Positions 1 through 64,000 of a stretch of DNA of 64,000 bases are shown here, piece by piece. The stretch's first letter is position 1. The number at the start of each line of letters is the position of its first letter. The position numbers were made by a program, and so were the translations under genes. The notes beneath the pieces were generated by a model. The model was not told the DNA's origin. It made no database searches and saw only the letters and a program-made list of their open reading frames with translations. The DNA comes from Oncomelania hupensis (lineage: Eukaryota; Mollusca; Gastropoda; Littorinimorpha; Pomatiopsidae): assembly GCA_036898135.1 (NCBI GenBank), contig CM072512.1:9979428-10043427 (forward strand). The letters are read 5' to 3'.

Positions 1-244
1 GCTCTCAGGACAGTCGAAGTTGGGGATAGTCTCTATAGACCAACCAGCTCCCAAGGCTGCAGCACTAGAAAAAAGCACGATGCTGCACCATATAAAGCAA
101 TATATTTTACAACTAATTCTGCACACACAAGGAACAACATACTCACAGCCTTCAGGATTTTCCTCCACATACTTCTTCATGAATCTGTCCTTACTCAAGT
201 TGGAGTCACTAAAGTAGAATTGCAGCTGCCAAAAGACAAAACAG

Positions 245-245
<1 letters not shown>

Positions 246-288
<43 letters not shown>
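246..288. repeat. (CAT)n microsatellite
   Basis: About 14 CAT units in a row. A near copy of the left flank (an AAAGACAAA..CAGTCATCATC string) recurs just right of it, so a short duplication surrounds the array. The rest of 1-720 shows no gene that I can support. Confidence 0.9.
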
Positions 289-289
<1 letters not shown>

Positions 290-724
290 CAAAGACAAAG
301 CAGTCATCATCATCTCCTTCTTCTTCATACATGTACCAATTTATTTGCACAGAGAAGATTCAATGACTGATTATATACCTTCCATGTTTGTTATTTGCAA
401 TATGAACAAGATGACTACAAAAATATAGTAGATTTGATCAACTAATCTGCGTATATCTGATAAATTGCTAAGAGTAATCCAAACAATAAGCCAGTTTAAT
501 ATTAATACTAATAATAATAATGGATGTTATATGCTATATTACAAATCAGGCTCAGAAATCGGCAATCTGTACCAACATACACGCTCACATGTTTTACCCA
601 TTCTAATACATAGAGGTGCTTACCCCCAGTCTGACCATTTGTGAACTGGTTGTATGAAAAATGTGTATTTTTGTGTCATTCCAGTCTTCGCGCAATGCAC
701 CACATTTGATCAAAGAATGATAGT

Positions 725-1390
725 CAGAAAAAATGCCACATTCGCAAAACATAAATTGATCTGATCATATCAAACCCCTCCATTTTCTCCACTGGCTTCC
801 TGTATCTCAGAGGATTACCTACAAAATCTGTACTTTCTGTTACAAGTGCGTCCATGGATTAGCCCCTTCCTACCTCACCCAGAACATTCACTTCTACAAG
901 CCATTTAGAAATCTTCGTTCTTCCTCTGATCATGCTATGAATACCCAGCTACAAACTCTCCTCTGCAGGCTGTCGATCCTTCTCGGTGCTTGATCCTTGG
1001 AACTCTTTTCCTCTCTCTCTCTCTTTGCAGCTCTACGAACATAGCCACTTTTAAGTCCAACTTGAAAACTCACCTCTCTCTTCCTTAAAAATGTCAGATA
1101 TTGCCTCCTATCACAATCTTTTGTGATTCAGACCACCGCCGTCACACCGCACGCCCCTAGTCTCCTCACCCCTTAGCTGCTCTCCCTCTCCCCTCTCTCT
1201 CCCTCATCTTTTATAGTAAATATATTCTTTTTCATGTGTGTATTATGTCTTTGCATTACTTATTAGTTTCTCGTTTTTGTTTCACTTCTTTTAGTATGTG
1301 TTTCGATGTTAACGTTAAGTATAAATGCGTGAGAACTGCGCTTTGAACTGATGTCATTAGGAAAAAGCGCTATATATATTAAAATTTCAT
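725..1390 (+). mobile_element. L2/CR1-like LINE 3' end (decayed)
   Basis: One frame near 785-900 reads LHFLHWLPVSQRITYKI followed by HGLAPSYLTQ, the hallmark C-terminal segment of L2/CR1-group LINE reverse transcriptases (HWLPV..RI..K...HGLAPSYL). The frame then breaks. The 3' part has a pyrimidine-rich stretch and ends near 1385 with an AAAAAGCGCTATATA string, typical of L2-type 3' ends. It is 5' truncated and non-functional. Confidence 0.75.
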
Positions 1391-1397
1391 CTCTAAA

Positions 1398-1667
1398 TTA
1401 TTAATAAGCATATTTACCAGGACTCAACATGTGCAACAATTCTGTCGTTGCTTAGTAACCGCCCTAATAACAGAAGTTATAATAGAACAAAAACCACAGA
1501 GTGGCTTCCCCTCCATCCTGCCAGCCGAGATAATCACGTGCCAGGCGTGCACACTGGCCGCTTGCTGCTCACAGCCAGCTCTGATAGCTCAGTTCTTAAA
1601 TGGCGTTAAGCGGGGATGGAGGTAGGGGAAATTAGAGTTAAGTCATGGTAAGTATGCTTATTAATAA
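1398..1667. mobile_element. Small inverted-repeat element (MITE candidate)
   Basis: Positions 1398-1428 and the reverse complement of 1637-1667 match at about 28 of 31 bases (TTATTAATAAGCATA-type arms ending in GACTcAAC). The 200 bp between have no convincing coding potential. A third related arm in direct orientation lies at about 1690-1730, so two elements may abut. The superfamily is not identified. Confidence 0.5.
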
Positions 1668-2540
1668 TAAATTTAGACATAACAATTTTAATATTAATTT
1701 CACATACTGACCATGACTCAACATGTACAGATTAGCACGAAAAGGAAGGAGGGAAGCTCGCACCCATTTACATGGAAGGCTTGGACATCGTATGTTGCGC
1801 CACCACCACTGATGAGGCTCCAAAGAGCCGTCATAGCGAGTCCGACGAGTGTCCCTCAGATAGTGACTAATAAACACATTAGTAGACCGCCAAAAAGCGG
1901 CCTCCAAGAGAGCTTCCATTCGAAACCGAATGTAACACCAGAAACGCAGCCCAAGCCCTGATCTCATGCGCTCTGGCTGCCCATGGGGAATGGGTTTCAC
2001 CCCCCCCCTCCCTTCTTGCTTCCTCAGAAGCAGAATAGTCCTATATACTCCAACTAAGCCCTTAGTAAGCCACCTGGCTAACGTTGGTCTGGCTATATCC
2101 CCCGGGAAGTTGGGGTTGAGAGAGACAAATAATCTTCTCTGCGCAGGAGAGCTTTGTGCTGGAGCCAAAATCATCGTCAAGAACAAACTCCCCAGCTCCC
2201 AAAAATGGCACGTTTTTTTTTTTTTCATGTACTGCGATTCCACGAGCACATGCCGTTTCATGATGGGAGGCGCCAATAAGTTTTAAGACGTTGTTGATGG
2301 ATTACCACGTCTCGGCATCATGCGGTGGATGGCTGAAATCACAATTCCCTTTGTGCCAAAGCGTGTTTAACAGGTCGACATCATGCAGGCTGATCAAAAT
2401 CCCTAGCTTTCATATAATGAGGGTTGTCATCTCACGACAAACTTTGAGTTGTTCACTTATAAATCTGGTAATCTGATCTGTATTCAGTTACTGTCTTGAT
2501 TCTCATTGAATGACCGTTTTTTTTTCTCTTGTTACGTATT
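1668..2540. other. Non-coding stretch, nothing recognised
   Basis: Long open frames on both strands (for example 1638-2276 minus) have no recognisable motif and biased, low-complexity composition. I see no convincing splice sites, RNA gene or repeat here apart from the extra MITE-like arm near 1690-1730. Confidence 0.4.
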
Positions 2541-3062
2541 AGACAATGGGTTCCGACAGGAAGTCCCCATCAGGATTGCACAAACAACTGCTGCCGTGAC
2601 AAGGTTGAAGCCCATTTGGAAAGACAGGACCATCAGTCTACATTCCAATGTAAGGGCTCCATTGTTTTCTCCATCATCCTATAAGCTTGCTAAACATGGA
2701 CCCTCACAGCAGATCTACAATGAAGAATACAAAGCATGGAGATAAGGTGCTACAGAAGATTTCTGGGCATTTTCTTTACTCAGCACACCACCACGAACAA
2801 AGTCTGACAGACCATCACACAAGCCATTTGACAACATGATGACCTGCTCACAGTGGTGAAGAAATGGAAACTCCAATGGTATGGCGACGTCACCAGAGCA
2901 TAGGGCATTGCAAAGACCATCCTGCAAGGCACAGTACAAGGAGACAGAAGAAGAGATGGGTGAACAACATTCCAGAATGGACTGGTTTGATACAGAGTGA
3001 AGCCATAAGGGTTGCTGAGGACAGAGAAAAATGGAGTACGCTGGTTAAACGATCATCTACAA
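2541..3062 (+). mobile_element. RTE-like LINE fragment (3' part, decayed)
   Basis: The fragment matches the last third of the LINE at 12708-15710, beginning at the region encoding DNGSRQEVLSRIAQTTAA and running almost to the C terminus. It contains frameshifts and many substitutions, and it lacks the GGATA tail seen in the younger copies. It is an old, dead copy. Confidence 0.85.
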
Positions 3063-3097
3063 GGAAAAATAAAAGTGTCACTGATTGTCATATGCCA

Positions 3098-3275
3098 CAC
3101 CAGCTCAATTCCTATGTGAGCAGCACTGTTCAGTGCCTCCACATTTCGCATGCTGCAGGCTATTTATAGCTTGCCGGCACCCCCCTTACAGAGAAAGGAA
3201 GCATCGACGAAGCTATTTATAGCTATCCTGGCTGACCAAGCCTCAAAATCTAAAAAGCTTTGATAAAGCGGCTGT
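3098..3275 (+). repeat. Interspersed repeat with TATTTATAGC motifs, copy 1
   Basis: About 180 bp aligns by eye with 25298-25490. Shared blocks include CTATGTGAGCAGCACT, two copies of GCTATTTATAGCT, a GAAAGGAA block and AAAAGCTTTG. The copy lies directly after a LINE fragment. The class is unknown. Confidence 0.7.
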
Positions 3276-4074
3276 GATGCACCTCTATGAGCAATGCTGA
3301 CCTCTTTGCAGCACGAGTTGCAGTGAGCATAATGAACTCCTTTTGAAGATTTGATTATTCCTCAAAAAAGTGCACAGTATACTCGTAAGAATTTTCGTAG
3401 CAACTTTGCCCCGCTTTTCTTCAGACTCGCTCTCATCGTCACTTTCATGTAAACGCCTTCACAACACCATGGTTAGCAGCTTCCATTATGGTGGACACAA
3501 AGCCTCGCACTAAATCTCATGCTTTTTGTTGTTGTATCAATTTTTATTCATCAGATTAACACAAGTTGTACTGATAAAAATAAATAAAAAATATCTCATG
3601 CACGTTCTACTGACAGCAAGGAATGAAAATAGCAGATCGAAACATGTAAAATCAGTGTGAAAATAATATTGCTGGGTGCTACTGAGAAAAAGCAATTTTT
3701 TAAAGAACTGCTCTAATATCATATCTTGCAAACAAAGTTTGTAAAAATATGCACCAACGCGTACCGTATGCACCTCTGCATGATATAACAAACGCACATC
3801 TATCACTCGAACATATGGTGTAAAAAAGGCAGGGAAATTGCTATTAGAAGATGGAAAGGAAATCAGATTTGTATTTTGAAATGTTTAGACTGACTGCATC
3901 CAATACCATTACTGGAATAACCGGAGAAAACCCCTGGTGACCTGTCTAGTCTCATGCCTAAATCACATAACGTTAACCCCTTGCGGAAACTGAACCCGCG
4001 ACCTTCAGCACAGGAAACCAGCTCACTACCAACATCAGGTGCTACCACCCTACTTGCTTTTGTTTCCACTAACA
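3276..4074. other. Intergenic, nothing recognised
   Basis: This is AT-rich sequence with short open frames only. I see no motif, splice pattern or repeat that I can name. Confidence 0.4.
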
Positions 4075-4270
4075 GGCCATCTTTGTGCTAGCCGAGTGTT
4101 ACAGATCTATCAAACATAGGCTAGGTGTAGGAGTGTGTCTCAACAGTTTCTGATACTCAGACTGGGGTCAGGTTGACTTTCAGGCCAGTTGAGCTCATTG
4201 CCTCTATCAGTTAGTAGCACTGCAACTCAGCCTGATAGTGGTGAACTGTTCATATGAAAAAACTGAGCTA
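4075..4270 (+). repeat. Unclassified interspersed repeat family B, copy 1
   Basis: It shares blocks (GTGTYACAGATCTA, CATAGGCTA, CAGRTTGGGGTCAG, GTTGWGCT..CTGCCTCTAT) with 44090-44275 in the same orientation and with 41105-41300 in the opposite orientation. About 190 bp are shared. There is no coding potential, so it could be a SINE or a DNA-transposon derivative. Confidence 0.65.
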
Positions 4271-4321
4271 ATAGTAGGGTATTATCTATCACTGAACTCT
4301 TGGACAGCTTAAGTCGGTCAG

Positions 4322-4961
4322 TGTTACACTCAGTTCGATGATGGTGTTTTTCGTTATCAGTATTTGATTCAGCCCCGATGCTGAAGTCCTGATAAGGTGT
4401 AACTCAGATTCGTTTATTCACACAGCCTGTCCAAACAGCATACAAATCACAAAGTCGACGTATGAAGTTTTCCACTTTTATTCAGCATACATCAACAACT
4501 GCATACAATTCTCAATTCAACTCAACAACTTTCACAGCAACTTTCCAAATCACTATCAACAACTTTACTATCTCTCAACAGCAACTCGGCACACGATTAA
4601 ATAACCTCTCTCTCTTCCGGAAGAATTTCGAACAATGTAGAAATGACGCACTGCCACCAATCGAATAAAAGATCGTCATCACTGACTTACGTCATTACAC
4701 ATTTCTTCTCCTTCCGGATCGTTCCTTCAAATTTCTACAATTATCCCGAATCTTCGATCGATAGTAAACAAGCCGATCCAGAAGATTCTACAACAATATC
4801 GACTAACGGAAATTATCAACGTTATACAAAGCCTTTCCTAACAACAATGCAAACTCAAATCAAAGGTAAATAAACTCTATTATTGAATACTTTGCAAATC
4901 GAAACGATTAGATCTATCGTACACGCTTCCGACATACTTTCGTTCGCGTTTCAACGTAACA
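4322..4961 (-). repeat. 3' LTR of LTR element copy 1
   Basis: 640 bp, the same length as the other LTR (9252-9891), and identical wherever compared. On the minus strand it starts TGTTACGTTG and ends AGTGTAACA, so the outer 7-9 bases form an inverted repeat. It contains a TGACGTAAG site and AATAAA signals. The two small open frames on its + strand are antisense and are not genes. Confidence 0.93.
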
Positions 4962-4977
4962 TAACCCCCCACTCAAG
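4962..4977 (-). other. Polypurine tract, copy 1
   Basis: On the minus strand GAGTGGGGGGTTA abuts the 3' LTR. This is the position and composition expected for the plus-strand primer of reverse transcription. Confidence 0.7.
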
Positions 4978-5216
4978 AAGAAATTTACCCAATTTCTTTC
5001 AACAACGTTGAAACGTAATGCACAAACAAAGTTCAGAATTAAAACTTATTTCAGACTGTCTCATTTACTGTCAATGTTCTCAGTTTATATACACAGAGTC
5101 CATGTTTTTCATCCGCAAGTCTTTCTGGATACTGTCAATGTTCACAGTTCATTCACACAAGGTCAATGTTTCTCATCTGCAAGACTGTTAAAATATTGCC
5201 AATGTTCACCACACAG

Positions 5217-8200
5217 TCAATGTTCTTTCAACCACAAGGAAACGACGCCCTCGTCAGTTGCGGTCGTCATCGGCCCAGGGTCAAAGACAGTGATCTCGTG
5301 GGCTTTCCTGGAAGCAGTGCATCCTCCGTTGTCTTCCTCTCCCGTCGGATGTCCGACGCAGTCGACGTTGTCAGCTCCCAGAATGCATTCGCAGGGTCTC
5401 AGGGTCAGGTTGGCTTCTGCGGGACGGTGGAACCGCTCCCTCAAGGTCTGCAGATGCTCCTTCCAGGTCTGGGTGTGGACTTCATGTTCGACCAAAGTCG
5501 TAGAGCCTGGGACATCACTGAAGCTATGGGGAAATTCGCCCATAAGGTCCTTGAGCTCCAACTTTTGACCTTCCGTCAAGCTTGGTCCTAGCTTAACATC
5601 ATCGATGCCTTCTTTGCTGTGGAAGTCTCCCAGTTCCAACAGTTCTTCGCTGTCAAAGCTGTTGTCGATCTCAGCTGCTGTTGCTGCACGCACGGTCTCT
5701 GATGGCCTTTCCACGTACAGCTTAAGGAGGTTGGCGTGGTATATCTTGGAATGCTGGCCGACCTTCACCTTGTAGTCGTTGATTCCCACCACGGTCTCCA
5801 CTTCGTACGGGCCTTTCCACTGCATCAGCAACTTATTATGATCGGTAGGTAGCAGCACCAGCACTTTGTTGCCAGGTTTGAACTTCCTGTTCACAGCCCT
5901 ACGATCATAGTAGTGCTTTCCACAGTCCTGGGACTTCTTCAGGTTTTCTCTGGCTATCTCGAGAGTCTGCTCCAGCTTCTCCCGTAGCTCAAACACGTAC
6001 TGGTAGCTGTTCTTCACCTCTGGGGTGTCCACTTCTTTCGTCCACAGTTCTTTCAGGATGTGCATCGGCCCTCGGATGGTTCTTCCGTACAGCAGCTCGA
6101 ACGGAGAAAAGCCGGTGGACTCCTGCGGCACTTCTCTGTAGGCGAACAGTAAGGCGTTGATGTAACGATGCCATTGTCTGGGCTGCTCGCTGCACAGTTT
6201 CTTCAGGGTGGACTTCAACGTAGCATTGAACTTTTCGACAAGCCCGTTGCACATCGGATGGTAGGGTGTCGTAGTCAAATGCCGGATGCTCAGCAGTCTG
6301 TTGACCTCCTTCATACAGTCAGAGACGAACTGCGTCCCGAGGTCTGTCAGAATTTCTTCAGGCACTCCAAGTCTACTGAACATGTCCACCAGTGCCTCTG
6401 CTACAGTTTCAGTGTCAATCTTCTTCAGAGGCACTGCTTCTGGGTACCGAGTCGCATAGTCCACTAAAGTCAGTACCCATCGATGACCTTCTTCACTCGG
6501 AGGTCTTATTTCGCCGATTAAGTCTAAGGCCACCCTCTTGAAAGGTCGGTCGATCAAAGACATTCTCTGCATTGGCACTTTAGGGACCCTTCCTCGAGGT
6601 ATGGTCGTCTGGCAAATGTCACATGATCGACAGAAACGGCTGACGTCCGCATGAAGTCCTGGCCAGTAGAACACCGCCTGGATTCTGTCCGACGTCTTCT
6701 TGATGCCTAGGTGACCTCCCATAATTGAGTCATGCGCTACTTCCATCACCTGGCGCCTTAAGGGTAATGGTACCAGTACTTGACGTAGTGGTTTACCTCC
6801 GTTGACCCTCGGGTGCTGGAAGATTCTGTACAGGATCTTGGCCTTCACCTCAAAATAGACCGTGCCACTGCCCTTGGTCACGTGGTCTTGGCGGTTCCTA
6901 TACTTGTTTAAAGTACTATCAGCTTCCTGGAGCTGGATAAGCTTATCTCTGTCCACGATGGCAGCTTTAGAGTTGTCGGCGACCTTCAGTGGCGTAGACG
7001 TCTTGTCTCTCTTGGCCTGGGCCCTGGTAGTAACGGCACCGACGATCTCTGGTCGGCAGGGCTGAGCCGGAGTAACCACATTGTCCCGTAGCAGCTCTGT
7101 AAGGTCTCCATCGGGAAACGGCAATGGATCCTCCTCCACAACTTCGACGCGTTGGATTGAGGCAGGACTCCACTCTGGATCGGGGTCGTCGGGTCGTCTC
7201 GCGGAGTCGATATTCCCGATCATCAAATCATACAGCGGCTTCTTCAGGCAAACCGCTTCGACTTCGCCTATGTAGAAAGGGGTGTTGACATGAATCTTCG
7301 CAACTGGCGCTCTCACACATTTGCTGTCGGCCATAAGTGTCCATTTTGAATCGCCAGTGAACTGTTCTTTAGCGATTAGGTCTTCTCTGACGATGACCCT
7401 ACTGCAGCCAGAGTCTCTTAAAACAGTCACTTCATGATTTCCGACGCGTCCCTTGGAAACAGGCATGTTCTGTACGGTCACCGCTGCGCTGGCGACGACG
7501 GGGATGGATTTTCCGTTGGCAAGGAGAAGTTGGCCATCGGTCATGCACTCTTGCACGTCCGCAGGAGTAGCTGTGCGCTTGGTCTCACTCGGAAGAATGA
7601 CGCTCCCGCCGCACACTTGATGGTCAGATCTACTGGTTTGCCGTTGATTGGAGAACCGCCTCTGCCGGTTGCCCGCCGCTGAATTGTCCGTACTGCTCCG
7701 CTGTCCGCTACTTTTGTTTTGAGGACAGTTAGCCGCTCTGTGGTCTGTAGCGTTGCAGGTGAAACAGCCCCTTGAATGCCCTTCCCTGGGAGGAGGCGTG
7801 GAGTCTGTCTGTCTCTGGCTCGTCTGGCTTCCCTGGATCTGGTTCACATGGTTTCCAGTCTTCTGAAAATGTTTCGTCGCGCTGGGTGGCCCCAGGGTTT
7901 TCCCATGAGCGATGAGATATCTTTCAGCAGCCTCAGTCACATCTTTAAGCGTCTGCAGCTTTTGTTCTTCTAAGTGGGTCGCTAAGTCCTTGTGACAGGC
8001 ATTGAGAAATTGTTCCTTCACGATCAGGTCATGGAGACTGTCGTAAGACTTCGTTTCGCCTGATAACTCCACCCACTTGTGTAGATATGACGACAGGCGC
8101 TCCACAAACTGCTTTGGCGTCTCGTCTGACTTAGGCCGGCATTCACGGAAGCGTTTACGGTAGCCCTTCTCTGTAAAGTTGTAGCACTGCAACAGGGCCT

Positions 8201-8747
8201 CTTTCAAGACGTCGTAGTTTTTGGCGTCATCGTTCGACAGTCTGGTGTAAACTTCGAGAGCTTGCCCCGTCAGAAGTGCACTCAGTCGAATTGCCCAGTC
8301 TTGAGGTTGCCAGTTGGAGCTTTCGGCGAACCTTTCGAATCTCGCCAGATAACTGTCAATCTGGTCCTTCCCGTCGACGAAAGCTGGCAATTTTGGAGCC
8401 GTGTTGTCACTGATAACTTGTGGCGCATGCTGCTGTTGCTGGATGCGCGCCAACTCTAGTTGGAACTGCCGATCAGCTTCTCTTTCCTCACGCCTGCGCT
8501 CATCTTCTCTTTCTTGCCGCTGCTGTTCAATTTCCAGACGCTTCAGTTCAAATTCTCTTTCTTCACGGCGACGCTGCTCTTCTAATTCTCGTTCTTCACG
8601 GCGACGCTGCTCTTCTACTTCTAGACGCTTCTGTTCTAATTCTATTTCTCTTTCTTCACGCCATATTCTCTCTTGAGACTTGACGTACTCCGTCAGCTGT
8701 TTTCCTTTTAGATTTAGTTCAACTCCTTTCTGCCAGAAATCAGCCAT
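5217..8747 (-). CDS. Gag-protease-integrase polyprotein, RT core missing (copy 1)
   Basis: This is a single open frame of about 1176 aa from the Met at 8747, the start shared with copy 2; the frame is also open upstream to 9065. Order: a charged Glu/Arg coiled coil; capsid-like region; CX2CX4HX4C zinc knuckle (CFTCNATDHRAANC); protease motif LRDSGCS (Cys where families usually have Ala/Thr); H2C2 zinc site of integrase; integrase core with D, D and E; GPY/F-type WKGPY. After integrase comes the N-terminal edge of RT (FSDVPGSTTLVEHEVHTQ), joined directly near 5470 to a segment resembling the RT thumb (TWKEHLQTLRE). The fingers, palm and YxDD active site are absent, as is RNase H. No stop interrupts the frame. 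Integrase before RT resembles the Gmr1-type order (inference). Confidence 0.9.
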   Translation of the reverse strand: MADFWQKGVELNLKGKQLTEYVKSQERIWREEREIELEQKRLEVEEQRRREERELEEQRRREEREFELKRLEIEQQRQEREDERRREEREADRQFQLELARIQQQQHAPQVISDNTAPKLPAFVDGKDQIDSYLARFERFAESSNWQPQDWAIRLSALLTGQALEVYTRLSNDDAKNYDVLKEALLQCYNFTEKGYRKRFRECRPKSDETPKQFVERLSSYLHKWVELSGETKSYDSLHDLIVKEQFLNACHKDLATHLEEQKLQTLKDVTEAAERYLIAHGKTLGPPSATKHFQKTGNHVNQIQGSQTSQRQTDSTPPPREGHSRGCFTCNATDHRAANCPQNKSSGQRSSTDNSAAGNRQRRFSNQRQTSRSDHQVCGGSVILPSETKRTATPADVQECMTDGQLLLANGKSIPVVASAAVTVQNMPVSKGRVGNHEVTVLRDSGCSRVIVREDLIAKEQFTGDSKWTLMADSKCVRAPVAKIHVNTPFYIGEVEAVCLKKPLYDLMIGNIDSARRPDDPDPEWSPASIQRVEVVEEDPLPFPDGDLTELLRDNVVTPAQPCRPEIVGAVTTRAQAKRDKTSTPLKVADNSKAAIVDRDKLIQLQEADSTLNKYRNRQDHVTKGSGTVYFEVKAKILYRIFQHPRVNGGKPLRQVLVPLPLRRQVMEVAHDSIMGGHLGIKKTSDRIQAVFYWPGLHADVSRFCRSCDICQTTIPRGRVPKVPMQRMSLIDRPFKRVALDLIGEIRPPSEEGHRWVLTLVDYATRYPEAVPLKKIDTETVAEALVDMFSRLGVPEEILTDLGTQFVSDCMKEVNRLLSIRHLTTTPYHPMCNGLVEKFNATLKSTLKKLCSEQPRQWHRYINALLFAYREVPQESTGFSPFELLYGRTIRGPMHILKELWTKEVDTPEVKNSYQYVFELREKLEQTLEIARENLKKSQDCGKHYYDRRAVNRKFKPGNKVLVLLPTDHNKLLMQWKGPYEVETVVGINDYKVKVGQHSKIYHANLLKLYVERPSETVRAATAAEIDNSFDSEELLELGDFHSKEGIDDVKLGPSLTEGQKLELKDLMGEFPHSFSDVPGSTTLVEHEVHTQTWKEHLQTLRERFHRPAEANLTLRPCECILGADNVDCVGHPTGEEDNGGCTASRKAHEITVFDPGPMTTATDEGVVSLWLKEH

Positions 8748-8757
8748 CTTAATGCTT

Positions 8758-8821
8758 TTCTGGAAAGTTCTTTTTCTAGAAAGTTCTTGACTGTGCTGCA
8801 CTCTTCTAGACTGTTCTAGAA
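8758..8821 (-). promoter_or_regulatory. Cluster of heat-shock-element pentamers, copy 1 leader
   Basis: Alternating GAA and TTC triplets at 5-bp pitch (for example GAA at 8763, TTC at 8758 and 8768, TTC/GAA/TTC at 8774, 8779 and 8784, and TTC/GAA at 8814 and 8819) match the HSF consensus nGAAnnTTCnnGAAn. They lie just upstream of the gag Met. The equivalent array is longer in copy 2. Confidence 0.55.
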
Positions 8822-9230
8822 CAGCACGCTTTCTGCAGTAGCGCTGATGCTTGCCACTAGTCGCTTTCGCTGACGCAGGTCCCGCTGTCCTCGTCGTATG
8901 CGACGCTGCACCACGCTGGTGTTGATGTACACGCTCCTGTGCTGAAGTAGACGCGACGTCCGCTCGACGCTCGCTGTAACACTGGCGATGTAGCTCCGAG
9001 ACTGTCCCTCGACGTAGTCTTACGGTAGCCACGTAGTCCCGATCTGTTGTTCGCTCACGAAGCAACTCTTCAGCGACTACACGCCCTTGCAGTCAACCCG
9101 AACCTATCGGTGATGTAGTCCCAGTATGTTGGCCCCTCTCGACGCAACTCGTTGGCGGCTACCCTCGATGACTGCCTCTCGTAACGTTGACTCGCTTGTT
9201 GTAGCAGTTGAACCCTTGGCTATGGCGTGA

Positions 9231-9248
9231 ATCGCGGCTTGACCCCCA
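9231..9248 (-). other. Primer-binding site, copy 1 (candidate)
   Basis: On the minus strand, TGGGGGTCAAGCCGCGAT starts three bases after the 5' LTR. It is a slightly altered form of the copy 2 site (28252-28269), which resembles the proline-tRNA primer site. Confidence 0.55.
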
Positions 9249-9251
9249 AAA

Positions 9252-9891
9252 TGTTACACTCAGTTCGATGATGGTGTTTTTCGTTATCAGTATTTGATTC
9301 AGCCCCGATGCTGAAGTCCTGATAAGGTGTAACTCAGATTCGTTTATTCACACAGCCTGTCCAAACAGCATACAAATCACAAAGTCGACGTATGAAGTTT
9401 TCCACTTTTATTCAGCATACATCAACAACTGCATACAATTCTCAATTCAACTCAACAACTTTCACAGCAACTTTCCAAATCACTATCAACAACTTTACTA
9501 TCTCTCAACAGCAACTCGGCACACGATTAAATAACCTCTCTCTCTTCCGGAAGAATTTCGAACAATGTAGAAATGACGCACTGCCACCAATCGAATAAAA
9601 GATCGTCATCACTGACTTACGTCATTACACATTTCTTCTCCTTCCGGATCGTTCCTTCAAATTTCTACAATTATCCCGAATCTTCGATCGATAGTAAACA
9701 AGCCGATCCAGAAGATTCTACAACAATATCGACTAACGGAAATTATCAACGTTATACAAAGCCTTTCCTAACAACAATGCAAACTCAAATCAAAGGTAAA
9801 TAAACTCTATTATTGAATACTTTGCAAATCGAAACGATTAGATCTATCGTACACGCTTCCGACATACTTTCGTTCGCGTTTCAACGTAACA
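9252..9891 (-). repeat. 5' LTR of LTR element copy 1
   Basis: 640-bp partner of 4322-4961. The outer end ends in the CA/TG dinucleotide and is followed by the target duplicate GTCAG at 9892-9896. As the 5' LTR it should carry the promoter for the minus-strand transcript. Confidence 0.93.
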
Positions 9892-9896
9892 GTCAG

Positions 9897-10482
9897 CATA
9901 ACAGCGCTGATGAAGCAAATTGGATGACTTGTCAACGTCATGCCTGTATGCTTTACTATTTCTTGAGAAAAACTGTTTAGTTTCCTTCTAATCATGAAAT
10001 AAATATAATAGTGTTTGTTGTGGTTGTTGCTTATATATATTATTAACAAAAGGCCCAAACATATGTATTTTATTTTAATATGCTTATATAATGATATCAC
10101 ATAACTGCACAACTCTTCCAACACTTTTGAACAAGACATGCTTTTTCACCAATGTACCAAAAAAACAAACAAAACAATTAATACAACCTATCCTATAACC
10201 CAGAAGTCAGTCCATTCTTCAAAGTTGTCTTCCCACCTCTTTTTCTGTCTCCTTCTCTCATGTCCTTGCATTATTATCACCTACATGATCGAACAGGACA
10301 AGATGGGGAAAGAATCAGCAGCAGGCTCTACGATTATCTAGGCCTAATTATTTGCCAAAACGACTATGCTATACTTGCCTAATCATTTGCCAAAACGACT
10401 ATGCTGCCAGTATTAAAACAAATCGCAAGAAGCACATGAAATGTTTCCACCATAACAAGACTAACAGCACAATATTCCAAAC
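9897..10482. other. Intergenic, nothing recognised
   Basis: AT-rich flank of the LTR insertion with short open frames only and no recognisable gene or repeat. Confidence 0.4.
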
Positions 10483-10662
10483 CTGGGTGGTCAATGATTT
10501 CAGAAGGCCTTTGATCCTTTGCCTGGGTTTCTTCTTGGGCCCGTATGGTATCAGATTCTCTTCAATGTCCGCGAATGTCACACTCTTCTTCACCTTCCCC
10601 TCTGGTTTGGAAAAACTCGACTCATCAGTAGAAATCGCTTCAGCACTTTCTCCAACTGCCTC
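10483..10662 (-). CDS. Putative internal exon, unidentified gene
   Basis: On the minus strand a TTTTTCAAACAG acceptor is followed by exactly 60 open codons and then a CAG|GTTTGG donor, so the exon is symmetric (phase 0-0). The peptide has an acidic Ser/Glu-rich first half, then KVKKSVTFADIEENLIP and the basic stretch GPKKKPRQRIKGLL. KSVTF fits the RVxF docking motif for protein phosphatase 1, followed by acidic residues. Composition looks like a real regulatory tail and not random DNA. I do not recognise the protein and found no partner exon in the window. The overlapping + strand frame is probably a shadow. Confidence 0.45.
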
Positions 10663-10972
10663 CTGTTTGAAAAAGGAAATTTAAAAAGGAAATAAAGGTA
10701 TCAAAACTCCTAATTAATGAAAAAGATTAATCATTATTTTAATTTAAAAGGTTCAACTAACTGAATTTCTTCACAAGGCCTAGCTCACACTTAAGATGCC
10801 TTTCTGGACCATGATAATGGAGACGCAGACTGGGATGAATGGGAAAGTAGAAGGGAAGAACACTACTAGCATGATCCAACAGGTTTTGACCATAAGACTA
10901 GTTCCAGAAAGTACTGCTGAGATTTTCTTTAGATCTTCAGATTGTTTTAATCAAAACAGTTTGGGATGAGAT

Positions 10973-10973
<1 letters not shown>

Positions 10974-11043
<70 letters not shown>
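10974..11043. repeat. (GA)n microsatellite
   Basis: About 34 uninterrupted GA units. A similar array is at 51918-51983. Confidence 0.95.
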
Positions 11044-11047
<4 letters not shown>

Positions 11048-11616
11048 GGAATAGGGGTGAAGCGGGTGGGGGAAGGTGATGGATGTTGTTGGACTCAACA
11101 AAATTTTAATTATAGATTCAGATTTTGTCTTCCAGAACCTTTGCTTTGCAGTTATTTCTTGCTTGCAATTCTTCCGTTGCTGTTATTAGTGTTAATGATC
11201 TAATTGGTGTTTCATCAGTTGTAGACAAGGTTAGTGTTTCGGAACATTGGATAATCATGTATTAAAGGAACTAAGGAAGGACGAAGAAAAGGCAATATAC
11301 TAAAGTCCATCCCCATGCACAGGCCATACTGATATAAATAGTTTAGTTTCTAGTTGGGAGGGACTTGTATATAAGCCTCGCGGCTTTTTGAATGTCCATT
11401 TTATTTTGAGCATTTTTACTTGTCCGGTTCCATTTGCAGTTGTTAGGGGAATACTAAAGATAGTATGCTAATTAGTCATCATACTCAAATTTTGATTTAT
11501 GTATGCAATATCACAAAACCAACCTCTTCCATCTTTTCTATTGTGCTCCTCGGTTCTTCGCTCATCAAAAATATTGTGTGTGAAATAACGAAAGCCCCGA
11601 CCCCGTACCGGAAATG

Positions 11617-11808
11617 AAACACTATGTTTGGCTGAATTTTATTGGTCACATTGTACTTCCTATTTGTAATTTGATCCAATAAGAAATAATATAACATATA
11701 TGTCCGTTTGTTGACAGTGTGGCTTCTGCAAGCTAATGGGGATGGAAATATTATTCTTAATGTTAGTTCTTCACACTTCCCTATGATGCAGAAAAGTGAC
11801 GGAACACC
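11617..11808 (+). promoter_or_regulatory. Conserved 5' region of palmitoyltransferase gene 1
   Basis: This block aligns with 55025-55233 upstream of gene copy 2, including ATCCAATAAGAAATAAT (a CCAAT box), ATATATGTCCGTTTGTTGACAG and CTATGATGCA. It probably holds promoter and 5' UTR. The string TTTGTTGACAG could also be a splice acceptor for a 5' UTR-containing exon, which would put the true promoter further upstream. Confidence 0.45.
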
Positions 11809-11935
11809 ATGAATGAACCTATCACATCTGGCAATTTTGCAATGTTGACTATGTTTAGTCAAGCAGCCAGCTCTAATCAACTTGATCTAGTAAAGCAGTT
11901 ACTTCATCAGGACCCCAGCATCGCAACCACACCAG
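11809..11935 (+). CDS. Gene 1 exon 1 (start exon)
   Basis: ATG at 11809 encodes MNEPITSGNFAML, then an ankyrin-like helix LDLVKQLLHQDP. The donor is CCAG|GTAAG and the exon ends in phase 1. The start is chosen because the duplicate at 55234 keeps the same ATG and frame although the bases just upstream differ by a 13-bp indel. Confidence 0.75.
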
Positions 11936-14900
11936 GTAAGATGCTACGGAACGCCGAATTATCACTAGGTAGCAACATAGATACATCTGTATCTATGTGA
12001 CTAGGGTCGGGGTGCTGATAGCCAGAATTTTAAACTTTAATACAACCCGCTTCCCCCCCCCTCCCCCTCCTTCCCGTTGACTACTGCCTTCATCATAATA
12101 AAGATACTCCCTATACTTCCCTTCAAAATCTTACTTTCTCCACTGTGATCAGTACGGATACTGATCGTTTGTGAATCTTAGGCACATGGCATGATGTGTG
12201 ATCATGCGACATAAGCAGACATAACTGAACATATAAAAGGAGACTGAAGACCAAATAAAATAAAATAATCCCGTAGCATGTTTTTGTGATTTTTTTTTTT
12301 AAAGAAATAAAATAAAATAATCCCGTAGCATGGTTTTGTGATTTTTTTTTTTTTTAAGAAAAAAAAACCTCTAGTTCCTCACTTTTGTCTATGTGATAAA
12401 TCATAAAGCAAACTTGATCGGCCAGTAAAAGATTGTACTTTGTTTATGATAGATAGCTACTGACATAAATCCATATTTTTCTAGTATCTGTTGACAGGTA
12501 ACCACTACTGGATTGACCTCGATGGGAAGAAGCATGAGAGGACTAGAAGATTAATAAGAAAACATTTAAAAAGTATAACTGCACTACTGATTTAAATATA
12601 TAGCAGGTGCATTTGCTTTATTGCATTGGTAATTGATTGATTCTGTTTTGTTTCAGTGTTTTGTTTATAGTTTTGTTGTTTATAAATTTACTATATAAGC
12701 CCCACTCCGTTGGCCACCAGGACGGAGGTGTTAAGTATGCTACTGATGGACAATATAGCAAGATCCGCACGAGAAACAACATCGTCATAGGAACCTGGAA
12801 CGTCAGGACCCTAACTGCGGAAGGAAAATTAGAAGAACTGGCCCACGAGCTGGACCACTATCGATGGAACGTTCTAGGTATCAGCGAACTGCGCTGGAAA
12901 GGCCTAGGTGAAACAACGACTGACAAAGGCCACAAGCTCTATTTCAGCGGTAGAGATGACAGGCACGAACACGGCGTTGGATTCTTGGTCCACAAGAACA
13001 TTCTAGCCACTGTCATGGGTTGCCGCCCAGTCTCCAGTAGACTCATTACCATCCGTCTGAGAGCAACCCCTTTCAACATTACCATCATCCAGGCCTATGC
13101 CCCAACATCAGACTATGAAGACAGCGAAGTGGAGGATTTTTATGAAAATATACAGGCGGTCCTTGACCAAGTGCCGAAGAAGGACATAGTCATAGTGCAA
13201 GGCGACTGGAATGCCAAGGTTGGCCAAGATGCGCACCGCAACTGGGGAGACACATGCGGACCCCACTGCAACAACGAGACAAATGACAGGGGTCTGAGGC
13301 TATTGGAGTTTGCCAGATACAACAATCTGGTACTGGCAAACACGCTTGGTCACCACAAAAAATCCAGACGATGGACATGGCACAGTCCCGGCGGGGAACA
13401 TCACAACCAGATCGACTACATCATGGTCAAGAAACGCTTCAGATCAAGCATCAACATTGGCAGGACACGCACTTTTCCAGGAGCAGACATTGGAAGTGAC
13501 CACGATCTCGTGATGATGTCTTTCCGGCTCCATTTGAAGAGAGTAAATACAGCAAAGTGCACTAGGCTGAAGTTCGACCTGGACAAACTGCAAGACCCGG
13601 AGGTGGCAAAAATATTTCAGGCCACAATTGGAGGGAAATTTGCACCACTGCTTATTTTGGGGGCAGGCGAAGTAGATGTCAACACCATGACCAATACCTT
13701 CAACTCAGCTGTAACAGATGCCGCCACTGAGATCCTTGGCAAGCACCGACCAAAGAAGAAGCCGTGGATCACACCTGAACTTTTGGATCTGTGTGATAAA
13801 CGAAGAGAGTTAAAAAAGAAAAAGAACACCTCACAGGGAGCTGATGTCTACCGAAAAATCAACAATGACATCCGAAAAGGCATGCGCACAGCAAAGGAGA
13901 ACTGGATAGAAGATCAATGCCAGGAAATAGAGAACAATCTGAACAAGAACAACAGCAAGAAGGCCTACCAGACTGTGAAGCGGCTGACAAGTGTTAAACA
14001 GCCCAAAGTCTCCACTATCCAAAGCAAGTCTGGCATTTGCCTTACAGAAGAACAAGAAGTCTTGGACAGATGGACAGAGTACTGCTCTGACCTTTACAAC
14101 CATACACCAAATGGAGACCCATCAGTTCTAGCATGTCCCGAGAGCAGAGAAGAAGAAGAAATCCTCCCAATTCTCCGGGAAGAAGTTGAGGCAGCAGTGC
14201 AATCGCTGAAGAAAGGGAAGTCAGCGGGAGTGGACAACATACCAGCGGAACTGCTACAAGCAGGAGGAGAAGCGATGACTGATGCTCTCACCACTATCTG
14301 TAACAAGATCTGGCAGAATGGGGAATGGCCTACACCATGGACCCAGTCGCTTGTCATCACTCTTCCTAAAAAAGGTAACCTTCAGGAGTGTGAAAATTAC
14401 CGCACCATCAGCCTCATCAGCCATCCCAGCAAGGTCCTCCTGAAAATAATACTCAACAGGTTGAAACCACAAGCTGAACAAATCATAGCTGAAGAACAAG
14501 CAGGATTCATGGCAGGGCGAAGTACCACTGAACAGATTTTCAACCTCAGAATAATCTGTGAGAAATACCTACAGCACCAACAACATCTATATCATGTGTT
14601 CATAGACTTCAAGAAGGCATTTGACCGAGTCTGGCATGCAGCTCTATGGGCAACCATGAAAGTGTACAACATCAGCCCTAAAATCATAGAAGTCATCAAA
14701 AGCCTGTATGACAAGGCTACCAGTGCAGTCCTCCATAACAGCGTCATCGGGAACTGGTTCAGAACAACAATCGGTGTGCGTCAAGGATGCCTACTCTCTC
14801 CAACACTCTTCAACATCTTCCTAGAGCGCATCATGTCAGATGCTCTTGCAGATCACGAAGGCACAGTCAGCATAGGGGGCAGAGCAATCTCCAATCTTCG

Positions 14901-17900
14901 TTTTGCGGATGATATTGATGGATTGGCTGGAGAGGAACAAGAACTTGAACAGCTTGTACAGAGGCTTGACACCACCTCCAGAGCTTATGGAATGGAAATA
15001 AGTGCAGAGAAGACCAAAATGATGACCAACAACACCAATGGCATCAACACGGACATCAAAGTACAAGGCCAATCCCTCAACACAGTGCACAGCTTCAAAT
15101 ATTTAGGAGCCATTGTGTCAGACAATGGGTCTCGACAGGAAGTCCTCTCCAGGATCGCACAAACAACTGCTGCCCTGACAAGGTTGAAGCCCATTTGGAA
15201 AGACAGAACCATCAGTCTACATTCCAAAGTAAGACTGCTGCGATCTCTGGTCATCTCCATCTTCCTATATGCTTGCGAAGCATGGACCCTCACAGCAGAT
15301 CTCCAACGAAGAATACAAAGCATGGAGATGAGGTGCTACAGAAGACTTCTGTGCATTTCCTATACCCAACACATCACCAACGTTGAAGTCCGACAGACCA
15401 TCACACAAGCCATTGGACAACACGATGACCTGCTCACAGTGGTGAAGAAACGGAAACTCCGATGGTATGGCCACGTCACCAGATCATCAGGCCTTGCAAA
15501 GACCATTCTGCAAGGCACAGTGCAAGGAGGTAGAAGAAGGGGGAGACCGAAAAAGAGGTGGGAGGACAACATTCGAGAATGGACTGGTTTGACACTGAGC
15601 GAAGCCATGAGGGCTGCTGAGGACAGAGAAAGATGGAGTATGCTGGTTAAGCGATCATCTGTGGTGCCCCTACGACCTTCGGGTTATGGGACAGGATAGG
15701 ATAGGATAGGAAGCCCCACTCACTGAGGAGACAGCTAATATTGCGCACGCATGCCTGATAAATAAAATCCTTTTTTTTTTCTTTTTAAGTCGCTGACCAC
15801 CATTTTTAAGTATTAATAATGCCTCCTTTGATATATGTACTTACCCACCAACTCTAAGGGGCGTCGGACAGCGCAGTGGTTGGAGCCCTCGCTACTGTGT
15901 CGCAAGTTAAGCACCGTCCAATGCGGTTAGCACTTGGATGGGTGACCGCAAAACGTGAAGCAACAAATAACAACGCCCCCAGTTGACTCAACTGTGACTG
16001 AGTACCTACTCTCTTAAGGGTGGGGAAGGTAAAGCAGCGAGGGAGAGAGATGGGCATCACCCTCATTATGCTGGCCCAAGATAAGTCAAGTGTGATCTCC
16101 AACATCACGCTCCCCTACTGCCACAAGGCTATGGGACCACCTTTACCTTTACCTTTTTACCAACTGTAACAAAAATCCAGAACCTGATCCACCACCATCT
16201 CTCACGTTTTATTTTCAGGCTGGCACCAACAAACGGAACTTCACAAGGCCTGTTTGGTGGGAAATGTGGAGGTTGTGAAACTCTTGATTCAATCTGGAGC
16301 TGATCCCAATGCCAGGAACACGTTTGATGAGACTCCGCTGCACTATGCCTGCAAGCGAGGTCTTCCACCCCTGGTCCATTACTTGCTGACGCACGGCAGT
16401 GATGCCACGCTGGTGGACAAAATGGGCAAAGGAGTGTTGCACCACGCGGCGGAGGCTGGCTGTGTGTAAGATTCTTTTACCTATTTATTTTTATTTATTA
16501 TTTCTGTCTTAGTGTATTTAATTCTTTTAGAAGCCTGAATGGGTGTGTGTGCAAGATTTAATGAATTACTGATAATAAGATTTGATGAATTACTATTAAT
16601 GGGCTCTATGCACAAGTCGGCGCGCGCAAACGGCGAGGTCACGTGGTGCGGGAATAACAAAGCGATCATGGCTTCTTTTAGCTCGCTCGCGTGTACTGCA
16701 ATGCTGCTTAAAAATTTTAACTTTACCGACATTTTGGGATATTGTGATGTTTTGAACATAGCACATTCGTGCAATAATGATTACAGACAAATTATTATCA
16801 AAGGACAGGCTTTTTTTAAAGAGCGATTTGTCACTGACATTCAATTTAGAGTTAATCAATATTTCATCTTTCAGTGGAAATCAATGAAAGGAAATGTTCT
16901 TTTCTTTGCATAAAGGTTTTACGTCAGAATTAGAGCATCACAGCACAGTACAGCACAGTACTTCACCATTTTCAAACTCGAACACGCTGTGTTATTCCCG
17001 CAGCACATGATCGTCACGCCTTTGTGCATAGAGCCCATTAAGGTGGAGCAGTAATGTAGTGGTTAGCGCAGATGACACCTCCCACAAACCTTTTCTCACT
17101 AGAAAAGGCAGAGTATCATGATAATAGCATTAAAAATATATCTATAGTGAATTGTTCAACTTCAAGACCACTTTCTAAATTAATATGTGGGTCGTTCTCT
17201 GGAAACATGCTGAAAGTGTGACATAGATGTAAAAAAAAAAACTTTTGAAGAGAAAGTTGTTACATGCACAATATTTAAGTATATATTTGTCCTTTCTCCC
17301 TTTATAATTTTTTTTTAAATTGTTCTTTTAGTTACCGAGTACCAACACCTTAAAGGTATAGGTAGAAGCATATGGACGGATGCAACATAGTAACCAAAGG
17401 AACTGCTAAAAGGTGTCCAAAACTCCTAGTTATGTAAATTTTAAAATCATTTTATAAAAAAGTATCTATTTCAAGAAGATGTTGCACTGTAACAAATGAA
17501 TAATTGCTGTAGATGCATTGGTAAAGATGCATATAAAATTTAATATTTACTTTGGACTGACGCAACATACTATAGTAACCAAACTTTTAAACTAAAGCTA
17601 AAAACAGTCAAGATATTCAGATGCAATGAAATAGAAATGAAAATCCAATTGCAGGTGAAAGCAGTTACTATTTTTAATCAAGAAAAGAATTAAAAGAGTG
17701 AAAGTTTGAAATTAAAAAACAAATTCAGAAATTGTGTAACCTTCGCTGTCGCTACTCCGTTGCGAGCATCCCATAATTTTCAAAACATTCAGATTTCTCA
17801 ATCTTCTATGCGACATCAATACAAAACAACATTATTTGCCTATAAACATAATTGTAACAAATAAACGATGAATTCAAATAACATAAAAAACCAAATGCCA

Positions 17901-20900
17901 CGCAAAATCTTTTTTTACATTTTCCGAAGGACGATCGCAACTAAGTAACTATCGGCGGTGGCTACTTCATTACGTCCGACCTACTTTTTAAAACTAACCC
18001 TCTCCCGACAATCACAAATAATAAATATTCACATCAATAATATTCTTAAAACTGGAAACATTATAATAATTGTAAAAATAAAGATTAAAGTTTGATTCTT
18101 TTACTTTGGTAATCAGAATATTGACGGACGCAACTTCGTGTGGATTCAAAGCAACGAAAACACTTTTTCAAATTTCGACGATACCGCGCATCAATACAGC
18201 ATCTAATTATAACAAAAATTAATCCGCTACTTCCGTGACTATTTTTATACCTAAAATATAGTTCCATTTACTTTTAAACCTAAGTTATTATATTTTAAAG
18301 GTGGACGGACGCAACTCAAGATATTAGTAACGAAGGATACCAGCAATCAAAGAACACCAAATTCTATTCATAATTGGGGTCTATCAAGATTACTTATCTT
18401 TTAATAACAAAAAAATAGTGCAGTGCTAAAAATAGAAAGCACTCATTCCCGATTATTTTGAACAACTTTAGTGAGAGGAGGCTGTCGGTGTCTGTGATAT
18501 GTGAAGTAACGAAGCGTTGCGTCCGTCCAACTAGTTTTGGTGACGCAATAGATTATCAAGTGTCACCTCAGCATGACGCTGAAGCGTGTATCGGCAAACC
18601 TTAATAGGCATTTTCAAAGTTTGTACCACTTTCAGCCATAAAACTGTGCGAGATAAACAAATAATCTGATAAAAAAATTCTGACCGTCAGCATGTCACAA
18701 AATGGCGCTGTGGAATTTCATAAATTTTAGCAGAAAAACACAAATTAAAGAGAATCACTTTAGTTTTAAATGGAAATCCTTTTAAATAATATAACATTAA
18801 TATATACTCAACACAATAACAACAAAACAGACACAGATAATTGGTTTCTTATATATTTTATTTGTTCTGTGGGTTCGGGCAAATAGAATAGACCCAACGT
18901 TTCCCGGCGTGTCGTAAGAGGCGACTAACAGGGGTGATGTTAGCACGGCATCACTGGGCGAAAGTCTTCTACACAGAAGTCACCGGCCAGGGCGGAGGAA
19001 CCTCACGTTACTACAGGTTCAACGACCACGTGCTCAGGGCCAAGGCGAGCCACACTGTATTCGTGGATTTCGGCTGTGGCCAACAGCCTGGAGAGGATTG
19101 GGCCCTGCCAGGTCTTTTTTTTGCCCAAGACACACTACATGATGACACAATCCACTAATTCCATACCGGATCGGTCGTCGCCCGGGCCGTCACCCGGCAC
19201 AAGGACCGCGCCTTCCGTTGGCCACCAGGACGGAGGTGTTAAGTATGCTACTGATGGACAATATAGCAAGATCCGCACGAGAAACAACATCGTCATAGGA
19301 ACCTGGAACGTCAGGACCCTAACTGCGGAAGGAAAATTAGAAGAACTGGCCCACGAGCTGGACCACTATCGATGGAACGTTCTAGGTATCAGCGAACTAC
19401 GCTGGAAAGGCCTAGGTGAAACAACGACTGACAAAGGCCACAAGCTCTATTTCAGCGGTAGAGATGACAGGCACGAACACGGCGTTGGATTCTTGGTCCA
19501 CAAGAACATTCTAGCCACTGTCATGGGTTGCCGCCCAGTCTCCAGTAGACTCATTACCATCCGTCTGAGAGCAACCCCTTTCAACATTACCATCATCCAG
19601 GCCTATGCCCCAACATCAGACTATGAAGACAGCGAAGTGGAGGATTTTTATGAAAATATACAGGCGGTCCTTGACCAAGTGCCGAAGAAGGACATAGTCA
19701 TAGTGCAAGGCGACTGGAATGCCAAGGTTGGCCAAGATGCGCACCGCAACTGGGGAGACACATGCGGACCCCACTGCAACAACGAGACAAATGACAGGGG
19801 TCTGAGGCTATTGGAGTTTGCCAGATACAACAATCTGGTACTGGCAAACACGCTTGGTCTCCACAAAAAATCCAGACGATGGACATGGCACAGTCCCGGC
19901 GGGGAACATCACAACCAGATCGACTACATCATGGTCAAGAAACGCTTCAGATCAAGCATCAACATTGGCAGGACACGCACTTTTCCAGGAGCAGACATTG
20001 GAAGTGACCACGATCTCGTGATGATGTCTTTCCGGCTCCATTTGAAGAGAGTAAATACAGCAAAGTGCACTAGGCTGAAGTTCGACCTGGACAAACTGCA
20101 AGACCCGGAGGTGGCAAAAATATTTCAGGCCACAATTGGAGGGAAATTTGCACCACTGCTTATTTTGGGGGCAGGCGAAGTAGATGTCAACACCATGACC
20201 AATACCTTCAACTCAGCTGTAACAGATGCCGCCACTGAGATCCTTGGCAAGCACCGACCAAAGAAGAAGCCGTGGATCACACCTGAACTTTTGGATCTGT
20301 GTGATAAACGAAGAGAGTTAAAAAAGAAAAAGAACACCTCACAGGGAGCTGATGTCTACCGAAAAATCAACAATGACATCCGAAAAGGCATGCGCACAGC
20401 AAAGGAGAACTGGATAGAAGATCAATGCCAGGAAATAGAGAACAATCTGAACAAGAACAACAGCAAGAAGGCCTACCAGACTGTGAAGCGGCTGACAAGT
20501 GTTAAACAGCCCAAAGTCTCCACTATCCAAAGCAAGTCTGGCATTTGCCTTACAGAAGAACAAGAAGTCTTGGACAGATGGACAGAGTACTGCTCTGACC
20601 TTTACAACCATACACCAAATGGAGACCCATCAGTTCTAGCATGTCCCGAGAGCAGAGAAGAAGAAGAAATCCTCCCAATTCTCCGGGAAGAAGTTGAGGC
20701 AGCAGTGCAATCGCTGAAGAAAGGGAAGTCAGCGGGAGTGGACAACATACCAGCGGAACTGCTACAAGCAGGAGGAGAAGCGATGACTGATGCTCTCACC
20801 ACTATCTGTAACAAGATCTGGCAGAGTGGGGAATGGCCTACACCATGGACCCAGTCGCTTGTCATCACTCTTCCTAAAAAAGGTAACCTTCAGGAGTGTG

Positions 20901-23900
20901 AAAATTACCGCACCATCAGCCTCATCAGCCATCCCAGCAAGGTCCTCCTGAAAATAATACTCAACAGGTTGAAACCACAAGCTGAACAAATCATAGCTGA
21001 AGAACAAGCAGGATTCATGGCAGGGCGAAGTACCACTGAACAGATTTTCAACCTCAGAATAATCTGTGAGAAATACCTACAGCACCAACAACATCTATAT
21101 CATGTGTTCATAGACTTCAAGAAGGCATTTGACCGAGTCTGGCATGCAGCTCTATGGGCAACCATGAAAGTGTACAACATCAGCCCTAAAATCATAGAAG
21201 TCATCAAAAGCCTGTATGACAAGGCTACCAGTGCAGTCCTCCATAACAGCGTCATCGGGAACTGGTTCAGAACAACAATCGGTGTGCGTCAAGGATGCCT
21301 ACTCTCTCCAACACTCTTCAACATCTTCCTAGAGCGCATCATGTCAGATGCTCTTGCAGATCACGAAGGCACAGTCAGCATAGGGGGCAGAGCAATCTCC
21401 AATCTTCGTTTTGCGGATGATATTGATGGATTGGCTGGAGAGGAACAAGAACTTGAACAGCTTGTACAGAGGCTTGACACCACCTCCAGAGCTTATGGAA
21501 TGGAAATAAGTGCAGAGAAGACCAAAATGATGACCAACAACACCAATGGCATCAACACGGACATCAAAGTACAAGGCCAATCCCTCAACACAGTGCACAG
21601 CTTCAAATATTTAGGAGCCATTGTGTCAGACAATGGGTCTCGACAGGAAGTCCTCTCCAGGATCGCACAAACAACTGCTGCCCTGACAAGGTTGAAGCCC
21701 ATTTGGAAAGACAGAACCATCAGTCTACATTCCAAAGTAAGACTGCTGCGATCTCTGGTCATCTCCATCTTCCTATATGCTTGCGAAGCATGGACCCTCA
21801 CAGCAGATCTCCAACGAAGAATACAAAGCATGGAGATGAGGTGTTACAGAAGACTTCTGTGCATTTCCTATACCCAACACATCACCAACGTTGAAGTCCG
21901 ACAGACCATCACACAAGCCATTGGACAACACGATGACCTGCTCACAGTGGTGAAGAAACGGAAACTCCGATGGTATGGCCACGTCACCAGATCATCAGGC
22001 CTTGCAAAGACCATTCTGCAAGGCACAGTGCAAGGAGGTAGAAGAAGGGGGAGACCGAAAAAGAGGTGGGAGGACAACATTCGAGAATGGACTGGTTTGA
22101 CACTGAGCGAAGCCATGAGGGCTGCTGAGGACAGAGAAAGATGGAGTATGCTGGTTAAGCGATCATCTGTGGTGCCCCTACGACCTTCGGGTTATGGGAC
22201 AGGATAGGATAGGATAGGATAGTTCTCAAAGTGAAGTACCCCCCAAGGGCAGGTTTTTGGAGACTAACTCATATAAATTAAGAATGAACGCATGGAGCAC
22301 TAAATACTCAGCAGAAGTTAAATGTATATGTAATGCAAGTGTATCAGTACATCACTTTCTCTGTTTGAATGCTCAGTTTTAAAAGACATATTTAACGTAA
22401 ATGGACATAGCATAACTGAATATGGACATTCTGTAGACATGGCTCTGTATCATCCAAATGTTACAGACGTTGTGAAAGTTATTGCTAAACCTCCTGTTGG
22501 TAGACTTTTATAGACTGTTTGTTTTGAAATTATGTTTTGAAATAGTTTAAATGTTTTAAAAGCAACATTTTCAATGTCTAATAATAATATCACTTAAATG
22601 TTTGAACAGACATTAAATAAAAGATTGATTGATTGAACCCTGTCCACCCGGTTGTGAATGAGTACCTGGATCTGTTTAGAATCGAAGGAAGGTAAAGCAG
22701 CGAGGTGGAGGGGAGATAGGCATCGCCCTCATTAAGCTGGTCTAGAGAAAAGGGAGGTCCTAAGCACTTTTCTCCCCAACGATTGACAGGTTACGGGGAG
22801 ACCTTTACCTAACAATAAAGTCAAAGAGGGAGTGGAGTAGGGATACATGAAGGCTCCTGTTGATGACTAGCACAGCTGCTGATATTTCATTTCACTTTAC
22901 ATTGTTAAGCACAGAAGAGCCTAATGTGTGTATCTAACAGTAACCAGTACATATTTTGACAGCTACTGTCAGTACAAACTCTCCCAAAAATCCAAAGTAA
23001 TAAATACTTGTGACCATTTCTGTCTTTATCCAGACAGTTGCTGGCCATGCTGGAAGCGCTTTATCCCGACATGTCTTTCACGTGCCAAGACTGCAACCTG
23101 CAGACGCCACTCCACCTCGCCACCAAGGCTGGCCAGTTAGAGGCTTTCAAGTTCCTCTTGAGAAAAGGGGTGAGAGAATGCTGATTGACTTGGTCTTCTA
23201 TGTTTACCATTGTCCTCTGTGACTGTAAGTGTAATGGGTTTGGTTCAATGCTTATAATGTTGAGGTTTCCCTTAGACTGGAGATTGTCAAGCGGAAAGGT
23301 GCCTTATTGGATCCATCCATTCATCCATCCATCCCAGTGAGGCAGACATCTTTGTATTTATTTGCTTTGTTTGGATTGAAACTTGGAATATGCAGACATG
23401 CCTACCTGTATGGAATTTCCGTATTTTCCGGAAATTTGAAAAACTCGGCAAGCGCTACGGAAAATACGGATACTTGTTTCACGGTCCGGAAATACATAAA
23501 AACAACATTTGGAAAAAATCTCGAACTCGTTGGCCTGTGGTAATGCACCACGTGACCTTTTTCCGAAGACGCCCGAACCCGGTTTAATGCCGTAATGCGC
23601 AGTCGCAGTAGCAACACGTGGCATCAAAGTTTCCTGTAGAAGCACCGAAGTTTGCCGAACCAGTTTTTGCACAGTCGCAGTAAAGATCGGTGCTCATGAG
23701 ACAGAATTTAAAACATGTCGTCCAAACGAATGGCTAAGCAAAGTGATTGTGAATCTGAATCTTTAAAAAAAACGCGCAAGGGGCAGACATTTCTTGCCTA
23801 GTATTCTGAAAAGTGTCCTTTCGTTATTCGCCGCACCACTGACTCAAAAGTACAATTTGTGCCAACCAGTTTGGTATTTCCGCCGGTGATATGAACGATA

Positions 23901-26900
23901 TCAAGCGGCACGCGGAAGGCCCACAGCATCAACAATTACAAGGCTTTGGAGAAGAAAAAGAAAATTGTGGCAGCAAATCAATCTATCGCTGGATTCTTCA
24001 CATAATATCCAAAAGGATGAATGCAAAAACAAAAGGTAGTAAAAGTAAATTACTGAAATAGTAATAGTAATTCTGAAATTTGAAAAAGCTAATACGGAAA
24101 CTTCAAATTGAGGGTAGGCATGCCTGAATATGGATTAAAAAAATATTAGGGTCACTTGTATTACGGCCTAACAAACTTACCACCATACTAGAAATAATGC
24201 TATGTTCCATGCTCCAGCCTTTGGAGTATTCAAGATAAAGGCACAGTAAATGTAAAGAGTACCCCATGTTTGAAGTAGATACATAAACATATTTGGTTGT
24301 GTTTTCGGTGACTTTTTTTTATTGAATCGCTCTTATATAGTTCTGAAAGTGTTAAGCAATGGCCTGGACTCCGTAACAGTACTCGTGTATGCAGGCGTGG
24401 TTTTTTCAGAGAAGTAACTTGAGGCTAGCGGACAAAGACGGCAACTGGCCGATCCATATAGCAGTACAGCAAGGCTTTGGCCACTTGACCTGGTGCCAGC
24501 TTTGCATGCTTGGCGTGTCTGCGTTGGACCAGGTCAACAACCATGGATACACACCATTCAAGCTAGCAGCTTCTTACGACTCCAATAGGTAAGGAAAACC
24601 AGGAGATATGAGAACACTATGGAATTATTATAGTAAAGTAATTCTGCTTAACAATATAGATATTTTTGATTTTTATTTTGACCAGATAGCAGATAACAAA
24701 CTTTATTTGGTCACTTTTATACGGGTCAGTGGTGCATTTTAGCGAAGTTGTAATCTTGATTTTGTGGTCCTCATTCGGCTCTTTGCAGTCCGCTGGACCC
24801 TGTAAGCAATGAATAACTAACTAAAACACACACACTTAACACCAAAGGCAAAGCTTAAAGGAGTACATACACATATTTAACAGGTAAGACATTAGATTCA
24901 GTTACAATTTGGCCAGTGTTAGGATAGTAAGAAGACATTATTATTGCAATGGCAATAAATCTTAAGAATTTACAATCAGCTTTAATATGACTACATGAAA
25001 TGGCCGCAGCTTAGTACTAGCAGCTAGGGCATTTTTATTTGTTAAAATTATTATTATTTATTGTATGAAGTGCAGTAGCTAACGCACTGCTAGTTTGGAT
25101 TGTATTCACTATGATATAGCATGAGGTAAAGGTGTTCCAGTAACCTTTTGGTCGTTGGGGATGGAGGCGTTTGGAACCTCCATTTTCTCTAGACCAGCCT
25201 AATGAGGGCAGTGCCCATTTTCTCGTCCTCACTGCCTTTTCTTCCCCAGTAGCGCATTCAGATTTTGTGAGATTTACTCTATGTAAATGTAATTCATTAT
25301 TCACACCAACTCAGTGCCTATGTGAGCAGCACTCTTAGGTTCTCCCACATTTTGCTGGCTGTGAGCTATTTATAGCTTGCCTACACCCTCCCTTCCAGTG
25401 AAAGGAAAGGAAAAAAGAGCACTGGCGAAGCTATTTATAGCTAGCCTGGCTGAAATAGCTTCAAAACCTAAAAGCTTTGGTTGAGTCGGTGTGTATTATT
25501 TTCATTATTGATTCTAAACAGAACCAGGTACCCTTTCAGGGCTGGGTGAGCTGCGGTGTGTTTTGCGCTTGTTTCATTCTATAGTACTAGCCCATCCCAT
25601 ATATTTCTGCCCTATAGATATATTTTTCTACACTTATTTATTCATTTCTATTCATGTTGTGCAGTCACAAGGAGTTGATGAAAGAACTGGAATGGCTTCG
25701 CAAACATCCAGGCGTGACGGATGTGAAGCAGCATGCCAACCAGTTGTGGTACTACAACCTCTTCATCCCGTTCGTGCTGTACGCAGTGGCCATCATGTTC
25801 ACACTCATCTACCCCATCTTTCAAACTCTCGTCTTTTTCCCTGTGGTCGCCTACACAGGTCACTTGATGGGCACCAGTTTTCATCGTTTGCACCACGTTA
25901 GCAGGTCAGTCATGGTGCTGATGATTGCAATAATGATAATGACGAAGATGATGATGATGATGAATGTCTAAATAGTGCACACATTTTCAAGATGGTTCAT
26001 ACTTTGAAGTAGGTAATATTTAACATTAGTTTATAAATATGTAGAGTTTATGGTTTCATGTAGAAAATAAGTTAGCTAAACCCAAAACTTCATTCCGTTA
26101 ACAGCAATGTTTTGTGGTACAGGACGCAGTCAATATAAAAATTTCAAAAATAAAAATTCGATTTTCTTTCCGTCTTCTAATAGCGATCTCCCTGCCTTTA
26201 CACCACCTGTTTGAGTGATGGATGTGTGTTTGGTGTGTGTGAGGGTGGATGAGACAGGTGAGGATGAGACAGGTGAGCGTGTATGTTGGTATAGATCGCC
26301 GCGCTTTGAGCCTGAATGATTTGGGGAAAGGCGCGTATAGCATCCTGTATTATTATTATTATTGTTTGTTTCTAAATGTTTAGATGATGTTCACTGAAGG
26401 CCGTGTTGTTGTGTTTGACTTAGGTACCCAGACCCTTACTTCCTGGGAGCCTTCGCCGCTGGTATGGCTCACACCTTTCTCTGCCATTTCTTCGTTATAC
26501 TGCCTAGTATCCTTTGACTTTTCATGTGTGCAGCAGCAATGAGAGTGGTTGAAAAGTAAGTCCCTATTGAACATGGCTGGTCCCTTTTGTAACTAATACT
26601 GCGCTTGCAATGAAACCAACTGTGTGGTCATCCTTACAGGGGTAGAATTCCATCACTGATCTCTGATTTCGTCTCCGTGACGAGAGCAACTCTATATAAG
26701 GTGTAGTCGCAGCTTGTGGTGCACTGAAACACAACCTACCTAATATCAGTTCTTTTGGTTTTTAAACCGGAGTACCCACAAAAATACCCTAAGACGTTGC
26801 CCTAGTCGAAAGTAAATAATATTCGGATAAAAGTAGGTAGGCCCACCTACTATGAGCGATGTGGGGACACACGCTGTGCACAGTGGAATTCACCCATTTT

Positions 26901-29900
26901 CAAAACGCAATTTCTTCAACCATAATGCACAGATTTGTTTAAAATATTAAATTTCTAAAAGCACAATAGTTTTATTTGCCTTCCGTGTATTTTTGATCAA
27001 TGCAATAACTACAATCCCTACACTAGAACGCATTGACTGCAGTGCCTTGAAGCGGAAAATTTTCCCGTGGCCATGTTTTTCATCTGGGTCAAGTTAGCAG
27101 AACGTTTGGGTGTTCCCCGAAAAAGCGTCACGAACTTTCCGCCTCTCAACCAATCAGAATGAATCTTATACCGATGGAAAGCTTATTTCCGTGGCTGTGA
27201 CGTCATGGGTGTTTCGTATTAATATTTTATTTTTTTCAAGGCAAAATATTAAGTTAAAACAGAGGCATCACTTTCTTCTTTAAATATTTTCGTTACCCCG
27301 AAACGAATTATAATGTATCATATATGCAAAGAAAGGTCTTTTTTTGCTCTTTTTAATGGTATAAATTATGACCCGGAAGTATTAGCGGCGGAAGATCCGT
27401 GACCCGAAAATCGGTGAACCCCGCAGAACAACTTCAATGGTTTGTGTGCTAACGGAAGTACAGAAACTTTGGACTCGATCCGTTCAATTCTTAGTAAGTA
27501 CTCTTCGATAGTTCGTTTTTTAAAATTAAATTGATATTTGTATGAATATTTGCTTGTTTTGTTTTGTAAGTATCCTTTGTATTTGGCGAAAGATTTGTCA
27601 CAGAATGATCGTGTTACGTTGAAACGCGTACGAAAGTATGTCGGAAGCGTGTACGATAGATCTAATCGTTTCGATTTGCAAAGTATTCAATAATAGAGTT
27701 TATTTACCTTTGATTTGAGTTTGCATTGTTGTTAGGAGAGGCTTTGTATAACGTTGATGATTTGCGTTAGTCGATATTGATGTAGAATATTCTGGATCTG
27801 CGTGTTTACTCTCGATAGAAATTTCCCGATGCATGTCGAGGCAAGAGGACGTTCGGGAAGGAGAAATAATAATGTATGACGTAAGTCAGTGATGACGATC
27901 TTTAGTTCGATTGGTGGCAGTACGTCATTTCTACGGTATTCGAAATCTTTCCGGAAAAGAGAGAGGTTATTTAATCGTGTGCCGAGATTGTTGTAGAAAT
28001 AGTAAAGTTGTTGATAGTGATTTGGAAAGTTGCTGTGAAAGTTGTTGAGTTGAATTGAGAATTGTATGCAGTTGTTGATGTGTGCTGAATAAAAGTGGAA
28101 AACTTCATACGTCGACTTTGTGACTTGTATGCTGTTTGGACGGGCTGTGTGAATAAACGAATCTGAGTTACACCTTATCAGGACTTCAGCATCGGGGCTG
28201 AATCAAATACTGATAAAGAAAAACACCATCATCAAACAGAGTGTAACATTTTGGGGGCCAAGCCGGGATTCACGCCATAGCCAAGGGTTCAACTGCTACA
28301 ACAAGCGAGTCAACGTTACGAGAGGCAGTCATCGAGGGTAGCCGCCAACGAGTTGCGTCGAGAGGGGCCAACATACTGGGACTACATCCGAGGGATTCGG
28401 GTTGACTGCAAGGGCGTGTAGTCGCTGAAGAGTTGCTTCGTGAGCGAACAACAGTCGGGACTACGTGGCTGCCGTAAGACTACGTCGAGGAACAGTCTCG
28501 GAGCTACATCGCCAGTGTTACAGAGAGCGACGAGCGGACGTCGCGTCTACTTCAGCACAGGAGCGTATACATCAACACCAGCGTGGTGCAGCGTCGCATA
28601 CGACGAGGACAGCGGGGCCTGCGTCAGCGAAAGCGACTAGTGACAAGCATCAGCGCTACTGCAGAAAGCGTGCTGTTCTAGAACAGTCTAGAAAGGTACA
28701 GCACAGTCAAGAACTTTCCAGAAAAAGAACTCTACAGTCAAGAACTTTCTAGAAGAAGAACCTTCCAGAAAAGAACTTTCTTTAAAAGAACTTTCCAGAA
28801 GCATCAAGATGGCTGACTTCTGGCAGAAAGGGGTTGAACTGAATCTAAAAGGCAAGCAGCTGACGGAGTACGTCAAGTCTCAGGAGAGAATACGAGAAAG
28901 AGAATTGGAAGAGAAGCGTCTAGAAAAAGAAATAGAACTAGAACAGAAGCGTCTAGAAATTGAACAGCAGCGGCAAGAAAAAGACAGAGAATTCGAGCTG
29001 AAGCGTCTTGAGTTCCAGCTAGAAATGGCGCGTATCCAGCAACAGCAGAATGCGCCACAAGTTATCAGTGACAACACGGCTCCAAAATTGCCAGCTTTCG
29101 TCGACGGGAAGGACCAGATCGACAGCTATCTGGCCAGATTCGAAAGGTTCGCCGAAAGCTCCAATTGGCAACCTCGAGACTGGGCGATTCGACTAAGTGC
29201 ACTTCTGACGGGGCAAGCTCTCGAAGTTTACACCAGACTGTCGAACGATGACGCCAAAAACTACGACGTCTTGAAAGAGGCCCTGTTGCAGTGCTACAAC
29301 TTTACAGAGAAGGGCTACCGTAAACGCTTCCGTGAATGCCGGCCTAAGTCAGACGAGACGCCAAAGCAGTTTGTGGAGCGCCTGTCGTCATATCTACACA
29401 AGTGGGTGGAGTTATCAGGCGAAACGAAGTCTTACGACAGTCTCCATGACCTGATCGTGAAGGAACAATTTCTCAATGCCTGTCACAAGGACCTAGCGAC
29501 CCACTTAGAAGAACAAAAGCTGCAGACGCTTAAAGATGTGACTGAGGCTGCTGAAAGATATCTCATCGCTCATGGGAAGACCCTGGGGCCACCCAGCGCG
29601 ACGAAACATTTTCAGAAGACTGGAAACCATGTGAACCAGATCCAGGGGAGCCAGACGAACCAGAGACAGACGGACTCCACGCCTCCTCCCAGGGAAGGGC
29701 ATTCAAGAGGCTGTTTCACTTGCAACGCTACAGACCACAGAGCGGCTAACTGTCCTCAAAACAAAAGTAGCGGACAGCGGAGCAGTACGGACAATGCAGC
29801 GGCGGGCAACCGACAGAGACGTTTCTCCAATCTACGGCAAACCAGTAGATCTGACCATCAAGTGTGCGGCGGGAGCGTCATTCTTCCGAGTGAGACCGAG

Positions 29901-32900
29901 CGCGCAGCTACTCCCGCGGACGTGCAAGAGTGCATAACCGATGGCCAACTTCTCCTTGCCAACGGGAAATCCATCCCCGTCGTCGCCAGCGCAGCTGTGA
30001 CCGTACAGAACATGCCTGTTTCCAAGGGACGCGTCGGAAATCATGAAGTGACTGTTTTAAGAGACTCTGGCTGCAGTGGGGTCATCGTCAGAGAAGACCT
30101 AATCGCTAAAGAACAGTTCACTGGCGATTCAAAATGGACACTTATGGCCGACAGCAAATGTGTGAAAGCGCCAGTTGCAAAAATTCATGTCAACACCCCT
30201 TTCTACATAGGCGAAGTCGAAGCGGTTTGCCTGAAGAAGCCGCTGTATGATTTGATGATCGGGAACATCGACGGCGCGAGACGACCCGACGACCCCGATC
30301 CAGAATGGAGTCCTGCCTCAACCCAACACGTCGAAGTTGTGGAGGAGGATCCATTGCCGTTTCCCGATGGAGACCTTACAGAGCTGCTACGGGACAATGT
30401 GGTTACTCCGGCTCAGCCCTGCCGACCAGAGATCGTCGGTGCTGTTACTACCAGGGCCCAGGCCAAGAGAGACAAGACGTCTACGCCACTGAAGGTCGCC
30501 GACAACTCTAAAGCTGCCATCGTGGACAGAGATAAGCTGATCCAGCTCCAGGAAGCTGATAGTACTTTAAACAAGTACAGGAACCGCCAAGACCACGTGA
30601 CCAAAGGCAGTGGTACGGTCTATTTTGAGGTGAAGGCCAAGATCCTGTATCGAATCTTCCAGCACCCGAGGGTCAACGGAGGGAAACCACTACGTCAAGT
30701 CTTGGTACCGTTACCCCTAAGGCGCCAGGTGATGGAAGTAGCGCATGACTCAATCATGGGAGGTCACCTAGGCATCAAGAAGACGTCAGACAAAATACAG
30801 GCGGTGTTCTACTGGCCAGGGCTTCATGCGGACGTCAGCCGTTTCTGCCGATCATGTGACATTTGCCAGAAGACCATACCTCGAGGAAGGGTCCCGAAAG
30901 TACCTATGCAGAGGATGCCTTTGATCGACCGACCTTTCAAGAGGGTGGCCTTAGACTTAATCGGCGAAATAAGACCTCCGAGTGAAGAAGGTCATCGGTG
31001 GGTACTGACTTTAGTGGACTATGCGACTCGGTACCCAGAAGCAGTGCCTCTGAAGAAGATTGACACTGAAACTGTAGCAGAGGCACTGGTGGACATGTTC
31101 AGTAGACTTGGAGTGCCTGAAGAAATTCTGACAGACCTCGGGACGCAGTTCGTCTCTGACTGCATGAAGGAGGTCAACAGACTGCTGAGCATCCGGCATT
31201 TGACTACGACACCCTACCATCCGATGTGCAACGGGCTCGTCGAAAAGTTCAATGCTACGCTGAAGTCCACCTTGAAGAAACTGTGCAGCGAGCAGCCCAG
31301 ACAATGGCATCGCTACATTAACGCCTTACTATTCGCCTACAGAGAAGTACCGCAGGAGTCCACCGGCTTCTCTCCGTTCGAGCTGCTGTACGGAAGAACC
31401 ATCCGAGGGCCGATGCACATCTTAAAAGAACTGTGGACGAAAGAAGTAGACACCCCAGAGGTGAAGAACAGTTACCAGTACGTGTTTGAGCTACGGGAGA
31501 AGCTGGAGCAGACTCTCGAGATAGCCAGAGAAAACCTGAAGAAATCCCAGGACTGTGGAAAGCACTACTATGACCGTAGGGCTGTGAACAGGAAGTTTAA
31601 ACCTGGCAACAAAGTGCTGGTGCTGCTACCTACCGATCATAATAAGTTGCTGATGCAGTGGAAAGGCCCGTACGAAGTGGAGACCGTGGTGGGGATCAAC
31701 GACTACAAGGTGAAGGTCGGCCAGCATTCCAAAATATACCACGCCAACCTCCTTAAGCTGTACGTGGAGAGGCCGCCAGAGACTGTACATGCAGCAACAG
31801 CAGCTGTGACCGACGACAGCTTTGACAGCGAAGAACTGTTGGAACTGGGAGACTTCCATAGCAAAGACGGCATCGATGACGTTAAGCTAGGACCAGGCTT
31901 GACGGAAGGTCAAAAGTTGGAGCTCAAGGACCTTATGGGCGAATTTCCCCATAGCTTCAGTGATGTCCCAGGCTCTACGACTTTGGTCGAACATGAAGTC
32001 CACACCCAGACCTGGAAGGAGCATCTGCAGACCTTGAGGGAGCTGTTCCACCGTCCCGCAGAAGCCAACCTGACCGTGAGACCCAGCAAATGCATCCTGG
32101 GAGCTGACAACGTCGACTGCGTCGGACATCCGATGGAAGAAGGAGACAACGGAGGACGCACTGATTCCAGGGAAGCCCACGTGATCATCGTCTTTGACCC
32201 TGGGCCGATGACGACCGCAACTGACGAGGGCGTCGTTTCCTTGCGAACGAAAGAACATTGACTGTGTGGACGAACTAAGAATATTGGTAATGACAGACTT
32301 GAAAATGAAAAACATTGATCGTGAAGGTAAACTGTGAACATTGACATTATCCAGGCAGATTTGAAGATGAAAACCATTGACTCTGTGTAGATAAGCTGAG
32401 CGCAATTACAGTATTCAGAAAGTCTTAAATTAGTTTCAATTGAGGACTTTGTTTGTGCATTACGTTTCAACGTTGTTGAAAGAAATTAGGTAAATTTCTT
32501 CTTGAGTGGGGGGTTATGTTACGTTGAAACGCGTACGAAAGTATGTCGGAAGCGTGTACGATAGATCTAATCGTTTCGATTTGCAAAGTATTCAATAATA
32601 GAGTTTATTTACCTTTGATTTGAGTTTGCATTGTTGTTAGGAGAGGCTTTGTATAACGTTGATGATTTGCGTTAGTCGATATTGATGTAGAATATTCTGG
32701 ATCTGCGTGTTTACTCTCGATAGAAATTTCCCGATGCATGTCGAGGCAAGAGGACGTTCGGGAAGGAGAAATAATAATGTATGACGTAAGTCAGTGATGA
32801 CGATCTTTAGTTCGATTGGTGGCAGTACGTCATTTCTACGGTATTCGAAATCTTTCCGGAAAAGAGAGAGGTTATTTAATCGTGTGCCGAGATTGTTGTA

Positions 32901-35900
32901 GAAATAGTAAAGTTGTTGATAGTGATTTGGAAAGTTGCTGTGAAAGTTGTTGAGTTGAATTGAGAATTGTATGCAGTTGTTGATGTGTGCTGAATAAAAG
33001 TGGAAAACTTCATACGTCGACTTTGTGACTTGTATGCTGTTTGGACGGGCTGTGTGAATAAACGAATCTGAGTTACACCTTATCAGGACTTCAGCATCGG
33101 GGCTGAATCAAATACTGATAAAGAAAAACACCATCATCAAACAGAGTGTAACAGATCGAGTCGATGGCAGACATTTCTTGTGGTAGTGCAAGTGAACAGT
33201 GGTCTTCCTAAGATCGCACGGTTTCTTATTCAGTACACCAAATAATCAGCAATCATTTTGTGTCGAAATATTACAAATTAATTGTAATATATAAATTTTT
33301 TTCTCGACCTAAAATGTGCGATAAGTATTTCATTTTTAAATTCAAATGCAATCAAGAACAATAACTCTTTGTTGACATTAGCCACGTAGGCCTAATGCAG
33401 TTTCATTTTGTTTTTGCTTGCAAGCTTTCGACCCATACAGTAAATCTTTAGGTAGCTACCTACGTTATTGTTCTGCTGTTTTTACAGCATTGATACATAA
33501 GGAAAGTTTTTAAAATGTATATTTTGTTAGTGCCAAATGCAATGACTCAGCTTGTAGGTATACAACTCTACCCTGTATGATCGTTTATCTCAGTTCTTTT
33601 GCAATTTTTACTTTTACTACCTATTGTTTTTTGCACTCATCCTTTTTGATATTAAGCGAAGCAATCAGTGATAGATTGATTTGCTGCCACAATCTTCTTT
33701 TTCTTCTCCAGTCTCGTAATAATTAAATTAGTGTGTGTGCACTTGATCTATTTGGTTACTTTTAAAAAATACTTCACGTTGTTTTCAGGTCTTCCACCGC
33801 ATAATGTGGGCCACTTCATTCAAACCTGCATGTACCAGTGGCGTTCTGCAAAGACCCAGGCAGATAACATTCAGGCCTTCTTGAGGAAGAAGATTGACCT
33901 TCTTTTTGAATTGAACTGTTATTCTCCTCCACTCCTGCTGCCTTGGACACTTGTGTGTGTGTGTGTGTGTGTGTGGGCGCGTGCGTGTGTTTTTTTTTAA
34001 CAGCTGCCAAAATAATAAATGAATAATAAATAAATAATAATTGTAATAATAAGGTGTGTATGATTATTTGTAACTTTTTTTTTTTTTACACATTGCATTT
34101 TTACTTGAAAATGACCCAGAAAAGTGTTTGTGATAAAATAAAGTTAAATTGGTGAAATTCATTTTTCATAAATGAGTCGTATTGCCATTGCAAAAACTGG
34201 GCGAAAGGCCATTTTTTAACCATAATAATTTTTTCCACAGTAGTTTGCCTGCTTTGAGAAAAAATAAGGCCAATGACAGTAATACAGACAGTACATTTTA
34301 GCACTTGGCAGACTTATATCTGCAGTATTAAATAAAATATAAGTTCTCAAAAATGGCCGTTTGTTCAATTTGCTCATCGTACGTGTTTTGTCCAACTTTC
34401 AAGCCATGTATCTCCTATTCTATTGATCACATTATCTTAATAGGTTGCATACTTTCATTTGACATCAATACCAACATATACAGCAAATTTCAAGTCAATC
34501 AGAAAATTTTATTTTTTGGGTGATTTTGCAGATTGCACAAAATATCATTTTCATATCGCTATATATATGGCATTTGGCATCTAAGAAATAAGAAAACCAT
34601 TGAGAGTACAAGTCCTAACTAATGACAGTAGTCATGCAAGTTTTCAGGAATCTGTAATTAGCCATTAATTTCCTATGAATTTTCAAAGCTACCCTGTCGT
34701 GTGAAAATGTGACCGTTTCCATCGCTGAAATTGCATAAAATGTCATTTTTGAACCAGTGTACCTCTGCTATTTAACATTAGTATGGTCTAAAAAAAATGC
34801 AACTAAATGGCAATAGTGGTGACAAAAAGAATACAAAAATTGAGTACTCTATCTTTAATTTTGAATTTTTTATGAATTTTCAAATATGCCTTTATGCGCA
34901 ATTTGCCCTTTTGCGACATTTTCTGCTAAATTCAGGCGGCCGTATCTCCTATTCTATTTGAGATACAGCTATGATATTTTGCAGTTTTTCATAGCTCATC
35001 AGCATTTACTATTCCTGCAAATTTCAATTTGATAGAGTAATTTTGAAAAAATAAGTGGTACTACCTAATAAAAGTAATGCCCTGAGGCAGGATCGATCCC
35101 ACACCTGAGGTTTCTAGCCTATGGACTTAGTCCGGCCTTAGATCACCTGGCCACAAGGCTCACTCACTTAGCCAAAAGGGAAAACACTCATGCAAAATAA
35201 AATCTCTTTATTTTATACTTGCTTATAAAAAAACACCTGCGATAAATGTTACATAAGAGATAGGTGCTTGTGGTAATGCCGGGAATCGGAATTCCAGCTT
35301 TTTAATTTGCGTTCTGGTTGCCACCATTGCTGGAAGAAAATAGATGTCTTTCTGCAGCCAAAGAACGGGAAGTCGACAGTAGTATCTATATAGGAAAAGT
35401 TCAGGCAGACATCCACATGCACTTGTAATAACATGCCTAACAAAACAACAACAAATTTTCTGTTACCTAAAAACTCAAAAATCCTTAGGAAAATATTTTT
35501 TGGACACCAAATGCACACTATATTTTTGAGACAATTCTTAATCATAATAACAATAATAAATGAATTTATGAAGCTGACGCGTCTTTGCAGATACCAGTGA
35601 TTTGAGGAGCAGGAAATTTTCGCAGCTGTGTGTTGGTTAAGTATTTAGTGCTACTAATTCACCTACAGCTAGAGCATTGTATGTGTTGATACTACTACTC
35701 ATGATAATAATGATGTTTATAATTCTTCTTCAATAATTTTAGGGCTGATGTTGTACACTCTCATGGTTGCCCACAGAGCTGCATGCCAGACAGGTCAAAC
35801 GCTTTCTTGAAATCTACAAACACATGATATAGATGTTGTAGGTTATTCTGAGGTTGAAAATCTGTTCAGTGGTACTTTGCTCTGCCCTGAATCCACTTTT

Positions 35901-36497
35901 TCAGCCCATAGTACTCGTGCTGCTAGCACATCAGCTGCTTTTAATAGGGATGCGAATATTGACAACATATTGAATGCAGCTGGCTGGTCAAAAGACAGCA
36001 CCTTCAAGAGGTTCTATCTAAAACCTGTACAGAAGCAAAAGTGTTTGTCACAGGCTGTTCTTGAAAAATATGTACATCAGTCATCATGAATAAATATCTG
36101 TTTTCAATTGATTGTTCATGGTCCTACATTATGATAATTGTGGCTTGTGTTCCTCATCACTAAATCTCATATGTATCCAGCTGCCGACCAATCAGTAGAG
36201 GTTGCAATAATTATTAAATTAAACGAGGCTTACCTAAGGTGAAGTTTAATTAGAATTATTGTGAGTATGTTGATTGGGAGGCAAGGGTATCATATGCCCG
36301 CCCTTCTACTTTGTACTCATAATGATTCTGATTCCCACCCAAGTAAGCCTTGTTCAAGGTAGAGGAACACTCACAGCTAAATCCTGGTGCGTAACACGTG
36401 CGAATTCTCATATGATACCCTTGCCTCCCAATCAACATACTCACAATAATTCTAATTAAACTTCACCTTAAGTAAGCCTAGTTTAATAATAATAATA

Positions 36498-36530
<33 letters not shown>

Positions 36531-39500
36531 GTGGGTTTTTTCCCTTGACTCGCCTGCTCAGACATACAGCAGCATTTCTGGTTCAACGTGTTTTCATTCC
36601 TGGTATTGTTTCTTCTATTTGGGCAGTTCTACAGGCTGCTTACCAAAGACCCAGGTACGTTGTTAGTGAGACGCTGGAGTCTTAGGAGTTTTTAGTCTAT
36701 GCCATACAGCTTAACTGAGACTTGACAAGTGCTGCTACCTCTGATCCAGCCTCCTGTTATTGGCAGTAGAGTGGTCTGCATCACTTCCTTTCCTTGTAAG
36801 AGAGAAAGGAGACAAGTAACTGCCTCTACTCTTTATGTCTTCCAGCCTAGTGGGTAGGCTTCATGACATACTCCTTGTATCTGAACTTGGCAATAAAATT
36901 CTTTAACTTAACTGGTCCGTCCACTGAGGTGAGATTGTAGGGAGTAAGTTCTTGGCCAATCTCAGATACATCTTATGAATCTGTCACAAGTTCTTTTATT
37001 GTGAATTTTGTAGTGCGTCGACCCTGCAAGTTTCTGTCAAAGGTTGCCAATATGCAAAGCAGCTGTCATGTCACTCTGAACAATTGTGATTTCTCCTATA
37101 CAGAGTGGATGGGTAAAAACAGATTGCAAAGATGGAAACATACTCTGTTGAAATATAAAGCATTGGAATTTTTTTGGGGGGGAAGGGTAAGGGTTGGGAA
37201 TCGGCATTGGGTACCCGGAATTACCAAAAATTCTGTACCCTGAAATATCACAAATCTTCATTGGGTACCCTGAATTATCAGAAACTCTTCATTGGTTACC
37301 CTGAATTATAATTATCAGTGCCTTGAGCAGCTCTTGAACAGGAAAAGTACTTTGTAAGGAGGATTAAATAATAATAATAATAAAATCTTCATTGGGTACC
37401 CTGAGTTATCTGTTCTTTATAAATTGTAATCCTGCTTGTCTTGTATGTTGTAGGTGTGCTTAGACAGACGGCGCAGGATGAGCTGACAGGAAAGCCTTTG
37501 ACGGTGGTCGATGTGTGCAGCACACCCAAGTGGACCACTTACTGCCTTGTCTGTGAGGTGTGTAAGCTCAGTCAAGCTACAAGTAGTGTGTGTTTGTGTT
37601 GTGTGTGACTTGCATGTTAATGTTGCAGCTATACTATACATACTTGCAATTGTTGGCTTCATCATTGTCTTTACAATTATCATTGATGGTTTCGTCATCG
37701 CCTGAACACCATCATCATCATTGATAGTTTTCCTCATCATTATTATTACCATCATTGATGGTTTAATCATCATTGATGGCTTCATCATCGTCCTCATCAT
37801 TGATGGCTTCATCGTCATCTCCATCATCATAATCATCTTCATCATCATCATCATCATCATCATTATTTTGATTGACAGTGTTAGGTTTCTCCTGTACTGT
37901 GCTGGCAGTTGAAGCAAAGGGCCATGCCCACGTCTGACCGTTTTTGCTGAAGTTATTGTCATCGCTATTATTATCTTTCTCTGTTAGTTTTAAATAAATA
38001 CCTATGTATCCAGATTATAAAAGGAACTATCGCAGAACTTCAACAATCCTGATGCTTATGTCCTGTATGGGTGTGAGTGCTAGTTACATCACAATAACCA
38101 GCTAGCTCTTAAGTCTTTCATCCTATAAACCCCACCCTTGGTCACTCAAGTTGAAGTTGGTGCTTGAGGCGGCTTTATCAGCCAGTGCCTTGAGCAGCTC
38201 TATAGCTGGTAAACCACTGTATAAGAACAGACAAGAAATAAAGGAAAATAATAAAATAAATGTGTTACAGTGACTGACGACAGTTGTATTATTGTATAGT
38301 ATTGACTAGTAGGCCTATTGCATTGCATTTGTATTGTATTTATATTTTTATTGTATTCTATTGGAGACTTTGTTGACTTGTGTTTCACAGCTGGTTAAGT
38401 CTGTAAAGACCAAGCACTCCAAGCAGCATTGTATTGTATTGTAGACTTTGTTGACTTGTGTTTTACAGCTGGTTAAGCACTGCAAGCTGTATTATTTTGT
38501 GTTGTTTTGTTTTGTATTGGGAACTTTGTTGACTTGTGTTTCACAGCTGGTTCAGCCTGTAAAGACCAAGCACTGCAAGCTGTGTTGTATTGTATTGTAT
38601 TGTATTAGAGACTTGGTTGATTTGTGTTTCACAGCTGGTTCAAAGACCAAGCACTGCAAGCTGTGTTGTATTGTATTGTATTAGAGACTTTGTTGACTTG
38701 TGTTTCACAGCTGGTTCAGCCTGTAAAGGCCAAGCACTGCAAGCTGTGTGACACATGTGTGTTGGACATGGACCACCACTGTCTGTTTTTGCTGAGGTGT
38801 ATCGCTGGAGGCAACCACTGTCTCTTTGTCTGGTTCCTCATCACTTGCCTCTTTTCTATGCTGGTAAGTACACTGAGTGTTTGTGTTTTGTTGGGCGTAA
38901 TTGGGAGACACGCAGTTGGCTCAGCGGGGTATGCAGTGGCAAAACAATGGAAATGTTAAGTCTTTGAGTTAGATTCTGCATCAGCCAGCACCTTGGATAG
39001 CTCTTCAGCTGAAAAAGCCCTATATAAGGATGAATGAATAAATAAACAATATTTGAAGCCTTATAAAATGTTTTGTTTATGAGAGGTTTATGACAGTAGT
39101 TATAATATTTGCTTGTGGAGTGGATGTGTGTATGGCTGTTTACCACATCGGGGTAATTCCTATATGCAATGTGCTGTTGTCATTTGAGTGTTAACCCATT
39201 AAATGTCCACTCATGTAATCCATGTACCTTTGTGAATTTTTTTTGGTCATTTTGAAGTGAACATGCATCACTATGAACACATATATAACACATTTTGTTG
39301 AAAATATTCTCCCATGAAAGTTACCGTTATGCTGTGAGAGTGCATGGGCATGAGTGGGTTTGTTCCACACAGCCTGCATAGTACATTTCTGGGCAGGGCT
39401 TGGACTCTGAAGACAACATGGCCATAAAGCAAAAAATAACATAAAAACAATACTTTTTGTTGGTATATGTATTTTATAAACAACAAACTGAAAATGACCA

Positions 39501-42500
39501 AAACAAACCAAAAAAAATGGATAAAAGAGCGAAAAAATTGAAACAAAAATACAATGTATGTGCAAGGTCTAAGACTATTTTTTATTGAGTCTCTGTTCAG
39601 TCTGTCCAAGAATGAAGTGATCAAAGGAACTGGTTGAAACAGTGGAGGTGAAGTCCAACACCACATTTCTGGCAGGATCTTTTTCATGTTGCGCTTGCAG
39701 AGAGCATAACATTTCCGAACATGGGAATCTCGGGCGAAGTGGCGGTTCGTATCGAATCTGACAGGGCCTGGAACGCGACCTAGTGGCATTTCATTCAGCT
39801 CTGCAGTAGGCGTGTGCAATACTTCGCAAAATCCCATCAAATCTAACATCTCAAGCGGTCCTCCTCTGTACAGCAGCCAAGCATTGTTGACAGCCAACTC
39901 AAAAGCTTGAACGAAAAACGGCCACCATAATTGCTTTGTTCTAATGGTCATCCTATGCTTGCCGATGTTCTGGTCGGCGCTGTCGACCATTTTATGTTTT
40001 AACAAAGCTTGGTTGGTCTATCTGGACAAACCTTCTCTGGCTTTTGCGGCATGGCACCTGGTGATGGAGGTACAACTTCTGCTGGGATTTGCTGCATTGC
40101 ATTGGCTGGAGGCTGGTTTTTTTCTGAACAAATTCACTGAGGCTCTTCTCCTTGGCGGTGGAATACTGCTTCTGCCTCGGCGACAAGTCTTGCTTGTCCA
40201 AATTACGCACTGCGCCTTATTCCCCACTGTCCCTGTGGCTTGCATCATTGTCAGGAGATGTAAGGTCAATAAAATGGAAGTTTTTCATTGTAGCTAATAA
40301 TATTAGTGTCACCCTATTCACAATATGCTAAATTACATAAATCAGCAGAAAATAACAGGAATATAATCTTGTAGTGTTTCTGATTACTTACATGTTTGGT
40401 GTTAAAGTGGGTGCAGTCATCTTGTTAGAACAAACTCAAAGAAAAGAGCAACAATGAAATGCAGTAGCTCTTATTGCATCTCGATAGGTAAAATTATGTG
40501 TCTGGAAGAGAAGTGGCACAAATCAAACAAAGTTGATGTAAACACAGATCTAACAGGCTTAAAATACACTGTATTCTGTTTTGGCAGGTTTGGCCTTTTG
40601 TGTTGGTGATTGAATGATGTAGTAAAAAAAAAAGTAAGGCCCATAAGTGGTACCCATTTTTATAAGAAAAAAAATTTGAGGGTGTGTTTTGGGATTATTT
40701 GATATTTTGCAAGTTTGAGCTATCATATCTATTATATATTATTATATCCTGTATATTTTTTTGGTTCAAATATTCTCAGTGAATTCATGTTAAAATATCC
40801 CCTAACTGCAGTTGGGGTGAAGAAAAGTTCGTCAGAAACAAATACAAAACTTTGTTATTTTTTATCCATCTAGTGAAAGAATCAGGGAATCCCGTATACC
40901 AAAATAAACGTGTAAACATTCACTTCCGAACTCTAAATAGATAAATTGAATGAACCAACGACTTTCTTTTTCTGTGGGTTTTACCTGTTTAGCCAACAGC
41001 CCTTGTTCCCCACTTCTGGTTAAAAATAAAAATATAATGAGTGGCGGGTATGTGCATTTGTTGAGCTGTGCTGAAGTGAAAGGGTTAGTGTGAGAACTCC
41101 ATGATAGATACCTGTTTCAAGCAATGGGACTGCGTTGGTCTGTTATTAGCTTAGAGAGACAGGCAGCACAGTTGGCCCGAAAGCGACGCTGACCTCAATC
41201 TGCCTGTCGGGGGGGCATACGCCTACACGTAGCCTATGCTTGATAGATCTCTGACACTCAGCTAGTGTTAAGGTCGCCTGTTTAGCGGCAACTGGCCCAT
41301 CCAAGATGTAGTGCACGTTTCTGTGCTACTCTATACACATTTCTGGCGCTTGTTTCAGGTATTTGCTTTCAAGGTGTGAACCATCAGCATCACGTCTACT
41401 ACAGTGAATCCACTGCTTGGTCCTGTTTCAGGTCTTCATGTATTGCAGCTGGTTGTACGTGCAGCTGACCTATGCCTCGGATATCAGCTGGCTGGCCCTT
41501 CTGTGGATGTTGATGGAGAGTGACTGCTGGGTCTTAAGTCTTTTCATCATGAACGCTGCCTCTGTCTTCTGGATTGGTGGCCTTATCCTCTTCCAGTTCA
41601 GGTAAGAGAGGTGCTGCCATAGTGTTAGGGGTTTGTTGGCGCATGTTACCTTTTTCAGTCGCTTGACCATTTCACCACAGCTGTCCAGAATTGCAAACAT
41701 TCCTAGCGCGTGTTGTATGGCGACAGTGTTCGCGCACATACACACAATGCCACATCCAGTATTCACTAGAGTCTGTGTAGGGCAAAGCGCAGATGTCGCA
41801 GAAATACAGACGACCCATGGGAGATAACTCAGACTCCAGTCACTGGAGACTTTTTTTATCTCCCATGGGTCGTCTGTCGCAGGAATGTGGTTTTGGCGCT
41901 GGCCTTACAGTCGCGTTAAGGTGATACTGGCAGTGAAAGGGTTAGACTGAATAGGAAGATACTTGGATGGGTGACTGTACAGTGTTAGGTTAGGCACATA
42001 TTACTGTTTTACAAGCTTTAGGCTGAATAAATACTTGGAGGGTTGCCTGTACAATGTTAGGTGTTAGGCACATGTTACTATTATGCAAGCTTTAAGCTGA
42101 ATAAATATTTGGATGGGTTGACTCTGTCAAGCGTTTAGAAAAATGACACATTGCACCCCAATCGTCCTTGTCCACTCCCTGACTAGGTCTATGAGAAGAT
42201 AATGCAGTAAGGCAGAGGAAATGTGCTCCGCCCTCATCAAGCTGGCCTGCCAGAATGGAAGTTTCTAATGCTTATTTATTTATTTTCAAATGTTTAGGGG
42301 GAACTTTTCCAAGTAGGAAGATGCTAATGGTGGTAATGAGGATAGTGCTAAGTTGTCTAAGGCGTTAGACGATGTGCTTGAGGCAGCAGGTTGATGATCA
42401 TGATTGGATGTATGGGTGGATGGATGGATGACTATTGTATTATACTATAAAGAACAAATGTGAAGAAAACGTCATATTTTCTTGCCTTTATACAAAATGA

Positions 42501-42703
42501 AAAAAACGCCAACATATTCTTTCCTCAACAGCATGATCTCCAACGGCTACACAGCCTACTACGCGCCCAAGCGTTACCACGGCAACATCCTGAGCGAGTA
42601 TGAAAAGATACGGAACATATTCTACTTTCTGACCAACAGGCGACCGCCCATTGTCAACCCCAGCCTGAAAGTCTACGAACAGAATGCCTCTGAGACTGTG
42701 TAG
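11809..42703 (+). CDS. Ankyrin-repeat DHHC palmitoyltransferase (ZDHHC13/17-like), gene 1, 11 exons
   Basis: The joined exons (11809-11935, 16219-16465, 23034-23169, 24395-24588, 25665-25904, 26424-26493, 36573-36654, 37454-37557, 38711-38863, 41432-41601, 42532-42703) total 1695 nt, giving 564 aa plus stop with matching phases throughout. Residues 44-235 hold about five ankyrin repeats (TPLHYACKRG, TPLHLATKAG, WPIHIAVQQG). Two TMs follow at about 268-312 and two more at about 320-360, then the DPG motif, a Cys-rich domain with D421-H-H-C424, two TMs and a short cytosolic tail. DHHC enzymes of this type transfer palmitate from CoA to cysteines of substrates bound by the ankyrin domain, usually at Golgi or plasma membrane. 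It is shorter than vertebrate ZDHHC17 (about 630 aa), mainly at the N terminus. The weakest point is the exon 6 donor. Confidence 0.85.
12250..12357. repeat. Two-unit tandem repeat, intron 1
   Basis: A unit of about 57 bp (AAATAAAATAATCCCGTAGCATG, TTTTGTGATT, poly-T) occurs twice in direct order. Confidence 0.8.
12637..15699 (+). CDS. LINE endonuclease-reverse transcriptase, copy A
   Basis: 1020 aa. The first 23 codons, including the Met, come from host flank; element sequence starts at about 12708. The N-terminal AP-like endonuclease shows GTWNVRTL, ISELRWKG, QGDWNAKVG, IDYIMVKKR and GSDHDLVMM. The central reverse transcriptase shows the FADD active site near residue 756 and RQGCLLSPTLFN before it. 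The C terminus ends with a basic GGRRRGRPKKRW segment. The TAG stop at 15697 is made by the GGATA tail. No internal stop is present, so the protein could be active if a transcript started in frame. Confidence 0.88.
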   Translation: MILFCFSVLFIVLLFINLLYKPHSVGHQDGGVKYATDGQYSKIRTRNNIVIGTWNVRTLTAEGKLEELAHELDHYRWNVLGISELRWKGLGETTTDKGHKLYFSGRDDRHEHGVGFLVHKNILATVMGCRPVSSRLITIRLRATPFNITIIQAYAPTSDYEDSEVEDFYENIQAVLDQVPKKDIVIVQGDWNAKVGQDAHRNWGDTCGPHCNNETNDRGLRLLEFARYNNLVLANTLGHHKKSRRWTWHSPGGEHHNQIDYIMVKKRFRSSINIGRTRTFPGADIGSDHDLVMMSFRLHLKRVNTAKCTRLKFDLDKLQDPEVAKIFQATIGGKFAPLLILGAGEVDVNTMTNTFNSAVTDAATEILGKHRPKKKPWITPELLDLCDKRRELKKKKNTSQGADVYRKINNDIRKGMRTAKENWIEDQCQEIENNLNKNNSKKAYQTVKRLTSVKQPKVSTIQSKSGICLTEEQEVLDRWTEYCSDLYNHTPNGDPSVLACPESREEEEILPILREEVEAAVQSLKKGKSAGVDNIPAELLQAGGEAMTDALTTICNKIWQNGEWPTPWTQSLVITLPKKGNLQECENYRTISLISHPSKVLLKIILNRLKPQAEQIIAEEQAGFMAGRSTTEQIFNLRIICEKYLQHQQHLYHVFIDFKKAFDRVWHAALWATMKVYNISPKIIEVIKSLYDKATSAVLHNSVIGNWFRTTIGVRQGCLLSPTLFNIFLERIMSDALADHEGTVSIGGRAISNLRFADDIDGLAGEEQELEQLVQRLDTTSRAYGMEISAEKTKMMTNNTNGINTDIKVQGQSLNTVHSFKYLGAIVSDNGSRQEVLSRIAQTTAALTRLKPIWKDRTISLHSKVRLLRSLVISIFLYACEAWTLTADLQRRIQSMEMRCYRRLLCISYTQHITNVEVRQTITQAIGQHDDLLTVVKKRKLRWYGHVTRSSGLAKTILQGTVQGGRRRGRPKKRWEDNIREWTGLTLSEAMRAAEDRERWSMLVKRSSVVPLRPSGYGTG
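12708..15710 (+). mobile_element. RTE-like LINE, copy A, flanked by 11-bp target duplication
   Basis: The insertion is bounded by AAGCCCCACTC at 12697-12707 and 15711-15721. It begins inside the coding frame (5' truncated relative to copy B) and ends with a GGATA pentamer tail. The sequence differs from copy B at only a handful of sites over 3 kb by eye, so both copies are young. It sits in intron 1 of the palmitoyltransferase gene in the sense orientation. The clade call rests on the single EN-RT frame, the lack of a 3' UTR and the short-repeat tail; no tree was built. Confidence 0.9.
15859..16168 (+). mobile_element. 5S rRNA-derived SINE (full-length candidate)
   Basis: The block AAGTTAAGCACCGTCC followed by GGTTAGCACTTGGATGGG and TGACCGC resembles the internal promoter half of 5S rRNA (AAGCTAAGCA.., GGTTAGTACTTGGATGGG, GACCGC). 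A body with GGTAAAGCAGCGAGG and CACCCTCATTATGCTGG follows, then a (CTTTAC)n tail. ACCAACT flanks it on both sides, a possible short target duplication. The duplicate locus (around 58220-58240) lacks it, so it inserted after the gene duplication. Confidence 0.75.
16219..16465 (+). CDS. Gene 1 exon 2 (ankyrin repeats)
   Basis: Acceptor TTTTCAG, donor GTAAG, 247 nt, phase 1 in and phase 2 out. It encodes repeats with TELHKACLVGNVEVVKLL, TPLHYACKRGL and VLHHAAEAGCV. The exon 58296-58542 is its close duplicate. Confidence 0.92.
16600..17037. mobile_element. TTAA-flanked MITE, 438 bp
   Basis: The ends TGGGCTCTATGCACAA and TTGTGCATAGAGCCCA are perfect inverted repeats, with a second matching inner block (TGCGGGAATAACA). 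TTAA flanks both sides (16596-16599 and 17038-17041). A TTAA target is the signature of piggyBac-type transposition, though the terminal bases are not the usual CCC. It is absent from the duplicated locus at about 58680. Confidence 0.8.
17042..18860. repeat. Intron 2 stretch with recurring GGACGGACGCAAC motif
   Basis: AT-rich and non-coding. A short GC-richer motif recurs: GGACGGATGCAAC at 17374, TGGACTGACGCAAC at 17553, TGACGGACGCAAC at 18122, GGACGGACGCAAC at 18303 and the inverted form GTTGCGTCCGTCC at 18517, several followed by AGTAAC. No gene or known element is recognised. A tRNA-like string (TAGTGGTTAGCGC) near 17057 may be a SINE remnant. Confidence 0.5.
18870..22222 (+). mobile_element. 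RTE-like LINE, copy B (longest copy)
   Basis: It matches copy A from 19214 onward and carries about 345 bp more at the 5' end, including a CGGCGTGTCGTAAGAGGCGA block, probably its 5' UTR. The 3' end is a run of GGATA units to 22222. I could not find a convincing target duplication, so the exact 5' limit is uncertain. It lies in intron 2 in the sense orientation. Confidence 0.85.
19076..22207 (+). CDS. LINE endonuclease-reverse transcriptase, copy B
   Basis: 1043 aa starting MANSLERIGPCQ, with element-derived sequence upstream, so this is a better model of the native N terminus than copy A. The endonuclease, RT (RQGCLLSPTLF, FADD) and basic C-terminal segment are the same as copy A with two amino-acid differences seen (LGL/LGH and IWQS/IWQN). 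The TAG stop at 22205 lies in the GGATA tail, leaving no separate 3' UTR. The frame is intact. A Met further upstream (18934) opens a different, short frame with no known motif. Confidence 0.88.
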   Translation: MANSLERIGPCQVFFLPKTHYMMTQSTNSIPDRSSPGPSPGTRTAPSVGHQDGGVKYATDGQYSKIRTRNNIVIGTWNVRTLTAEGKLEELAHELDHYRWNVLGISELRWKGLGETTTDKGHKLYFSGRDDRHEHGVGFLVHKNILATVMGCRPVSSRLITIRLRATPFNITIIQAYAPTSDYEDSEVEDFYENIQAVLDQVPKKDIVIVQGDWNAKVGQDAHRNWGDTCGPHCNNETNDRGLRLLEFARYNNLVLANTLGLHKKSRRWTWHSPGGEHHNQIDYIMVKKRFRSSINIGRTRTFPGADIGSDHDLVMMSFRLHLKRVNTAKCTRLKFDLDKLQDPEVAKIFQATIGGKFAPLLILGAGEVDVNTMTNTFNSAVTDAATEILGKHRPKKKPWITPELLDLCDKRRELKKKKNTSQGADVYRKINNDIRKGMRTAKENWIEDQCQEIENNLNKNNSKKAYQTVKRLTSVKQPKVSTIQSKSGICLTEEQEVLDRWTEYCSDLYNHTPNGDPSVLACPESREEEEILPILREEVEAAVQSLKKGKSAGVDNIPAELLQAGGEAMTDALTTICNKIWQSGEWPTPWTQSLVITLPKKGNLQECENYRTISLISHPSKVLLKIILNRLKPQAEQIIAEEQAGFMAGRSTTEQIFNLRIICEKYLQHQQHLYHVFIDFKKAFDRVWHAALWATMKVYNISPKIIEVIKSLYDKATSAVLHNSVIGNWFRTTIGVRQGCLLSPTLFNIFLERIMSDALADHEGTVSIGGRAISNLRFADDIDGLAGEEQELEQLVQRLDTTSRAYGMEISAEKTKMMTNNTNGINTDIKVQGQSLNTVHSFKYLGAIVSDNGSRQEVLSRIAQTTAALTRLKPIWKDRTISLHSKVRLLRSLVISIFLYACEAWTLTADLQRRIQSMEMRCYRRLLCISYTQHITNVEVRQTITQAIGQHDDLLTVVKKRKLRWYGHVTRSSGLAKTILQGTVQGGRRRGRPKKRWEDNIREWTGLTLSEAMRAAEDRERWSMLVKRSSVVPLRPSGYGTG
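22259..22632 (+). mobile_element. Unrelated LINE 3' end fragment
   Basis: One frame reads CICNASVSVHHFLCLNAQF, a C-x-C...H-x3-C pattern typical of the terminal zinc finger in R1/I/CR1-type LINE proteins. After a frameshift it continues to a TAG at 22513. A short 3' UTR ends with AATAAA and (GATT)n. It is 5' truncated and dead, and it directly abuts LINE copy B. Confidence 0.6.
22636..22810 (+). mobile_element. 5S-type SINE, 3' body (shared with gene 2)
   Basis: The body GTAAAGCAGCGAGGTGGAGG, GGCATCGCCCTCATTAAGCTGG and tail ACCTTTACCT match 59645-59830. It occupies the same intron position in both gene copies, so this insertion predates the duplication. The 5S-like head has been lost here. 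Confidence 0.75.
23034..23169 (+). CDS. Gene 1 exon 3 (ankyrin repeats)
   Basis: Acceptor TTATCCAG, donor GGG|GTGAGA, 136 nt, phase 2 in and phase 0 out. It reads QLLAMLEALYPDMSF then TPLHLATKAGQLEAFKFLL. The longer open frames in the other two phases are shadows. Confidence 0.9.
23393..24126. mobile_element. hAT-like non-autonomous DNA transposon, 734 bp
   Basis: The ends CAGACATGCCTACC and GGTAGGCATGCCTG are inverted repeats, and AATATG directly flanks both sides. Inside, 23714-23990 retains a broken BED-type zinc-finger N terminus (GDMNDIKRHAEGPQH with later IVAANQSIAGFF), as in hAT transposases. The duplicate gene lacks the element at the matching site (about 60500), so it inserted after duplication. 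Confidence 0.75.
24395..24588 (+). CDS. Gene 1 exon 4 (ankyrin repeats)
   Basis: Acceptor TATGCAG, donor AATAG|GTAAGG, 194 nt, phase 0 in and phase 2 out. It reads LADKDGNWPIHIAVQQGFGH and NNHGYTPFKLAASYDSN. Nearly identical to 60776-60969. Confidence 0.93.
24745..24815 (+). repeat. Retroposon family C, 3' end fragment
   Basis: GTGGTCCTCATTCGGCTCTT followed by GCAGTCCGCTGGACCC matches the 3' end of the 709-bp retroposon at 52570-53278. Confidence 0.65.
25085..25260 (-). mobile_element. 5S-type SINE body, minus strand
   Basis: The reverse complement contains GGGCACTGCCCTCATTAGGCTGG, then TCTAGAGAAAATGGAGG, CCCCAACGACC and ACACCTTTACCTC, matching the body and tail of the SINEs at 22636 and 59457. 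The head is missing. Confidence 0.7.
25298..25490 (+). repeat. Interspersed repeat with TATTTATAGC motifs, copy 2
   Basis: Aligns with 3098-3275, including CTATGTGAGCAGCACT, two GCTATTTATAGC motifs and AAAAGCTTTG. It lies directly beside the minus-strand SINE, so on the minus strand the two could form one composite unit with TATAAATA near its 5' side. Confidence 0.7.
25665..25904 (+). CDS. Gene 1 exon 5 (end of ankyrin domain, TM1-TM2)
   Basis: Acceptor TTGTGCAG, donor AGCAG|GTCAGT, 240 nt, phase 2 in and out. After SHKELMKELEWLRKHPG come two hydrophobic segments (LFIPFVLYAVAIMFTLIY and FQTLVFFPVVAYTGHLM). No equivalent of this exon was found in the 3 kb after exon 4 of gene 2. Confidence 0.9.
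26200..26370 (+). mobile_element. L2-like LINE 3' tail fragment
   Basis: A CGCGCTTTGAGCCTGAATGA string then GGGAAAGGCGCGTATAGCA and (ATT)n resembles the 3' ends at 1330-1390 and 59330-59400. Only the tail is present. Confidence 0.5.
26424..26493 (+). CDS. Gene 1 exon 6 (TM3)
   Basis: Acceptor GACTTAG. It reads YPDPYFLGAFAAGMAHTFLC. The end is set at 26493 (CTTC|GTTATA) because this gives phase 0 and joins cleanly to exon 7; the donor is weak. An alternative GT at 26505 would break the frame. Confidence 0.7.
26510..27606. other. Intron 6 left part, nothing recognised
   Basis: No gene is supported. A TAAGTCCC string near 26560 and a CTATATAAGGTG near 26695 hint at transposon remnants but are too short to name. 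Confidence 0.4.
27612..28248 (+). repeat. 5' LTR of LTR element copy 2
   Basis: 637 bp beginning TGTTACGTTG and ending AGTGTAACA. It contains TGACGTAAG (CRE-like) at about 27876, a TATTTAAT box near 27967, and AATAAA at about 28088 and 28151, which could mark the R/U5 polyadenylation region. It matches 32517-33153. Confidence 0.93.
28252..28269 (+). other. Primer-binding site, copy 2
   Basis: TGGGGGCCAAGCCGGGAT starts three bases after the LTR. It matches 14 of 18 positions of the proline-tRNA primer site used by many retroelements (TGGGGGC....CCGGGAT). The primer assignment is inference. Confidence 0.6.
28465..28752 (+). CDS. Leader ORF of LTR element copy 2
   Basis: 95 aa, Arg/Ala/Ser-rich (starting MAAVRLRRGTVSELHRQCY), in a different frame from gag. 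The same peptide, with few changes, is present in copy 1, where it runs in frame into gag without a stop. The function is unknown; it may be a true leader peptide or just open leader RNA. It overlaps the heat-shock-type array. Confidence 0.35.
   Translation: MAAVRLRRGTVSELHRQCYRERRADVASTSAQERIHQHQRGAASHTTRTAGPASAKATSDKHQRYCRKRAVLEQSRKVQHSQELSRKRTLQSRTF
28676..28800 (+). promoter_or_regulatory. Array of heat-shock-element pentamers, copy 2 leader
   Basis: GAA/TTC triplets alternate at 5-bp pitch: TTC 28676, GAA 28681, GAA 28691; GAA 28711, TTC 28716, GAA 28721; GAA 28742, TTC 28747, GAA 28752; then 28758, 28763, 28768, 28773 and 28778; then 28788, 28793 and 28798. Several trimers match nGAAnnTTCnnGAAn exactly. 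The array ends 9 bp before the gag Met. Confidence 0.6.
28809..32261 (+). CDS. Gag-protease-integrase polyprotein, RT core missing (copy 2)
   Basis: 1150 aa in one frame. A Glu/Arg coiled coil at about 15-75, shorter than copy 1. Capsid-like region; zinc knuckle CX2CX4HX4C from C302; protease LRDSGCSG with D419. Integrase zinc site from H646 (HDSIMGGHLG..CRSCDIC); catalytic D716, D776 and E812 (spacing DD35E); WKGPY at about 950. RT remnant: FSDVPGSTTLVEHEVHTQ to about 1067, then immediately TWKEHLQTLRE, a thumb-like segment. The palm with YxDD and the RNase H domain are gone. The frame stays open across the junction and to the TGA, which suggests selection or recent age. Confidence 0.92.
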   Translation: MADFWQKGVELNLKGKQLTEYVKSQERIRERELEEKRLEKEIELEQKRLEIEQQRQEKDREFELKRLEFQLEMARIQQQQNAPQVISDNTAPKLPAFVDGKDQIDSYLARFERFAESSNWQPRDWAIRLSALLTGQALEVYTRLSNDDAKNYDVLKEALLQCYNFTEKGYRKRFRECRPKSDETPKQFVERLSSYLHKWVELSGETKSYDSLHDLIVKEQFLNACHKDLATHLEEQKLQTLKDVTEAAERYLIAHGKTLGPPSATKHFQKTGNHVNQIQGSQTNQRQTDSTPPPREGHSRGCFTCNATDHRAANCPQNKSSGQRSSTDNAAAGNRQRRFSNLRQTSRSDHQVCGGSVILPSETERAATPADVQECITDGQLLLANGKSIPVVASAAVTVQNMPVSKGRVGNHEVTVLRDSGCSGVIVREDLIAKEQFTGDSKWTLMADSKCVKAPVAKIHVNTPFYIGEVEAVCLKKPLYDLMIGNIDGARRPDDPDPEWSPASTQHVEVVEEDPLPFPDGDLTELLRDNVVTPAQPCRPEIVGAVTTRAQAKRDKTSTPLKVADNSKAAIVDRDKLIQLQEADSTLNKYRNRQDHVTKGSGTVYFEVKAKILYRIFQHPRVNGGKPLRQVLVPLPLRRQVMEVAHDSIMGGHLGIKKTSDKIQAVFYWPGLHADVSRFCRSCDICQKTIPRGRVPKVPMQRMPLIDRPFKRVALDLIGEIRPPSEEGHRWVLTLVDYATRYPEAVPLKKIDTETVAEALVDMFSRLGVPEEILTDLGTQFVSDCMKEVNRLLSIRHLTTTPYHPMCNGLVEKFNATLKSTLKKLCSEQPRQWHRYINALLFAYREVPQESTGFSPFELLYGRTIRGPMHILKELWTKEVDTPEVKNSYQYVFELREKLEQTLEIARENLKKSQDCGKHYYDRRAVNRKFKPGNKVLVLLPTDHNKLLMQWKGPYEVETVVGINDYKVKVGQHSKIYHANLLKLYVERPPETVHAATAAVTDDSFDSEELLELGDFHSKDGIDDVKLGPGLTEGQKLELKDLMGEFPHSFSDVPGSTTLVEHEVHTQTWKEHLQTLRELFHRPAEANLTVRPSKCILGADNVDCVGHPMEEGDNGGRTDSREAHVIIVFDPGPMTTATDEGVVSLRTKEH
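32504..32516 (+). other. Polypurine tract, copy 2
   Basis: GAGTGGGGGGTTA directly before the 3' LTR, identical in position and sequence to copy 1. Confidence 0.75.
32517..33153 (+). repeat. 3' LTR of LTR element copy 2
   Basis: 637 bp matching 27612-28248. It is followed by the target duplicate GATCG at 33154-33158. AATAAA signals at about 32993 and 33056 probably direct polyadenylation of the element RNA. Confidence 0.93.
33600..33715 (-). mobile_element. hAT-like element fragment
   Basis: The reverse complement matches the 3' part of the hAT-like element at 23393-24126 (GAGAAGAAAAAGA..TTGTGGCAGCAAATC..CTTTTGTTTTTGC region). Neither terminal repeat is preserved. Confidence 0.65.
33730..35080. 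other. Intron 6, middle part
   Basis: AT-rich. A 33789-33960 open frame after a TTTTCAG acceptor reads LPPHNVGHFIQTCMYQW but has no donor and no known homology; I do not call it an exon. A (TG)n run at 33952-33975 follows. Otherwise nothing is recognised. Confidence 0.4.
35080..35170 (-). mobile_element. tRNA-derived SINE head or tRNA pseudogene
   Basis: The reverse complement has a tRNA-like order, with AGCCTTGTGGCCAGGTGATC (A box region) and GTGGGATCGATCC (B box). The acceptor and anticodon stems do not pair well, so it is not a functional tRNA. Confidence 0.5.
35741..35878 (-). mobile_element. RTE-like LINE fragment, minus strand
   Basis: The reverse complement matches the RT region of the LINE around 14519-14682 (STTEQIFNLRI...HVFxDFKKAFD), with an internal deletion of about 25 bp. 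It is the only copy of this family in the window on the minus strand. Confidence 0.85.
35879..36089 (+). pseudogene. Tyrosine recombinase C-terminal fragment
   Basis: The frame reads FSAHSTRAASTSAAFNRDAN, then NILNAAGWSKDSTFKRFYL and a tail to TGA at 36087. HSTR fits the HxxR box and the Tyr in FKRFY the nucleophile; Trp replaces the second His, as is frequent in this family. It resembles the end of DIRS/Ngaro or Crypton recombinases. The N-terminal part is absent, cut off by the LINE fragment. Confidence 0.65.
36221..36484. mobile_element. Long-armed inverted-repeat MITE (hairpin), 264 bp
   Basis: Arms of 76 bp (36221-36296 and 36409-36484) are almost perfect inverted repeats, differing at about two positions, around a 112-bp centre. 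The outer ends read AAACGAGGCTTACCTAAGG. The single strand would fold into a long hairpin. No clear target duplication is visible because the right flank is a microsatellite. Confidence 0.8.
36485..36533. repeat. (AAT)n/(ATT)n microsatellite
   Basis: AAT units switch to ATT units in the middle, so the array is itself a palindrome. It directly abuts the hairpin MITE. Confidence 0.9.
36573..36654 (+). CDS. Gene 1 exon 7 (TM4 and start of DPG motif)
   Basis: It encodes HFWFNVFSFLVLFLLFGQFY then RLLTKDP, with donor CCAG|GTACGT. Acceptor AGCAG at 36572; an alternative AG three bases earlier would add one Gln. Phase 0 in and phase 1 out. The DPG motif is completed in exon 8. Confidence 0.85.
36660..37185. 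other. Intron 7, nothing recognised
   Basis: No gene, RNA or known repeat is evident apart from the poly-G run near 37172. Confidence 0.4.
37190..37412. repeat. Degenerate 32-bp tandem repeat with SINE tail inside
   Basis: Units of about 32 bp (TTCATTGGGTACCCTGAATTATCA) recur about four times. Between the third and fourth lies a SINE tail (GTGCCTTGAGCAGCTCTT to (AAT)n, 37317-37382) matching the end of the SINE at 43003-43341. Confidence 0.7.
37454..37557 (+). CDS. Gene 1 exon 8 (start of Cys-rich domain)
   Basis: Acceptor TTGTAG, donor GAG|GTGTGT, 104 nt. It completes DPG and encodes VLRQTAQDELTGKPLTVVDV followed by CSTPKWTTYCLVCE, the first CxxC of the DHHC zinc domain. Confidence 0.87.
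37700..37866. repeat. Degenerate CAT/GAT microsatellite, intron 8
   Basis: Imperfect (ATCATT)n with TGATGG interruptions. The long open frames across it on both strands (Met/Asp or Ile runs) are repeat artefacts. Confidence 0.85.
38155..38260 (+). mobile_element. tRNA-derived SINE tail fragment
   Basis: CAGTGCCTTGAGCAGCTCTA then AACCACTGTATAAGAACA matches the 3' end of the SINE at 43003-43341. Confidence 0.6.
38366..38686 (+). repeat. Tandem decoy 3' splice sites before the DHHC exon
   Basis: Four direct repeats of 76-88 bp each contain CTTTGTTGACTTGTGTTTCACAG and the first 15-45 bases of exon 9 (CTGGTTCAGCCTGTAAAGRCC, AAGCACTGCAAGCTGTG), then a TTGTATTG run. The AG ends lie at 38390, 38468, 38546 and 38634; the true exon acceptor is the fifth, at 38710. 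The decoys are 320, 242, 164 and 76 nt upstream, none a multiple of three. Only the last unit continues into the conserved exon. Confidence 0.85.
38711..38863 (+). CDS. Gene 1 exon 9 (DHHC active site, start of TM5)
   Basis: 153 nt, phase 0-0, donor CTG|GTAAGT. It reads LVQPVKAKHCKLCDTCV, then LDMDHHCLFLLRCIAGGNHC and a hydrophobic LFVWFLITCLFSML. The catalytic Cys of DHHC and the zinc ligands are kept. The usual Pro-Trp after DHHC is LF, and the usual N before C-x-G is R. Confidence 0.93.
38905..39045 (+). mobile_element. tRNA-derived SINE, decayed copy
   Basis: ACACGCAGTTGGCTCAGCGG (A-box region) followed by CAGCCAGCACCTTGGATAGC and CCCTATATAAGGATGAATGAATAAATAAA. Shortened relative to 43003-43341. 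Confidence 0.65.
39590..40005 (-). pseudogene. piggyBac transposase C-terminal relic
   Basis: On the minus strand KMVDSADQNIGKHRMTIRTK then QLWWPFFVQAFELAVNNAWLLY matches the end of the piggyBac catalytic domain. A terminal zinc-binding tail follows (RKCYALCKRNMKK). After a run of A there is a one-base frameshift: the zinc motif CQKCGVGLHLHC continues in another frame to a stop near 39620. The 5' two thirds are missing. It lies in intron 9, opposite to the host gene. Confidence 0.8.
40010..41100. other. Intron 9, remainder
   Basis: Antisense open frames next to the piggyBac relic (39992-40269) have no recognised motif. The rest is AT-rich non-coding sequence. Confidence 0.4.
41105..41300 (-). 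repeat. Unclassified interspersed repeat family B, copy 2
   Basis: The reverse complement carries AACAGGCGACCTTAACACTA, GTGTCAGAGATCTATCAAGC, GAGGTCAGCG and GTGCTGCCTG, matching 44090-44275 and more weakly 4075-4270. Confidence 0.7.
41432..41601 (+). CDS. Gene 1 exon 10 (TM5 end and TM6)
   Basis: Acceptor CTGTTTCAG, donor TTCAG|GTAAGA, 170 nt, phase 0 in and phase 2 out. It encodes VFMYCSWLYVQLTYA and the last hydrophobic segment FIMNAASVFWIGGLILFQF. Confidence 0.9.
41807..41876. other. Nested perfect hairpin, intron 10
   Basis: Arms CAGACGACCCATGGGAGATA (41807-41826) and its exact reverse complement (41857-41876) flank a 30-nt centre that itself contains CTCCAGT-C-ACTGGAG. The structure resembles a small-RNA precursor stem or closely spaced transposon ends. 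Confidence 0.7.
41930..42300 (+). mobile_element. Decayed 5S-type SINE copies
   Basis: Fragments such as GATACTTGGATGGGTGACTG (5S-like head), repeated twice with the GTTAGGCACAT unit, and the body CTCCGCCCTCATCAAGCTGG at 42219. They are diverged from the copies at 15859 and 59457. Confidence 0.6.
42532..42703 (+). CDS. Gene 1 exon 11 (C terminus and stop)
   Basis: Acceptor CAACAG, TAG at 42701. It reads MISNGYTAYYAPKRYHGNIL then SEYEKIRNIFYFLTNRRP, corresponding to the post-TM6 region of DHHC17-type enzymes (TTxE..ARRY). The TTxE motif is not kept (SNGY). The tail is hydrophilic and short. Confidence 0.9.
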
Positions 42704-43002
42704 TATGAAGCAAACTGGGCCAAATAGACTAATTACCCTACTAAAAAAGACAAGACCATTTTACTACTACTGCTGCTGCTGCTGCTGCTACTACAAAGAA
42801 ACACAAGAACACCAACAGCAAGAAGATACAAGGTTTTATTTGTACAAATACATGTACACTGGAAAAGTGCCACTGCTACTTCTAATAATAAGAAGAAAAT
42901 ACAAAATTTTATTTGTACAAATGCATTTTCACTGGAAACGTGTTTTCCGACAGATCACAAAGGAATACTACAACATAAGGCATCCATTTGTCTAAATGGG
43001 AG

Positions 43003-43341
43003 TGCAGTTGGCTCAGTGGTTTATGCAGTGTACTCCAATGCCAGACGTTAACATTGCGCAAGCAGTGGTTCAGAGCCTATTGTCGGCTTCGATTAAATTT
43101 AAAAAATTACCTCAGGGCACTGCGCCCCTACTCCTTGGGATGAAAGTACAAACTGAGGTGTAGTGTGTGCACGCACGCAGTTGATCACTCGGACTTTAAA
43201 GACTGTGGGCATCTAGACTATGTGCCCTTAGGTTGTAAGTGGGTGCCTCGGATGACTTTGAGAGAGATCCTGTATGGGCCAGCACCTTGAGCAGCTCTTG
43301 CGCTGGAAATGCGCTATATAAGAACGATTAAATAAATAAGT
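43003..43341 (+). mobile_element. tRNA-derived SINE, near full length
   Basis: It starts GAGTGCAGTTGGCTCAGTGG (A box), with a GTGGTTCAGAGCC B-box-like block. The body follows, then GCACCTTGAGCAGCTCTTGC, AATGCGCTATATAAGAACG and an ATTAAATAAATAA tail. Tail fragments of the family are at 37317, 38155 and 38905. Confidence 0.75.
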
Positions 43342-43770
43342 ACCCTATGAAAACAAACATCCTCACGCTGCAAAACCCAACCTAAAACATTTAGGAACAG
43401 AAATCCATCACAACAGTGTCGGAAATATGAGACCTAGGCTACATATAGTTTTAAATCCTAGGAAAACCTATGTTGTGCTAACTGGACACCTAGTACTGAG
43501 TGAAGTAGATGTAAAATACTATCTTAATGATGGATTACCATCATCATATTGTCTATCACTGCTTGAATTTTTTTTTAGGTTTGAGTTCCACTGAAACAGT
43601 TTTGAGATGGGAAGTAAAATGATATTTGCCTGACAATGCTGGAATGTTCTAATACAGCAACAGAATCTGGATCTGGATTCCTCTCTAAGATGGAAGTGGA
43701 CGGGTCAGCCGTAAAAGCCAGTTCTATCTGTAAATACGACTTGAGAGTTAGCTAGTTAGTTATTCATTGC
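43342..43770. other. Intergenic, nothing recognised
   Basis: No gene or repeat that I can support. Confidence 0.4.
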
Positions 43771-43773
43771 TTA

Positions 43774-43905
43774 CAGGGCCCAGCGGACTGCAAAGAGCCC
43801 AACCAGGACCACAAAATCAAGACCACAACTTGGTTGAAAGAGGACTCACTACTGATCCATACAAAAGATCTGCTGAAACAACCCTATTGGTAACCCCGAA
43901 GGCAC
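43774..43905 (-). repeat. Retroposon family C, 3' part, minus strand
   Basis: GGGCCCAGCGGACTGCAAAG and GATCTGCTGAAACAACCCTA are the reverse complement of the 3' end of the retroposon at 52570-53278 (GTTGTTTCGGCAGATC.., GAGTCCGCTGGACC). Confidence 0.7.
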
Positions 43906-44089
43906 GTGAGAGTCAGCTGCTGAATTTCTTTACAGCATGCACGATAATTTATACTTTTTGCTAGTGATGTTTAAAAACAGCCTATGCATGTGTAAGCTAT
44001 ACTTATGAGAAGATGTGGAATGTTTTGTGATGAACAAGTGGTTTCACATTGTCTAGTCACGTTCTGAACGCGTATGAGCAGAACAGGCC

Positions 44090-44275
44090 AGTTTCCACTA
44101 AACAGACGACCTTGGCTCTAGCTAAGTGTCAGAGATCTAAAGGTGTATGATTCAACAGCCTCTGACAGTCAGGTTGGGGTCAGTGTGGTTTTGGGCTCAG
44201 TTGTGCTGCCTGCCTCTATACACTAGTAAGCATTCCAATGCTGCCTGATAGCAGGCAAACAGTCTGTTCTTCTTA
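44090..44275 (+). repeat. Unclassified interspersed repeat family B, copy 3
   Basis: AACAGACGACCTTGGCTCTA, GTGTCAGAGATCTA, CAGGTTGGGGTCAGTGTGG and GTTGTGCTGCCTGCCTC match copies at 4075 and 41105. Confidence 0.7.
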
Positions 44276-44289
44276 ATTTCTTTGTGTAA

Positions 44290-45470
44290 AAGTGGGGACA
44301 TTAAATCATCTTGTATCTTGAAGTTTTACAAGCTAGAGACCAGAAGTGAGCTGCATAGACTGCTACACAATACTGTTCTAGTGCTATGTGAAATGTTGAA
44401 TGTTTCCTTTTTATTTTTTGTTGAACCAGCGGTTTCACATTGTATAATTATCACAGCCTCAGAGTGCATGATCAGAAGTCCATGATAACGGTATCAGAGA
44501 TTGGAAAGTTACATTTACCGTGCTAACCACACTAGAGTGTCTATTTAAAATGCTATTTGCTGTGTATTTTCAATTCAACAGTGAGACATCAATTTTGTCC
44601 ACTGCAGCTGCAAAATGTATGAGCAAAATCCCAGCAAACCAGCCCGATCTGGACCCCACTCACGGCGCGTAGCGCACAGTACTTATCCCGACTTTTGTCT
44701 GGCTAGAGTAGGGGCCCAATATTGCCTTACAAAAACCTGATTCGTAGCGGAGTCCAGAAATGTGGATTCGCGCTCCAGCTTTTTGCCTGATTCTGCCCAC
44801 CACAAAGGCACGCTGCGCACAAGCTAACATAGGCCTACTCTGGCTTCTCATTGGCTAAACTGTCTGTGGACTGTTTCGTCTGCTTCACATTTGCTGCGGC
44901 GTACGTATGTGAAAAATATTTATACAAAATCAATTCAGCAAGATATCATTATTTATTTGTGCTTATAAATTCTTAATTTTTATCATACAATATGTAAAAT
45001 ATTGTTAAAGTGTTTCTTTTAACTATTGTATTTATTTATACATTATAAGCCAAGGGTAAACTTTCATGCCCATTACTGATGGTATTTTCCAGTTGTCTTT
45101 AGGTGCCAATGTTCTACAGTTGTTTTCTTCTACAGTTGCATGTGCTCGGATATTTTCTTTGTCTGCAAAAACCTATTCCGCTGTGGTTGTTTTTTGGGAC
45201 TTTACCTTTTGTTTATGTATTTACACACGATTTCGATAGCGATGAAGATCACGTTAATATATATCGTTATTGAAATGGTGTGTAAATACTTCAGTGGGGA
45301 CACACCAAGGACTTCCGAAAACAATAACGCCTGTGCCAACAGTCCCTATTAACACCAGGCATCTCAAATCTTTCGTCATGCAATCACATATCATAAACAA
45401 TATGTGGAATATGATTTTAGGGTAAATCAGCATTGGCCAGGGATGGGGCATTATCGGGGTTGTTTCTGGT
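44290..45470. other. Intergenic, nothing recognised
   Basis: No coding, RNA or repeat signal that I can name. Confidence 0.4.
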
Positions 45471-45483
45471 TTAAGATGGGTTA

Positions 45484-45725
45484 CAAAAAGATGGGTGTTG
45501 GGTATCCTGACGTATGCCTGATCTTTGCCGGAATCGGGTTACTGTTCGGCAAAGGTTGGGTTACGATCGGGTAAGTTTTGGGTACCCCGACGATCGCCCA
45601 ATCTTTATCGAAAATCGGGCTACTGTTCAGCGAACGTGGGGTTACGATCGGGTAAGTTTCGGGTAGCCCGACGATCGCCCGATCTTTGCCCGAATCTGGC
45701 CCGAATCGGATCCAATTTCCATTTG
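45484..45725. repeat. Three-unit GC-rich minisatellite, about 80 bp
   Basis: About three units of TGGGTWNCCYGACG, ATCGCCCGATCTTTGCC, GAATCGGGYTACTGTTCGGC, AAGGTTGGGTTACGATCGGG. The units contain CGATCG and CCCGA/TCGGG complements, so they can form hairpins. Open frames across it on both strands follow from the repeat and are not genes. Confidence 0.8.
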
Positions 45726-46129
45726 CCTGATCGGGCTGCCCTATCCGGGCCATATCGGGCCCCAAAATTGTGGTTAACTGGGATTCCTTTGAAATTGTAA
45801 AGGGTTACAGGATCTTGGCATTCTTGGGATGGTGATCGCCGTCTGCCAAGAGCGCGAATGTTGATAGCTGGGCACCAGTGTGTGTTTAAACTTACATTTG
45901 TAGTTGGACTGTGTTGGTAAATAATAACCATAAAGCTATGCATCGATAAAGACACGCTACTTCAAGAGTTCAGCTGTGTGTAAGCAAGCAAATCTTTCCT
46001 TCACCCTGTTATGTTTTTGGGACATCAAAAATGTACAATTAAAATGCAACAATTCGTATTCGCCGGGAGATAGGTGGAAGTGGGGGGTGGAGGAGGAGGA
46101 AGGGGTGCATTCCCTTGCACTCTCTACCA

Positions 46130-46200
46130 GCGTCTAGGCGGCCCCTGGACCCAGGCCAATTTCCTTTTTTTAAATCCAGACCATTACAAGCCCTAATTTA
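46130..46200 (+). mobile_element. hAT element end fragment
   Basis: GGCGGCCCCTGGACCCAGGCC followed by an A/T stretch matches 54131-54170 near the right end of the hAT element at 52162-54258. Confidence 0.5.
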
Positions 46201-46429
46201 TTACAGTTCTCAAACCACAGCACAAACACCTCTTCCAACATCACCACAGACAAAGAACACTCCACCACAGACCGAACAACACAAATCACAGTTCAAAACG
46301 TCAGACCGTCCAAATCTGCAAGCAGACACACAGTACAGAAGAAACGGAGGTAAAATTTTTTTTTTTTTTTTTTAACTACACACTTTCTTACAAACACTCG
46401 CACCATAACACACTTCTTTTCATTTGAAG

Positions 46430-46560
46430 AGACATTCTGTGTTACTGCTAGAGTTGTTTCAGCAGATATTTTATACGGATCAGGGGTGAGTCCTTTTTCC
46501 ACCAATGTAGTCCTGATTCAGCTCTTTGCAGTTCGCTGGACCCTATAAACAATGACTAAC
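46430..46560 (+). repeat. Retroposon family C, 3' part
   Basis: GAGTTGTTTCAGCAGAT, CGGATCAGGGGTGAGTCC and CCTGATTCAGCTCTTTGCAG, TTCGCTGGACCC match the 3' end of the 709-bp retroposon. Confidence 0.7.
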
Positions 46561-46599
46561 TCATTAACTAACTCACTCACTCTAGATTTGCATGTTAAC

Positions 46600-47140
46600 C
46601 TACATATTATATTCATTTATGTGGTGCAATCTTAACTGTACTTGTACGGCATGCTAGTGATGCATATTGCCTTGTCGTTGTGCATTGGTGCGCATGTGTG
46701 TGCATTGTGTTTTTTTTTCTTTTTAAACTTGTATTAGCACTTTCTCAAAAGTCAAGGTCATTGTGCTTCATCATTTTCTAAAAACGATTTGCTCTGCGTC
46801 TAAAAATTGGCTCAGACGATTTTAATAATTTGATTTGCAGATAGTTGAGGTCGTGACCTATTATTCCATGTTTTCCTTTTGTTTTGTTAGAGTAAAGCCA
46901 AGTCCTACACCGCCAACAACATTAGCACTTTTGAAAATGGTTATTGTTCCTTTGTGTGTGTGAAAGTCTGGAAATACATTTGAATGGGTTGCCATCTTGT
47001 TACCTGTCTATCATCCAAGAACATGATTAAATCGAACAAATTAATTAAGACATTGAATGCCCAGAGACATCAGTGCGTGTTTGTGGTGTTGTTGTGTTTT
47101 GTTAATTTATTAGTGTTTGTATATATTTTAGCTTTTCAGA
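46600..47140. other. Intergenic, nothing recognised
   Basis: No supported gene; only short open frames. Confidence 0.4.
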
Positions 47141-47225
47141 CATTACATTACATTACATTACATGATTATTGCTTTAGGTCCAGCGGACTCTTCAGAGCCA
47201 AATCAGGACCAACTTTTCAGACATT
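47141..47225 (-). repeat. Retroposon family C, 3' end, minus strand
   Basis: A (ATTAC)n stretch then TTTAGGTCCAGCGGACTCTT and AGAGCCAAATCAGGACCA is the reverse complement of the retroposon 3' end. Here the tail repeat is ATTAC instead of AATC. Confidence 0.7.
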
Positions 47226-47229
47226 GCTG

Positions 47230-48090
47230 ACTAAGCCAAGGCCAAGCAACAATAAAAAGGACTTCTTTAATTTTTTTAATTTTAAGTATTTTTTACTATC
47301 TTAGTTTTTATTTACGTTTGGTTTTCAAATGTTTATTTTAAGGAATGTCGGACTTTTAAGTTGTTGTCAGGATTATGGCCAGTATTTATTAAGGTAGTAA
47401 GAAGTTTGTACAGGTTAAAAAATAACTTTTGCAGGTACATGTACTTGTATACTAAACAAAAGAAGCCATGGTAGAAAGGTGGAGTAGGGGGATATATATG
47501 ATGTAGAACTTCACCTTTCTTTAACTTTAGTAATGAGTACTGCATTTGAATGGAACACAGTACATTGTGATCCTTACACTTAATTGCACCCCAAGTGGAG
47601 GTGCCTGGAATTTCTATCCTATCCCGTAACTAGAAAGACGGGGGTTTCTGTATGTCAACAAATGAAATAAACCTCGTGGGAAGATTGGAGTTTCTGATTA
47701 ATTTGTTCAGTATGTATATTAGGAATTGCTTTCCATTATTTTATTGTGAACATTGTTGCTGTAGATTACTCTGTATTATATGTTCAGCAATATTTTTGTT
47801 TGATGGATTTTTTTTTTGGAAACAGAACTTGGTCAATAAAATCTTTTTGCAGAAGAAATAGTGTGTACTTTTTTGTGTAAGTAAAAAGTGCATTTCACAA
47901 AGTTTTTTTCCTCCCCAATTTGACAATAGCACCAACATAGCTATAATTATGATCATCACTACAATTATCATCACTACCAGCATAAAAGCATGCTGTTGAT
48001 TTTTTTAACTGTCAATTATCACATAAGAGAAATAAAAGAAGACATTTCCAGTAATTGTGTAACTGCAGAAACCAGCCGCAGAATTGCAAC
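47230..48090. other. Intergenic, nothing recognised
   Basis: AT-rich. A 17-base CTATCCTATCCCGTAAC at 47614 is the complement of the LINE tail and might be a minimal minus-strand LINE stub, too short to call. Confidence 0.4.
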
Positions 48091-48094
48091 ATTA

Positions 48095-48399
48095 TTCACC
48101 ATAATCATAGCCCCCCCGAACACCTCCCCCCCCCCCTACCTCTGCAGGGGTGGGGCGGGGGTTTCTGTATAAATAGTATCCCCACTTTGTGAAAATTTAG
48201 TGCTTTAAATTACCACTGTTTCTGTCATTCTCATTTATTCTTTCTCGTTCCTAATCTTTTTTTTCTTTGAAAAAAGAAATCTATTTGATCTATAGTCTTC
48301 GCTAGACCAGTCACCCTTTTTCTTAAAAACTTTCCAAAAACTCCTCATTTGTGTATAGTGTCTGTTGAGTCAGCTTGGGGTTATTGGACACGTTCTGCC

Positions 48400-48437
<38 letters not shown>

Positions 48438-48440
48438 TTG
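48095..48440 (+). repeat. Retroposon family C, 5' part
   Basis: GGGTTTCTGTATAAATAGTA, TCCCCACTTTGTG, AAATTTAGTGCTTTAAATT and later TTGGGGTTATTGGACACGTT align with 52705-52960. The 3' end is replaced by a (TG)n array at 48403-48437. Confidence 0.75.
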
Positions 48441-49006
48441 ATACTATGAATGCATGGAGTGTATGTGGTCACCCTTTAAACTATGTAATGTTTTAGCTTT
48501 TTATCGACCCATACTCCTATTCATTTTACATTACATTATAATGATACCCGTGGTCCTGAAATTTTAACTTACTCCTTCCTTTTTTTTCTTCTTTTTTTTC
48601 CCCCAGCGCTGAATTTTGGGTCTTTTTTTTTATTTGATCTCTTTACCCAATACCCCCATACTCCTCTCGGGAGCCCTAGTCCGCGGCTTCTCTATGGGGC
48701 TGGAGTCTCATATGATTTATCTTCAGCCCAGATATCTCGACTGACTAGCGTCATCTTGCTAGTGTTTCGTCTGGCAGGTATCCTTACCCTTGAATTGCAA
48801 CTGAAAATACTCGCTACGAACTATGTTGTTAGAGCTGGACGAGTTGACAACTCCACTTCTATCGAACTAAACCACACATTCATGTGGCCTGTCGCTGCCT
48901 CTCCCGTGCTTGGCTAGTGCTTATCTTGTCACTGTACTCTTATGTACTCTTGTGTGTGTTGTGGTGTGTGCCTGTGTACGTGCTTCAGTCGGCACAGGCC
49001 TCCCAC
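48441..49006. other. Intergenic with possible LINE 5' UTR-like sequence
   Basis: Pyrimidine-rich, with phrases such as CGGGAGCCCTAGTCCGCGGC, but I find no second copy in the window and no coding frame of interest. Confidence 0.3.
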
Positions 49007-49197
49007 GTTTGTTTGTTTGTAGATTATAGTCACACGACACTTTCGCATATAGGACCGATTTATACTGACACCTAGCGGGCCAGTTGTTGGTAAAGGGGAA
49101 AATAATATGATCACACGTTGACCAATCCGGGATTCGAACCAGCGACCTTTCGGTTACTAGCAAGACGCTCTTACCAACTGAGCTACCCGGCCCCTCT
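49007..49197 (-). mobile_element. Complete tRNA-derived SINE with 10-bp target duplication
   Basis: GGCCTCCCAC flanks it exactly (48997-49006 and 49198-49207). On the minus strand it begins AGAGGGGCCGGGTAGCTCAG with TTGGTAAGAGCG (A box) and GGTCGCTGGTTCGAATCC (B box), and ends in an (ACAA)n tail. The anticodon-like triplet would be AGT (Thr), but the stems pair poorly, so it is a SINE and not a tRNA gene. Confidence 0.88.
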
Positions 49198-49209
49198 GGC
49201 CTCCCACTC

Positions 49210-49740
49210 TTAACAAGTCTCTTTTATCCTTCCGAGAGTTCCCTTTCCCCAATAATTATTCGTAAGTTTCACACATCTGTCCGGGCGCCTCGAGTATTTG
49301 TCACCACAAGCCCGGGGCGTTTCTTATAGTTAATAAGTTTTACATTATTGATTACATGTTCCTCCACTATTTTAACATCCCGTGTCTATCTGGTTACTCC
49401 TGTCCGGGGGGGACTCCCCATTTTTTAATTGTATTATAGACGGCCCCTCCCCCCCGGGCAGTTCTGTTCGTTTATATTATTTCCATTATACTCAACTATT
49501 TGAGTTAATATATAGGTTACTAACTTATCGACTAAGTAAAGGTTCTTATTATAAAGTTTATTTTTTATTAATTTTTTTAAATTATTTTGTTGTTGTCCTT
49601 GAGGCTATCCTTCCTAGTTATTTTAAGACTTATCTTATGTATTATTTAATCTCCTGCGCCTCTGGCTAAATTAGACCCTGGTGTGACGGCCCCTGTATGA
49701 TGTAATTTTACTTACGACCAGAAGTGTTTAAAATTAATCT
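49210..49740. other. Intergenic, nothing recognised
   Basis: AT-rich; open frame 49382-49669 is hydrophobic and without motif. Confidence 0.4.
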
Positions 49741-49745
49741 TATCT

Positions 49746-50450
49746 AATGGAAATAAGTGCAGAGAACACCAAAATGATTACTAACAACACCAATGGCATC
49801 AACACAGACATCAAAGTTCAATGTCAATCCCTCAACACGGTGCAAGGCTTCAAATATTTAGGAGCATTGCATCAGACAATGGGTCCCGATAGGATGTCCT
49901 CTCCAGAATCACACAACAACTGCTGCCCTAACAAGGCTGAAGCCCATTTGGAAAGACAGAACCAGCAGTCTACACTCCACGGTAAGGCACTCCCTTGTCA
50001 TCTCCATCTTCCTATACGCTTGCGAAACATGGACACTCATAACAGACCTACAACGAAGAATACAAAGCATGGAGATTAGGTGCTATCAAAGACTTCTAGG
50101 CATTTCCTATACCCAGCAAATCACCTACAAAAGACGAAGTCCGCCAGACCACCACACAAGCCATTGGACAACACGATGATATGCTCACAGTGGTCAAGAA
50201 ACGGAAACTCCGATGATATGGCCACGTCACCAGGGCATCAGGCATTGAAAAGACCATCATGCAAGGCACTATGCCAGGAGGCAGAGGGAGAGAGAGAAAA
50301 AAAAGGTGGGAGGACAACATTCGAGAATGGACTGGCTTGATACCGAACGAAGCCATGAGGGTTTGCCTAGAACAGAGAAAGATGGAGTACGCTGGTTAAA
50401 CGATGATCTGTAGTGCCCGAACGACTTTCGACGGGATATGATATGCAGAT
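49746..50450 (+). mobile_element. RTE-like LINE fragment (3' quarter, decayed)
   Basis: Starts at the region encoding GMEISAEKTKMMTNNTNG of copy A and runs to the C terminus with frameshifts. The tail is reduced to GGGATATGATATG. Confidence 0.88.
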
Positions 50451-50454
50451 AGGC

Positions 50455-51914
50455 ATGAGCATGCATAGTGTCAAAGTGGAAAATGTGTGTAAGCCAAAAC
50501 AAAACTCACTGTTAGTGTAAACATAACAAGGTAATGTCTACCATACTAGCTCTCCAAAAACAAACGTTACCAAGTTTCCGGACAGTTCATAACATTGGCT
50601 TCACACAATTACTAAGTCTAATCATAAATTGTTTAATTTTTTTTTTGGTCAACGTTTTCCCTAATTAAAAACGACAGAGTTCAGTTTTAATTATTTTATC
50701 CACACAAACCACACAAAGGTCATTAAACAGTGATTAGTTAGAATCAGTCAAGGAAAATTTCACTTCTAATCTTCAATGTACACGGGCAGTGTGCACGATG
50801 GCAGTCCAGCACTCCAACAAGAGCAGCGTGAAACCAACTGAGGGGATCAGTTCAAGAATGCACATTAGTCCTTTTTTTCACATCAGAGAAAAATGACAAC
50901 AAACAGTCTTTTTGATATTATGTTCTTTTTATATATTTTAATAACGAAACAGAATATCTAATTTATTGTAAAACTGATTTAAAGGGAAGAAGAGCTTGAA
51001 ATTAAATTTCGTTTCTTCAAGACTGTACCTATGTCCAGGAATGTATAGGAATAAGGCCTTTGTAGCATTCATTCTATTGGACGTGGGCGTGTTATTGTAC
51101 TTCCATCTATGCGACAGAGGCAATATTCGATCGCTCAGTTTGTGTGGGTTTTATGTTAACTTTAGCAAAATCTTTATTACCCTCTTGTTTGCTTTTTCAG
51201 GAAAAATATTCATTTGATTTAACCTATTTTCTTGAAGATTTATCGCCATAAAAATTTGATGCAATACTGTACATAAGTCTTTTCCTATGTCGGTGTGTAC
51301 TTAGATCGAGGTTGCCCTGGAAGTGAGGACAGTAATATAGGGGATATTACTCTTAAAATTGCAGATACTGACTTCACATTTCTGGGACGATTTAGCTCCC
51401 CTTGTTCGATGGAGTTTGGTTCAAAAGTCAGTTTTGACAATTTTAAACTTAGATGCACTCTTGAACTGACCCCTTCAATTGTTTAACGATTAAAAATACT
51501 TTAAATGTCTTTCAAACATATCGCAATAATCTCTTTAAGAATTCCATCTATTCTAGAAAAGCACGATTTAGTTAAAATAACACTACGCAGCAAAGATTTA
51601 AAAAAAGGATCTAGGATAAAATGAAGGGAAATTACTCTACATAACTGGCCATATATGCTGAAAGAGTAACCACAACCAATCATGCAAACACCAAAAGCAA
51701 CTGCAAATACAACTACAAATATAGGAAATATTATAAAAGCAGGCAAAAACCATATAGAAAGTGTGAATACATAAGCATCACTATGTACCATGTAGTGAGT
51801 GCTACAGTGCAAATTAATAGCATTACTATAGCGTTGTGTCGGGGTTTTATATACTATCACAATATAATTATTATGATAATCGAAAAATAATAATCTCTTT
51901 CTCTCATCATCATC

Positions 51915-51915
<1 letters not shown>
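50455..51915. other. Intergenic, nothing recognised
   Basis: Open frames at 50996-51217 and 51295-51486 show no recognisable domain or splice context. Confidence 0.4.

Positions 51916-51917
<2 letters not shown>

Positions 51918-51983
<66 letters not shown>
51918..51983. repeat. (GA)n microsatellite
   Basis: About 33 GA units. The Leu-Ser-rich minus-strand frames across it are artefacts. Confidence 0.95.
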
Positions 51984-51986
<3 letters not shown>

Positions 51987-52569
51987 AAAAAAATAACTCC
52001 GGATCAAACTTTTGAATTCTATTTCTCTGATTGTTGAGCAAAGGGATGCGGCCATTGTTTACTAAAAGAAGCATTTCCGTTTTCAAAAACGAGGCTGACA
52101 TCCCATAACTCATTTTTTCATAGGCTTACCAATTATTACAATTAGGCCTCGTTGGATTAGTCAGGGCTGTGCTAGGGGGGGGGGGGGGGGGGTGTCCGGG
52201 GGTTCCGGACCCACGCCCCCCACTCCCCTATACCATTTTTTTTTTTTAGTACAATACATCATTTTAATTATCAGGAAATCCGAGGAAAAGGTCAATGTGC
52301 CGTTACAGACTGTCACATGAGACATTGTGCACTGCGCCCCTATTTCTGGTTTTTCACAACTATCATATTTATTTCATTTCAAATTCTCTCTTTCTCACAA
52401 ACACACACTTTCTTTCTGATTAAGTATAAAACACGCATGCACAATATTAAACTATAATTAAAATTAGTGTTGGTTTGTTGTTTCTGTCACTCACACTCGC
52501 CATCAGGCCCACTATTTTTCAACCAAGCAGTTATTTTTTATTTACGCACAATTTTTTGATGCCAGGAAA

Positions 52570-53278
52570 CCCCTTGGGGTCATGAGCAATCTTGTCACTG
52601 TAGATTGTTCTAACCTATAAAGGGAACAGTGAAAGCCCCAGTTGAAAACCTGTCTTGCCTTTGTAGGCATGACTAATTCACTGCGGCAACAGTTCCCCCC
52701 GTTGGAGTGCCGGGGGTTTCAGTATAAATAGTATCCCCACTTTCTGGAAATTTAGTGCTTTAAATTCCCACTGTCGCTGTCTTCATCATTTGCTCTTTCC
52801 CATTCCTGATCTGTCCTATCACTCTGCTATACTTTCTTCTTCTTCGCTAGATCAATGACCTACCTTTTTTCTTGAAAACTCTTCCTGGACAAGACTCCTT
52901 GTTTGTGTATGAGGTCTGTTGGATCAGCTTGGGAGTGTTGGATGCTTTCTGCCGGGTGGTCACTAGGGCTTCCTATGATTGTATTATTTCGCACTATAGG
53001 CATTTTATATGTATGTGTTTTGTTGATGATTTATAATGATGATTGTATTCTATTTTGTTTTTGTAACCGGGGTGTTCGCGTAGTTGAGGTCAACCCTCAG
53101 CCGTCCCCCGCGTGGGATGTCTTTATTGTAAAGTGACTGGCCAGTGGAGGGCATTCAATTTTCCCACTAGGGTTGTTTCGGCAGATCTTTTATGCGGATC
53201 GGGGGTTGTCCGGTCCTGATTTGGCTCGGAAGAGTCCGCTGGACCTAAAGCAACAATAAATCAATCAATCAAAAAAAC
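52570..53278 (+). mobile_element. 709-bp retroposon (family C) with 12-bp target duplication
   Basis: GATGCCAGGAAA at 52558-52569 and 53279-53290 flanks it exactly. It begins CCCCTTGGGGTCATGAGC, has GTATAAATAG near 52727, and ends CGGAAGAGTCCGCTGGACC, AATAAA, (TCAA)n. No long frame was recognised. The short tail repeat and target duplication point to LINE-driven retroposition. Six or more partial copies are in the window. Confidence 0.82.
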
Positions 53279-53728
53279 GATGCCAGGAAATTTGATTTCA
53301 GCCTTGCCAAATGTACTAAATGATCCTGCCCCTTGACAATGCCAGGGGCATAGCTCCCTGGACCTCCAATTGCAGGCTGGGGAACTCTCCTCGGATCCGC
53401 GATATTCCGAGGAAAGGTACCGTCACTCCCGAGAAAATTAAATAGAGGTCCGAGAAAAAAAATCGCTCCGAGAAACAAAAATCACAAAATGCGATATCTC
53501 CAAGTCCCAGTCTTGATCCATGTCCGTGTCCAGCTTTTTTTTTTCTCGTCACTAAAAGTGCCTCCTGCGCCCCACTATTGTTACATCGAATTCACTGCCC
53601 AATAAAGCTTACTAGCATCACTTTAATTACTACAGCGGGCGAAGGCGATGTTGAACGTTTGGAGGTTCACGTGAAGTTTAGTCCTTTGTCACTGTCCGCC
53701 ACTGTTAGTTTATTATCACTATACTATC

Positions 53729-53940
53729 ATGTCGTGTGCTTCACGTATTATTAACCGCAGAGACCCTTTTGAAGAAGGGAAAATCAACAACAAGTGGAAA
53801 TGGGAATGGCTTGAAAAGATGGCGAAAGTCGGCGAGTCGGAACAGCGTGTTGGTAATTGTTTTAGAAAAGTAGATAAACCTGGCATTGCGCGCTGTATTC
53901 TTTGCAACAAAGAATTGAGCTACGCGAATTGTGGTCTGAC
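53729..53940 (+). pseudogene. hAT-type BED zinc-finger N-terminal fragment
   Basis: Reads NNKWKWEWLEKMAKVG then FRKVDKPGIARCILCNKELSY, a pattern (KWxWL..., CxxC, Y) typical of the N terminus of hAT-related transposases. The following His pair is lost in decayed sequence. Confidence 0.6.
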
Positions 53941-54597
53941 ACTACTTTTGTTATACTACTACTAATGATAATGTCTTTATGAACACATGATGAATATTAT
54001 GAAAAACATCCACGTTTATCTCTCACAAAAAGCATTCTTTTTGGGTTTTACATGCTATAAAACGTTCAGCTTCTGGGGGCTTCGCTCCCCAGATCCCCCC
54101 ACCGGGGCTTCGCCCCTGGACCTCACCAGGGGCCTTATGGCGGCCCCTGGACCCAGGCCGGATTTCATATAATTTTGCTTTGGACTGTTCCACAGCCTGA
54201 ATTTTAACCACCCCACCCCCCACCCCACCCCTCCTTAAAACGTTCTTGCACAGCCCTGGATCATTAGTGCGTAGTCTATTACGGACGACTAGCGCCAAAT
54301 CCGAGAGTTACCAGCTTCACGAAATAATTGAAATTAACTCAAAACTGATAGTGTTTTGCGGGCACATGATTGTGAATAATTCGTACTGTTCGTACGACAT
54401 AGGTTATATCTCCTCACAACATCTCGAAAACTCGATGAAAATGAATAAAAACTGCAAATAATTAATGTATAATGTCGGTCAGGCGCCATTGTTATACACT
54501 TCTGTTCCGCATAACTCATTAGTTTTTCTAATACATACTGTCAAAATGTCATACCTTTTAGTAGACCGCTAGTAGTAGCTAACAACGAACCAACAAC

Positions 54598-54880
54598 GGA
54601 AGTCCGACAGACCATCACACAAACCATTGGACAACACGATGATATGGCCACGTCACCAGAGCATCAGGCCTTGCAAAGACCACCCTGCAAGGCACAGTGC
54701 AAGGAGGCAGAAGAAGAGGCCCGGAGACAGAGAAAGAGGTGGGCGGACAACATTCGAGAATGGACTGGCTTGACACAGAGCGAGGCCATGAGGGTTTCTG
54801 AGGACAGAGAAAGCTGGAGTGCGCTGGTTGGACGATCATCAACGGCCTTCGAATTACGGGATAGGATAGGATAGTAGTAG
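54598..54880 (+). mobile_element. RTE-like LINE fragment (C-terminal end)
   Basis: Matches copy A from EVRQTITQAIGQHDD with an internal deletion, then the GGRRRG..KRWxDNIREWTGL region, ending GGGATAGGATAGGATAG. Confidence 0.88.
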
Positions 54881-55024
54881 CCGTGCCTCTTACAAAGTGG
54901 TCAGGGATCACGACTGTCGTTCTTCGTAACCCATCGGAAGCACTCGGAGGCGATGACGTCATGTTCGTAAATCGTCATTATTGTACCCTCCCAGTGACTT
55001 CCCTTATGCTAGATACGACATAAC

Positions 55025-55233
55025 CAAACTATGTTTTGCTAAATTATACTGGTCACATTGATTGTAATTCCTCTTTGTAATTTGGATCCAATAAGAAATA
55101 ATGTAACATATATGTCCGTTTGTTGACAGTATGGATTCTGCCAGCTACTGTGGAGGGAAGTATTATTATTACTGTTACTTCTCCACACTTTCCTATGATG
55201 CATAAAAGTGACGGGACACCGGAGAGCGCGACC
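55025..55233 (+). promoter_or_regulatory. Conserved 5' region of palmitoyltransferase gene 2
   Basis: Homologous to 11617-11808, with the CCAAT motif and TTTGTTGACAG kept. A short upstream frame (ATG at 55131, 24 codons to TAA at 55203) exists here but not in gene 1, where the ATG is GTG. It might lower translation if transcribed. Confidence 0.4.
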
Positions 55234-55360
55234 ATGAATGAGCCTATCCCATATGGCAAATTTGCAATGTTGGCTCTATTTAGTCAAGCAGTACGCACTA
55301 ATCAACTCGACCTAGTAAAGCAGTTACTGTGTCAGGATCCCAGAATGGCAACCACTCCAG
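55234..55360 (+). CDS. Gene 2 exon 1
   Basis: MNEPIPYGKFAMLALFSQ... with donor CCAG|GTAAGA, phase 1 out. Same length as exon 1 of gene 1. Confidence 0.75.
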
Positions 55361-58300
55361 GTAAGAGGCGACGGAACAGGAATAGAATTTTGCTGGGTTC
55401 CATCGCAAGTTAGCATTTTCGGCAATGAAATGTCTGATTGCTTAGCGAAACGAGGAGCAGACAAACATGATTCTTTATGCATTCAAATAAATATGGCGCA
55501 ACATGAATATTTTTATTTTTAAGTAAATGGTTTTTATAATTCATGTTGATATGAAATGACATTGAAGGTGCAAAACTGCATCAACATTTAAGGAAAGAAC
55601 TACTATCCAATGGCTTTATAAGAACTAAATATAATTGATTACAATTCATCATCTTTTCTTTATGAACCAAAATTAATCCTTTGCGCAAGTCAAGGAGTCA
55701 ATACTTATTGGACTTCATTGTCTTCACTCACATCCTCTTCTGGAGATTGCCACTCATGACATTCGAGTTGCATAGATTGTGGCGCTTCTGTGTTTTCTTC
55801 ATCTCGATGACGATGTGGACTGGACTGGCCAGTGTGTTATTGGCAAAGGCTTAAAAGGTGCTGCTCGTGGACTCTTAAAGAGCTTGTTCGACAAGATGAA
55901 GGTCTTGTTGGAAGTTCCAGGGCTGAGATTTAGCAAGCCAGGCTAAGGAGCCAGCCGGGCTCCTAACCTGGGAAGTTGAAGTTGCCAAAATATTTCTCAG
56001 GTTGCCAGACACCTTGATTGAAAGCACGGTCATTTTTTTTAAAACTGTATAACTATTGCAGCTAATAAACAAGATAAATTTCAACAACATTGTTTCATTT
56101 TTTAAAACAAGCACTATATAATTTATTCATCATCGACATCCTCCTCCTCAATGTTCCAAAACTTGAAGGAGCTTGGGTGTGCCTTCTTCAACTGTTTTTT
56201 TTCTTCTTTTATCTTTTTTTTTTTGGCTGGAGGCTCCGAGACACCGCTTAAAAAGCGCCACGTCGTTCGAGATTGACAAAAGACTGAGAATGGGGAATAT
56301 CGAAAGTACGGCAAGTCTCGCGTGACTCATCAAGGAAGTCAGAGACTCGTTCCGATACACGCAAGGAAGCAAGAAGGCTAGGATCTCGCAGGGCAGTAGC
56401 GTTTCGCGGCGAGGGAAAGAAGAAAGTGTCGCGAGAAAAGGCTATTTTTACTTCGCAAATCCCTCGCTTTGCTAGCGTTACCTAACTTCCTAGCATGCAT
56501 CGGAACGGGTCTCCCGTGCTGACTGCAGAAGCGGTTGGCGCGTGTTTTGTTTTCAAGTCAAAAGTCCGTGTACAGGTACAGAATCTCTACCACTGGCGGT
56601 ATTTTCAAGTCGCCAGCCAGGCGAATGGTACCCCCAATCGAGCTCGCCACACACTATTTTTAGGAGCCATTGGCGAGTTGGCGAACGTTAAAGCTCAGCC
56701 CTGAAGTTCTGGAGTAAAATACAACAACAAAAATAATACATGAATAGCCTAAATTAAGTTTAATAATCCACGCTTGCGAAACGTGGACCCTCACAGCAGA
56801 TCTACAACGAAAAACACAAAGCATGGAGATGGGGTGCTACAGAAGACTTCTAGGCATTTCCTATACCCAGCACATCACCAACGAACAACGAAGTCCGACA
56901 GACCATCACACAAGCCATTGGACAACACGATGACATGCTCACAGTGGTGAAGAAACGGAAACTCCGATGGTATGGCCACGTCACCAGTTCATCAGGCCTT
57001 GCAAATACAATCCTGCAAAGCACGGTACAAGGAGGCAGAAGAAGAGGGAGACAGAAAAAGAGGTGGGAGGACAACATTCGAGAATGGACTGGCTTGACAC
57101 TGAGCCAAGCCATGAGGATTGCTGAGGACAGAGAAAGATGGAGTACACTGGTTAAACGATCATCTGTGGTGCCCCCACGACCTTCGAGTTACGTGATAGG
57201 ATAGAATAGGATGTTTAATAGTTATAACTTGGTACCTGTAGACAAACAAGCGAAAGTAACCCACTAACAGACCTATTATTACTATTACTACTGCCGTACT
57301 GGAGATGTACAAGAATAACTTCATGACCTAATAGCAGTAGTATTCCTAACTCGCTCGAGAATTAATTATGCAAAACAAATACCTAGCGAAATTCGCAGAA
57401 ATAAACATAAAAGAAGAACCACATTGTTTTGCAAACAAAGTTCACCTTTGGTATTGACATAGCTTAATGTGAAACGCACGAGTTATATCAATCAATGCCA
57501 AAATGTGTCTGTACGAAGTCGTGACAACGAATGAAAACAAAATGGCGACGTCTCGTAAGGGGCGTAACCATTCGTCGTGAGGACTTGATTGTTTTTACAT
57601 TTTGAAAGTCTTTACGCTCAATAAGTGTACCTTTTTTCCATTTTTTTTTTTTTGGGGGGGGGGGGGTAGGTTGGGGGTCGATGGGGGAGTAATATTTAAA
57701 AAAAACATCAGGTTACATAATAAAACAAAACTCACAATCAGTCAGTCATGGACAGAAACTCCGATGGTATGGCCATGTCACCAGATCATCAGGCCTTGCA
57801 AAGACTTCTGCAAGGCACAGTGCAAGGGGGTAGAAGAAGAGGGAGACCGAAAAAGAAGTGGGAGGACAACATTCGAGAATGGACTGGTTTGACACTGAGC
57901 GAAGCCATCAGGGCTGCTGAGGACAGAGAAAGATGGAGTATGCTGGTTAAACGATCATCTGTGGTGCCCCTACGACCTTCGGGTTACGGGACAGGATAGG
58001 AATAGGATAGGACACCAATTCCAGCAAATAAATTATTGTCAGGATTTTCAGTAATTACCCAAGAATTTAATAATAGATATGCTGGGTGGTTACACCAACA
58101 AAACGAGAATGAGGACCAAAACAAATTGCGCACGCATGGCTGGTGATTAAAATGAAATAAAAAAATTAAAGCAATCAATGACCACCATTTTAACGTTTAT
58201 TAATGCGTCCTTTTATATGTACTTACCCACCAACACTGACTGAAATCCTGAACCGGCTCCACCGCCATCATGCAAGTTCGTTGTATTTATTTCAGGCTGG

Positions 58301-60969
58301 CAGCAACAAACGGAACTCCACAAGGCCTGTATGGCGGGGAATGTGGAGGTTGTGAAACTCTTGATTCAGTGTGGGGTTGATCCTAATGCCAGGGACGCGT
58401 TTGATGAGACTCCACTGCACTATGCCTGCAAGCGAGGTCTTCCACCCGTGGTCCATTACTTGCTGACGCACGGCAGTGATGCCACGCTGGTGGACAAAAT
58501 GGGCAAAGGAGTGTTGCACCACGCGGCGGAGTCTGGCTGTGTGTAAGATTCTTTTACCTATTTATTATTATTTATTATTTGTGCCTTATTGTATTGAATT
58601 CTTTTTTTTGGAGCCCGGGTGGGTGTGTGTACAAGATTTAATGAATTACTAATAATAAGATTTGATGAATTACTAATAATTCAGCCGCCCGCCTTGTTAT
58701 TAAAGCTAAAAAACGAGACCATGCCACCCCTCTACTCCGATCTCTTCATTGGCTCCCTGTTTGAGCTCGCATCTTGTACAAGCTCTCAACTATTGTTTTC
58801 AAATTCTTCACTGGTTCTGCCCCCTCATACTTTACTGACCTTCTCTCTGTCTACTCTCCTGCAAGACAACTCCGCTCTTCTTCTGATACAAGACTGCTTT
58901 CTATCCCCCGTGTTCACTCAAAGACCTATGGTGAACGATCTTTCTCTTTCTCTGCTGCAACTGCTTGGAACTCACTACCGATGCAACTCCGACATGCTCC
59001 ATCACTTTCTTCCTTCAAGCGCCAATTAAAGACCCACCTTTTTAACATGCAAACTCAATAATTTTCAATCCCCCTCCCTTCCATCCCCATATGTAATCTT
59101 TTACCAACTCACGTCATCTGTTCATGGATGGTGGCGGCACCGGCTCGGTTCTTGGTATTCATATTATCTGTTGTTTTGCATAGCCATGTGTTTTTTTTTT
59201 TGTGTTTTTTTTTTAAACTGTAATTATTTAATCATTTGATAAGTGTATACGTGTTCTGTGTGCGTGTGTGTGTGTGTGTGGGTGTGTGGGTGTGTGTGTG
59301 TGTGTGTGTGATTGCACGTGTGTTGTCAAGCGCGGCGAGCTCGCTTTCCTTACCGTTTGCGAGGTACCGCGCGATATAAATGTACTGTATTATTATTATT
59401 AATAATAAGATTTGATGAATTACTAATAATAAGATTTGATGAATGACTAATAACTGGGGTGGCGCAGTATTGCAGTGGTTTGAGCACACAGCTTCCAATG
59501 TTTCATGTTAAGCAACGTCGGGAAGGATTAGTACTTGGATGGCTGACCATGCACGGAAGCAACCACCACGCAACACAAAAAGATTGAAACAATCGCGCAT
59601 GACCCCCTACGTCCTCCTCCCCATCTGTCCTCACTCTCCCCATTAGCCCCACCCACCCAGTTTACCCAATGTAAACGGATATCTGGATCTGTTTAGAACC
59701 GGAGAAGTCAAAGCAGGGAGGTGGAGGGGAGATAGGCATCGCCCTCATTAAGCTGGTCTGGAGAAAAGGGAGGTCCCAAGCACTTCTCTCCCCAACGATT
59801 GACAGGTTACGGGGACACCTTTACCTAACAATACATTCAAAGAGGGAGTGGAGTAGGGATACATGAAGGCTCCTGTTGATGACTAGCACATCTTCGCCTG
59901 TTTTAGCTGATGTAGACTTTTACCACGTGTGGAAAGTCATTACAGCACAATATAGAAGACCAATCTTGTGCAGTGTTTGCAACTACTGCTATTTCATTTC
60001 ACTTTACATTGTTAAGTGCAGAAAGGTGTAATGTTTGTATCTAACAGTAACCAGTACATATTTTGACAGCTACTGTCAGTACAAACTCTCCCAAAAATCC
60101 AAAGTAATAAGTACTTGTGACCATTTCTGTCTTTATCCAGACCGTTGCTGGCCATGCTGGAAGCGCGTTATCCCGACATGCCTTTCACGTGCCAAGACTC
60201 CAACCTGCAGACGCCACTCCACCTTGCCACCAAGGCTGGCCAGTTAGAGGCTTTCAAGTTCCTCTTGAGAAAAGGGGTGAGAGAATGCTGATTGACTTGG
60301 TCTTCTACGTTTACCATTGTCCTCTGTGACTGAAAGTGTAATGGGTGATTGGTCCTTGGTTCAATGCTTACAATGTTGAGGTTTCCCTTAGACTGGACAC
60401 TATCAAGCGAAAGGTGCCTTATTGCATCCTTCCATCCATCCATCCCAGTGAGGCAAACATCTTCTTTATATTAATATTTGCTTTGTTTGGATTGAAAATG
60501 TAAATGTAATTAAATCAAAATATTGAAGGGATTACTTGCATCACGGCCTATCAAACTTACCAGCATACTAGAAATAAGGCTTTGTTCCATGCTCCAGACT
60601 TTGGAGTATTTGAAGACCAAGGTACAGTAAATGTAAAGAGTACGCCATGTTTCACATAAACATATTTGGTTGTGTTTTCGGTGACTTTATTTATTGTATC
60701 ATTCTTATATAGTGCTTGTTAACTCAAAAGTGCTAAGCAATGGCCCGGACTCCATAACATTACTTGTGTATGCAGGCGTGGTTTTTTCAGAGAAGTAACT
60801 TGAGGCTAGCGGACAAAGACGGCAACTGGCCGATCCATATAGCAGTACAGCAAGGCTTTGGCCACTTGACCTGGTGCCAGCTTTGCATGCTTGGCGTGTC
60901 TGCGTTGGACCAGGCCAACAACCATGGATACACACCCTACAAGCTAGCAGCTTCTTACGACTCCAATAG
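55234..60969 (+). CDS. Ankyrin-repeat DHHC palmitoyltransferase (ZDHHC13/17-like), gene 2, first 4 exons
   Basis: Exons 55234-55360, 58296-58542, 60141-60276 and 60776-60969 have exactly the same lengths (127, 247, 136, 194) and phases as exons 1-4 of gene 1, and keep the ATG and all splice sites without stops. They encode the ankyrin part only. Changes from gene 1 are mostly conservative (MLTMFSQAA/MLALFSQAV, LIQSGAD/LIQCGVD). Exon 5 with TM1-TM2 was not found in the remaining 3 kb, against 1.1 kb of intron in gene 1. Either the intron is enlarged by insertions and the gene continues past the window, or the copy is a truncated ankyrin-only paralogue. The ankyrin domain binds substrates in this family. 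Confidence 0.8.
55400..55917. other. Gene 2 intron 1, left part
   Basis: Non-coding AT-rich sequence not shared with gene 1; nothing recognised. Confidence 0.4.
55918..56703 (-). mobile_element. hAT-like DNA transposon remnant, 786 bp
   Basis: The ends CAGGGCTGAGATTTA and TAAAGCTCAGCCCTG are inverted repeats; GAAGTTC lies at both borders. A minus-strand frame (56123-56314) ends with AHPSSFKFWNIEEEDVDDE after a Lys-rich run and may be a transposase remnant. It is absent from gene 1 intron 1. Confidence 0.65.
56765..57215 (+). mobile_element. RTE-like LINE fragment, gene 2 intron 1
   Basis: Covers ACEAWTLTADLQRRIQSMEM to the C terminus, with a frameshift near 56888. Ends GTGATAGGATAGAATAGGAT, a worn GGATA tail. 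Confidence 0.9.
57752..58009 (+). mobile_element. RTE-like LINE fragment, gene 2 intron 1, younger
   Basis: Covers RKLRWYGHVTRSSGLAKT to the C terminus, close to copies A and B apart from a 3-base deletion, and ends GGGACAGGATAGGAATAGGATAGG. Strongly 5' truncated. Confidence 0.9.
58296..58542 (+). CDS. Gene 2 exon 2 (ankyrin repeats)
   Basis: Acceptor TTTCAG, donor GTAAG. Reads GWQQQTELHKACMAGNVEV.., TPLHYACKRGL, VLHHAAESGCV. Confidence 0.92.
58683..59400 (+). mobile_element. L2/CR1-like LINE 3' end
   Basis: Reads ATPLLRSLHWLPV, FKFFTGSAPSYFTDLLSVYS, LRSSSDTRLLSIPR, KTYGERSFSFSAATAWNSLP and LKTHLF, the canonical C-terminal signature of L2-group reverse transcriptases. The 3' UTR contains a (TG)n run (59256-59312) and ends GGTACCGCGCGATATAAATG then (ATT)n. 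The string AATAATAAGATTTGATGAATTACTAATAAT lies on both sides as a long direct repeat. It occupies the point where gene 1 has its TTAA MITE. Confidence 0.85.
59457..59830 (+). mobile_element. 5S-type SINE, near full length, gene 2 intron 2
   Basis: Head GGGTGGCGCAGTATTGCAGT, then ATGTTAAGCAACGTCGGGAA, GGATTAGTACTTGGATGGCTG and GACC (5S-like), body GGTGGAGGGGAGATAGGCATC, GCCCTCATTAAGCTGG, tail ACACCTTTACCT. The 3' half is shared with gene 1 at 22636-22810. Confidence 0.75.
60141..60276 (+). CDS. Gene 2 exon 3 (ankyrin repeats)
   Basis: Acceptor TTATCCAG, donor GGG|GTGAGA. Reads PLLAMLEARYPDMPF, TPLHLATKAGQLEAFKFLL. Confidence 0.9.
60776..60969 (+). CDS. Gene 2 exon 4 (ankyrin repeats)
   Basis: Acceptor TATGCAG, donor AATAG|GTAAGG. 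Nearly identical to gene 1 exon 4 (NNHGYTPYKLAASYDSN). Last exon of this gene visible in the window. Confidence 0.93.
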
Positions 60970-60996
60970 GTAAGGAAAACCAGGAGACATGAGAAC

Positions 60997-61331
60997 TGTC
61001 GCGAGAGGCAAGTTCAACACAGCACTAAACACTCCTTAGCGTCTCAAACTCGACTGCCCTCCTACCTGTCTTTGACTGAATCGGCCAGAACTGGTTCTAA
61101 CCACTCTACCTGTGTGCCGATTGGATGAAACAATCTAAGTGGCTGTAAGATTCGAAACACCATCGTAGGCCGCGATGATGTCACTACACGGCTCGCGTCA
61201 GCTCGCAGTGTGTGTACACATCAGTTATACCTTAATCGTCTGCTATAGACTTCAGTAACCTTCTAAGTTTTACTATTGACTAAACAAGCAAAAGCTCAAA
61301 TAGTGCGGGGTAAACTGGTCTGCTTGTTACA
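60997..61331 (+). mobile_element. Unclassified 335-bp insertion (possible solo LTR)
   Basis: Gene 1 runs straight from GAGAACACTATGGAATTATT, whereas gene 2 has 335 extra bases between GAGAAC and TATGAAATTATT. The insert starts TGTCGCGAGAGG and ends TTGTTACA. Part of it recurs inverted at 62385-62515. LTR identity is inference from the TG..CA ends. Confidence 0.5.
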
Positions 61332-61439
61332 AACAGTATGAAATTATTATAGTTCATTCATTCTGCTTAACAATGTAGATATTTTTGATTTTTATTTAGA
61401 CCAGATAGCAAATAAAAGACTTTATTTGGCCAAGTGGCA

Positions 61440-64000
61440 TATGGACAAAAGCACCTGGAACATAACTGTGACGTTGGTAAAATATTACTACCTATCACAC
61501 TTACAGCTGACACATCCCTCACCATACTCCAAGTTGACTCATTTTCTCACTCTTTTGCCTCCCCCTCTATTCACGGTCTCTCTTGCACTCCACATCACAA
61601 CACAACCCCCATCCAGGCACACATATAAATAGGAAGCTTACATCTTGTCATAAACTTCTTTGCGTGTTATAGAATAATTAGCTTTGTTCTCAGAAGATTC
61701 CTACAAACTTGATATTAATTTGTAAAAAACTTTTAATGTTCCAATTTCTCATTTACACGCATTCATCAAAAGGCATTTCTTATACAATTACTCAAGTTGA
61801 GCCACAGAGATCAACTTGAAACATTGAAAACTGTGACGACACGAGTTTTCAGCACGTACTAGAGTTCGTTACATATCGTGCAGAGTTGCACATCTCTAGT
61901 GATACAGTGTACATAGTCGATTCGACAGTTTCTTTTACTGCGTATGAAAGGTTAGTATGTGTGGGTTTCACGTGTTTAACGCAAAGAGCATAATGCGTAA
62001 ATGGGGAAACTGGGTTACTGAGCTCGACTCGATGCTGTCCTGTGTGCTGGTATTTGATTTAGTTGGCAGAGTCAATGTGTTTGCTTTTGCAAGCAGTCAG
62101 TCTTTTTGGACAGAAGTAACTTTGTGACTGTGTGTCAGGTTAGAGTACGTTCTTCTGTAAGGGTAGATTGTTCGTTGTGTTTCGAACCACCCAAGGTCTT
62201 GCGCCCTCGTCGGGACAAGAATGTCTAAAAGTCTGTATGGGAGGACTGTAACTGTCGCGTTAGGACTAGTTTTACTCTGCTTATTTTAATATTTAGCTTG
62301 GTTAGTCTATGTAATATTAGGATTTCAATGTTAGCCAGCAGCAGACGATGAAAGTAATCAAGCGTAGCAATAGCATACTGCCGATTATACACACAGTGGT
62401 AGTTGACGCTGGCTGAAGGCAATGACATCATCGTAATTACGATAGGCGAGAAAGTTTAACCAATGAGACGCAGGCAGAGCGGTTAGAGCCAGTTCTGACT
62501 ATGTCAAAACCTAGCATAGCTTAATTCATTCGTGTCTAAACCGAGGAAGAGATAACAGCTACATCGCTACACAGGAGCAGTAGTTCTCTTCAGAAAAGAC
62601 TAGGACGCAGTACTTGTGTAAATCCGAATTTACTCAAGTAGCCACTGGCCTGATATTGTCACGAAGGTAAATGAACATATTTCTATTTCATCGTGATGTA
62701 TTATATTATTGTTGAATTATGTTTGTGAAATTTACTATGCATAAAATTGAATTGGTAGCCTGACGTTGCCTGACACGTGGCGTAGCCGACCACGAGGCAA
62801 AAGACGACCGGCAGACGCCATCTTGAATTCTGTACGGACCCACTGTTGTTTAACTTATATGTATGCTTGCAAACCAGTGGCTGTACAAATGAATGTGTAT
62901 AATATTATTAACTCTTGATGTGTATAAGTAGCCATGTTTTATATTTATGAATGTATAGGAAATTAGAGTGGAGATTCCAGTGGACCACGGACTTAGCAGA
63001 ATGTTCGTCGCTTATATATGTAGATGTGGAGCTAATCACTGAGGGCTATTACGACCTTCAGTGAGACGCTCTGCACACAACTATCATTCAAGGTTGTGCA
63101 GAATTTCGTCTCATATGTTACAGACGAACAGGCGTTCTGTAGTGCGCCCAACACTGCCTCAGACGAAACCTCGTCGACGCATTCGTTGGCTGCAACGGTA
63201 TCCCCAGCATTGCGCGAGGAAAGCCAACCAGTCTACCCACAGGGAAGAACCAGAAGAAGACAACACAAGTTGTCAACAAACCGACCACAGCACAGCACGC
63301 CAGACTCACAGCTAAGTCTATACACGTGTGTGCACAAAAAACTGAGAGCTACAGGACCACAGTAGTCCACTTCTCATGAACAATAACATCCAGTGCCCAA
63401 GGATGAACTATTAGCTGCATAGACTATCAGCGATCGAATTATTCACAGTGACTATTTAACGTTTAAGGTAGATTAGTACTTAGAGAATCTTGTATAGAGT
63501 ATAAGAAATAAATGTGTGATGTTTAACTGTTATCAAGTGGCTGGACTACATATGATTCATAGCCGTGTGAAAGCTAGTGTGACAGTAATCTTTTACCATT
63601 TTTCTATCTCTGTACCCCAACCTTTACACAGACCGAGCTAAATAAATAAATTTATTATAGTACTCCACAGGGTGACTAACTAGCAGTTCCCATCGGATAA
63701 AGCGTGAGGTTTACATCATTCCATTGTGCAGAGCCCTAAAACCCATAAACCCACGTGACAGTAACCGCCATTATTGGAAAATAATAAGTGTAGGGTTCAG
63801 TTCTAAGGTTGTGTGGCCTTTGTTTGGGCACCTGCCAAAGCTCAAGTACTTCATCAGTATTGAGATGCCCCAGTGCATAGCTAAGCATTAGCCAGAAACG
63901 AACTTGATACTCTCAACTATCTAACAACAAGTGTGTACTGTACTGTGGTGTGTTGTATAGTGTTGTGTTGTGCAGTGTACGTATATCCGTTATCACAGGC
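61440..64000. other. Unresolved 3' end of the window
   Basis: Homology with gene 1 intron 4 ends near 61440. The rest may be the interior of a further retroelement (inverted similarity at 62385-62515). A frame at 63061-63315 is rich in Arg/Gln/Thr with no motif. No exon 5 of gene 2 was found. Confidence 0.4.

What the first reader, a model, noticed from the sequence alone, without database searches (positions are those of the whole stretch)
5217..32261. LTR retrotransposon lineage that kept integrase but lost the reverse-transcriptase core
Both LTR elements (4322-9891 and 27612-33153) encode one open frame with gag, protease and a complete DD35E integrase, then the N-terminal edge of RT fused directly to an RT thumb-like segment. 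The YxDD palm and RNase H are absent at the same junction (near 5470 and near 32008). Matching LTRs and exact 5-bp target duplications show that both inserted recently and separately, so the deleted form itself is mobile and must use RT supplied in trans. Keeping gag, protease and integrase open while dropping RT is the reverse of most non-autonomous LTR families, which lose the coding region altogether.
Basis: partly seen in the sequence, partly recalled or inferred. Interest (0 to 1): 0.88.

Follow-up and report, generated by a model that had tools for sequence, protein, structure and literature searches.

The report
Jumping element without its copying enzyme
In what is probably a sea-snail genome, a retrotransposon that lost the core of its own copying enzyme but kept its shell, protease and integrase genes is present in thousands of copies, apparently borrowing the enzyme from intact relatives in the same genome.

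Summary
Both window elements are LTR retrotransposons with identical LTR pairs, 5-bp target duplications and one open frame for SCAN-type Gag, protease and DD35E integrase, without RT palm or RNase H. They look Gmr1-like (Ty3/gypsy with pol order PR-IN-RT-RH), so RT lies last and can be lost without breaking integrase. Against full-length relatives in the same genome the palm loss is one in-frame 489-bp deletion at a 7-bp repeat (AGTCCAC). RNase H was lost separately, also in copies that keep the palm. The palm-deletion junction occurs 3433 times in the 1.45-Gb genome (up to 3 mismatches); a palm marker occurs 2566 times. Five of five whole palm-less copies examined have 5-bp duplications and LTRs at least 99.3% alike; four have the whole frame open. 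Integrase is as constrained in palm-less copies as in full-length ones, while the thumb remnant has lost constraint. Variants shared between the forms suggest recombination, hence co-packaging, and weaken the constraint argument. RT supply in trans is inferred, not shown. Mouse IAP 1Δ1 is a close functional precedent: a new variant of a known kind.

The parts
4322..9891 (-). Element A, palm-less (class III) LTR retrotransposon, 5570 bp
   Evidence: LTR pair identical over 640 bp, TSD GTCAG at 4317-4321 and 9892-9896
9252..9891 (-). 5' LTR of A (640 bp)
4322..4961 (-). 3' LTR of A, identical to its 5' LTR
5217..8747 (-). Gag-PR-IN open frame of A from its first Met, 1176 aa
7902..8162 (-). SCAN domain in Gag of A
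   Evidence: Pfam PF02023 E 1.5e-12
5721..6968 (-). Integrase region of A (H2C2 zinc finger, rve core)
5475..5481 (-). Palm-deletion junction of A at the 7-bp repeat AGTCCAC
5253..5331 (-). Displaced RT-finger piece after the thumb remnant in A
   Evidence: 76% to L038 4959-5037; tblastn E 1e-5
27612..33153 (+). Element B, palm-less (class III) LTR retrotransposon, 5542 bp
   Evidence: LTR pair identical over 637 bp, TSD GATCG at 27607-27611 and 33154-33158
27612..28248 (+). 5' LTR of B (637 bp)
32517..33153 (+). 3' LTR of B, identical to its 5' LTR
28249..28268 (+). Primer-binding-site region of B just inside the 5' LTR (label by position; tRNA not identified)
   Evidence: the A variant is seen in 3 and the B variant in 2 of the 5 full-length copies compared
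28809..32261 (+). Gag-PR-IN open frame of B from its first Met, 1150 aa
29316..29576 (+). SCAN domain in Gag of B
   Evidence: Pfam PF02023 E 3.5e-12
30510..31757 (+). Integrase region of B, D-x59-D-x35-E
31758..31996 (+). IN-RT linker and N-terminal RT edge of B
31997..32003 (+). Palm-deletion junction of B at the 7-bp repeat AGTCCAC
31997..32144 (+). RT-thumb remnant of B
   Evidence: 84-87% to the full-length copies
32183..32225 (+). Displaced RT-finger piece of B, out of its usual order
   Evidence: 86% to L038 4995-5037
32497..32516 (+). Polypurine-tract region of B before the 3' LTR

Best explanation
These are members of a high-copy, non-autonomous Gmr1-like Ty3/gypsy subfamily (called class III here). 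Its source form first lost RNase H by a rearrangement, then lost the RT fingers and palm by a 489-bp deletion between two AGTCCAC repeats, most simply a template jump during reverse transcription. It still makes Gag, protease and integrase from one frame. Its RNA shares LTRs, primer-site region and polypurine tract with full-length relatives (class I), is packaged with theirs, copied by their RT, and inserted by integrase. Shown: anatomy, deletion, copy number, recent insertion of the copies examined, full-length relatives, constraint pattern, shared variation. Inferred: the order of the two losses, that class I RT does the copying, co-packaging, and that class III Gag and integrase work on their own RNA.
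For: Junction 42-mer: 3433 copies, backwards control 0. Full-length relatives: 150 of 150 scored hits to the RT core cover 159/159 aa without stops (15323 first-look candidates, the rest unscored), and the palm 42-mer occurs 2566 times. Exact junction copies in the first 75.6 Mb of C1, where the listing of 100 ends, against exact palm copies in the same stretch: 100 against 19. Element B and 17 class I copies match at about 94-97% from mid-gag to the junction, then the match jumps 489 bp with a 7-bp overlap. Five of five whole class III copies (A, B, L058-L060) have 5-bp duplications and LTRs at least 99.3% alike; four of five have the whole frame open. pN/pS in class III (4 copies): Gag 0.19, IN 0.04, tail 0.70; in class I (13 copies): 0.18, 0.03, 0.07. 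Segregating variants, syn:nonsyn, 8 class III and 18 class I copies: IN 88:20 and 102:21 (p 0.86); thumb 2:16 and 13:3 (p 7e-5). At least 59 of the 88 synonymous IN variants segregating in class III also occur in class I (88 less 29 private).
Against: No RNA, protein or transposition data. Shared variation and uneven divergence (for example B and L058: 0.011 in the 3'UTR, 0.113 in the RT edge) point to recombination with class I, so constraint on Gag and integrase may partly come from class I rather than be enforced within class III. The RT edge, also useless without the palm, shows no significant release: 23:22 in class III, 26:20 in class I, p 0.68. Variants private to class III are only moderately constrained in IN (29:17; class I private 43:18, p 0.53). 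The IN tree neither groups class III as one clade nor rejects one (AU p 0.19). Some class III copies have broken frames: L060, and 3 of 7 IN segments among L001-L007. None of 30 library proteins appears to carry the same junction.
Confidence: 0.82

Rival explanations
1. Pure parasite: Gag, protease and integrase of class III do nothing for the element. The frame stays open only because the copies are young and are refreshed by recombination with class I.
For: Extensive sharing of IN variants with class I and no release at the RT edge; patchwork divergence along the element; IN synonymous distance between class III copies (mean 0.131 over 15 pairs) exceeds tail distance (0.061).
Against: At the tail's divergence (about 0.025-0.03 per lineage) substitutions alone leave 2-4% of simulated frames open (12.7% at 0.015, 0.05% at 0.05, 2000 runs each), against 4 of 5 observed; the simulation has no recombination. 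Private IN variants in class III are more synonymous than private thumb variants (29:17 against 9:22, p 0.005).
Confidence: 0.25
2. Master-copy burst: one or a few class III loci made nearly all copies recently, so open frames say nothing about function.
For: LTR pairs identical or nearly so in 5 of 5 whole copies.
Against: The five whole copies differ from each other by about 5% in the tail and 10-11% in 3'UTR and LTR, far more than their LTR pairs differ internally, so several diverged sources were active.
Confidence: 0.12
3. Trans-acting suppressor: class III Gag-PR-IN acts mainly as a dominant-negative product that limits class I, kept by host benefit.
For: Gag and integrase kept without RT is a form that an interfering product could take.
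Against: Thousands of dispersed copies, with recent target duplications in the five examined, look like self-spread, not one kept locus.
Confidence: 0.06
4. RT is supplied not by class I but by an unrelated element such as another LTR family or the LINE-like elements nearby.
For: The window itself holds two nearly identical non-LTR elements with RT.
Against: Full LTRs, primer-site region, polypurine tract and 5-bp duplications need the LTR pathway, and class I shares LTRs (80-92% identical where aligned whole, in pieces in some copies) and variants with class III.
Confidence: 0.04

Closest known systems
Gmr1-like clade of Ty3/gypsy (integrase upstream of RT)
   Same: Order gag-IN-RT-RH in the full-length relative P0017 (Pfam); the clade's IN-before-RT order is stated in PMC6238403 (passage read). 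SCAN-type Gag (its tie to Gmr1 is recalled).
   Different: The window copies lack RT palm and RNase H. No RT tree against named Gmr1 elements was made.
Mouse IAP 1Δ1 elements
   Same: Internal deletion leaving one fused open frame, non-autonomous, source of most new insertions, product helps in cis (PMC6466679 and PMC7411935, passages read).
   Different: There a 1.9-kb deletion removes part of gag and pol in an endogenous retrovirus; here Gag, protease and integrase are all kept and RT fingers-palm and RNase H are lost in a Ty3/gypsy element.
Gag-retaining plant families: barley RLG_WHAM, RLG_Sabrina_A, RLC_Giselle; non-autonomous wheat Fatima
   Same: Non-autonomous LTR families keeping gag, or gag plus protease (PMC5738225 and PMC3129301, passages read).
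   Different: No integrase is described for these forms in the passages read; the Fatima pair is dissimilar over most of its interior.
Ginger DNA transposons
   Same: Gypsy-like integrase in a mobile element that is not an LTR retrotransposon (PMC2836005, passages read).
   Different: They have terminal inverted repeats and move as DNA; these have LTRs and need reverse transcription.
RT-less relatives in the protein library: P0062 and Littorina saxatilis P0024-P0026
   Same: SCAN-Gag and integrase kept, RT core missing in frame.
   Different: Different breakpoints: P0062 lacks RT and nearly all of RNase H; P0024-P0026 lack 240 aa of RT and keep RNase H, and may be gene-model introns.

Membership tests
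LTR retrotransposon | Paired LTRs, target duplications, primer-site region, polypurine tract | tested here: met
   the primer tRNA was not identified
Ty3/gypsy, Gmr1-like | Integrase upstream of RT | tested here: met
   Full-length relative: rve 741-838, RVT_1 1150-1307, RNase H 1398-1501. In the window copies the RT remnants follow integrase.
Ty3/gypsy, Gmr1-like | RT phylogeny within the Gmr1 clade | not tested
   No named Gmr1 RT sequence was fetched or aligned.
Autonomous LTR retrotransposon | Own RT and RNase H | tested here: not met
Non-autonomous family mobilised in trans | Many copies sharing one deletion, with recent insertions | tested here: met
   3433 junctions; 5 of 5 whole copies examined
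Non-autonomous family mobilised in trans | Intact partner with shared ends in the same genome | tested here: met
Non-autonomous family mobilised in trans | Mobilisation depends on the partner's RT | not testable with these tools
   needs RNA, particle or transposition data
IAP 1Δ1-like (cis-acting fusion product) | Own product raises own mobility in cis | tested here: inconclusive
   Constraint on IN equals that of class I, but recombination with class I confounds it.
Ginger DNA transposon | Terminal inverted repeats instead of LTRs | tested here: not met
   Ends are direct LTRs

The most novel reading that the evidence does not exclude
Division of labour rather than parasitism. Class I makes Gag and Pol as one uninterrupted frame, so it lacks the usual frameshift that keeps Gag in excess. 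Class III supplies extra Gag, protease and integrase without RT and so sets the Gag to Gag-Pol ratio for mixed particles, and both forms persist together. Because integrase precedes RT in this group, such helpers could arise again and again, as P0062 and the L. saxatilis proteins hint.
Probability: 0.15. Interest if true: 0.82.

Novelty: new variant of a known kind. Interest (0 to 1): 0.64.

Why it matters
It is a high-copy natural case in which Gag, protease and integrase stay open while the RT core is gone, with full-length, half-reduced and reduced forms in one genome. That makes it possible to ask which retrotransposon proteins must act on their own RNA and which can be borrowed. It also suggests a simple rule to test: pol domain order decides which functions an element can drop without losing the rest.

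Tried and rejected
Intron or splicing origin of the 489-bp gap: shifting the ends across the 7-bp repeat gives no GT...AG pair (by eye, sequences), so a template jump is preferred. RT in another frame or on the other strand: not found. A single loss of RT plus RNase H: rejected, since L049, L051 and L052 keep the palm but have the same tail. Finding full-length copies by the upstream 24-mer followed by a non-C base: 7 hits, all 7 still palm-less. One class III clade in the IN tree: neither supported nor rejected, though the label is clustered (4 changes, shuffled mean 7.5, 0 of 500 shuffles as low). A count of the tail rearrangement (class II plus III) and a SCAN family search did not complete. 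Literature on RT-less, integrase-keeping LTR families: one search returned 0 papers; in the listings (25 of 131 shown; 12 of 303 shown) I recognised none from title and abstract start. That is a limited search of one open-access library. The 160 member sequences of the P0062 cluster cannot be taken as 160 RT-less copies, because the clustering rule on length is not shown.

Selection of rows: the 20 palm-bearing copies fetched whole come from the first 30 of 150 hits and so lean young and intact; L058-L060 are the first three exact junction copies on C1. One search used 4 of 5 whole class III (a five-copy table is also in it) and 13 of 17 class I fetched whole. One search used 8 of 12 class III copies and 18 of 27 class I copies, those with open IN. 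In one search, 37 of 39 IN segments entered the tree (L002 and L009 were too short). One search averaged the 15 pairs of the 6 class III copies with open IN out of 36 pairs of 9 copies.
Full report
What is there. The window lies in a 1.45-Gb genome. The nearest named proteins are from the periwinkle Littorina saxatilis at about 87% identity over the IN to RT-thumb part, so the host is probably a littorinid or related snail; this is inference. Element A (4322-9891, minus) and element B (27612-33153, plus) have LTR pairs identical over 640 and 637 bases, 5-bp target duplications, a primer-site region and a polypurine tract. Each has one open frame, 1176 or 1150 aa from its first Met. Pfam finds a SCAN domain and zinc knuckle in Gag and the H2C2 and rve domains of integrase, but no RT and no RNase H. 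The integrase shows D-x59-D-x35-E and the protease a D-S-G motif.

What it is. A full-length relative (P0017, 1524 aa) has the order SCAN, zinc knuckle, H2C2, rve, RT, RNase H, so integrase comes before RT. That order marks the Gmr1 clade of Ty3/gypsy according to PMC6238403 (passage read). SCAN-type Gag fits the Gmr1 link as I recall it. No RT tree was made, hence 'Gmr1-like'. Aligned to P0017, the window frame runs from the RT edge (LVEHE) straight to the thumb (VHT...TWKEHL), missing 163 aa of fingers and palm.

Full-length and intermediate copies in the same genome. A search with the 159-aa RT core of P0017 gave 150 scored hits out of 15323 first-look candidates; all 150 cover 159 of 159 residues with no stop inside. 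I fetched 20 of them whole. Seventeen carry RT and RNase H sequence (class I). Three (L049, L051, L052) keep the palm but have the tail of the window elements (class II). Sixteen of the 20 show a 5-bp duplication in the automatic test, and nine have LTR pairs identical over 620-637 aligned bases. These were among the best-scoring hits, so they lean young and intact.

The deletion. Element B and the class I copies match at about 94-97% from mid-gag to the junction, then the match jumps by 489 bp with a 7-bp overlap. The overlap is AGTCCAC, present at both ends in the seven palm-bearing copies printed. 489 bp is 163 codons, so the frame is kept. Shifting the ends gives no GT...AG pair. Downstream, class II and III share another rearrangement: the thumb remnant is followed by a second copy of a finger piece, out of order, and then by the 3'UTR; the RNase H region is gone. 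L051, a class II copy, matches class III for 32 bases on the thumb side of the junction where class I differs; L049, also class II, resembles class I there. The likely order is therefore RNase H first, palm second; this is inference.

Numbers. The 42-base junction occurs 3433 times (1723 plus 1710) at up to 3 mismatches; the pattern read backwards occurs 0 times. A conserved 42-base palm marker occurs 2566 times. Within the first 75.6 Mb of C1 there are 100 exact junction copies (where the listing stops) against 19 exact palm copies. The two markers differ in constraint, so these are rough comparisons; palm marks class I plus II. The class II plus III tail count did not complete.

Recent movement. 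Five whole class III copies were examined: A, B and the first three exact junction copies on C1. All five have 5-bp duplications. Their LTR pairs show 0/640, 0/637, 1/618, 0/635 (plus two gaps) and 2/616 substitutions. Four of five keep the whole frame; L060 is broken. Of seven further class III copies chosen only by a change at the junction, four have an open 1494-base IN segment. The five whole copies differ from one another by about 5% in the tail and 10-11% in 3'UTR and LTR, so several diverged sources have been active, not one master.

Constraint. Among four whole class III copies pN/pS is 0.19 in Gag, 0.25 in PR plus linker, 0.04 in IN, 0.33 at the linker and RT edge and 0.70 in the tail. 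Among 13 class I copies the values are 0.18, 0.18, 0.03, 0.20 and, for the matching thumb part, 0.07. Counting segregating variants once each in 8 class III and 18 class I copies with open IN, IN is 88:20 and 102:21 synonymous to nonsynonymous (p 0.86), whereas the thumb is 2:16 and 13:3 (p 7e-5). The RT edge is 23:22 and 26:20 (p 0.68), so no release shows there. So the thumb remnant is released in class III while integrase stays as constrained as in class I. A simulation of substitutions alone at 0.025-0.03 per lineage leaves 2-4% of frames without a stop, 12.7% at 0.015.

Recombination, the main caveat. Of 88 synonymous IN variants segregating in class III, at least 59 are also present in class I (88 less 29 private). 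Distances vary sharply along the element, as between B and L058: 0.011 in the 3'UTR and 0.113 at the RT edge. IN synonymous distance between class III copies averages 0.131, against 0.061 for the tail, over 15 pairs. In the IN tree class III needs four changes of label (shuffled mean 7.5, 0 of 500 as low), so it is clustered but not one group; a single clade is not rejected (AU p 0.19). Exchange between the classes, most simply by template switching in mixed particles, fits this. It supports co-packaging with a class I partner, but it means that part of the constraint seen in class III integrase may come from class I. Variants private to class III, which are less affected, are 29:17 in IN against 9:22 in the thumb (p 0.005), so some constraint within class III remains likely.

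Mechanism, shown and inferred. Shown: the anatomy, the deletion, its high copy number, recent insertion of the copies examined, partners with shared ends, and the constraint pattern. Inferred: class III RNA enters particles with class I RNA, class I RT copies it, and integrase from either source inserts it. Because RT and RNase H are the last domains in this order, losing them leaves Gag, protease and integrase uninterrupted. In the common gypsy order (RT before IN) a similar loss would more easily break integrase. This is a hypothesis about why such an element arose here.

Perhaps not confined to one species. P0062 (1019 aa) has SCAN-Gag and integrase but then ends in the last residues of RNase H, with no RT; full-length relatives in the same listing are 88.6-91.6% identical, P0056 among them. 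L. saxatilis P0024-P0026 share one 240-aa in-frame RT gap and keep RNase H, but these are annotated gene models and the gap could be a predicted intron. None of the 30 proteins appears to carry the window's own junction, judged by their Pfam domains and, for P0023-P0026, by alignment.

Known relatives. The closest functional parallel is the mouse IAP 1Δ1 subtype: a partly deleted form with a fused frame that needs proteins in trans, acts partly in cis and makes most new insertions (PMC6466679 and PMC7411935, passages read). Barley and wheat have non-autonomous families that keep gag or gag plus protease (PMC5738225 and PMC3129301, passages read). In the held library I found no described LTR family that keeps Gag, protease and integrase and lacks the RT core (searches, seen as listings only); that is a limited search. 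Verdict: new variant of a known kind.

Noticed in passing
window 12637-15699 and 18944-22207: Two non-LTR (endonuclease plus RT) elements in the same orientation, 99.87% identical over 3006 bp, each ending in GGATA repeats; their 3' flanks differ, so probably two recent insertions rather than one duplication.
   Followed up: partly
window 2538-3058, 49739-50430, 54637-54840, 56772-57212, 57752-58012: Further 3'-end fragments of the same non-LTR family, 81-96% identical to the two long copies or to each other.
   Followed up: no
L049, L051, L052: Class II copies: RT palm kept, RNase H gone, finger piece repeated after the thumb; L051 has TSD ATGGT and LTRs 98.6% alike, so this half-reduced form also moved.
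   Followed up: partly
window 5066-5193 (element A, between stop codon and 3' LTR): Two imperfect 64-bp tandem units, 77% alike.
   Followed up: no
protein library hits P0061 (94 member sequences), P0053, P0045: Gmr1-like proteins with Gag and integrase whose frame stops within the RT fingers or palm; may be truncated frames, contig ends or further RT-less forms.
   Followed up: no
start of the frames, about 28809-29070 in B and 8350-8747 in A: Charged, repeat-like E/R-rich stretch in Gag that differs in length between A and B.
   Followed up: no
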